This document shows positions 1-35,298 of a stretch of 35,298 nucleotides of DNA, in pieces. How positions within the stretch are numbered: position 1 is the stretch's first letter; every line of letters begins with the position of its first letter. Origin of the DNA: Candidatus Gemmiger avistercoris (GTDB taxonomy: Bacteria > Bacillota > Clostridia > Oscillospirales > Ruminococcaceae); the NCBI GenBank assembly GCA_019116705.1, contig DXBF01000013.1:1-35298 (forward strand), given 5' to 3'. The notes beneath the pieces were generated by a model that had not been told where the DNA came from, did no database searches, and was given only the letters and a program-made list of their open reading frames with translations. The translations under genes were made by a program, and so were the position numbers.

Positions 1-49
1 GCAGCAGTTCCGCCTGCTGTTCCGCCGTCAGTTCATGCATGTCTTCCAT
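1..49 (-). CDS. 5' end of a truncated gene, unknown product
   Basis: An ATG on the minus strand at position 49 follows a good ribosome site (AGGGGGA, about 8 nt upstream). It opens a frame reading MEDMHELTAEQQAELL before leaving the window. The start lies 15 nt after the stop of the upstream glycosyltransferase, so this is the next gene of the surface-glycan operon. Sixteen residues are too few to assign a family. Confidence 0.55.
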   Translation of the reverse strand, partial: MEDMHELTAEQQAELL

Positions 50-63
50 AGCTGCGTCCCCCT

Positions 64-1122
64 TCAGACCGCCTGTTCCTGTTTGCGCCGCGCTTCTTCC
101 AGCAGGGCGCGTACTTTCGGTTTCCAGATAAAATGGCGGCAGACTTTGGCAGCGAAAAACCATACGGGATTTTCGATTTCGCACCACAGGCGCGCGGCCA
201 GCGGTTCCCGGTTATAGTTGACGATCCGGCGCAGCCGCCCCGCATGGTAGGCGCGGATATTTTCCATATAGGTCTGGGCTTCCTCGGTCAGCTGCGGGTT
301 CCTGCGGGCGGCAAACAGAGACTGATACTCCCGCAGGAAACGCACCAGACCGGCCGCGTCAAATTTCCGGGTAATCGTGCGCTGTTCATAGAGGATCAGC
401 GCCGTAAGGATATCGTTCTGATACGGGCTGCGGCGATGGTAGGTGCTGCCCTCCATCTGGCGGTAGTTGAACATGCAGTCCGGCAGGTAATAGATATCCC
501 CATACGGCAGGAACTGAAACGTCAGCGGATTGTCGATGATCGGGATCCCACTGGCATAGGGGTCGATCCCCTGCAGGCCGATGTTGCGGAACATCATGGC
601 GTTGGTATGCACATACAGGAAGCTCCAGTACTCCTTTGCCGTCAGGGAACATTCCCGCAGTGGCCGTTCAATGGGTCTGACCTCCCCTGTGCTTTCCCAG
701 TAATAACAGCCGTTATGCCCGCAGCCGATGTAACGGTGTCCGGTGTCGGCGTCCAGAATGTCGGCCTGTTTCTGCAGTTTGTGCTCGTCGGTATAAAAAT
801 CGTCGCCGTCCAGGTAGCAGACATACTCACCTTTGGCCTCATAGAACAGGCGGCCGCGGATGGCGTTCATCCGCCGGATACGCTCGTTCGCTTCATATTT
901 GGCGCCGGGGGTGCGGTCCATCACGAATACCCGCACCGAATCGGGGCGTTTCTGTTCCCAGGCGCGCAGCTTTTCGATGGTGCCGTCGTCGGACCCGTCG
1001 TCGGCGCACAGCACTTCCACGGGAAAATCCGTCTTTTGCGCCAGCACGCTTTCCAGCGTCTGGTCGACATAAGGCTCCAGATTATAAAACGAGATCAACA
1101 CGCTGACTTTAGGCTTCTGCAT
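64..1122 (-). CDS. Family 2 glycosyltransferase
   Basis: A 352-residue GT2 (GT-A fold) enzyme that should transfer a sugar from a nucleotide-sugar donor to a growing surface glycan on the cytoplasmic face of the membrane. Visible marks are the N-terminal strand VSVLISFYN, the nucleotide-binding DDGSDDGT at residues 41-48 and the metal-binding DGDD at 105-108 (CYLDGDDF). The rest of the protein is the acceptor-specific part and shows no clear transmembrane segment. It starts 3 nt after the HAD gene stop, so the two are co-transcribed. Donor and acceptor cannot be predicted from the sequence. Confidence 0.9.
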   Translation of the reverse strand: MQKPKVSVLISFYNLEPYVDQTLESVLAQKTDFPVEVLCADDGSDDGTIEKLRAWEQKRPDSVRVFVMDRTPGAKYEANERIRRMNAIRGRLFYEAKGEYVCYLDGDDFYTDEHKLQKQADILDADTGHRYIGCGHNGCYYWESTGEVRPIERPLRECSLTAKEYWSFLYVHTNAMMFRNIGLQGIDPYASGIPIIDNPLTFQFLPYGDIYYLPDCMFNYRQMEGSTYHRRSPYQNDILTALILYEQRTITRKFDAAGLVRFLREYQSLFAARRNPQLTEEAQTYMENIRAYHAGRLRRIVNYNREPLAARLWCEIENPVWFFAAKVCRHFIWKPKVRALLEEARRKQEQAV

Positions 1123-1125
1123 TCC

Positions 1126-1770
1126 CTACTCCTTCTTGTCGGGTGCCGTGATCGCCACATAGACCGCCCGTAAATTTTCCAACGAGGCAACGCCCCTCTG
1201 CCGCCAATAACGACGGCTGCGGAATCCCCGATCCAGCACCAGACAGCGGATCCCGGCCAGGTCCGCCGCCGTCATATCTGCCTCTGTGTCCCCTATCATC
1301 ACATCGCCGCCGACTGCCCGTACGCGCAAGATCGCCGCTTTTTCGTCAGCTGCACAGCGCGGCGGGACAACCAGTAACTCATCGACCAATGACAGCAGTT
1401 CCCAGTGCTGCAGCGTCATTCGCAGCGCCGCTTCGTCCTGCCGCGCAGAGAGCAGGATCACTCGCACCTTCAAGCGATGCAATGCCTGCAAAAAGGGGAT
1501 CGCATCTGGATACGGCCTGTCCGTTGCCAGGTATTCCGGTAATTCTATACGGGCCTGCCAGACAGCGGCGACTTTTTCAGCCGCCGGTCGCTTCACGCCG
1601 GCTGTTTCCAACCATTCGCGCGTGCTGTGCCCGTCCGCCTTATAGGGCAGATACTCCGGTGCATCGTCGGGCCAGGCGATTGAGCCTTCCCGCAGCAGAT
1701 CCCGAAGCAGTTGTTCATGGCGGGCGCTGCTGTCCAGCAGAGTCCCGTCCACATCACAAAAAACCGTCAT
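1126..1770 (-). CDS. HAD-superfamily phosphatase
   Basis: A 214-residue haloacid-dehalogenase-type hydrolase. Motif I is DVDGTLLD (Asp6 nucleophile, Asp8 acid/base), motif II is the Ser in VILLSAR near 108, motif III includes Lys144, and motif IV is GDTEAD at 160-165. A cap domain fills residues 15-95. The start ATG overlaps the stop of the upstream ATP-grasp gene (ATGA), which means translational coupling. ATP-grasp/HAD pairs recur in surface-polysaccharide loci, so it may dephosphorylate a sugar or small-molecule intermediate used in decorating the glycan. The substrate is unknown. Confidence 0.85.
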   Translation of the reverse strand: MTVFCDVDGTLLDSSARHEQLLRDLLREGSIAWPDDAPEYLPYKADGHSTREWLETAGVKRPAAEKVAAVWQARIELPEYLATDRPYPDAIPFLQALHRLKVRVILLSARQDEAALRMTLQHWELLSLVDELLVVPPRCAADEKAAILRVRAVGGDVMIGDTEADMTAADLAGIRCLVLDRGFRSRRYWRQRGVASLENLRAVYVAITAPDKKE

Positions 1771-2705
1771 CGTACCACAACTTCCTCATAGACCCGCAGG
1801 ACCGATTTGACCGTCGGGTCGGGCTGCAGCCATTCATCCTGCACCGGTAGGCCGCAGACTTCCGCCCACATGGCCCGAACCAGCTGGAACCCCGCCGCCG
1901 TTGCGGTCGCGGTTCCCGCCCCCACACGCAGATTGCAGTCGATCAGGTTCCAGCAGCCGCGATGCTGCATGAACTGAACGCAAAATGCCGCCGGACAGGG
2001 AAGCAACGTTACCAGCTTCTGGACATAACGTTCGATTTCCGGGATCTGCAGGGGGATCATCTTAGTGCAGACTCCGGCCTTGGTTTCTACCCGTTGCCGG
2101 CAGAAGACCCTTACCTTCCCCTGAGCATTGAAAACCTCTGCCGTGACTTCCACTCCGTCCCCGTCGCATTTCTCCTGCAGAAGTTCCTCTTCGCCCAGTG
2201 CAAGCGGCTGCGAACCGTTCACGAAACGAAGTCCGTGAGATCCGCACCCCACTTTTTCCTTTACGACATACTTCCTCTGTGGTTCCCGCTCTTCCGGCGC
2301 CACCAGCGCAGGGGTCGGCAGATGGTGGCTGCACAAAAAGCTAAACATCTGCCGTTTATCGCTCAGCCGCCGCAGAGTCTGCAGCGGCGGTGCTGTGGAT
2401 CGCACATCCAACGCGCTCAGTTCCGGGGCATCCTGCGCCCAAAGGAACAGATCCTTGTCGATCAACGGTACGATCGTCTGAATCCGATTTTCTTTCAAAA
2501 TGCGGCAGATCGTCTCTTTATACTCCGGCGCCGCCAGAGGCGGCACCCGATGATAGTTTTCTACCAGAGAGGCCGCCGGGACCAGTTCCCGCGGGTTTAT
2601 ATCGCACAGGTGAAGACGGATCTCTTCTGCGAAATATTGCTGCGCCACACGCACCAAATGCCAACCGGTCGTCACACCAGCCGACAGGATCATGACATCC
2701 CGCAC
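1767..2705 (-). CDS. ATP-grasp ligase-like protein
   Basis: A 312-residue protein with the carbamoyl-phosphate-synthase-like ATP-grasp layout. The N-terminal Rossmann-like part has MILSAGVTTGWHLVRVAQ and an acidic CDINP. A pre-grasp SDKRQMFSFL segment near 115 follows, then the ATP-binding VVKEKVGCGSHG and a C-terminal part with DCNLRVGAGTA in place of the usual metal-binding N-P-R. I chose a GTG start because GGAGG lies 7 nt before it; an internal ATG at 2693 is possible. Such enzymes join a carboxylate to an amine through an acyl phosphate. It overlaps the HAD gene and sits in a glycan operon, which suggests amino acid or amide decoration of the glycan (inference). Confidence 0.8.
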   Translation of the reverse strand: MRDVMILSAGVTTGWHLVRVAQQYFAEEIRLHLCDINPRELVPAASLVENYHRVPPLAAPEYKETICRILKENRIQTIVPLIDKDLFLWAQDAPELSALDVRSTAPPLQTLRRLSDKRQMFSFLCSHHLPTPALVAPEEREPQRKYVVKEKVGCGSHGLRFVNGSQPLALGEEELLQEKCDGDGVEVTAEVFNAQGKVRVFCRQRVETKAGVCTKMIPLQIPEIERYVQKLVTLLPCPAAFCVQFMQHRGCWNLIDCNLRVGAGTATATAAGFQLVRAMWAEVCGLPVQDEWLQPDPTVKSVLRVYEEVVVR

Positions 2706-2707
2706 CT

Positions 2708-3124
2708 TTACGCCTCCGTTCCGCCGCTTTTAACCAGGCGTTTGAACACATCGTAATCCCGGATGTAGTCGTCGGCGTCGTAGTAGGAGTCGGCCGCCAC
2801 GCACAGCACGGAATCTGCCTGCTGCCAGATCATCTCGCGCCACATATAGTGTTCCACGATCAGGCCCCGGGCCGGGTCGTCCAGCAACACTTCCGTCTTT
2901 TCCACGCCGTCGTCCAGGCGGATCAGAATGCTGCCGTAGGGGCACCACAGGACCTGCCGCAGCGCTTTGTGGGCATGGCCGCCGCGCTGCACCCCGGCCG
3001 GGGCGCCGTGGATATAGTAGATGCGCTTGATGTCGAACGGAACGTCCCGCCCGGCCTCAAAGACCGAGAGCGTGCCCATACCTTCCGCCGTGACACTTTT
3101 CATGCTGATCGTCTGAATAATCAT
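2708..3124 (-). CDS. FdtA/QdtA-like sugar 3,4-ketoisomerase (cupin)
   Basis: A 138-residue single-domain cupin of the FdtA/QdtA (WxcM C-terminal) family. These isomerases convert dTDP-4-keto-6-deoxyglucose to the 3-keto sugar, which a DegT-type aminotransferase then aminates to dTDP-3-amino-3,6-dideoxyhexose. Seen here are RIYYIHG at 34-40, the family signature RGGHAHK at 47-53, and the C-terminal YYDADDYIRDYDVF. An in-frame extension to 3301 lies inside the glucosyltransferase gene. The ATG at 3124 has AAAGGCGG upstream and is preferred. A matching aminotransferase is encoded at 6583-7698 in the same operon. Galacto versus gluco product (FdtA versus QdtA) cannot be decided by eye. Confidence 0.85.
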   Translation of the reverse strand: MIIQTISMKSVTAEGMGTLSVFEAGRDVPFDIKRIYYIHGAPAGVQRGGHAHKALRQVLWCPYGSILIRLDDGVEKTEVLLDDPARGLIVEHYMWREMIWQQADSVLCVAADSYYDADDYIRDYDVFKRLVKSGGTEA

Positions 3125-3138
3125 TTGTCCGCCTTTCT

Positions 3139-4682
3139 TCAGGAAATCCGAATGACGGCCGTGCCGTCGATCATGGCGCAGTACTCCCCCTCCGGGTACG
3201 CAGGCATCGCCTGGACCCGCGGGTCTTCCGCCCACTGGTCGAGCTGCGCCTGGTCCGCCACCACGTTGGCTGTGCTGCCCATCACATGCTGGAACCACCA
3301 CTTGATCGTTCCGTCATAGGTCAGCGCCGAGCTCACCTGGTGCAGGTCCCCTTCGGCATAGCGGCTGAAGGCCGGGTCCCGGTAGGCGAAGTCGGAATCG
3401 GTAAAACTTCCGGCAAACACCACCGGGGTCTGCCCTTCCTCATAACCGGGAAGCTGCTGCACCTTTGCCATGATGGCGGTCACCTGCCGCGCGGTCTGGT
3501 CATAGACCAGCTGGGTGTATACATACGCGCCGTTGGAACAGATCGCCATGCGCAGGATCAGAAATGCACATAGCATCGATACCCCCCGTGAATTTTGCCA
3601 AATACGGCAGTCACACCAGAGAAAATCATCAGCGGCAGCGCATAAACGAGAAACAGCGCGTGCTGCATAAGAATATACACGTTGCCGGAGGTCAGCAGAC
3701 AGATCACATTGAGCCCCAGCGGCAGCAGCGCCACCGCGGCCAGCGCCTGAACGGCCGCCCGGACGTTTTTACCGCGCAACCGCAGTACCAGCCCCAGCAC
3801 GCTGAGCGCCAGCAGCAAAGCCGTCGCCACCCGCATACCCCGGTCATTCCAGCCAGACGGCCCCAGCAGTGTGGCAAAAAAGTTTTGATACACCGCCGGG
3901 ATCCCCGCCAGGATCGCGGCCGGGCCCAGCCGGGTCAGCTGGGCCAGACCGTTGCCGGTGTCCGCCAGCTGGTAGCCGGTGAGCGCCAGCGAGACCCTGA
4001 CCGAAAGCAGATAGAGCGCCCCGCCTGCCGCCAGACAGGCCAGCGCGTACACGCCGCGGCCCAGCCATTCCCGCCAGGAAGCCCCCCGCAGCGCCCGGCC
4101 CAGCAGCAGGAGCAGGAAAAGCCCCACGGCGAACTGGATGTAGCTTTGGTACAGCGCCAGGCACCCGCAGAAGCAGACCGCCGCACCGCACACGCCCCAA
4201 ACGCCGCGCCAGCGCTCGGCGCACCATACGCCCGCGCAGGCCAGCAGCATAGCCAGCAGATAGGCGTCCGTCTCATAGGTATAAGTAGCCAGCACCGACG
4301 TCACGCTGGCGCAGCACCCCAGCAGGCCGGTCAGCAGGGCCGCCGCCCAGCGTTTGAGTTCCAGCAGCCGGGCGATGCCGTACCCGGCCAGCGCCAAATA
4401 CAGCGTACCGAATGCGCCGATGAGCCAGGGCGCGGCGATCTTGCCGCGGATCAGCGGAAAATACAGGTTCTGCGCCCAGCGGCCCAGCACATACATGGTC
4501 CACTGTGCATCGAATACAAGGACCGTGCCGTCATGGTTGGGGAACAGGTTGGCAAACGCAAAACCGTGGGCCAGCAGCATACAGGCCAACGCCGCCAGCG
4601 ATACCGCCGCCAGCAGGCGGCGGTCCACCCGGGCCCCGGCAGCGCACAGTTTTTGTTCCGCTGTGTCCAGAAAATTCCGCAT
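3139..4682 (-). pseudogene. GtrII-type membrane glucosyltransferase, split by a frameshift in a G tract
   Basis: Two adjoining frames make one protein. The first (start 4682, AGGAG 10 nt upstream; alternative start 4703 overlapping the previous stop) gives many hydrophobic segments, with FPNHDGTVL in the first periplasmic loop. It ends after GVTAVFGKIHGG in the short tail YRCYVHF. The second frame (3576-3139) supplies the last membrane segment and the C-terminal soluble tail with LVYDQTARQ and QLPGYEEGQTPVV, both usual for the GtrII family. The switch falls on six consecutive Gs (minus strand, plus positions 3582-3587); a seventh G restores one frame of about 510 residues. The intact protein would add glucosyl groups from a lipid carrier to surface glycan. 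The break may be a real mutation, a phase-variable state or a sequencing error. Confidence 0.8.
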
Positions 4683-4699
4683 AAGCAGGAGGCTCCTTC

Positions 4700-5665
4700 T
4701 CATTGATCTGCCGCCGGCATCCGTCCGGCCGCCGCATAGATGGCCCGCAGTTTGGCCGCGTCGCCGTTCACCGGGGGCTGCCAGGCATGCTGCGCCTTTT
4801 TGAAGGGATGGTTCTGCGGCACGATCAGCCGCCCCACCAGCCCCCGCACCAGGCGGCTTTTGTGCCGGTCGTTGAAAAAGTACGCATACGCCAGCCGTAC
4901 CGTGCGGTCCCGCGGATACTGCCGGTGCAGCAGTTCTACCATGGCGCGCCATTCCTGCGCCATGCGCTGCCGGGCCGCGCCGTCGGTGGACACGCCGCCG
5001 CCGTACTCGTACCAGGTGGCCACCCGGTCGTACCGCCGGATGGGGACGCCCTGCACGGCAAAGAGCCGCACAGCGAAATCCTCCGCCAGACGCACATGGC
5101 CGGCCATCGCTTGCAGCGCCTGCACCAGCAGATCCCGCTCATACACCATACCGCAGCCGCTGATGCCGTCGTCAAAGAGCAGCAGGTTGCGCTTTACCGC
5201 GCCGCCGTCATACTGCGCCGGGTCGTAGGGGGCGCGGTCAAAGGGCGTTTCCCCAGGGGCCGGGGCGGGGGCCGGTCCAGGCGTATAGTAAGCCTGCTTG
5301 GCGAAGGCCGCCCGCGGGGCGTCGGCCCGCAGCCGTTCCAGCCACCAGGAAACCGTCCCCGCGTCGTAAAGATAATCCCCCGGCGAGAGGGTCAGCACCC
5401 AGCGGGTCTGCACCGCCTGCGCCGCGTTCAAAATATTCCGCACCGTACCGCCGTTTTGTGCCATGGCAACGGCCGTCACATCGGTGACGCCGCCGGAGGC
5501 CAGCCAGGCCCGGCTTTCTGCAAAATAAGGCTGCGGCGAACCGTCGTCGGCCAGCGCCACCGCAAACTCCCGGGTATCCTGCATCACAAGGGAAGCCAGC
5601 GTGCGCCGCAGCGCCGCCGAGTCAGGCCGGTATTGCGCCACCAGAACGGTCAGCAGTTTTTCCAT
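4700..5665 (-). CDS. Family 2 glycosyltransferase
   Basis: A 321-residue GT2 protein with LTVLVAQYRPD at the N-terminus and the nucleotide-binding DDGSPQ at 40-45. LSPGDYL near 93-99 stands where the metal-binding DxD normally sits, so the usual second Asp motif is degenerate. A later EDFAVRLFA resembles the catalytic ED segment of GT2 enzymes. AGGGGG lies about 10 nt before the ATG. The stop overlaps the alternative start of the downstream GtrII-like gene, consistent with one operon. It likely adds a sugar to the surface repeat unit; donor unknown. Confidence 0.85.
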   Translation of the reverse strand: MEKLLTVLVAQYRPDSAALRRTLASLVMQDTREFAVALADDGSPQPYFAESRAWLASGGVTDVTAVAMAQNGGTVRNILNAAQAVQTRWVLTLSPGDYLYDAGTVSWWLERLRADAPRAAFAKQAYYTPGPAPAPAPGETPFDRAPYDPAQYDGGAVKRNLLLFDDGISGCGMVYERDLLVQALQAMAGHVRLAEDFAVRLFAVQGVPIRRYDRVATWYEYGGGVSTDGAARQRMAQEWRAMVELLHRQYPRDRTVRLAYAYFFNDRHKSRLVRGLVGRLIVPQNHPFKKAQHAWQPPVNGDAAKLRAIYAAAGRMPAADQ

Positions 5666-5692
5666 GACGGCCTTGCCCCCTTGCCTCGTTTA

Positions 5693-6580
5693 TCAGGACT
5701 GCATGCGGCCCATGCGGCCGCGCCAGAAATCCAGCGCGCCGCGGAAAGCCCCGTAGCTGCGCCCCTTGCGGCGGCCCAGCAGCCGGGTGAGCGCATAGCG
5801 CGCCGCCCCGGCGGCCAGCGGGCCCGCCGCTTTCAGCCGCGCATACGCCCGGCTTTTTCCCTTGCAGGTAAGATACAGTGTGTTGCGGGTGATGTAATAG
5901 ACCGACAGCATCCCGCCGGCGCTGCCGCCCGCCTTGTGCCAGATCCTGGCGTCGGGCAGGAACCACAGGGGTACGCCCGCATCCCCCAGGCGCATGCAGT
6001 AATCCACGTCCTCACAGTACATGAACAGCGTTTCGTCCAGGTACCCCACCTGCTCGATGACGGCCCGGGGCAGCAGCACGCAGCAGAACGTGATGAAGTT
6101 GACCTGTCTGGCCCGGGCAAAAGCCGGACCGTCCTTCTGGTGGCCGCCCAGGTGCTGCACCTTGCCGGTGGCCCGGTCCAGCACGCCGCCCGCGAACCAG
6201 ATCTCGTCCGGCGGGTCCAGGAACAGCATCTTGGGGCAGCTCACCGCGCCCTCGGGGGTCTGCCGCAGCAGCGTTTCGAGAAAATCCGGCGCCGCCACCG
6301 TGTCGTTGTTGAGCAGCAGCGCCCACTCGCAGCCGTCGGCCAGCGCGCGGCGCATGCCGATGTTGTTCACCGCCGCAAAGCCCAGATTCTGTTCCTGCGG
6401 CAGAAACACGGTGTTCGGCGGCAGGTGCTCCCGCAGCCGCGCCACCGAATCGTTGGGCGAAGCGTCGTCCAGCAGGATGATCTCGAAATCCCGGAAAGTC
6501 TGCTTTTCGAGGCTTTGCAGGCACTGGACCGTGTCCTGCCAGCCGTTGTAATTGGAGATGACGATCCCGACTTTTGGCAT
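5693..6580 (-). CDS. Family 2 glycosyltransferase (rhamnosyltransferase-like)
   Basis: A 295-residue GT2 enzyme of the type often annotated as rhamnosyltransferase. It opens with VGIVISNYNGW, carries LLDDASPND at 37-44, LGFAAVNNIG near 67-75, the metal-binding NND at 91-93, and CEDVDYCMRL in the second half, the usual catalytic Glu-Asp region. The C-terminal part is basic with a YYITRNTLYL segment typical of this subfamily. It starts 2 nt after the aminotransferase stop. Rhamnose as the donor is a family-level guess; no dTDP-rhamnose genes are in this window. Confidence 0.88.
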   Translation of the reverse strand: MPKVGIVISNYNGWQDTVQCLQSLEKQTFRDFEIILLDDASPNDSVARLREHLPPNTVFLPQEQNLGFAAVNNIGMRRALADGCEWALLLNNDTVAAPDFLETLLRQTPEGAVSCPKMLFLDPPDEIWFAGGVLDRATGKVQHLGGHQKDGPAFARARQVNFITFCCVLLPRAVIEQVGYLDETLFMYCEDVDYCMRLGDAGVPLWFLPDARIWHKAGGSAGGMLSVYYITRNTLYLTCKGKSRAYARLKAAGPLAAGAARYALTRLLGRRKGRSYGAFRGALDFWRGRMGRMQS

Positions 6581-6582
6581 GG

Positions 6583-7698
6583 TTACTCCTTAAACGAATT
6601 GACCGCGTCGATGACCGCCTGGACCTGTTCTTCGGTCATGCCGTAGTACATGGGCAGGCTCAACTCGGTGGCCGAGATCTCCTCGGCCAGCGGCAGGGCC
6701 CCCTTGGGGATGCCCAGTTCCCGGTAGGCCCCCTGCAGGTGGATCGGCGTGGGATAATGCTTGTTGGTGCCGACGCCCCGGGCCGCCAGATGGGCTTCCA
6801 GCGCATCGCGGGCCGCGCAGCGCACGGCAAAAATATGCCACACATGTTCGCAGTGTTCGGCCACCGCGGGCAGAACCACCGCCGGGTTGGCGATCCCGGC
6901 GCAGTACCTCGCCGCGATGCGGCGGCGCTCGGCGTTCATGGCGTCCAGATGGGGCAGCTTGACCGACAGGAAAGCGGCCTGCAGTTCATCCAGGCGGGAG
7001 TTCTGCCCTTTGTAGATATGGTGGTATTTGGCATCGCTGCCGTAGTTGCCCAGGGCCCGGACTTTTTTGGCCAGGTCCGGGTCGCTGGTGGTCACGCAGC
7101 CCGCGTCCCCCAGCGCGCCCAGGTTCTTGCCCGGGTAGAAGCTGAACCCGGCGGCGTCCCCCAGGCTGCCCGCGCGGCGGCCCTGCCAGGTGGCGCCGTG
7201 GGCCTGGGCCGCGTCCTCGATGACTTTCAGCCCGTGGGCGTCCGCAATGGTGCGGATGGCGTCCATCTGCGCGCACTGGCCGTACAGATGCACGGCGATG
7301 ATGGCCCTGGTGCGCGGGGTGACGGCGGCCTCGATGCGTTCGGGGTCGATGTTGTAGGTGTCCAGCCGCGGCTCCACCAGCACCGGCACAGCGCCCGCAT
7401 AGCTGACCGCCAGCACGGTGGCAATGAAGGTGTTGGAAGGCACGATGACCTCGTCCCCCGGGCCGATGCCGAGGGCTTTCAGGATCAGCACCAGCGCGTC
7501 CAGCCCGTTGCCGCAGCCCACGCAGAAGGATGCGCCGCAGTAGCGGGCGAACGCCTGTTCAAAGGCTTCGTCCTCGCGGCCTTCGATGTACCAGCTGTTT
7601 TGCAGCACGCGCGCAAAGGCGGCGCGCAGGCCGGCGTCAAGTTCCCGCTCCATGGGGCGGAAAGAAACAAAGGGCACCGTGATCGGCGGGACCGGCAT
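6583..7698 (-). CDS. DegT/DnrJ/EryC1-family sugar aminotransferase (FdtB/QdtB-like)
   Basis: A 371-residue PLP-dependent aminotransferase of nucleotide-linked keto sugars. Residues seen are the cofactor-phosphate segment GNGLDAL at 64-70, EDAAQAHGA at 161-169 and the Schiff-base Lys191 in [12 protein letters not shown]. With the FdtA/QdtA-like isomerase at 2708-3124 it should make dTDP-3-amino-3,6-dideoxy-hexose (Fuc3N or Qui3N). The acetyltransferase that normally follows is not in the window. The ATG at 7698 has GAGG about 10 nt upstream. It is the first gene of the glycan operon, about 65 nt below a good promoter. Confidence 0.92.
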
Positions 7699-7761
7699 AA
7701 GAGAAACGCCTCATTTCACAAAAAATCTGCGGCAGGCACAGTGTACCTACTATACCGTCCC

Positions 7762-7790
7762 ATTATACAACGATTTGCCGGGTTTCGCAA
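7762..7790 (-). promoter_or_regulatory. Sigma-A promoter of the glycan operon
   Basis: On the minus strand -35 TTGCGA (7790-7785) and -10 TATAAT (7767-7762) are separated by 17 bp. It lies 64 bp above the aminotransferase start, just past the DUF1540 terminator. Confidence 0.75.
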
Positions 7791-7794
7791 CCGT

Positions 7795-7834
7795 AAAACA
7801 GGGCGCCCCTCCTGCAAGGAGCGCCCTGTTTTTT
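7795..7834 (-). terminator. Terminator of the DUF1540 gene
   Basis: Perfect 10-bp arms (7797-7806 and 7821-7830) with A residues on the left and T residues on the right, directly at the stop of the DUF1540 gene. It could work in both directions. Confidence 0.8.
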
Positions 7835-8145
7835 CACCGGCGCGTATTCGGTTTTGGCGCGCGGGTGGCGCAGCGGGGGCCGCAGCCGTCCTCGTCCACA
7901 TGGACGTGTCCGGCGCAGCAGCAGCGCCCTTCCAGGTACCGGCAGCCCTTGTCGTCGCAGCGGATCTCGGTCTCTGCGGCGGCGGGGGCGTTGTCGGTGG
8001 CCACGTTGCCGACCCCCTCGCTGTTGCGGTAGCTGGCGCAGACGGCGTCGCTGCCCTTCGTATGGCGGACCTTGATACCGCCCAGGCAGCAGCCGCCCGC
8101 CTTGTTGTGGCAGCAGTCGTACTGCGCGCAATCCAGATAGACCAT
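7834..8145 (-). CDS. DUF1540-domain cysteine-rich protein
   Basis: A 103-residue protein with two cysteine-rich motifs. The first, residues 4-38, has CAQYDCC, NKAGGCCLGGI and a final CASY, which is the DUF1540 pattern. The second, about 61-95, has CDDKGC, GRCCC and GCGPRC, with His residues between. The linker is acidic and Ala-rich. The family is small, often metallothionein-like and often linked to sporulating Clostridia; its function is not established. The spacing of Cys and His suggests metal binding (inference). The ATG at 8145 has GGAGGTG 8 nt upstream; a longer in-frame reading runs into tRNA genes and is not real. It is monocistronic with its own terminator. Confidence 0.88.
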   Translation of the reverse strand: MVYLDCAQYDCCHNKAGGCCLGGIKVRHTKGSDAVCASYRNSEGVGNVATDNAPAAAETEIRCDDKGCRYLEGRCCCAGHVHVDEDGCGPRCATRAPKPNTRR

Positions 8146-8282
8146 GATGCAAACACCTCCGGGTCTAGTGTGCCCGGAAGCGGGGCCGTTATTCTGCCTC
8201 AAAGGGGGCAGCAGTCGCCCACCGATACCGCAGCGGCGTGTCGGAGGCCAACCGCCGCGCCGGCGGCGATTGTGAAAGAAAA

Positions 8283-8309
8283 ACAGCGCTGCGCGACGCG
8301 CAACGCTGT
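8283..8309 (-). terminator. Terminator of the tRNA operon
   Basis: A strong hairpin of about 12 bp with a 3-nt loop (one G-T pair), followed on the minus strand by TTTTTCTTT. It starts a few bases after the CCA end of tRNA-Gln. Confidence 0.85.
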
Positions 8310-8311
8310 TT

Positions 8312-8386
8312 TGGTTGGGCCGGCCGGATTCGAACCGACGGGTGGAGGAGTCAAAGTCCTCTGCCTTACCGCTTGGCGACGGCCCA
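8312..8386 (-). tRNA. tRNA-Gln (anticodon TTG)
   Basis: A cloverleaf on the minus strand with a 7-bp acceptor stem TGGGCCG/CGGCCCA, GGTTCGAATCC T-arm, anticodon stem GAGGA/TCCTC and loop CTTTGAC giving TTG. Discriminator A and an encoded CCA are at 8315-8312. Last of three tRNAs. Confidence 0.95.
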
Positions 8387-8390
8387 TTGC

Positions 8391-8430
8391 AAAAAGAAAG
8401 GCCGTGCAGGGCTGGGCCTACACGGTCTTT
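8391..8430 (-). terminator. Possible terminator or processing hairpin between tRNA-His and tRNA-Gln
   Basis: Arms 8397-8406 and 8421-8430 pair over 10 bp with one mismatch, and CTTTTT follows on the minus strand. It may reduce read-through into tRNA-Gln or guide processing. Confidence 0.5.
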
Positions 8431-8432
8431 GG

Positions 8433-8510
8433 TGGGGTGCCTAGAGAGATTCGAACTCTCGGCCTCCAGAGCCACAATCTGGCGCGCTAACCAACTGCGC
8501 CATAGGCACC
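8433..8510 (-). tRNA. tRNA-His (anticodon GTG)
   Basis: A cloverleaf on the minus strand. The acceptor GTGCCTA/TAGGCAC is preceded by the extra G at position -1 that marks tRNA-His. Anticodon stem CCAGA/TCTGG, loop TTGTGGC, T-arm GTTCGAATC. Discriminator C and encoded CCA (8435-8433). Confidence 0.96.
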
Positions 8511-8516
8511 ACGAAG

Positions 8517-8590
8517 TGCGCCCGAAGGGACTCGAACCCCCGGCCCACTGCTTAGAAGGCAGTTGCTCTCTCCAGCTGAGCTACGGGCGC
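8517..8590 (-). tRNA. tRNA-Arg (anticodon TCT)
   Basis: A cloverleaf on the minus strand with acceptor GCGCCCG/CGGGCGC, D-arm AGCTCAGCTGGAGAGAGC, anticodon stem ACTGC/GCAGT and loop CTTCTAA giving TCT, T-arm GGTTCGAGTCC. No CCA is encoded, unlike the two tRNAs that follow. First tRNA of the operon. Confidence 0.96.
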
Positions 8591-8627
8591 ACGCGGTTCT
8601 TGCCCACAGGGGCATGCTGCGTGGGTT

Positions 8628-8656
8628 ATTATAGCAGATGGCCGGCGCCAAGTCAA
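8628..8656 (-). promoter_or_regulatory. tRNA operon promoter
   Basis: -35 TTGACT (8656-8651), 17-bp spacer, -10 TATAAT (8633-8628) on the minus strand. It is 38 bp above tRNA-Arg and begins just after the stop of the upstream asparagine synthetase, so the tRNAs need not depend on that gene. Confidence 0.88.
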
Positions 8657-8674
8657 GAGCCTTTGCGCGATTTT

Positions 8675-10528
8675 TCAGATTTTTTGCAGCCGGGGCGGCC
8701 AGGGCTCCACAAAATAGAGTTCGTACCACTCGATGAAGCAGTAAAAACTCCAGATCTTCGTCATGGCGTTGACCCGCCCCTCCCGGTGGGCTTCCAGCAG
8801 TTCCGCCAGCGCCCGGGTGTGGAAAAATTCCTCCGCCACCGGCCCGGTGAGTGTTTCCCGTACCCGGGAATACCACGGTTCCTGGCGCAGCCAGGCTGCC
8901 AGCGGCACCGGGAACCCCCGTTTGGGGCGGCGGGCCAGACCGCCGGGCAGGCTGCGGGCCGCGGCGGCGCGCAGCGCCACCTTTACGCTGCGCCGGGTGC
9001 AGCGCAGCGGACGGGGCAGCGCCAGCGCCGCCGCCAGTACCTCCCGGTCCAGAAAAGGCACCCGCAGTTCCAGGCTGTGGGCCATGCTCATACGGTCGGC
9101 CTTGCGCAAAATGTCACAGGGCAGCCAGGTCTGCAGATCCACCCATTGCAGGGCGGTGGCTTCGTCCAGGTCCCGCACGGCGTCAAAATACGGCCGGAAG
9201 CAATCCGCCGGGGCATGGTCCGGCGGATGTCTGAGGTAACGGTCCCGCTCCGCCGGGGTGGAAAACACATAGTTGGCCCGGGCGCTGCGCTGCCAGCGGT
9301 CCTGCGCGCCCCGCTGCAAAAAGGCGCATCCGGGCAGCGCCAAGGCCGCCAGCTGCCGCACGCCCCGGGGCAGGCGCTGCCACGTCCCGGCATGCACGCC
9401 CTGGCAGTACAGCGGATACCCGCCGAACAGTTCATCCGCCCCCTCGCCCGAGAGCACGACCTTGACCTGCCGCCGGGCGCTGCGGCACAAAAAGTAGAGG
9501 GGCACTTCCGCGGGGTTGGGCATGGGTTCGTCCAACGCCCACTGCACGGCGCGGTTGGCCGCGAAGAAATCCCCGGCGTTGACGAGCGTTTCGGTACAGG
9601 GAACGCCCAGTTGCGCCGCCGCCGTGCGCGCCGCGGGCAGTTCCGAGCAGTCCGCCTCGGCGTAGCCCACGGAAAAACAGCGCAGTTTTTCCTGCTGTCG
9701 GGCGGCTTTGCAGGCGGTCAGGCTGGAATCCACCCCGCCGGAGAGGAAACACCCCACCTCCACATCGGCCAGACGGTGGGCTTCCACGCTGTCGGTGAAA
9801 GCCCGGTCGATCTCCGCCGCCCAGTCCCCCAGGCTGCGGCCCCGCTGCGCGGCAAAATGCGGCGCGCCCCAGCGGCAGACCTCCAGCCCGCCGTCCTGCC
9901 AGCGGAAGCAATGCCCGGGCAGCAGTTCCTGCACGCCGGTGAACATCGTGTCGCCGCCGGGCAGGTACTCGATGCTGAGCCAATCCCCCAGGCGCCCGGT
10001 GTTCAGCCGCTTTTCAAACGCCGGGTGGGCCAGGAAGGCCTTGATCTCGCTGCCGAACAGGAGCAGGCCGCCCCGCCGGTAATAGTACAGCGGTTTGATG
10101 CCGAACAGGTCCCGCGCGCCGAAGAGCGTGCCCGTGCGGCGGTCCCACAGTACAAAGGCGAACATGCCCCGCAGCCGTTTTGGCAGCGCGTCGCCCCACT
10201 GTTCCCAGCCGTGGAGCAGCACCTCGGTATCCGAGCGGGTGGCGAACACATGCCCGGCCTGTTCCAGTTCCCGGGTCAGTTCGCGGTAGTTGTAGATCTC
10301 GCCGTTGAACACCGCCACCAGGCGGCCGTCCTCGTTGAACATGGGCTGGCCGCCGCCCTCCCGGTCGATGATGGACAGCCGCCGGTGCCCCAGCGCCGTG
10401 CGGACGTCGGCGTAAGTCCCCTCGCCGTCGGGGCCGCGGTGGCGGATCTGGTCCGCCATGGCCTGCACCGTGCGCCGGGCCTCGGCAGGGTCGTGCCAGG
10501 TTTCGGTAAAGCCAACAAGACCGCACAT
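8675..10528 (-). CDS. asnB: Glutamine-hydrolysing asparagine synthetase, paralog 1
   Basis: A 617-residue AsnB-type amidotransferase. The N-terminal glutaminase domain has the Cys2 nucleophile (MCGLVGF), RGPDGEG at 31-37, FNGEIYNY at 74-81 and RSDTEVLLHGWEQWG. The synthetase domain has the ATP pyrophosphatase loop SGGVDSS at 263-269, SGEGADELFGGYPLY, and RKADRMSMAHSLELR. AAGGAGG lies 8 nt before the ATG at 10528; the longer reading to 10660 overlaps the upstream gene and is rejected. It follows the D-aspartate-ligase-like gene by 26 nt, so it may amidate a wall aspartate or diaminopimelate side chain, as AsnB/AsnH relatives do in some Gram-positives, rather than make free asparagine (inference). 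It is closely similar to the AsnB at 12757-14589. Confidence 0.93.
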   Translation of the reverse strand: MCGLVGFTETWHDPAEARRTVQAMADQIRHRGPDGEGTYADVRTALGHRRLSIIDREGGGQPMFNEDGRLVAVFNGEIYNYRELTRELEQAGHVFATRSDTEVLLHGWEQWGDALPKRLRGMFAFVLWDRRTGTLFGARDLFGIKPLYYYRRGGLLLFGSEIKAFLAHPAFEKRLNTGRLGDWLSIEYLPGGDTMFTGVQELLPGHCFRWQDGGLEVCRWGAPHFAAQRGRSLGDWAAEIDRAFTDSVEAHRLADVEVGCFLSGGVDSSLTACKAARQQEKLRCFSVGYAEADCSELPAARTAAAQLGVPCTETLVNAGDFFAANRAVQWALDEPMPNPAEVPLYFLCRSARRQVKVVLSGEGADELFGGYPLYCQGVHAGTWQRLPRGVRQLAALALPGCAFLQRGAQDRWQRSARANYVFSTPAERDRYLRHPPDHAPADCFRPYFDAVRDLDEATALQWVDLQTWLPCDILRKADRMSMAHSLELRVPFLDREVLAAALALPRPLRCTRRSVKVALRAAAARSLPGGLARRPKRGFPVPLAAWLRQEPWYSRVRETLTGPVAEEFFHTRALAELLEAHREGRVNAMTKIWSFYCFIEWYELYFVEPWPPRLQKI

Positions 10529-10554
10529 GGCGGGCCTCCTTTCGCGGGCGTTCG

Positions 10555-11751
10555 TCAGCGGCGGCGCGGCATCTTGCGCCAGTATCCGGCCTGCCGCAGC
10601 CCATACCAGAGATACCGGGCCGGTCCCTCCCCCGCCGCCAGCAGATGGCGGCAGCCGCACCCACGGCGGCGCAGCGCGGCGGCACGGCGCAGCAGCCGCC
10701 GGTCGGGGCAGAAGCGGCGCACCACGCCCCAGGGGGCCGTGTGCCAGACCGCCGCCCGCAGCGCCGGGGCCGTGACCGGGCGGCGGTCGGCCAGGTCCTC
10801 CAGCAGCGGGCGGGCCAGGGAGGCCCCCGCCGCCGCGCAGGCGTAGGAGGAACGCCCCTGCCGGGGGTTCATCTCGAAAAGGACCGGCTGCCCGGCGCGG
10901 TCATACTTGAAGTCGAAATTGGCAAAGCCGCGCCAGCCGTTTTGCTCCAGCAGAGCGGCCAGCGCGTCCAGCAGCGCCCGGTCCTGCCGGGCCGGTTCGA
11001 CGAGCAGCGCGGCGTAGTTGCCGGCGCCTTCCGGCGTAGTCTCCTGCAGCAGTACCTGCCCCTGCACGATCCAGCGCACCCGGCCGTCCGCGCCGCAGTA
11101 GGCGTTGACCACGCCCAGGGCGGTATCCGGCCCCGGGATGTACTCCTGCAGCAGCAGCGCGCCGCGGTAACCGCCCCGGCCCACGGCTTCCACCGTCCGG
11201 GCCAGCGCCGCCCGGTCTTTTGCCAGATAGACCTTGCGGCGGCCCGCAAAACGGCACTTTTGATAGGCGGCGGGGTCCGCGGGCTTGACGATGACCGGCC
11301 CGCCGAAGGGCAGTTCCGGCACCGGCGCGCCGAAAGGCAGGGTGACGCCCTGGGGCGTGCGCAGCCCCGCGGCCGCGCAGACGGCGGCAAAGCCGGTCTT
11401 TGTTCCCAGTTTTTCCACCGTTTCCGGCGGCGGGCAGGCAAAGCGGTACAGCGACCCCAGCTGCGTCCGGCAGCGGGCCAGCTGCATCGCATAGCCGTCG
11501 TCGCAGGGGACCAGCAGACGCCGCCCCGCAGGCAGGGCGCGGGCGGTCTCGGCCAGGGTACGCACAAAAACGGCGTCCCCGTCAAGCCGCGGCTGTTCCA
11601 CCACCCGCCGCAGCAGGCGGGTGTGGGCCAGCGCGGGCAGGGCACGGCGGCAGACCGCCACGCTGCGCACGCCGCATTCCTCGTAAAAGCTGCGCGCCAT
11701 GCCGTAGACGTTGGCGTCGCCGCCCAAAAGCACCGGCAGGACCCCGTCCAT
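10555..11751 (-). CDS. ATP-grasp protein resembling D-aspartate ligase
   Basis: A 398-residue ATP-grasp ligase. The opening PVLLGGDANVYGMARSFYEE (residues 6-25) resembles the start of the D-aspartate ligases that attach D-Asp to the peptidoglycan stem lysine in enterococci and lactococci. Other marks are the cytosolic CDDGYA, the ATP-binding GPVIVKPADPAAY, the grasp segment LLLQEYIPGPD, GFANFDFKYD, and the metal-binding FEMNPRQGRSS. The C-terminus is very Arg-rich. Start ATG 11751 is preceded by AAGGGGGTGG; the longer reading is rejected. Its operon partner is an asparagine synthetase, matching the ligase/amidase pairing known for D-Asp cross-bridges. Substrate identity is not proven by sequence, and no aspartate racemase is in the window. 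Confidence 0.82.
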   Translation of the reverse strand: MDGVLPVLLGGDANVYGMARSFYEECGVRSVAVCRRALPALAHTRLLRRVVEQPRLDGDAVFVRTLAETARALPAGRRLLVPCDDGYAMQLARCRTQLGSLYRFACPPPETVEKLGTKTGFAAVCAAAGLRTPQGVTLPFGAPVPELPFGGPVIVKPADPAAYQKCRFAGRRKVYLAKDRAALARTVEAVGRGGYRGALLLQEYIPGPDTALGVVNAYCGADGRVRWIVQGQVLLQETTPEGAGNYAALLVEPARQDRALLDALAALLEQNGWRGFANFDFKYDRAGQPVLFEMNPRQGRSSYACAAAGASLARPLLEDLADRRPVTAPALRAAVWHTAPWGVVRRFCPDRRLLRRAAALRRRGCGCRHLLAAGEGPARYLWYGLRQAGYWRKMPRRR

Positions 11752-11817
11752 CGCCGCCACCCCCTTCCTCCCAGTATATGAAGAACCGGGCCCGCTATGC
11801 GCGCGCAAAACAGAAAG

Positions 11818-11836
11818 CCCCGCCGTTCCGGCGGGG
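11818..11836 (-). terminator. Terminator after the HTH/zinc-ribbon gene
   Basis: An 8-9 bp GC hairpin (ccccgcc/ggcgggg around TT) followed on the minus strand by CTTTCTGTTTTG. It separates the regulator from the ATP-grasp/asnB genes, although the tail is not a pure T run. Confidence 0.65.
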
Positions 11837-11857
11837 GGAACAGCGGGATCACGCGTT

Positions 11858-12304
11858 TTATGGGGTTTCTTTCCAGTGGTCCAGCTTCGGCAGCATCTCC
11901 TCCAGATAGGCGCGTACCTGTTCCGGGGGCCAGGCTTCGCTGGACATATGCCCCGCCAGGAACTCGGTCAGTTCCTCCCGGCTGCCGTAGACGAATTTTC
12001 CGTCCGCATAGCACCATTTGCAGTATGCCTCGTTGAAGGTCCCGTCCGGCTCCCGGCTCATGGCGGCGTCCTCCAGCGGCATACCGCAGCACTGGCACAC
12101 CAGCTTGCGCGGCGCGCCCAGCAGTGTGTTGATGGACACATCCAGCACCGCCGAAAGCCGCTTGAGCGTTTCGGTATTGGGCACCGTTTCGCCGGTCTCC
12201 CAGCGGGACACCGCCTGACGGGTCACATAGAGCCGCTCGGCCAGCTGTTCCTGGGACAATCCTTTTTTCGTTCGCAGCGCCGCGATCACATCCTTGGTTT
12301 CCAT
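11858..12304 (-). CDS. XRE-family HTH regulator with zinc-ribbon tail
   Basis: A 148-residue protein. Residues 5-60 are a Cro/C1-type HTH (LSQEQLAERLYVTRQAVSRWE with NTETLKRLS). Residues 70-104 form a putative zinc ribbon with Cys70, Cys72, Cys73, Cys95 and Cys98 (CQCCGMPL and CKWCYADG). The C-terminus (110-148) is a helical tail. This architecture is common in Firmicutes and usually annotated as transcriptional regulator. Its own promoter is good, and GAGGTG precedes the start. It sits between two asparagine synthetase operons and could control one of them through the palindrome at 12684-12702 (inference). Confidence 0.9.
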   Translation of the reverse strand: METKDVIAALRTKKGLSQEQLAERLYVTRQAVSRWETGETVPNTETLKRLSAVLDVSINTLLGAPRKLVCQCCGMPLEDAAMSREPDGTFNEAYCKWCYADGKFVYGSREELTEFLAGHMSSEAWPPEQVRAYLEEMLPKLDHWKETP

Positions 12305-12323
12305 ATCGTATCACCTCAGCCGT

Positions 12324-12352
12324 ATTGTACCACGGCCCGCAGGGCCTGCCAA
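12324..12352 (-). promoter_or_regulatory. Promoter of the HTH/zinc-ribbon gene
   Basis: -35 TTGGCA (12352-12347), 17-bp spacer, -10 TACAAT (12329-12324) on the minus strand, 20 bp above the coding start. Confidence 0.7.
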
Positions 12353-12381
12353 GCAACCCGCCGTTGCCCCGCAGGCCGCTT

Positions 12382-12612
12382 TTACGGCCGCTCGTCGAGG
12401 GCGCGGACGTCGGTCCACAGCTGGCCGGAGGCATCGGTCATGCGCACGCCCAGCGCCCCGGCCAGCGCCTGCAGGTTGTCCACGCCGGGCAGGGCGGCGT
12501 CCTTCTCCCACTTGCCCAGCGCCTGACGGCTGACGCCCACCTGTTCAGCCAGGGCTTCCTGGCTCATGCCGCGGTTTTTGCGGGCGGCCTGAATGTTCTG
12601 CCCCAAGGTCAT
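12382..12612 (-). CDS. Small XRE-family HTH DNA-binding protein
   Basis: A 76-residue protein that is almost entirely a Cro/C1-type HTH: LGQNIQAARKNRGMSQEALA, then VSRQALGKWE and VDNLQALAGAL. The C-terminal 15 residues are short and acidic. GGAGG lies 8 nt before the ATG at 12612. A -10 TATACT is visible on the minus strand at 12641-12636 but its -35 is weak. It is divergent from the second asnB and 144 bp away from it, which is the usual arrangement for a local regulator. Ligand unknown. Confidence 0.88.
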   Translation of the reverse strand: MTLGQNIQAARKNRGMSQEALAEQVGVSRQALGKWEKDAALPGVDNLQALAGALGVRMTDASGQLWTDVRALDERP

Positions 12613-12683
12613 CGCTTCCGCCTCCTTTTGCTTGTAGTATACCATATCCGGCGGCAGGAAAACAGCAAGCGCCCCTGCCAAAC

Positions 12684-12702
12684 CGGCAACCTGTGGTTGC
12701 CG
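12684..12702. promoter_or_regulatory. Perfect inverted repeat, probable operator
   Basis: CGGCAACC-TGT-GGTTGCCG: two perfect 8-bp arms around 3 bp. The right arm overlaps the likely -35 of the asnB/murE-like operon. It lies in the divergent region next to a small HTH gene. As a DNA operator it would block or remodel polymerase binding. Confidence 0.6.
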
Positions 12703-12726
12703 CGCCCCGGCTGCGCATACTATAAG
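12697..12726 (+). promoter_or_regulatory. Likely promoter of the second asnB operon
   Basis: -35 TTGCCG (12697-12702), 18-bp spacer, -10 TATAAG (12721-12726). The -35 is imperfect and lies inside the palindrome, consistent with a regulated promoter. The coding start is 31 bp downstream. Confidence 0.5.
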
Positions 12727-12756
12727 ACAGCGCCATGGGGAAAGGATGGGACGTCC

Positions 12757-14589
12757 ATGTGTGGAATTGCCGGATTCATCAACGCCAGAGGCTGCGCGGA
12801 CGGCGCGGTGCTGCAGGCCATGCTGCGCCGCATCGCCCACCGCGGCCCCGACGGCCAGGGGGTGTTCCTGGACGGGGCCGCCGCGCTGGGGCACCGGCGG
12901 CTGGCGGTCATCGACCTGGAGGGCGGGCCCCAGCCCATGTTCAACGAGGACGGGCGGCTGGCGCTGGTATTCAACGGCGAGATCTACAACTACCGGGCCC
13001 TGACCCGGGAACTGACTGCCGCCGGGCACGCCTTTGCCACCCGCTCGGACAGCGAGGTACTGCTCCACGGCTGGGAACAGTGGGGGCGGGGCCTGCTGCC
13101 CCGGCTGCGGGGGATGTTCGCCTTTGCCCTGTGGGACCGGCAGGACGGCGCGCTGTTCTGCGCCCGGGACGCCTTCGGCGTCAAACCGCTGTACTACTGC
13201 CAGACGGCGGAGGGCACGCTGCTGTTCGCCAGCGAGATCAAGGCGTTCCTGGACCACCCCGCCTTTGAAAAACGGCTCAACACGGCCCAGCTGGAGCTTT
13301 ACCTGAGCTGCCAGTATTCCCCCGGGGCGGACACCTTTTTCTGCGGTGTGAAAAAGCTGCTGCCCGGCCATTGGCTGGAATGGCGCGGCGGCCGGCTGCG
13401 CACCGGGCGCTGGTGGGCCCCGGATCTTGCCCCCGCCCGGTCCCCGGGCCGCTGGGACGGCGCCATCGACGCGGTCTTGCGGGACAGCGTGGCCGCCCAC
13501 AAGGTCGCCGACGTGGAAGTGGCGGGCTTCCTCTCCGGCGGGGTGGATTCCGCCTGCCTGACGGCCCTGGGGCGGCCCGCCCGCTGCTACACCATCGGGT
13601 ACGCCGAACCCGGCTACGACGAGACTGCCGAGGCGGCGGCGCTGGCCCGCGCCCTGGGCGTCGAGCACCGGGTGCGGCACATCACGCCGGAGGAATTCTG
13701 GGCGGCGCTGCCTGCCGTGCAGTACCACATGGACGAACCGCTGGCCGACGCGGCGGCGGTGGCGCTGTATTTTCTCAATCAGGAAGCCGCGCGGGAGTAC
13801 AAAGTCTGCCTTTCGGGCGAGGGGGCCGACGAACTGTTCGCCGGGTACAACATCTACCGCGAACCTTTCACGGCCCGCTGGTATGACCGCCTGCCCGCCG
13901 CCCTGCGCCGGGGGCTGGGGGCACTGGCCGCGCGGCTGCCCGCCGCGCCGGGGCTGCGCTTCCTGGTACGGCGCGCCCGGCCGCTTTGCCGGCGTTACTA
14001 CGGCAACACCGCGCTGATGACCGAGCGGGAAAAGCGCCGCCTGCTGCGCAGCTGCCGCGGCCGCGTGCAGCCCTTTGACCTGGCCCGGCCGCTCTGGCAG
14101 GCCAGCGAAGGGCTGGACACGGTGACCCGGATGCAGCTGTGCGACCTCTCGCTGTGGCTGCCGGGGGACATCCTGCTCAAAGCCGACAAGATGAGCATGG
14201 CCCACGGACTGGAACTGCGGGTGCCCTTTTTGGACCGGGAAGTCTTTGCGCTGGCCCGCCGCCTTCCCGCCGCCGCCAAGGCCGACGCCCGGCACACCAA
14301 AAAGGCCCTGCGGGCCGCCGCGGCCCGGCACCTGCCCGACGCCAGCGCCCGCCGCCCCAAACGGGGGTTCCCGGTGCCGGTGCGGGACTGGCTGCGCCGG
14401 CCCGTCTGGGCCTCCCGTGTGCAGGAAGCGTTCCACAGTCCGGCCGCCGCCCGCTTTTTCGACGTGCGCCGTCTGGACCGGCTGCTGGCCCGCCACCTGC
14501 ACCGCCGCCAGGACAACTGGCGGCAGATCTATTGCATCTACTGTTTTCTTGTCTGGTACGACCAGTTCTTTGGGGGTGATCCGGCATGA
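12757..14589 (+). CDS. asnB: Glutamine-hydrolysing asparagine synthetase, paralog 2
   Basis: A 610-residue AsnB-type enzyme with the Cys2 nucleophile (MCGIAGF), RGPDGQG at 29-35, FNGEIYNY at 72-79, SGGVDSA at 260-266 (the last Ser of the loop is Ala), SGEGADELFAGYNIY and LKADKMSMAHGLELR. AAAGGATGG precedes the ATG; a longer in-frame reading crosses the divergent HTH gene and is rejected. The stop overlaps the start of the MurE-like gene (ATGA), so the pair is translationally coupled. That pairing suggests the product amidates a carboxyl of a Mur-ligase substrate or product, such as diaminopimelate (inference). Long runs match the paralog at 8675-10528, pointing to duplication. Confidence 0.93.
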   Translation: MCGIAGFINARGCADGAVLQAMLRRIAHRGPDGQGVFLDGAAALGHRRLAVIDLEGGPQPMFNEDGRLALVFNGEIYNYRALTRELTAAGHAFATRSDSEVLLHGWEQWGRGLLPRLRGMFAFALWDRQDGALFCARDAFGVKPLYYCQTAEGTLLFASEIKAFLDHPAFEKRLNTAQLELYLSCQYSPGADTFFCGVKKLLPGHWLEWRGGRLRTGRWWAPDLAPARSPGRWDGAIDAVLRDSVAAHKVADVEVAGFLSGGVDSACLTALGRPARCYTIGYAEPGYDETAEAAALARALGVEHRVRHITPEEFWAALPAVQYHMDEPLADAAAVALYFLNQEAAREYKVCLSGEGADELFAGYNIYREPFTARWYDRLPAALRRGLGALAARLPAAPGLRFLVRRARPLCRRYYGNTALMTEREKRRLLRSCRGRVQPFDLARPLWQASEGLDTVTRMQLCDLSLWLPGDILLKADKMSMAHGLELRVPFLDREVFALARRLPAAAKADARHTKKALRAAAARHLPDASARRPKRGFPVPVRDWLRRPVWASRVQEAFHSPAAARFFDVRRLDRLLARHLHRRQDNWRQIYCIYCFLVWYDQFFGGDPA

Positions 14590-16079
14590 GGTTGTGTGAA
14601 CTGCTGCCCGCCGTGGAGGACGGCGTGCTGCTGCAGGGCGATCCCCGCACCGAGGTGCGGGGGCTGTGCTATGATTCCCGGCGCGCCACGCCGGGGGCGC
14701 TGTTCGTCTGCCTGCCCGGGCAGCACGCGGACGGCCATGACTTTGCGGCCCGGGCGGCGGCTGCCGGGGCTGCGGGCATCGTCTGCGAGCGGCCCCTGCC
14801 GGACCTGCCCGCCGGGCTGCCGGTGGTCCAGGCGCCCCACAGCCGCCGGGCGCTGGCCCAACTGGCCCTGCGCTTTTACGGCGGACCGGCCCGCCGCATG
14901 ACGATGGTCGGCATAACCGGCACCAAGGGCAAGACCACCACCGCCCACCTGCTGGCGGCGGTGCTGGCGGCCGCCGGGTACAAGGTGGGGCTGATCGGCA
15001 CCAACGGCGCGGAATGGCCGGGCTGCCGCCTGCCCCTGCGCCATACCACCCCCGAAAGCAGCGACCTGCAGGCCCTGCTGCGGCGCATGGCCGACGACGG
15101 CTGCGACGCCTGCGTGATGGAAGTTTCCAGCCTGGGGCTGAAGATGGACCGGGTGTGGGGCATCCGCTACGACCTGGGCATCTTTACGAACCTTTCCCCC
15201 GACCACATCGGCCCCGGCGAGCACGCCTGCTTTGCGGAGTACCGCGCCTGGAAAAGCGTGCTGTTCCGCCGGTGCGCGGTGGGCGTGGTGAATGCCGACG
15301 ACCCCCATACGCCGGAACTGCTGCGGCTGCATACCTGCCGGGTGGTGACCTACGGCATCGACCACCCCGCGGACTGGCGGGCCGAGGGGGATCTTGCCCC
15401 GTACCGCGCCCCGGGGCGGCTGGGTATGAGCTTCACCGCCGCCGGTCCCGGCTGGCCGCCCGCCCGTTACGAACTGCCCATGCCGGGACGGTTCAGCGTC
15501 TGCAACGCCCTGGCCGCCCTGGCCGCCGCCGGGGTGCTGGACCTGCCCCGGGAGGCCGCCCGCCGGGGCCTGGCCGCCGCCGCCGTAACGGGCCGGGTAG
15601 AGCCGCTGCCGCTGGACGCCCCCTTTACCGTGGTGCTGGACTACGCCCACAACGCCGCGGCCGCCGAGTGCCTGCTGCGGGCGCTGCGGGCCTACCATCC
15701 GTCCCGGCTGGTGGTGGTGTTCGGCTGCGGGGGCGGGCGCAGCCGGGTGCGGCGGTCCGGCATGGGGGAAGCCTGCGCCCGGCTGGCGGACTTTTGCATC
15801 CTGACCGAGGACAACAGCCGCGGCGAACCGCTGGAAGCCATCCTGGCCGACATCCGCGCCGGGATGGCCCGGGGCGGCCCCGGCACGCCTTTCGTCGAGA
15901 TCCCCGACCGGCGGCAGGCGCTGTACTACGCCCTGGACCACGCCCAGCCCGGCGACATCCTGGCCGTGATCGGCAAAGGGCACGAGACGACGCTGGAGCG
16001 CGGCGGCCAGACGCTGCCCTTCTGCGAACGGGCGATCATCGAAGCGTACATGGAACAGAAAAAAGCGCGCAGCCAATAA
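14586..16079 (+). CDS. MurE-like Mur ligase
   Basis: A 497-residue Mur ligase with the three expected domains: UDP-MurNAc-binding (1-100), central ATPase (105-330) and C-terminal (335-490). Seen are the P-loop GITGTKGKTTT at 109-119, TTPES at 154-158, MEVSS at 178-182, the carbamylated Lys equivalent in YRAWKSV (K223) and DYAHN at 352-356. The amino-acid-selecting motif is DNSR at 409-412, where diaminopimelate-adding MurE has DNPR. The nearby GCGGGRSRVRR replaces the usual GCGGDRDxxKRP. It may therefore be a paralog with an altered amino acid substrate; housekeeping MurE remains possible. Its coupling to asnB is unusual for a plain murE. Confidence 0.85.
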   Translation: MRLCELLPAVEDGVLLQGDPRTEVRGLCYDSRRATPGALFVCLPGQHADGHDFAARAAAAGAAGIVCERPLPDLPAGLPVVQAPHSRRALAQLALRFYGGPARRMTMVGITGTKGKTTTAHLLAAVLAAAGYKVGLIGTNGAEWPGCRLPLRHTTPESSDLQALLRRMADDGCDACVMEVSSLGLKMDRVWGIRYDLGIFTNLSPDHIGPGEHACFAEYRAWKSVLFRRCAVGVVNADDPHTPELLRLHTCRVVTYGIDHPADWRAEGDLAPYRAPGRLGMSFTAAGPGWPPARYELPMPGRFSVCNALAALAAAGVLDLPREAARRGLAAAAVTGRVEPLPLDAPFTVVLDYAHNAAAAECLLRALRAYHPSRLVVVFGCGGGRSRVRRSGMGEACARLADFCILTEDNSRGEPLEAILADIRAGMARGGPGTPFVEIPDRRQALYYALDHAQPGDILAVIGKGHETTLERGGQTLPFCERAIIEAYMEQKKARSQ

Positions 16080-16086
16080 AAATGCG

Positions 16087-16110
16087 CCTTCCCGCCGCGG
16101 GGCAGGAAGG
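16087..16110. repeat. Left copy of a 24-bp hairpin flanking repeat element copy 1
   Basis: Begins CCTTCCCGCC and ends GGCAGGAAGG, forming a hairpin. It is identical over 24 bp to 16461-16484. Read on the minus strand it is followed by CGCATTTTT, so it can end minus-strand transcripts coming from the pseudouridine synthase. Confidence 0.75.
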
Positions 16111-16141
16111 CACCCAGATTGTCGGAAAAGGTTAAAAATCC

Positions 16142-16430
16142 GTTGCCAGCGGCGGACATGTGCCGACGCTGGCAACACATACAGGGAAATTTTGCGGCAA
16201 ATTGTGTAGGAGGCCATAGGCCGATTGCGCGATTTGCCGTAAAATTTTGTCGAAGGCTGTGGAGCCGAGCGCCGCCTGCGGCGGATACAGCGAGGCGGAG
16301 CAGGGGCGGCGGTCGCAGAGCGCAATCGCCGCTCCAAGGCGCGCAGCGCGATGCGGGAACCGCAACCCGTAATCCAAAGGGGGAAACAGGAGCGTCAGGC
16401 TCCGCCGTGCGCGACTGTTGCCCCTTTTGG
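16142..16430 (+). repeat. Structured intergenic element, copy 1 (long form)
   Basis: Fills most of the 416-bp space between the convergent MurE-like and RsuA genes. P1: 10-bp perfect stem 16142-16151/16167-16176 with apical CGG/CCG and loop ACATGTG. P2: 16-bp stem 16187-16202/16232-16247 (one G-T), enclosing a small GGCC/GGCC hairpin at 16212-16222. An extra module runs about 16257-16373. P3: 16374-16389/16415-16430, enclosing a GGAGC/GCTCC hairpin. A separate 11-bp perfect hairpin follows at 16431-16455. No coding frame here looks real. Confidence 0.85.
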
Positions 16431-16460
16431 AGCTTGTCGAGTTTCTCGACAAGCTCTGCA

Positions 16461-16484
16461 CCTTCCCGCCGCGGGGCAGGAAGG
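16461..16484. repeat. Right copy of the 24-bp hairpin; plus-strand terminator-like
   Basis: Identical to 16087-16110. On the plus strand it is followed by CGTTTTCTGTTTT, so it can end transcripts of the asnB/murE-like operon after they cross the element. Confidence 0.75.
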
Positions 16485-16495
16485 CGTTTTCTGTT

Positions 16496-17215
16496 TTACC
16501 GGGCGCGCCCCTGCAAAAGCGCCAGTTCCTCCGCCGTCAGTTCCCGCCATTGGCCGGGGGCCAGCGCCGGGTCCAGCGCCACCCCGCCGATGGACAGCCG
16601 GTGCAGGGCGTTGACCCCCGCGCCAAAAACGCCGAACATCCGCTTGATCTGGTGGTAGACCCCCTGCCGCAGCGTGACCCGCACCACGCAGGGGTCGGCC
16701 CCCGCCGGTCCCACTTCAGCCGGGGCCAGCCGCCGTCCGTCCGCCAGCGTGACCCCTGCGGCAAAGCCCGCCTGCATGGCCCCGGTCAGCGGCGTGTCCA
16801 GCGTGACAAGGTATTCCTTGGCCACATGATGGGCGGGCGAGAGCAGGTCATGGGCCAGCGCGCCGTCGTCGGTCAGCAGCACGAAGCCGGTGCTGGTCTT
16901 GTCCAGCCGCCCCGCCGGGAACAGCGCGCGCCGGGGGTAGGCGGTCGCCGCCAGGTCCACTACCGTGGTATCCCGTTTGTCCCGGCTGGCGCTGACCACG
17001 CCCGCCGGTTTGTTGAGCATCAGGTAAACGAATTTCCGATAGGCCCCGGCCAGCGGCGCGCCGTCCAGCAGGATGGCGGCGTCCTCGGGCACCTGGGTGT
17101 CCGCCTTGCGGCAGACCGCCCCTTCCACGGCCACACGGCCTTTGGCGATGGCCTTGCGGCTTTCGCTGCGGGTCAGGCCGGTGCGCGCGGCCAGGTAACG
17201 GTCCAGCCGCATCAT
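16496..17215 (-). CDS. rsuA: RsuA-family 16S rRNA pseudouridine synthase
   Basis: A 239-residue enzyme of the RsuA/RluB/E/F family, which isomerises a uridine in rRNA (U516 of 16S rRNA for RsuA itself). The N-terminal S4 RNA-binding domain (MRLDRYLAARTGLTRSESRKAI) spans residues 2-60. The catalytic domain has LNKPAGVVSA and the active-site motif GRLDKTSTGFVLLTDDG with its Asp. The C-terminus has GVYHQIKRMFGVFGAGV, the conserved KRM(F/L) segment. The start ATG overlaps the stop of the upstream YbaK-type gene (ATGA), so they are coupled. RsuA versus RluB subfamily is judged on length and motif only. Confidence 0.88.
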   Translation of the reverse strand: MMRLDRYLAARTGLTRSESRKAIAKGRVAVEGAVCRKADTQVPEDAAILLDGAPLAGAYRKFVYLMLNKPAGVVSASRDKRDTTVVDLAATAYPRRALFPAGRLDKTSTGFVLLTDDGALAHDLLSPAHHVAKEYLVTLDTPLTGAMQAGFAAGVTLADGRRLAPAEVGPAGADPCVVRVTLRQGVYHQIKRMFGVFGAGVNALHRLSIGGVALDPALAPGQWRELTAEELALLQGRAR

Positions 17216-17706
17216 GCGCCGTGCTCCTGGGTGATGGCCGCCGTTTTGCCCCGCACCGCGCGGATCAGGTCGGCGGGCGCACATTCGATCTGGGTGCCGA
17301 TGCGCCCGCCGGACACCAGCATCGCGGGCTGGGCCAGGCAGCTCTCGTCAAAGACCGTGACGTACTGCTTCTTCATGCCCACCGGGCTGCAGCCACCCCG
17401 GATGTACCCGGTGACCTTGTTGATGTCCGCCACATGGATCATCGCCACGCTCTTGACCCCGGCGGCCTTGGCGGCTTTTTTCAGATCCAGTTCCGCCAGC
17501 ACCGGCACCACGAACACATAATAATTGCGGTCGGCCCCCTGGGTGACCAGCGTTTTGAACACCCGCGCCGGGTCCTGCCCGGTCAGCCGGGCCACCGTGG
17601 CGCCATCCACCGCCTGACCCTCCTCATGCGGGTATTCGTGGGCCGTATAGGCGATCCTGGCGCGTTCCAGCATGCGCATGGCGTTGGTTTTTGCTTCTTT
17701 TGCCAT
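17212..17706 (-). CDS. ybaK: YbaK/EbsC-type Cys-tRNA(Pro) deacylase
   Basis: A 164-residue YbaK-domain protein that hydrolyses Cys mis-attached to tRNA-Pro, acting as a freestanding editing factor. Visible are the N-terminal MAKEAKTNAMRMLERA, the helix RVFKTLVTQG, the motif VPVLAELDLKKAAKAAG, and the family GYIRGGCSPVGMKK near 103-116. ATG 17706 with GGGGGAA upstream is preferred over an earlier in-frame Met. It has its own promoter at 17738-17766 and is translationally coupled to the pseudouridine synthase. Confidence 0.92.
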   Translation of the reverse strand: MAKEAKTNAMRMLERARIAYTAHEYPHEEGQAVDGATVARLTGQDPARVFKTLVTQGADRNYYVFVVPVLAELDLKKAAKAAGVKSVAMIHVADINKVTGYIRGGCSPVGMKKQYVTVFDESCLAQPAMLVSGGRIGTQIECAPADLIRAVRGKTAAITQEHGA

Positions 17707-17737
17707 CGTAGTTTCCCCCATTCCGTATTCGGCCTTT

Positions 17738-17766
17738 ATTATAAGCCGGAGAAAAAAAATCCGCAA
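17738..17766 (-). promoter_or_regulatory. Promoter of ybaK-rsuA
   Basis: -35 TTGCGG (17766-17761), 17-bp spacer, -10 TATAAT (17743-17738) on the minus strand. Its -35 is 6 bp from the -35 of the divergent aroF promoter. Confidence 0.8.
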
Positions 17767-17772
17767 GAGGCC

Positions 17773-17801
17773 TTGACTTTAACGCTTTAAAGTGTTAGAA
17801 T
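17773..17801 (+). promoter_or_regulatory. aroF promoter with an inverted repeat in its spacer
   Basis: -35 TTGACT (17773-17778), 17-bp spacer, -10 TAGAAT (17796-17801). Within it, ACTTTAA-CGCT-TTAAAGT (17776-17793) is a perfect 7-bp inverted repeat lying between the two promoter boxes, where a repressor would exclude polymerase. The regulator is unknown. Confidence 0.8.
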
Positions 17802-17840
17802 CCCGGTACAGATGTAGAACGAAAGACAGGAGTATTTGCT

Positions 17841-18860
17841 ATGATCATCGTACTGAAGCAGCACGCCCCCGACGCCCAGGTGCAGGCTTTCTGCGCCGAA
17901 CTGCGCGGCATGGGCTTTGAGATCAACGATTCTGTGGGCAGCGACACCCACATTCTGGGCCTGATCGGCGATACCAAGGCCCTGGCCGAAAGCTGGGTGC
18001 TGGCCAACCCGGTGGTGGAGACCTGCCGCCGGGTCAGCGAGCCTTACAAGAAAGCCAACCGCAAATTCCACCCCGACGACACCGTGGTGGATGTGGGCGG
18101 GCACAGGATCGGCGGCGGCCACTTTGCCGTGATGGCCGGCCCCTGCAGCGTGGAAGGCCCCGAACAGATCACCGGCATCGCCCGCCGGGTGCAGGCGGCC
18201 GGGGCCGGCATCCTGCGCGGGGGCGCGTTCAAGCCCCGCACCAGCCCCTACAGCTTCCAGGGCCTGCGGGCGGAAGGGCTGGAACTGCTGCAGCAGGCCC
18301 GCGCCGCCACCGGCCAGCCCATCGTGACCGAGCTGATGAACAACGAGCACATCCCGCTGTTCGAGGAAGCCGGGGTGGATATGATCCAGATCGGCGCGCG
18401 GAACATGCAGAACTTTGAACTGCTGAAAGCCGTGGGGCGCCTGAAAGTGCCGGTGCTGCTCAAGCGGGGGCTTTCCTCCACGCTGGAAGAACTGGTCATG
18501 AGCGCCGAGTACATCATGGCCGAGGGCAACCCCAACGTGGTGCTCTGCGAGCGGGGCATCCGCACGTTCGAGCCCAGCATGCGCAACACGCTGGACATTT
18601 CCGCCGTGCCGATGCTGAAGAAAATGACCCACCTGCCGGTGGTGATCGACCCCAGCCACGCGGCGGGCATCGCCTTCATGGTGCAGCCGCTGGCCCAGGC
18701 TGCGGTGGCCGCCGGGGCGGACGGGCTGATGATCGAGGTGCACAACGACCCGGCCCGCGCCAAAAGCGACGGCGCCCAGAGCCTGACCCCCGACCAGTTC
18801 GACGCGCTGATGGCGGTGATCCGCCCCGAACTGGAGTTCTTTGGCAAGACGCTGAACTGA
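17841..18860 (+). CDS. aroF: 3-deoxy-7-phosphoheptulonate synthase (DAHP synthase)
   Basis: A 339-residue DAHP synthase that condenses phosphoenolpyruvate and erythrose 4-phosphate as the first step of the shikimate pathway. It has the short N-terminal ferredoxin-like domain of the type I-beta class (MIIVLKQHAPDAQVQAF, residues 1-70), then the TIM barrel with AGPCSVEG at 99-106, GGAFKPRTSPYSFQG at 131-145, LKRGLSST and VVIDPSHAAG. The N-terminal domain is the usual site of aromatic feedback control. CAGGAG lies 8 nt before the ATG. It is monocistronic between its own promoter and a strong terminator. Confidence 0.96.
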   Translation: MIIVLKQHAPDAQVQAFCAELRGMGFEINDSVGSDTHILGLIGDTKALAESWVLANPVVETCRRVSEPYKKANRKFHPDDTVVDVGGHRIGGGHFAVMAGPCSVEGPEQITGIARRVQAAGAGILRGGAFKPRTSPYSFQGLRAEGLELLQQARAATGQPIVTELMNNEHIPLFEEAGVDMIQIGARNMQNFELLKAVGRLKVPVLLKRGLSSTLEELVMSAEYIMAEGNPNVVLCERGIRTFEPSMRNTLDISAVPMLKKMTHLPVVIDPSHAAGIAFMVQPLAQAAVAAGADGLMIEVHNDPARAKSDGAQSLTPDQFDALMAVIRPELEFFGKTLN

Positions 18861-18865
18861 AAAAC

Positions 18866-18895
18866 AAAAAAGGACGGCTGCGGCCGTCCTTTTTT
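18866..18895 (+). terminator. aroF terminator, bidirectional
   Basis: Stem GGACGGC/GCCGTCC with TGCG loop, with A6 before and T6 after, directly after the aroF stop. It also suits the convergent zinc-ribbon gene. Confidence 0.9.
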
Positions 18896-18926
18896 GTCTG
18901 GTTTTTAAAGAGCGCGGCCGCCCTGC

Positions 18927-19286
18927 TCAGGCCGAGCAGGAGGCAAAAAAGATCGGGAACAGTTCCACGAGCAGGACCAGCAGTATGACCCAGCCCACCG
19001 AACGGTAGATCTTGCGCCTGGAATCCCGCCTGTTTTCCTGCTCCTTGCGGGCCGCATAGCTGCCCTTGGGGCGCTGCGGCGCCCGTTTTTCCGGCGGGCA
19101 GGTGTAAAACGGCGTCTTGCCGGGGGTCTTGCGCACACGGTGCAGGACTTTTTCGCCGTTCACATCGTGGGTATGTACGCTTTCCCCTTCACTGCGGAGC
19201 GAATAGCGTTTTTCCGTAGCGTAAGGCATGCCGCAGTCCTGGCAACGCCCGTCGATGACATCACCGCCGCAAAAGCTGCATTTCAT
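18927..19286 (-). CDS. Zinc-ribbon, single-span membrane protein of unknown function
   Basis: A 119-residue protein. Residues 3-19 hold a CxxC...CxxC ribbon (CSFCGG and CQDCGM). A hydrophilic middle contains Arg and Lys rich segments (RPKGSYAARKEQENRRDSRRK). Residues 97-117 form one hydrophobic helix (SVGWVILLVLLVELFPIFF). A cytoplasmic zinc ribbon with a C-terminal membrane anchor is the simplest topology. GGGAGGG precedes the ATG at 19286. A -10 TATAAT at 19355-19350 has a weak -35. I do not recognise a named family. Confidence 0.75.
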   Translation of the reverse strand: MKCSFCGGDVIDGRCQDCGMPYATEKRYSLRSEGESVHTHDVNGEKVLHRVRKTPGKTPFYTCPPEKRAPQRPKGSYAARKEQENRRDSRRKIYRSVGWVILLVLLVELFPIFFASCSA

Positions 19287-19420
19287 AAAGGCCCTCCCTT
19301 TCTGTTCCCGTTTTCTGTTCTGAACTTTCTCTGTACCTGGTACTTTATTATTATACAGGATTCCGCCGCAAAAGAACAGAACTTTTTCGCCCTTTTTCGG
19401 GCCCCGGCGGCGCGGGGCGC

Positions 19421-19458
19421 AAAAAAAGCCCGCGGCGACCGCACAATTCGCCGCGGGC
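19421..19458 (-). terminator. Terminator of the ilv operon
   Basis: A perfect 10-bp stem GCCCGCGGCG/CGCCGCGGGC (19428-19437 and 19449-19458), followed on the minus strand by seven Ts. It lies 21 nt after the ilvD stop. Confidence 0.92.
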
Positions 19459-19479
19459 CAGGGTCTGGCAAAGGCCGGT

Positions 19480-21138
19480 TTACTGCAGCACCGCGCCCAG
19501 GTTGGCGCTGGTGACCAGCCGTGCATACCGCGCCAGCCAGCCCGTTTTCACGTTGGGTTCGGGCTGGACGTAGGCCGCCTTGCGGCGGGCCAGTTCCTCG
19601 TCGCTGACGGCGAGGTGGATGGAGGCGTTCGGAATGTCGATCTCGATCGTATCCCCTTCTTCGATCAGGCCGATGGGCCCGCCGGAAGCCGCCTCGGGGC
19701 TGACGTGGCCGATGGCCGCGCCGCGGGACGCGCCGGAGAACCGGCCGTCGGTGATAAGGGCGACCGTGGTATCCAGCTTCATGCCCGCCAGGGCGCTGGT
19801 GGGGTTGAGCATCTCCCGCATGCCGGGGCCGCCCTTGGGGCCTTCGTAGCGGATGACCACCACGTCGCCGGGATGGATCTGCCCCGCGTAGATGGCGGCG
19901 ATGGCGGTATCCTCGCTGTCGAACACGCGGGCCGGGCCGCTGTGGACCTGCATTTCGGGCGCGACGGCGCTGCGCTTGACCACGCAGCCGTCGGGGGCGA
20001 TGTTGCCCCAGAGGATCTGCAACCCGCCGGTGGGGCTGTAGGGGTCGTCGATGGGGCGGATGGCCTTTGTGTCGAGGATCTTGGCCCCGGCGATGTTCTC
20101 GCCCAGGGTCTTGCCGGTGACGGTGGGCACCTCCAGGTCCAGCAGGCCCTTCTTGGCCAGTTCGGCCTGCACCGCCGGGATGCCGCCCGCCTCATACAGG
20201 TCGGGCATATGGGTGGGGCCCGCCGGGGCCAGATGGCAGAGGTTGGGGGTTTGGGCGCTGATCTCGTTGAAAAGTTTCAGGTCGATGGGCACGCCCGCCT
20301 CCTGGGCGATGGCCAGCAGATGCAGCACCGTGTTGGTGGAGCAGCCCAGGGCCATATCGCAGGTCAGCGCGTTGCGGATGGAACGCTCGTTGACGATCTG
20401 GCGCGCGGTGACCCCGCGCCGCACCAGATCCATGACCGCCATGCCCGCATGTTTGGCCAGCTGCAGCCGCTTGGCGTACACCGCCGGGATGGTGCCGTTG
20501 CCGGGCAGGGCGATACCGATGGCTTCGCACAGGCAGTTCATGCTGTTGGCCGTGTACATGCCGGAGCAGGAACCGCAGCCCGGGCAGCAGTTGCAGGTGC
20601 AGTCCTCCAGCTGTTCGCCGTCGATGAGGCCCGCTTTGTAAGCGCCCACAGCCTCGAACATTTTGGACAGGCTGACTTCCTCGCCGCCGTAGCGGCCCGC
20701 CAGCATCGGCCCGCCGGAACAGACCACCGCGGGCACGTCCATACGCACGGCGGCCATGAGCATGCCGGGCACGATCTTGTCGCAGTTGGGCACCAGCACC
20801 AGGCCGTCCAGCTGGTGGGCCATATACATGGTCTCCACGCTGTCGCAGATCAGTTCCCGGCTGGCCAGGGAATACTTCATGCCCACATGCCCCATGGCGA
20901 TGCCGTCGCACACGCCGATGGCGGGCATCAGGATGGGGGTGCCGCCGGCCATTCGCACACCGGCCTTGACGGCATCCGCGATCTTGTCCAGGTTCATATG
21001 GCCGGGCACGATCTCGCTGTAGGCGCTCACCACGCCGATCAGGGGGCGCTCCAGCTCCTCCGGCGTATAGCCCAGGGCGTAGAACAGGCTGCGGTTGGGC
21101 GCCCGTTCCGGGCCTTTTTTCACATTATCGCTGTTCAT
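19480..21138 (-). CDS. ilvD: Dihydroxy-acid dehydratase
   Basis: A 552-residue iron-sulfur dehydratase that removes water from the dihydroxy acids of the Ile/Val pathway. Cluster ligand regions are seen in [12 protein letters not shown] and in the cysteine-rich [21 protein letters not shown], written here as [13 protein letters not shown] and SMNC. Substrate segments [14 protein letters not shown] and [11 protein letters not shown] are present. The ATG at 21138 has GGAGAG upstream; the longer reading runs through a structured repeat element and is rejected. It is last in ilvB-N-C-D, separated from ilvC by 400 bp holding repeat copy 2, so it may have a separate leader. Confidence 0.96.
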
Positions 21139-21237
21139 GACTTCTCTCTCCGTTTTTCTGTAGGGGTCCCGCCGGGGATGGCCCGGGCACGCACATACCC
21201 GGGCCCGGCGCAGGGCGCAAAAGACAGCTTTTTTACC

Positions 21238-21530
21238 GTCTCCATCGGCGGACATGTGCCGACGATGGAGACACATACAGGGAAATTTACCCCAAAATTG
21301 TGTGCGAGGCCCGTGGGCCGAGTGCGCGGTTTTGGGGTAAATTTTGTCGAAGGCTGTGAAGCCGAGCGCCGCCTGCGGCGGATGCAGCGAGGCGGAGCAG
21401 GGGCAGCGGTCGCAGAGTGCAAGCGCCGCTCCAAGGTGCGCCGCACGATGCGGGCACCGCAACCCGGCCTTTCCAAAGAGGGGAAACACGAGCCTTAGGC
21501 AATTGCCGTGGGCGAGTGTTGCCCCTTTTG
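21238..21530 (+). repeat. Structured intergenic element, copy 2 (long form)
   Basis: Lies between ilvC and ilvD. P1: perfect 10-bp stem GTCTCCATCG/CGATGGAGAC (21238-21247/21263-21272). P2: perfect 15-bp stem 21283-21297/21330-21344, with an inner GGCCC/GGGCC hairpin. An extra module of about 120 nt (21354-21473) is very similar to that of copy 1. P3: 21474-21488/21517-21530. It ends 7 nt before the ilvC stop codon. The rest of the 400-bp gap (21139-21237) is a GC-rich stretch with one inverted CCCGGGC repeat and no clear promoter. Confidence 0.85.
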
Positions 21531-21537
21531 ACTCTCC

Positions 21538-22704
<1,167 letters not shown>

Positions 22705-23289
22705 TTATTTTCCGGCTTTCGGCCCGTAGGTGGGGTACTGGATGCCGCTGACCTCCTGCACCGGCTTCTGCATGTGCTTGTGCATGCCGCCGCGCTCGAT
22801 GGCGGTGACGCCGGTGCGGCACATTTCCAGAATATGATAGTCCTGGAACATCAGCAGGAAGGCGTCGATCTTGCTGGGGCGGCCGGTCAGTTCAAAGACC
22901 ATGCTGTCGGGCGAGAGGTCGATGATCTTGGATTTGTAGATGCTGGCGATCTCCCGCAGTTCGGCGCGGCTGTGCACGTCGGCCGCCACCTTCAGCAGCA
23001 GCAGTTCCCGCTGCAGGCTGTTGTCGGGGTCCAGTTCAAAGACCTGGCGGGTGACTTCCAGACGGTCGGTCTGCAGCAGCAGCTGGGAGATGGCATTCTC
23101 GTCGCCGTGGGTGGTGACGGTGATGCGGCTGATGGCGGGGTCGTTGGTGGTGGAGACCGTCAGGCTGTCGATGTTGAAGCCCCGGCGGTTGAACAGGCTG
23201 GAGACCCGGGCCAGCACGCCGCGCTGGTTGTCCACCAGGATGCTGATGACGCGGCGGTCCTCCGCCGTATTTTTCTTGACAGTAGGCAT
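22705..23289 (-). CDS. ilvN: Acetolactate synthase small (regulatory) subunit
   Basis: A 194-residue regulatory subunit with an N-terminal ACT domain (SILVDNQRGVLARVSSLFNRRGFNIDSL, residues 15-42) that binds valine or another branched-chain effector and activates and inhibits IlvB. The C-terminal half has DLSPDSMVFELTG and the helix KIDAFLLMFQ, usual for IlvN/IlvH. GGAGGGG lies before the ATG, 13 nt after the ilvB stop. The C-terminal tail is longer than the shortest IlvN forms, as in IlvH. Confidence 0.95.
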   Translation of the reverse strand: MPTVKKNTAEDRRVISILVDNQRGVLARVSSLFNRRGFNIDSLTVSTTNDPAISRITVTTHGDENAISQLLLQTDRLEVTRQVFELDPDNSLQRELLLLKVAADVHSRAELREIASIYKSKIIDLSPDSMVFELTGRPSKIDAFLLMFQDYHILEMCRTGVTAIERGGMHKHMQKPVQEVSGIQYPTYGPKAGK

Positions 23290-23302
23290 CGCGGCCCCTC
23301 CT

Positions 23303-24967
23303 TTACTCCATGATGATGTCGTTGATGTCGCCGCCGCCGGGGATCATGGGCAGCACCTTTTCGTCCTTGCCGATGCGGCAGTCGATCCACGAAGGGCCTT
23401 TCTGCTGCAGCGCGTCGGCCAGGGCGGCCCGGAATTCGGCGGGGGTGGTGCAGCGGTAGCCCCTGGCGCCGAAGCCCTCGGCCGCCTTGGCAAAGTCGGT
23501 GCGGCGGTGGGGGTCGGTGTTGGAATAGCGCTTGCCGTAAAAAGCGGACTGCCACTGGCGGACCATGCCCAGCACCTGGTTGTTGAAGATGACGGTGACG
23601 ATGGGCAGGCCGTAACTGACGGCAGTGCAGCCTTCATTGAGGTTCATATGGAAGCTGCCGTCGCCGGTGAGCATGATGATCCGGGCGTCCGGCCCCAGGC
23701 CCACCTGCGCGCCGATGGACGCGCCGTAGCCGAAGCCCATGGTGCCCAGGCCGCCGCTGGTGATGAAGCCGCGGCTCTTGGTATGGTGCAGGTACTGGGC
23801 CGCCCACATCTGGTGCTGGCCCACGTCGGTGACATACACCGCATCGGGTCCGGCCTGGCGGCAGATCTCGTCGATCATCTGGTGGGGTTTGAGCTCGGTG
23901 TCGCTGTCCACCGGCTTGTAGTCGTTCTTCTGCCAGGCGCGGATCTGTTCCATCCATGCGGTGTGCCGCGCGGGCTGCACATGGGGCAGGATGGCCTGCA
24001 AAATATAGGCCGCGTCCCCCACCAGCGCCAGGTCGACGGGCACGTTCTTGCCCATCTCGCTGGGGTCGATGTCGATCTGGATGCGCTTGGCGTTGCGGGC
24101 AAAGGTATCCGGCTTGAGGGCCACCCGGTCCGAGAAGCGGGTGCCCACGGCGATGACCAGGTCGGCCTCGTCCACCGCCTTGTTGGCCGTGTAGCAGCCG
24201 TGCATGCCCAGCAGCCCCAGGTTCAGCGGTTCGCCATAGGCCAGCACACCGGCGGCCATCAGGGTGTAGGTGGCCGGGATCTCGGCTTTGGCCAGCAAGT
24301 CCCGCAGGGGCTGGCAGCCCGCCGCGCCCCGCACGCCGCCGCCGAACACCACCAGCGGTTTCCGGGCCGCGTTGATCATCGCCGCGGCCTTCTGCACACC
24401 GGCCTCGTCAAAGTGGGTGACGGTGCGCACCGGCTCGGGCGGCTGGGGCGTGAATTCGCAGGAATCGGCGGTAACGTCCTTGGGGATGTCCACCAGGACC
24501 GGGCCTTTGCGGCCGCTCTGGGCGATGCGGAAGGCGGCCCGCATGGTATCGGCCAGTTCCTCCACCCGGCGCACCGTGTAGTTGTGCTTGGTGATGGGCA
24601 TGGTCACGCCCTCGATATAGGCTTCCTGGAAACTGTCCCGCCCCAGCAGCGAGGTGGCCACGTTGCCGGTGAACGCCACCATGGGCACGCTGTCCATGAA
24701 GGCGGTCGCGATGCCGGTGACCAGGTTGGTGGCGCCGGGGCCGCTGGTGGCCAGCACCACGCCGGTGCGGCCGGTGGCGCGGGCGTAGCCGTCCGCCGCA
24801 TGGGCCGCGCCCTGCTCGTGGGCGGTCAGGATATGGCGGATGCGGTCGGAATTTTTATACAGTTCGTCGTACAGGTTCAGCACCGCGCCGCCGGGATACC
24901 CGAAAATGGTATCCACGCCCTGCTCGGCCAGGACCTCCACAAAGATCTGGGAACCGTTCAGTTTCAT
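23303..24967 (-). CDS. ilvB: Acetolactate synthase large (catalytic) subunit
   Basis: A 554-residue thiamine-diphosphate enzyme joining two pyruvates, or pyruvate with 2-ketobutyrate. The catalytic Glu is in AHEQGAAHAADGYAR near 49-63. The middle domain has VVFGGG, and the ThDP/Mg motif is GDGSFHMNLNE with IFNN about 30 residues on. GGAGAAGG precedes the ATG at 24967; the longer reading runs into repeat copy 3 and is rejected. It is the first gene of the ilv operon, under T-box control through the leader at 25224-25503. 2-Ketobutyrate can come from the nearby ilvA. Confidence 0.97.
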   Translation of the reverse strand: MKLNGSQIFVEVLAEQGVDTIFGYPGGAVLNLYDELYKNSDRIRHILTAHEQGAAHAADGYARATGRTGVVLATSGPGATNLVTGIATAFMDSVPMVAFTGNVATSLLGRDSFQEAYIEGVTMPITKHNYTVRRVEELADTMRAAFRIAQSGRKGPVLVDIPKDVTADSCEFTPQPPEPVRTVTHFDEAGVQKAAAMINAARKPLVVFGGGVRGAAGCQPLRDLLAKAEIPATYTLMAAGVLAYGEPLNLGLLGMHGCYTANKAVDEADLVIAVGTRFSDRVALKPDTFARNAKRIQIDIDPSEMGKNVPVDLALVGDAAYILQAILPHVQPARHTAWMEQIRAWQKNDYKPVDSDTELKPHQMIDEICRQAGPDAVYVTDVGQHQMWAAQYLHHTKSRGFITSGGLGTMGFGYGASIGAQVGLGPDARIIMLTGDGSFHMNLNEGCTAVSYGLPIVTVIFNNQVLGMVRQWQSAFYGKRYSNTDPHRRTDFAKAAEGFGARGYRCTTPAEFRAALADALQQKGPSWIDCRIGKDEKVLPMIPGGGDINDIIME

Positions 24968-25042
24968 CTTCCTTCTCCTCCTCGTGATTTTCAGATACGG
25001 GCTCTGGCGCCCCTCTTCCATAGAAGTCCAAATTTTCAAACC

Positions 25043-25218
25043 GTCGCCACCGGCGGACATGTGCCGACGGCGGCGACACATCCAGGGAAATTTCCCTAAA
25101 AATTGTGTGCGAGGCCACCGGCCGAGTGCGCGGTTTTGAGGGAAATTTTGTCGAAGGGGAATCCAAAGGGGGAAACATGAGCCTCAGGCATCGCCGTGGG
25201 CGAATGTTGCTCTCTTTG
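25043..25218 (+). repeat. Structured intergenic element, copy 3 (short form)
   Basis: Lies in the ilvB leader between the T-box terminator and the ilvB start. P1: 25043-25052/25068-25077 with one mismatch. P2: 25088-25101/25134-25148 with a bulged G, and inner GGCC/GGCC. P3: 25164-25177/25205-25218. The 120-nt module of copies 1 and 2 is absent; only about 15 nt join P2 and P3. P3 ends 6 nt from the T run of the T-box terminator. Confidence 0.85.
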
Positions 25219-25223
25219 TACCA

Positions 25224-25503
25224 CAAAAAACAGCCTTTGCCCCTTGAACCCAAGAGACAAAGGCTGTAACAGCGCTCTGCGGTACCACTCTTATTGGGAC
25301 GATGCGTCCCCACTCACCAGACTTCCAACAAAGTCCCGCGCAGTAACGGGCGCCCCCGTATCCGCCTACCAGCCGCAGCCTTCAGCGGATCTGCTCCGGG
25401 ATCAGTTCGCGGCCTGCCTGCCCCGCTGCCTTGCACCAACCGGCAGTTCTCTGATGGCGTGTTCAGACCGTTACTACTTCCCATCCAAGCATTTTGGAAT
25501 TTG
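25224..25503 (-). promoter_or_regulatory. T-box leader (Leu specifier likely) of the ilv operon
   Basis: A tRNA-sensing riboswitch on the minus strand. The antiterminator core AGTGGTACCGC is at 25289-25279. Stem I carries AGTA, AGAGAACTGCC and GGTTGGTGCAAGGCAG, the usual apical signals. The specifier loop reads GAA-CTG-A followed by TCCC, which pairs with the GGGA at the stem base. The codon is thus CTG (Leu) at 25405-25403; a shifted ATC (Ile) reading is less likely. The terminator stem is 25231-25239/25258-25266 with six Ts (25230-25225). Uncharged tRNA-Leu should promote read-through into ilvB. Confidence 0.93.
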
Positions 25504-25509
25504 TGTTAA

Positions 25510-25538
25510 ACTATACCGCATTTCCTCAGGGTTGTCAA
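25510..25538 (-). promoter_or_regulatory. Promoter of the T-box/ilv operon
   Basis: Consensus -35 TTGACA (25538-25533), 17-bp spacer, -10 TATAGT (25515-25510) on the minus strand, directly above the T-box leader. Confidence 0.93.
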
Positions 25539-25555
25539 GTTTTTTTGTGAAAATC

Positions 25556-25584
25556 TTGCAACTTTATGCGGCGTTGTTTATACT
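25556..25584 (+). promoter_or_regulatory. Promoter of the DUF815 ATPase gene
   Basis: -35 TTGCAA (25556-25561), 17-bp spacer, -10 TATACT (25579-25584), 31 bp above the coding start. It is divergent from the ilv promoter, with the -35 boxes 17 bp apart. Confidence 0.88.
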
Positions 25585-25615
25585 GAGAGTAGTTTCTTGG
25601 GAAAGGATCGATACT

Positions 25616-26791
25616 ATGCAACGTGTAGAATGGTCAGCGCGCCTGGACGCGCTGGTCGTGTTCCGCGGCCTGCTGGACGCGCCTCTGGTACAGGCCCTGC
25701 GGGCGGCGCTGGCCGCCGGGGAACCGGAACTGGGCGGCGCGCTGGCGGCCTTTGAGGCCGCCCTGTTCCGCCGCGGCACCAACTGGACCCGCGCCCTGCT
25801 GGACCTGCTGCTGGAGGATGAGAACCTCTGCCTGCAGGTAGCGGCGGGCGGGGACGCCGGACCCGTACTGGAAAAAGCGCTGACGGAGGAGCTGGATCTC
25901 CTGCAGGCGCTGGGCCGGGCCGGGCTGGACGAGGTGTTCCACGGCGCGCCGGACTACCTGCCCCGCTGGCAGACCGACCCGGAGGCCGACTACCACGCGG
26001 CCTACCAGGCGCGGCGGGCCGCCGTGGGCCGCAAGGGCTACGGCCTCTTTGCCCGGTACCATGTGTTCACGCTGGAGGACGGGCGGCTGACCCCCGTGCG
26101 CTACCCCGACCCCCAGCGCCTGAGCGAACTGCCCGGCTATGAGCGGGAGCGGGAGAAGGTCATCGCCAACACCCGCGCCCTGCTGGAGGGCCGCCCCGCC
26201 AACAACGTGCTGCTGTACGGCGACGCGGGCACCGGCAAATCCAGCACGGTCAAGGCCATCGCCAACGAGTTCGCCGGGGACGGCCTGCGGCTGATCGAGG
26301 TCAAAAAGAACCAGCTGTACCAGATTCCCGCCCTGATGGACGATCTGGCCAAGAACCCGCTGAAGTTCATCCTGTTCATCGACGACCTGAGCTTTGCCGC
26401 CAACGACGACAACTTCGCGGCGCTGAAAGCCATTCTGGAGGGCAGCGTGGGCGGGCGCAGCCACAACGTGGCGGTGTACGCCACCAGCAACCGCCGCCAT
26501 CTGGTGAAGGAATCCATGGCCGACCGCACCGGCGACGACCTGCATGCGGCCGACACCCGCCAGGAACTGATGAGCCTGGCCGCCCGGTTCGGGCTGACCG
26601 TGACCTTCCAGCAGCCGGACAAGGCCCGCTACGACGGCATCCTGCTGGAACTGGCCCGCCAGTACGGCGTGCAGATGCCCAGCGACCAGCTGTTCATGAA
26701 GGGGGCGGCCTTCGCCCTGCGGGCCGGGGGCCGCAGCCCCCGGGTGGCCAAGCAGTTCATCGAGATGCTGGCCGGCGGCGTCAGCGTATAA
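25616..26791 (+). CDS. DUF815-family AAA+ ATPase
   Basis: A 391-residue protein of the DUF815 ATP-binding family. The N-terminal 170 residues are Leu/Ala-rich helices. The ATPase core has Walker A GDAGTGKSS at 202-210, Walker B LFIDDLSF at 253-260, and a sensor-1-like ATSNRRHLV. C-terminal residues form the small helical domain with a sensor-2-like SPRVAKQF. The family is widespread in Clostridia; its role is not established. AAAGGATCG precedes the ATG; a longer in-frame reading upstream is just the antisense of the T-box. It is monocistronic, with its own promoter and terminator. Confidence 0.9.
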   Translation: MQRVEWSARLDALVVFRGLLDAPLVQALRAALAAGEPELGGALAAFEAALFRRGTNWTRALLDLLLEDENLCLQVAAGGDAGPVLEKALTEELDLLQALGRAGLDEVFHGAPDYLPRWQTDPEADYHAAYQARRAAVGRKGYGLFARYHVFTLEDGRLTPVRYPDPQRLSELPGYEREREKVIANTRALLEGRPANNVLLYGDAGTGKSSTVKAIANEFAGDGLRLIEVKKNQLYQIPALMDDLAKNPLKFILFIDDLSFAANDDNFAALKAILEGSVGGRSHNVAVYATSNRRHLVKESMADRTGDDLHAADTRQELMSLAARFGLTVTFQQPDKARYDGILLELARQYGVQMPSDQLFMKGAAFALRAGGRSPRVAKQFIEMLAGGVSV

Positions 26792-26806
26792 CAAATAGAT
26801 CTGCCG

Positions 26807-26834
26807 GGCCGGGGCGCATCCCCGGCCTTTTTTT
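26807..26834 (+). terminator. Terminator of the DUF815 gene
   Basis: Perfect 8-bp stem GGCCGGGG/CCCCGGCC with CGCAT loop and seven Ts, 16 nt after the stop. Convergent ilvA ends just beyond it. Confidence 0.93.
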
Positions 26835-26842
26835 GCTGCCCG

Positions 26843-28048
26843 TCAGACCCGCTCGTTCACCAGGGCGAAGCCCGCCTCGGTCAGGCGCTGCTTGATCTCG
26901 TCGATCTGGGCCATGTTGCGGGTCTCCAGCCCCAGTTTGAGGAAGCAGCTGGTGATGGCCATATTGGTATCGGCCCGGTCGTGGTGCACGCTGATCACGT
27001 TGGCGCCGCAGGCCGAAATGATGTCGCTGACCCGGGTCAGCTGGCCGGGCTTGTCCTCCAGGGCGATCATCAGGTTCACCTTGCGGCCGCTCATGACCAG
27101 GCCGCGGGTGATGACCCGGGAGAGGATGTTCACATCGATGTTGCCGCCCGAGATCAGGCAGACGGTCTTTTTGCCCGCCAGCGGCAGTTTGCCGAAGAGG
27201 GCCGCCGCCACCGGCGTGGCGCCCGCGCCCTCGGCCACCAGCTTCTGGTTTTCCATCAGCGAGAGGATGGCCGCGGCGATCTCGTCCTCGCTGACGGTCA
27301 CGATGTCGTCCACATAGGACTCCGCCATCTGGAAGGTGATCTCGCCGGGGGTCTTGACGGCGATGCCGTCGGCAAAGGTGTCCACCCTGTCCAGTGTCTG
27401 GTACTGCCCGGCGTGGAAGGCCCGCTCCATGCTGGCGGCCCCCGCCGCCTGCACGCCGTAGACCTTGACCTCGGGGCGCAGGCTCTTGATGGCGAAGGCC
27501 ACGCCGGAGATCAGCCCCCCGCCGCCCACCGGCACGATCACCGCGTCCACGTCGGGCAGCTGGTCCAGGATCTCCAGCCCGATGGTGCCCTGCCCCGCAA
27601 TGACCCGTTCGTCGTCGTAGGGGTGGATGAAGGTCATGCCCGTCTGCTGCTGCAGTTCCACCGCCCGGTCGTGGGCGTCGTCGTAGGTGCCCTTGACCAG
27701 TTCTACCTCGGCCCCCAGGCGCTTGGTGCTCTCCACCTTCATGATGGGCGCGCCGTCGGGCATGCAGACCACGCTGCGGATCCCCATGCGGGTGGCCGCC
27801 AGCGCCACGCCCTGGGCGTGGTTGCCCGCCGAACAGGCGATGACGCCTTTGGCCCGCTCCTCCGCCGTGAGCTGGCTGATCTTATAGTAGGCCCCCCGCA
27901 CCTTGAAGCTGCCGGTCACCTGCAGGTTCTCGGTCTTGAGGTAGAGGTCGGTGTCGGGGCACAGGTGGGGCGCCGCGATCAGGTCGGTCTTGCGAGCCAC
28001 CTGTTTGAGGATGAATTTTGCGTGGTAGATCTTGTCCAGTGTCAGCAT
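26843..28048 (-). CDS. ilvA: Threonine ammonia-lyase with ACT domain
   Basis: A 401-residue PLP enzyme deaminating threonine to 2-ketobutyrate, the entry to isoleucine synthesis. The PLP Lys lies in GSFKVRGAYYK near residue 49, the phosphate loop is VGGGGLISG, and SGGNID is near 304. One C-terminal ACT domain (330-401, starting LMIALEDKPGQLTRVSDI) marks the 400-residue form, which is shared by biosynthetic IlvA and catabolic TdcB-type enzymes. GGGGAG precedes the ATG. Proximity to the ilv operon favours a biosynthetic role. Transcription starts from a promoter at 28143-28171, giving a leader of about 85 nt with a strong hairpin at 28082-28106. Confidence 0.93.
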   Translation of the reverse strand: MLTLDKIYHAKFILKQVARKTDLIAAPHLCPDTDLYLKTENLQVTGSFKVRGAYYKISQLTAEERAKGVIACSAGNHAQGVALAATRMGIRSVVCMPDGAPIMKVESTKRLGAEVELVKGTYDDAHDRAVELQQQTGMTFIHPYDDERVIAGQGTIGLEILDQLPDVDAVIVPVGGGGLISGVAFAIKSLRPEVKVYGVQAAGAASMERAFHAGQYQTLDRVDTFADGIAVKTPGEITFQMAESYVDDIVTVSEDEIAAAILSLMENQKLVAEGAGATPVAAALFGKLPLAGKKTVCLISGGNIDVNILSRVITRGLVMSGRKVNLMIALEDKPGQLTRVSDIISACGANVISVHHDRADTNMAITSCFLKLGLETRNMAQIDEIKQRLTEAGFALVNERV

Positions 28049-28081
28049 GGGCTGCTCCCCTTTCGTCGCGCCAAACAGTAC

Positions 28082-28106
28082 AGCCCGGCCCTGTGCGGGC
28101 CGGGCT
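28082..28106 (-). other. GC-rich hairpin in the ilvA leader
   Basis: Perfect 10-bp arms AGCCCGGCCC/GGGCCGGGCT around 5 nt, between the ilvA promoter and its ribosome site. No T run follows on the minus strand, so it is not a normal terminator in that direction. It may stabilise the RNA or be a remnant of an attenuator. Confidence 0.5.
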
Positions 28107-28142
28107 TTGGACCGCTTCGCTGCGGGCCGTGGCGTATGTCCG

Positions 28143-28171
28143 ATTATAGTTGAGAATATCTAATTTGTAAA
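28143..28171 (-). promoter_or_regulatory. ilvA promoter
   Basis: -35 TTTACA (28171-28166), 17-bp spacer, -10 TATAAT (28148-28143) on the minus strand. Confidence 0.88.
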
Positions 28172-28186
28172 GTGAAAAATTTTCAC
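28172..28186. promoter_or_regulatory. 15-bp palindrome adjoining the ilvA -35
   Basis: GTGAAAA-A-TTTTCAC, perfect 7-bp arms around one base, touching the -35 of ilvA. It is AT-rich in a GC-rich genome and well placed for a repressor or activator, possibly a global nutrient regulator. It does not match the CodY box in order of half-sites. Confidence 0.55.
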
Positions 28187-28257
28187 CTTATTTCCCATTG
28201 GATGTTTTGTACAAATATCACTATGTATTTTTGTGCATTTTTACACTCGCCTTTTCT

Positions 28258-28286
28258 TTGCCAAGCAACAAATAATGCGCTATAAT
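28258..28286 (+). promoter_or_regulatory. kduI-kduD promoter
   Basis: -35 TTGCCA (28258-28263), 17-bp spacer, -10 TATAAT (28281-28286). A TTTGTACAAA palindrome lies upstream at 28206-28215 and could bind a regulator. Confidence 0.88.
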
Positions 28287-28353
28287 AGAATTAACTTTGC
28301 AAGACAAGCTGTTTTCAGAACGATCTTGCTGAAATTTTAGGAGGAAAACCATT

Positions 28354-29199
28354 ATGGACATCCGTTATTCCTGCAACCAGCGCGACTTCAAGCGTTACAC
28401 CACGGAGGAAACGCGCGACGAGTTCCTGATCACCGGCCTGTACAAGGCGGATGAGGTCGTCGCGGTCTACAGCCACGTGGACCGTATGGTGACGCTGGGC
28501 TGCATGCCGGTGCATGAGGAAGTCTCCATCGACAAGGGCATCGACGTGTGGGCCAACTTCGGCACCCATTATTTCCTGGAGCGGCGCGAGATCGGCCTGT
28601 TCAACATCGGCGAGGGCGCCGGCACGGTCACGGCTGACGGCGTTTCCTACCATATGAATTACAAGGACTGCCTCTACATCACCCAGGGCACCAAGACCGT
28701 CACCTTCCAGAGCGACGATCCGGCCCACCCGGCCAAGTTCTACATGGTCTCCGCCCCGGCGCACTGCAGCTACGAGACCAAGCTCATCACCATCGACGAG
28801 GCTGCCAAGCGCCCCCTGGGCTCCCTGGAAGGCTGCAACAAGCGCACCATCAACCAGTTTATCCACCCCAGCGTGCTCAAGACCTGCCAGCTCTCCATGG
28901 GCATGACCTGCCTGGAGCCCGGCAGCAACTGGAACACCATGCCCAGCCACACCCATGAACGCCGCATGGAGATCTACACCTACTTCGAGATTCCCGAAGG
29001 TCAGGTGGTCTTCCACATGATGGGCGAGCCCACCCAGACCCGCCACATCGTCATGCACAACTACGACGCGGTCATCAGCCCGTCCTGGAGCATCCACAGC
29101 GGCGTGGGCACGTCCAACTACACCTTTATCTGGGCCATGGGCGGCGAAAACATGGAATTCGACGACATGGACAACATCAACACCCCCGATCTGCGGTAA
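28354..29199 (+). CDS. kduI: 5-dehydro-4-deoxy-D-glucuronate isomerase
   Basis: A 281-residue double cupin that converts 4-deoxy-L-threo-5-hexosulose uronate, made by lyase cleavage of pectin or glycosaminoglycans, to 2,5-diketo-3-deoxygluconate. The zinc site is visible in PSHTHERRMEIYTYFE (two His and a Glu) with a later His in SWSIHSGVGTSNY. The N-terminal part has the family segment FGTHYFLERREIGLFNIG. TAGGAGG lies 9 nt before the ATG. The length matches the family. It is followed by kduD 72 nt later in one operon. No lyase or transporter lies next to it here. Confidence 0.96.
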   Translation: MDIRYSCNQRDFKRYTTEETRDEFLITGLYKADEVVAVYSHVDRMVTLGCMPVHEEVSIDKGIDVWANFGTHYFLERREIGLFNIGEGAGTVTADGVSYHMNYKDCLYITQGTKTVTFQSDDPAHPAKFYMVSAPAHCSYETKLITIDEAAKRPLGSLEGCNKRTINQFIHPSVLKTCQLSMGMTCLEPGSNWNTMPSHTHERRMEIYTYFEIPEGQVVFHMMGEPTQTRHIVMHNYDAVISPSWSIHSGVGTSNYTFIWAMGGENMEFDDMDNINTPDLR

Positions 29200-29271
29200 G
29201 CACAGATCCCCAGGAATCCCGCGCCCTGCGGCGCTGCGGATAAAACCACAAGTACATGGAGGTTTTGCACA

Positions 29272-30081
29272 ATGTCTGTTTGCACCCCGAAATCTTTTGA
29301 TCTGACCGGCAAGGTCGCCCTGATCACCGGCGCTTCCTACGGCATCGGCTTTGCCATCGCCACCGCGATGGCCAACTGCGGCGCCACCATCGTTTTCAAC
29401 GACATCAAGCAGGAACTGGTGGACAAGGGCCTGGCCGCCTACAAAGAGGCCGGCATCGACGCCCACGGCTACGTCTGCGACGTCACCGATGAGGACGCCG
29501 TGAACGCTCTGGTCAAGAAAGTGACCGAGGAAGTGGGCCACATCAACATCCTGGTCAACAACGCCGGTATCATCAAGCGCATCCCCATGTGCGAGATGAG
29601 CGCCGCCCAGTTCCGCCAGGTCATCGACGTGGACCTGAACGCCCCCTTCATCGTGGCCAAGGCCGTCATCCCCGACATGATCGAGCAGGGCGGCGGCAAG
29701 ATCATCAACATCTGCTCCATGATGAGCGAACTGGGCCGCGAGACGGTCTCCGCCTACGCTGCTGCCAAGGGCGGCCTGAAGATGCTGACCAAGAACATCG
29801 CTTCCGAGTACGGCGAGTACAACATCCAGTGCAACGGCATCGGCCCCGGCTACATCGCCACCCCGCAGACCGCGCCGCTGCGCGAACTGCAGCCCGACGG
29901 CAGCCGTCATCCCTTCGACCAGTTCATCGTCTCCAAGACGCCGGCCGGCCGCTGGGGCGAGGCCAGCGACCTGGGCGGCCCCGCCGTGTTCCTGGCTTCC
30001 GAGGCTTCGAACTTTGTCAACGGCCTGGTCCTCTACGTCGACGGCGGCATCCTCGCCTACATCGGCAAGCAGCCCGGCTGA
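29272..30081 (+). CDS. kduD: 2-dehydro-3-deoxy-D-gluconate 5-dehydrogenase (SDR)
   Basis: A 269-residue short-chain dehydrogenase that reduces 2,5-diketo-3-deoxygluconate to 2-keto-3-deoxygluconate, the step after KduI. The cofactor motif is TGASYGIG at 19-26, NNAG near 95, the catalytic Ser in ICSMMSE, and YAAAK with Tyr and Lys. The C-terminal GPGYIATPQT and the FLASEASNFVNG segment fit the classical SDR and KduD/gluconate dehydrogenase group. Pairing with kduI settles the choice between those two. AGG-type ribosome site upstream (ACATGGAGG). Confidence 0.93.
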   Translation: MSVCTPKSFDLTGKVALITGASYGIGFAIATAMANCGATIVFNDIKQELVDKGLAAYKEAGIDAHGYVCDVTDEDAVNALVKKVTEEVGHINILVNNAGIIKRIPMCEMSAAQFRQVIDVDLNAPFIVAKAVIPDMIEQGGGKIINICSMMSELGRETVSAYAAAKGGLKMLTKNIASEYGEYNIQCNGIGPGYIATPQTAPLRELQPDGSRHPFDQFIVSKTPAGRWGEASDLGGPAVFLASEASNFVNGLVLYVDGGILAYIGKQPG

Positions 30082-30121
30082 TTGAACCCGGAACTGCACA
30101 GCTGAATAAGCATTGAATCAA

Positions 30122-30162
30122 CAACACCCCCGCCTGTTCACTGAACAGGCGGGGGGGGTTGT
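30122..30162 (+). terminator. Terminator after kduD
   Basis: A 14-bp perfect stem (30127-30140/30142-30155) with extension of the arms by ACAAC/GTTGT. The following T content is low. Confidence 0.7.
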
Positions 30163-30225
30163 CTATGATAGGTCTTTGTATGTTTGCTCTCTGTTTGATT
30201 GGCGGTTGTGCGCTTGGCGCACCCT

Positions 30226-30499
30226 GTAGGGGCGGATGCTCGCATCCGCCCGGGGTGTTCGCGGCGCCGCAAGGCCCCGCGGGCGGGATGAATCCCGCCC
30301 CTACGCATGATGGTTCGGTTCACCGCTACCCGGTGGGATTATAACCTGGTCTACCGCCATTCGTAGGGGCGGGCATTGCCCGCCCGCGGATGTTTGCGGC
30401 GGGGCGGTCGTAACGGGATGGCGACATCGCTCGCCCTGCCCGTAGGGCGGGATGCCCTCATCCCGCCCCTACGCATGGTGGTTTGGTTCACCACCACCC
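30226..30499. repeat. Tandem GC-rich palindromic repeat, two units
   Basis: Unit A is 30226-30331, unit B 30362-30499. Each begins GTAGGGGCGG with an inverted repeat (GGCGGATG/CATCCGCC; GGGCGGGCA/TGCCCGCCC). Each ends with a GGGCGGGAT/ATCCCGCCC palindrome, then CCCCTACGCATG and a TGGTT(C/T)GGTTCACC tail. This style of REP-like repeat is common between genes in gut Firmicutes. It fills the 440-bp gap between kduD and manC; no gene is seen there. Confidence 0.85.
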
Positions 30500-30520
30500 A
30501 AAATGTCCGCAGCCGCTTCT

Positions 30521-31834
30521 TTACAGCTCAAACTTCGTCTTATCCGCCACGTCGATCTCGTCGCCGATCTGGACTTCGACGGCCTGGATCCGGCTGTCGG
30601 CAATCAGGGTGTGTTTGACGCCGGCCGGCATCGTGACGACATCGCCGGGGCGCACGGGGCGCTCCTCGCCGTCGATGATGGTGCGGCCCATGCCGGCCAC
30701 AATCGTCCAGACCTCATCCCGGTGCTCGTGGCTGTGGTAGGCCAGGCGATGGCCGGGGTTGAGCAGGATACGGATTGTCGTGGCTTCGGGCTGGACATCC
30801 AAAATCGTGAAGGAACCCCAACTCTTTTCGGCAAACCGGGCTTCGCCCTCAACCTGCTCGACAAACGGCTTGATGTGGCTGGAGCGATCCTTGGACGAAA
30901 CCAGGATGCCGTCGCTGGAAGCCGCAATGACCATATCTTCACAGCCCATGCAGATCAGCGGAATGTTGAGCTGGTTGACCGCGTTGGTTCCGCGGCAGGT
31001 TTCGTCCAGCATGACCTTGCCGATCGTCGGCTCGCTCATCACTTCGCAGAAGGTGTTCCAGGTGCCGACATCCTTCCACTGCCCGGCATAGCGGATCACC
31101 GCAATATCGGGTTCGTTTTCGGCAACCGCATAGTCAAAGCTGATCCGCTTCTGCAGCGCATAGTTGGCCTGCAGATCAGCAAAGCGGCGGAAATCCAGCT
31201 GCTTGTGGCCCGCGCGCAGCAGGTAGCCAAGCTTGAAGGCGAAGACGCCGCCGTTCCACAGCGCGCCGCGCGCGATATAGGCCGCGGCGGTAGCCTCGTC
31301 CGGCTTTTCCTTAAAGCTCGAAACTTTGCTGACGGCCTCTTTCGCTTTCGGTATGATGTACCCGAACTTGGAGCTCGGGTAGGTCGGCTCAATGCCCATC
31401 AGGGTCAGGTTGGCAGCGTCAGGCCGGCCGGCCAGCGCGGCCATCTGGCGCACGGCGGCAAAGTAGCTGTCATCCACATACGGGTCAACCGGGCAGACGA
31501 CAACCGGCTCTTCAGGCCGGACATTCTGCACATCGGCCAGGTAGGCACAGGCGAGCACGATCGCCGGGAAGGTATCCCGCCGGCAGGGTTCGACACAGAT
31601 TGCCACCTTGCCGCCGAGCTGGTTCTTGATCGTGCTGACCTGCCGCTTGCCGGTGGCCACCACAATGTTGGCGGCGGGGTCGGCCGTTTTGATCTGGCGG
31701 TAGACCCGCTGCACCATACTCTCCTGGCCGCCGTCCGGCGCTTTAAGCAGCGGCACAAACTGTTTGGAGCGGATTGAGTTGGACAGCGGCCAAAGGCGCT
31801 GCCCGCTGCCGCCTGAAAGCAGAATGATGTTCAT
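30521..31834 (-). CDS. manC: Mannose-1-phosphate guanylyltransferase with cupin isomerase domain
   Basis: A 437-residue enzyme that makes GDP-mannose from mannose 1-phosphate and GTP. The nucleotidyltransferase signature GGSGQRLWPLSNSIRSKQF is at residues 8-26, with VVCPVDPYV as the metal segment and FKEKPD as the substrate Lys region. A C-terminal cupin (about 345-437, HSHEHRDEVWTIVAG) resembles type II phosphomannose isomerase, so it may also interconvert mannose 6-phosphate and fructose 6-phosphate. It follows fcl by 33 nt and supplies the GDP-mannose used by Gmd and Fcl. It is the last gene of gmd-fcl-manC. Confidence 0.93.
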   Translation of the reverse strand: MNIILLSGGSGQRLWPLSNSIRSKQFVPLLKAPDGGQESMVQRVYRQIKTADPAANIVVATGKRQVSTIKNQLGGKVAICVEPCRRDTFPAIVLACAYLADVQNVRPEEPVVVCPVDPYVDDSYFAAVRQMAALAGRPDAANLTLMGIEPTYPSSKFGYIIPKAKEAVSKVSSFKEKPDEATAAAYIARGALWNGGVFAFKLGYLLRAGHKQLDFRRFADLQANYALQKRISFDYAVAENEPDIAVIRYAGQWKDVGTWNTFCEVMSEPTIGKVMLDETCRGTNAVNQLNIPLICMGCEDMVIAASSDGILVSSKDRSSHIKPFVEQVEGEARFAEKSWGSFTILDVQPEATTIRILLNPGHRLAYHSHEHRDEVWTIVAGMGRTIIDGEERPVRPGDVVTMPAGVKHTLIADSRIQAVEVQIGDEIDVADKTKFEL

Positions 31835-31867
31835 GGGTATTCCCCCTTTTCGTTCGGGGCCGCCGGC

Positions 31868-32812
31868 TTACCGCTCGGCGCGCATCGGGTTGTGCAAAAA
31901 GTCTTCGTAGGTCAGGCGGATGCCCTCCTCGAGCTCGGTCTTGTACGTCCAGCCGAGCGCCGTCGCCTTGCTCACGTCGAGCAGCTTGCGCGGGGTGCCG
32001 TTCGGCTTCGAGGTATCCCAGCGGATTTCACCGGTGTAGCCGACAACCTTGGCGACAAGCTCGGTCAGTTCCTTGATTGTCAGCTCCTTGCCGGTGCCGG
32101 CGTTGACCGTCTCATTGCCGGAGTAGTGGTTCATCAAAAAGACGCAGAGGTTCGCGAGGTCGTCCACATAGAGGAACTCCCGCAGCGGGCTGCCGTCGCC
32201 CCAGCAGGTCACGCTGGGCAGGCCCTGCTCCTTTGCCTCGTGGAAGCGGCGGATCAGCGCCGGCAGCACATGGCTGTGGGTCGGGTGGTAGTTGTCGTTC
32301 GGGCCGTAGAGGTTGGTCGGCATCACGCTGATGTAGTCGGTGCCGTACTGGCGGTTGAGGTACTCGCAATATTTAAGGCCCGAAATTTTCGCGAGCGCGT
32401 AGGCTTCGTTGGTTTTTTCAAGCGCCGAAGTCAGCAGGCAGTCCTCCTTCATCGGCTGGGGGGCCAGGCGCGGGTAGATGCAGGAGGAGCCGAGAAATTC
32501 GAGTTTTTTGCAGCCGTTCTGCCAGGCCGCGTGGATGACGTTCATCTCGAGGATCATGTTGTCGTACATGAAATCGGCCAGCGCCTCGTTGTTCGCGACG
32601 ATGCCGCCGACCTTGGCGGCCGCGAGAAAGACGTATTCCGGCTTTTCTTCGGCAAAAAAAGCTTCGACCGCGTCCTGCCGGCAGAGGTCAAGCTCTTTGT
32701 GGGTGCGGGTGATGATGTTTGTGTAGCCCTGGCGCTCGAGCTCCCGCACAATCGCCGAGCCCACCATGCCGCGGTGGCCGGCCACATAAATTTTCGCATT
32801 TTTCTCCATCAT
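31868..32812 (-). CDS. fcl: GDP-L-fucose synthase
   Basis: A 314-residue SDR epimerase-reductase that turns GDP-4-keto-6-deoxymannose into GDP-L-fucose with NADPH. The cofactor motif is [10 protein letters not shown] at 13-22. Catalytic residues are in GSSCIYP (Ser-Cys) and the Tyr/Lys of [26 protein letters not shown] follows. ATG 32812 is preferred (GAGG about 9 nt upstream); the longer reading crosses repeat copy 4. It lies downstream of gmd, separated by 311 bp holding that repeat. Confidence 0.96.
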
Positions 32813-32865
32813 AACAGATTGCCTCGTTTCTGACCTTACAAGTAAATACCTAAAATCCAAAATCC

Positions 32866-33105
32866 GTCGCCATCTGCGGACACGCGCTGACGACGGCGAC
32901 ACCGACAGGGAAATTTTGCCCAAAATTGTGTGCGAGGAACGAAGTGACGAGTGCGCGGTTTTGGGTAAAATTTTGTCGAAGGGGATACACAAGGGGAAAT
33001 AGACGCGTTAGGCGAAGCCGGTCTCCGGCCTAAGAGCCGGGCCTGAGGCCCGGTTGGCCTCCGACACGCCGCTGCGGCGGCAGTGCGCGGCTGTTGCCCC
33101 TTGTG
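32866..33105 (+). repeat. Structured intergenic element, copy 4 (variant form)
   Basis: Lies between gmd and fcl. P1: 32866-32875/32891-32900 with two mismatches and a changed loop (ACACGCG). P2: 32911-32925/32959-32973, 15 bp with one G-T; the inner hairpin is lost (GGAACGAAGTGACG). P3: CACAAGGGG/CCCCTTGTG at its base (32988-33002/33091-33105), where copies 1-3 have AAAGGGG/CCCCTTT. The P3 loop is expanded to about 88 nt with further GC hairpins. The 120-nt module is absent. Confidence 0.82.
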
Positions 33106-33123
33106 AAGCCGAATTTATTCGGC

Positions 33124-34212
33124 TTACTTCACGACGCCTTTTTCGAGGTATTCTTCGAGGTTGCAGCGGATATGCTCCTCGGCACGCTCAACAGCGACCT
33201 TGCGCATATCATGTTCAACCATAATCCGCACAAGCTCTTCAAAGCTTGTCTTGGTCGGGTTCCAGCCGAGTTCCCGCTTGGCCTTGGTCGGGTCGCCCCA
33301 GAGGTTGACGACGTCGGTCGGGCGGTAGAAGTCGGGGCTGACCTCGATGAGAACCTTGCCGGTCGCCTTGTCGATGCCCTTTTCGTCCAGCCCTTCGCCG
33401 GTAAACGCAAGCTCGATGCCGACGTTGCGGAAGGCGAGCTGGCAAAATTCCCGCACCGAATGCTGCTCGCCGGTCGCGATGACGAAATCTTCCGGCTTGT
33501 CGTTCTGCAAAATCAGCCACATACACTCGACATAATCCTTCGCGTAGCCCCAGTCGCGCAGGCTCGAAAGGTTGCCCAGATACAGCTTATCCTGCTTGCC
33601 CTGCTTGATGCGGGCGGCGGCGAGGGTGATCTTGCGGGTGACGAAGGTCTCGCCCCGGCGCTCGGATTCATGGTTGAAGAGGATGCCGGAGCAGCAGAAC
33701 ATCCCGTAGGCTTCGCGGTATTCCTTGGTGATCCAGAAGCCGTACTGCTTGGCGACGGCGTAGGGGCTGTAGGGGTGGAAGGGGGTGTTCTCGTTCTGGG
33801 GCACTTCCTCGACCTTGCCGTAGAGCTCGGAGGTCGAAGCCTGGTAAATGCGGCAGGTCTTGGCCAAGCCGCACAGCCGCACAGCCTCGAGCACCCGCAG
33901 CACGCCGACCGCATCGACGTCGGCCGTGAACTCCGGCACGTCGAAGCTGACCTGGACATGGCTCTGGGCCGCGAGGTTGTAAATTTCATCCGGCCGCACA
34001 CTGCCGATGACCGCAACCAGACTCATCGAATCGCCGAGGTCGCCGAAATGCAGGTGGAAGCGGGGGTTGCCCTCAAGATGGGCGATTCGCTCGCGGTAAT
34101 CGACCGAGGAACGCCGGATGATGCCGTGGACTTCGTAGCCCTTTTCGAGCAGAAACTCGGACAGGTAGGACCCGTCCTGGCCGGTGATGCCGGTGATGAG
34201 CGCCTTTTTCAT
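33124..34212 (-). CDS. gmd: GDP-mannose 4,6-dehydratase
   Basis: A 362-residue SDR that oxidises and dehydrates GDP-mannose to GDP-4-keto-6-deoxymannose, the first step to GDP-L-fucose. The NADP motif is [19 protein letters not shown] at 8-26, and the RR of GIIRRSS contacts NADP phosphate. The catalytic triad region has STSELYG with Thr/Ser-Glu and [27 protein letters not shown] is the family GDP-binding segment. AAGGAG lies 6 nt before ATG 34212; the long upstream reading is rejected because it is antisense to the AraC-type gene. It is first in gmd-fcl-manC. Confidence 0.97.
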
Positions 34213-34360
34213 ACAAAACTCCTTACACAACCTTACAAAAGGCATTTTTGACCATTCTTGCCGGGCGTTGCCGGCGGTGCCGGTTCGCCGCTTTGCCGTG
34301 CAGGGCTGGCAGCGGGCCGGGGCTTTTGCCGCAAAACCGCTTGCAAACGCCTTGTTTTTC

Positions 34361-34389
34361 AGTATAATGGTTTTATATCCCTGTTGCAA
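34361..34389 (-). promoter_or_regulatory. Promoter of gmd-fcl-manC
   Basis: -35 TTGCAA (34389-34384), 17-bp spacer, -10 TATACT (34366-34361) on the minus strand. A leader of about 145 nt separates it from gmd; I see no known riboswitch in it. Confidence 0.85.
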
Positions 34390-34464
34390 GGCATAATGTT
34401 GCCAAAGAATTTGCACAATCTTGCGGTCGCCTGTCCGCCACATCCATCCCGAAGGAGGCCCCCG

Positions 34465-35298
34465 ATGCCGGAATTCCGCCAGTTTCCCGCCTGTTACGAC
34501 CCCGCCAGCGTGCGGGCAATCGTGACCCCCTCCGCCTTTGCGCGGGAAAACCTCTTCTTCTTGCAGGAGGCCGGTCACATCCGGCTTGTGCAGAGCCACG
34601 CCGGCACCCAGCGGTCGAGCCTGGACAGCTTTCTGATCGTACAGGTCGTGGCCGGCAGCGGCAGTCTGCGGTACGGCGCGCGGCGGTTTGCGCTGCGGGC
34701 CGGGCAGTGCTTTTGGATCGACTGCCGCCGCCCCCACGGCTACCGCAGCGCCGACGCCGACCCCTGGGAGCTGCGCTGGGTGCACTTCAACGGCCGCAGC
34801 GCGCCGGCTTTCTACCGCCGCTTTGGTGAGGAGCCGGTCTTTACCCCGGCCGACGGCGCGGCAGTTGCGCGGCGACTGGACGCGGTACTGGCCTGCGCAA
34901 GCCGCTGGGACGCGACGGCCGAGCTCGAAGCTTCGGCCGAGATTGCAGCGCTGCTGGCCGGCATTTTGGGCGGACAGGTGCGGGTGGGCGCGCCGAGGGG
35001 CGAATCCGGCCAGACCGCACGGCTCGAGGCCGTGCGCGCCTATCTGGCCGACCACTGCGCCGAGCCGCTGACGCTGGACGAGCTGGCCGCGCGTTTTTTC
35101 ATCAGCAAGTATTATCTTGCCCGCAGCTTCAAACAGCGATACGGCGAGACGATCCTCGACTGTCTGCACGCGGCCCGCATCGACCGCGCCAAACAGATGC
35201 TGCGCTACACCGACCAGACCCTCGCCCAGATCGCGGCCGCCTGCGGCTTCCGCGAGCAGGCCTACTTCACCCGCCGCTTCAAATCCGCCGAAGGCCAA
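34465..35298 (+). CDS. AraC-family transcriptional regulator (3' end cut by window)
   Basis: An open frame of 278 codons with no stop before the window ends. It begins at ATG 34465 after GAAGGAGG. Residues 20-125 are a cupin-type sensing domain (AraC_binding; [39 protein letters not shown]). Residues 190-278 hold two helix-turn-helix units: [20 protein letters not shown] and [20 protein letters not shown]. It is nearly complete, since this family usually ends soon after the second helix pair. It is divergent from gmd, 252 bp away. A sugar effector is likely by family, but its target is not visible. Confidence 0.92.

Follow-up and report, generated by a model that had tools for sequence, protein, structure and literature searches.

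The four dispersed repeats of the window, by which we mean the whole 35,298-nt stretch of Candidatus Gemmiger avistercoris DNA analysed here, are probably best explained, taken as a whole, as MITEs of the IS1182 kind that carry a selected fold of three stems (P1, P2 and P3). Judged from their flanks and from an empty site, these repeats take rho-independent terminators as insertion sites and leave the entire hairpin in duplicate, and their fold shows strand-specific covariation and is retained after the mobile ends have decayed.

Copies in the window and spread of the family

All four copies are intergenic and lie on the plus strand, and P1, P2 and P3 follow in the same order in each, as the sequence-only reading had described; the stem arms that it quoted are right as well, including the change of P3 to CACAAGGGG/CCCCTTGTG in copy 4. 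Among the loops that it called conserved, the one given as GCGGACATGTGCCGA is GCGGACACGCGCTGA in copy 4. The limits of copy 1 (16115-16456, ends included) are marked by terminal inverted repeats, the left of which (16115-16130, CAGATTGTCGGAAAAG) differs from CAGACTGTCGAAAAAG at two bases and is followed by P1 (16142-16176), P2 (16186-16248), an optional GC-rich middle module of ~115 nt (16257-16369), P3 (16374-16429, CCAAAGGGGG...CCCCTTTTG) and a right-end hairpin that includes the right terminal inverted repeat (16430-16456, GAGCTTGTCGAGTTTCTCGACAAGCTC). On its left lies a terminator hairpin of 29 nt (16083-16111, TGCGCCTTCCC...GGAAGGC), which is a direct repeat, with one mismatch, of the hairpin on its right (16457-16485, then GTTTTCTGTTTT). 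The ~115-nt module between P2 and P3 is repeated in copy 2 and missing from copies 3 and 4, which matches the two main offsets of P3: of 97 copies, 88 have a P3, which sits at one of these offsets in 81, and another count (83/84) came from a permissive pattern and is given no weight.

Copy 2 (21233-21530) consists of a core of P1 and P2 (21233-21353) and of P3 (21472-21530), which ends 7 nt from the stop codon of an ilvC-like gene (21538-22683, minus strand), and no hairpin duplication was found in its flanks. In copy 3 (25038-25218; core 25038-25157), P3 (25160-25218) adjoins the terminator hairpin of a T-box leader (25230-25267, minus strand). The P3 stem of copy 4 (32861-33105; core 32861-32982, P3 32988-33105) holds in its loop a second palindromic mini-element at about 33017-33070, which by eye recurs within the P1 loops of two further loci, L242 and L244. 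A truncated fifth copy, found as an inverted repeat on the minus strand (8191-8254), comprises the right part of P3 and part of a nested mini-element of the copy-4 type.

A search with a model of the repeat revealed a large family, with 35 matches in the own genome and further ones in 29 of 35 genomes of the genus Gemmiger; within the host family, 126 genera were sampled and 7 gave matches. The P1 loop reads ACATGYG and is closed by stems whose covariation extends across genera, with one variant loop at L090; the loci named by L numbers are a sample chosen by this conserved loop among the matches listed. Sets of 84 and 97 copies used below are matches to the Gemmiger-type core, of which at least L167 (Anaerofilum) and L191 (from another record) are not from Gemmiger. 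No Rfam family fits, in agreement with the earlier failure to match the repeat to a described RNA: at the gathering score nothing was reported over these regions of the window, and at a low threshold copies 1 and 4 gave four matches, none of them credible and none below E 0.01, the best being a microRNA family (E 0.01, 25 bits against a cut-off of 100).

Terminal repeats, hairpin duplication and the IS1182 family

The 66 two-ended copies range from 134 to 352 nt, with 42 between 220 and 232 nt, and have ends of the type CAGACTGTCGAAAAAG, with CAG..CTGTCGAAAAAG on the left and the inverted counterpart on the right. An adjacent direct repeat of 14-38 nt, detected by local alignment, accompanies 40 of these 66 copies with both ends readable, compared with 0 of 1304 mismatched control pairings, and the other 26 have no adjacent repeat at the threshold used. 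Nearly all of the 40 duplicated repeats fold as a single hairpin, and 34 of them carry an A-tract and/or a T-tract. For copy 1, 30 orthologous gene loci were retrieved and 12 compared (the own genome and 11 relatives); the gene pair is kept in nine relatives, and in all nine a single terminator hairpin is seen by eye, with the element absent. Tandem copies of the element also occur. The repeats thus have what characterizes a MITE, as they are short, multicopy, bounded by terminal inverted repeats and without a transposase gene, in addition to the target duplication and the empty site. A non-autonomous mobile repeat had been one of the options left by the sequence-only reading, and it gains support from the terminal inverted repeats, the long target duplications, the empty site and ends that are common to IS1182-family transposons.

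This last point comes from 25 retrieved IS loci, 20 of which were examined and 8 of which have CAG...CTG-type ends. One of them, the full-length IS1182-family transposon at L305, matches the MITE end at 16/16 bases. The transposases of all eight elements, which lie outside Gemmiger, carry PF05598 and PF13751, and together with L326 they pass the NCBIfam model NF033551 (IS1182 family transposase) with 380-469 bits against a curated cut-off of 270. An identical whole palindrome stands on both flanks of five of the eight CAG-ended copies, and the two flanking hairpins differ in the other three, L305 included. Within Gemmiger, the search yielded no complete IS bearing such ends, and PF13751 was absent from the eight genomes tried; in genome G011 the N-terminus of a transposase (PF05598) lies behind a terminator-like hairpin and the end CAGACTGTCAAATAAG (14/16), in a copy that is cut by the end of the contig. 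The PF05598 proteins of seven Gemmiger genomes were rejected as complete transposases, as they consist of the N-terminal domain only, which also holds for the one in the own genome. A transposase of 299 aa at L215, likewise in G011, carries different ends and was not linked to the repeats.

From the shared ends we infer that an IS1182 transposase moves these elements. In the proposed mechanism, an IS1182-family DDE transposase acting in trans would recognise the ends of ~16 bp and take the terminator palindrome as its target, the 3' ends of the element would presumably be joined to the palindrome at its outer foot on either side, and repair would duplicate the whole stem-loop, so that the host gene would keep its terminator. 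Transposases usually make target-site duplications of a fixed length; here the length is that of whichever hairpin was hit, as an enzyme that reads target shape would be expected to produce.

Covariation, strand and persistence of the fold

The three-stem covariation noticed in the four window copies was borne out, lying far beyond shuffles and slides in what are related sequences. Among 26 copies of the own genome, 95 cells had changes in both partners, where shuffling gave 26 on average, and among 95 distinct copies there were 334 double-change cells against 83 upon shuffling (neither value was reached in 500 shuffles), the latter count being based on alignment A3, which was fitted to the model and whose sequences share kinship. 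When partners are slid by 1-3 columns, pairing in the 95 copies falls from 96% to 34-43%.

It is on the strand running from P1 to P3 that the core of three stems folds well. On this strand, G-U cells number 498 and A-C cells 18 in P1 and P2 together, or 82 and 18 without five fixed G-U columns; P1 contributes 26 G-U and 5 A-C, and P2 472 and 13, or 56 and 13 when five columns in which G-U is commonest or tied are set aside, while two U-G pairs are kept in 95/95 copies. Copy 3 alone reaches -85.9 kcal/mol on the plus strand (z -5.4) and folds more weakly on the minus strand (z -2.3). Strand-biased mutation might raise G-U over A-C, and the copies share descent and may convert one another.

Neither end is recognisable in 48 of 84 copies, and pairing persists among the copies in which both are gone. 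Comparisons at six orthologous loci, 17 in number and not independent of one another, gave 32 double compensatory changes and 20 single changes that preserve pairing, against 11 that break pairs. Since the core is still paired, with compensatory changes, at orthologous sites with decayed ends, selection on the fold likely acts at the RNA level; the earlier proposal that the fold is under selection thus finds support in the strand-specific G-U pairing and in these compensatory changes. P1, P2 and P3 would accordingly fold on the P1-to-P3 strand and be kept by selection, most likely as RNA, and the stems would outlast the decay of the ends and of the duplication and gain compensatory changes meanwhile.

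The same pairing could in principle reflect constraint on DNA, with stems that matter as cruciforms or single-strand hairpins for transposition, or that are maintained by hairpin-templated correction, and with no RNA function. We consider this unlikely: the element is mobile and its target palindromic, and certain orthologous copies differ in P1 by whole blocks of pairs, as template switching or conversion between copies would give, yet templated correction and cruciforms should be strand-blind, whereas G-U exceeds A-C both in P1 (26:5) and in the variable columns of P2 (56:13), the two U-G pairs are invariant, and pairing outlasts the loss of both ends.

Gene context, possible roles and known systems

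Gene calls around the repeats are home-made, by a finder trained on third-codon-position composition for the Gemmiger-type loci (the genome is GC-rich) and by one trained on long ORFs for loci of other types, where a loose P1 pattern may admit a few chance matches. In 71 of 84 copies, the gene next to the P3 side is encoded antisense to the folding strand, and it is for this reason that a cis-acting element of that gene's mRNA, such as a 3'-UTR stabiliser or regulator, which the sequence-only reading had entertained, is improbable as stated. Copies do lie downstream of genes, with few between divergent genes (5/84 of the Gemmiger type and 1/49 of other types), and among the 47 gene-facing copies that lack a right end, 36 have a P3 that ends 2-21 nt from the stop codon; however, the mRNA would carry the reverse complement, on which G-U pairs turn into A-C mismatches and the fold of copy 3 is weaker.

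A stand-alone small RNA gene family that multiplied without transposition would account for the conserved P1 loop with stems covarying across genera and for a P3 that is terminator-like on the folding strand, but it is very improbable, as terminal inverted repeats, hairpin duplications, the empty site and tandem copies show transposition, and no conserved sigma-70-type promoter was seen 5' of P1. The search for promoters of this type gave none around copies 1-3 and one match in copy 4, inside P2. A small RNA function carried on a mobile element is possible. Group IIC introns associate with terminators and IS200/IS605 elements have hairpin ends, but a group II intron-like, REP/RAYT-like or IS200/IS605-type element using single-strand hairpins deserves hardly any credence in view of the terminal inverted repeats, the long direct target duplications, the ends matching those of IS1182-family DDE elements and the absence of an Rfam intron match within the window.

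For IS1182-type MITEs with a selected fold, the use would most likely be that of a transcription boundary, which is a guess drawn from two signals: P3 closes with CCCCTTTTG, a terminator-like terminus on the folding strand, and a T-rich tract follows P1 on the other strand. Three results speak against a boundary or 3'-UTR role: a simple terminator scan of the window copies called nothing at P1 and, inside P3, a weak terminator in copies 2 and 3 only; the abutting gene is antisense to the folding strand in 71/84 copies; and sigma-70-type promoters were not seen around copies 1-3. As a one-strand fold kept at orthologous sites after loss of the ends, the core is a candidate for a family of structured RNAs, so far unclassified, that Gemmiger shares with relatives. 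Tentatively, and with some doubt, the repeats may be seen as a mobile RNA element, in which IS1182-type transposition into terminators disseminated a module of structured RNA, and the host then retained this module at fixed sites for use as a transcript or a boundary; if true, a duplication determined by target structure would be coupled to the recurrent domestication of a folded RNA.

No account of this family was found in the open-licence PMC literature, and hairpin-long duplications may already be recorded in ISfinder or Siguier 2015. The MRSC-65-2 motif is likewise covarying, multicopy and judged mobile, but is described as one long stem with UYCCGG repeats, and the main text of its paper has no mention of Gemmiger, Subdoligranulum or Faecalibacterium (PMC11109978). 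BOX, SPRITE, Correia/NEMIS, ERIC and QMITE are bacterial MITEs with structured transcripts, and resemble the present repeats in being short, multicopy, non-autonomous and foldable, with some clustered or nested; going by the descriptions in the relevant parts of one account, they are set apart by other names and hosts, and a hairpin-long target duplication does not figure there (PMC10969869).

Closest is IS1272/TnSha1 of staphylococci, which, in the sections of two papers drawn on here, is an IS1182-family DDE element that targets stem-loops, several of them confirmed terminators, without a sequence consensus, and whose four insertions very near genes all lie just downstream (PMC4923244, PMC5678879). 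Both systems are of the IS1182 type with stem-loop or terminator targets. According to the same sections, insertion of IS1272 removes the stem-loop by replacement or partial deletion and makes no target duplication, whereas here it is duplicated whole in 40/66 readable MITE copies and in 5/8 full-length elements with ends of the same type; a whole stem-loop on both sides does not agree with replacement of the IS1272 type. In the structure-dependent transposition model of Wan 2017, as far as its presentation of the pathways goes, duplication of the whole stem-loop (pathway b) is drawn as a possibility, without an example (PMC5678879). The hairpin duplication fits this pathway, and these repeats supply natural examples, with sequence evidence and an empty site for a route sketched in 2017 (PMC5678879), and show a way for an element to insert into a terminator that is not destroyed thereby.

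Terminator-associated elements and their duplicated hairpins

The repeats are very probably IS1182-type MITEs that enter terminators and duplicate them whole. Many copies are flanked by a complete hairpin as direct repeat, as at locus L085, where 32/32 bases agree. In a set of 66 copies that have two readable ends and 45 nt of flanking sequence, a repeat of the hairpin within 6 nt of the ends was found in 40, versus 0/1304 when flanks were paired between different copies; 26/66 were under the repeat threshold, a few with decayed repeats. Among the 40 duplicated hairpins, 20 combine an A-tract with a T-tract, 7 have just the former, 7 just the latter and 6 have no such tract, indicating that most are terminators and that insertion direction is balanced. 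Copy 1 (16115-16456) is flanked by genes for a Mur ligase (14586-16079) and a pseudouridine synthase (16496-17284, minus strand), and this site was compared in 12 of 30 orthologous loci, namely its own locus and 11 relatives. The gene pair is kept in nine relatives, all of which have, by eye, one terminator hairpin and no element (9/9), the hairpin of G022 being nearly identical in sequence, and is absent from G006 and G027. The non-autonomous mobile repeat, an option raised in the sequence-only reading, is thus supported by both the duplications (40/66) and the empty site.

Full-length partners of the MITE were traced from Gemmiger genome G011, in which a transposase fragment begins behind a hairpin with CAGACTGTCAAATAAG; used as a query, this fragment has relatives in 32/345 genomes of the order. 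Twenty of 25 IS loci were examined, and 12 were sorted by their ends (8 CAG-type, 4 other). All of the eight CAG-ended elements (8/20 loci) score above the cut-off of the NCBIfam model for IS1182 family transposases, and the L305 end CAGACTGTCGAAAAAG is identical to the MITE end. Five (L302, L303, L304, L308, L312) have the same whole palindrome on both flanks, and three (L305, L311, L313) have different palindromes on the two flanks. The IS1182-type elements L323-L326, with other ends (GGAGCTGTTGACAAAC or close), are located, by eye, between palindrome arms, and another IS of this kind, in G091 from another genus, ends at terminator-like hairpins. Seven of the ten Gemmiger genomes searched each have one short open frame that codes for the N-terminal transposase domain PF05598 alone (L217:1342-1740 in the own genome; also L216, L218-L222); the closest NCBIfam model is of IS5 type, with a score far under cut-off. 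The frame is similar in sequence and length across the seven species, which points to a fragment that was retained and perhaps domesticated.

Distribution and variants

The four copies and stem arms quoted earlier are present in the window. Copy 1 matches 56 pieces of its own genome (1.95 Mb, 83% complete) by DNA search, and single-copy DNA searches matched 28/35 Gemmiger genomes and 0/26 other genomes beyond the genus. The covariance-model search proposed in the sequence-only reading, with a model built from 26 own-genome copies, gave 35 own-genome matches, some of which may be weak or reverse-strand shadows (observed in the window and in loci), and matches in 29/35 Gemmiger genomes. At E 1e-3, 6/119 family genomes matched (two Gemmiger genomes, four from other genera), and at E 1e-5, 17/396 genomes in 7/126 genera. 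No Rfam family fits the repeats, in line with the earlier failure to match them to a described RNA.

Copies 1 and 2 carry a GC-rich module of ~115 nt before P3 (16257-16369 and 21354-21466), which among copies sits either there or within the P3 5' arm and hence may be a separate repeat. The P3 loop of copy 4 (32861-33105) holds a nested palindrome, and the stretch at 8191-8254 (minus strand) is a truncated fifth copy. The nested palindrome, a second mini-element, TCGGAGGCCAACCG...CGGCTCTTAGGCCGGAGAC (33017-33070 and 8191-8254; also L242, L244), occupies P1 or P3 hairpin loops in different genomes, as though it targets loops. In Gemmiger G017 (L235, L236, L241), some elements stand in succession with a terminator hairpin between, shortened copies included. 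Copy 3, in the region 25038-25267, has a T-box leader conditional terminator on one side and a TPP enzyme (ilvB-like) gene on the other, placing the element inside a regulated leader region. A 390-nt inverted repeat (10078-10467 versus 12812-13201, 79% complementary) is probably a pair of paralogous genes on opposite strands.

Covariation, strand and retention of the core

Both-side changes occur in 95 cells of the 26 own copies (shuffled mean 26), with 16 pairs variable on both sides, and in 334 cells of 95 distinct copies (83 shuffled), where 96.1% of cells are paired and 21 pairs covary. None of 500 shuffles reached the observed values, except for the pair-type count in the 26-copy set (2/500); against these shuffles, the covariation first claimed from four copies holds with more copies aligned. 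By eye, P3 variants are matched (CCAAAGAGGGG with CCCCTTTTG, CACAAGGGG with CCCCTTGTG, GGAGG with CCTCC). Also by eye, the P1 loop ACATGYG is constant across genera apart from a single variant, in L090, and the stem that closes it varies (CGG/CCG, CTG/CAG, ACG/CGT).

The P1-to-P3 strand is the one on which the fold is preserved, since G-U pairs, which become A-C on the opposite strand, are in excess: 26 G-U versus 5 A-C cells in P1 and 472 versus 13 in P2, or 56 versus 13 without the five P2 columns in which G-U is commonest or tied. A strand-biased mutation process could also lie behind this excess. The folding energy of copy 3 (25038-25218) is -85.9 kcal/mol (z -5.4) for the P1-to-P3 strand and -60.7 (z -2.3) for the opposite one, and opposed GA segments in P2 and many P3 stems allow, by eye, tandem G-A pairs on the folding strand only.

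Among 84 Gemmiger-type copies, 48 have neither recognisable end, 12 have one and 24 both; P3 is present in 88/97 copies (59 at offset 47-49, 22 at 158-163). At six orthologous loci occupied in different species, 17 non-independent comparisons of the two stems of P1 and P2, apical helix excluded, gave differences that were double and compensatory in 32 cases, single and pairing-preserving in 20 and disruptive in 11; conversion between copies may have contributed to those in P1. Together with the end-less copies, the compensatory differences indicate that the core persists, still paired, once the mobile ends are gone. Selection of the core as RNA, one form of the fold-under-selection option of the sequence-only reading, would be fairly probable.

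With genes called by a home-made gene finder, the P3-side gene of the 84 Gemmiger-type copies points toward the element in 71 and away in 13; the two tandem arrangements number 47 versus 8, with 24 convergent and 5 divergent. The 49 pattern matches in other genera (18 convergent, 17 and 13 tandem, 1 divergent) show a weaker bias, making the strong one a Gemmiger feature. Tandem orientation is 34:2 in end-less and 11:2 in complete copies, a difference that is not significant (p 0.28). In 36/47 gene-facing copies without a right end, the P3 terminus lies 2-21 nt from the stop codon. A T-run occurs at P3 on the folding strand and a T-rich tract at P1 on the other strand, from which we guess that the element might act as a transcription boundary; a simple scan of the window copies did not call P1 as a terminator.

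Comparison with published transposition models

For IS1272/TnSha1, of the IS1182 family, the described insertion targets are hairpins, several of which are terminators, and part of the target is deleted (PMC4923244). Wan 2017 (PMC5678879) draws duplication of the whole target stem-loop as a possibility, pathway b, of which no printed example was found in the open-licence PMC literature searched. The MITEs described here and the five full-length elements with the same palindrome on both flanks fit this pathway; L323-L326 look like loop insertions, which the same model draws as pathway c.
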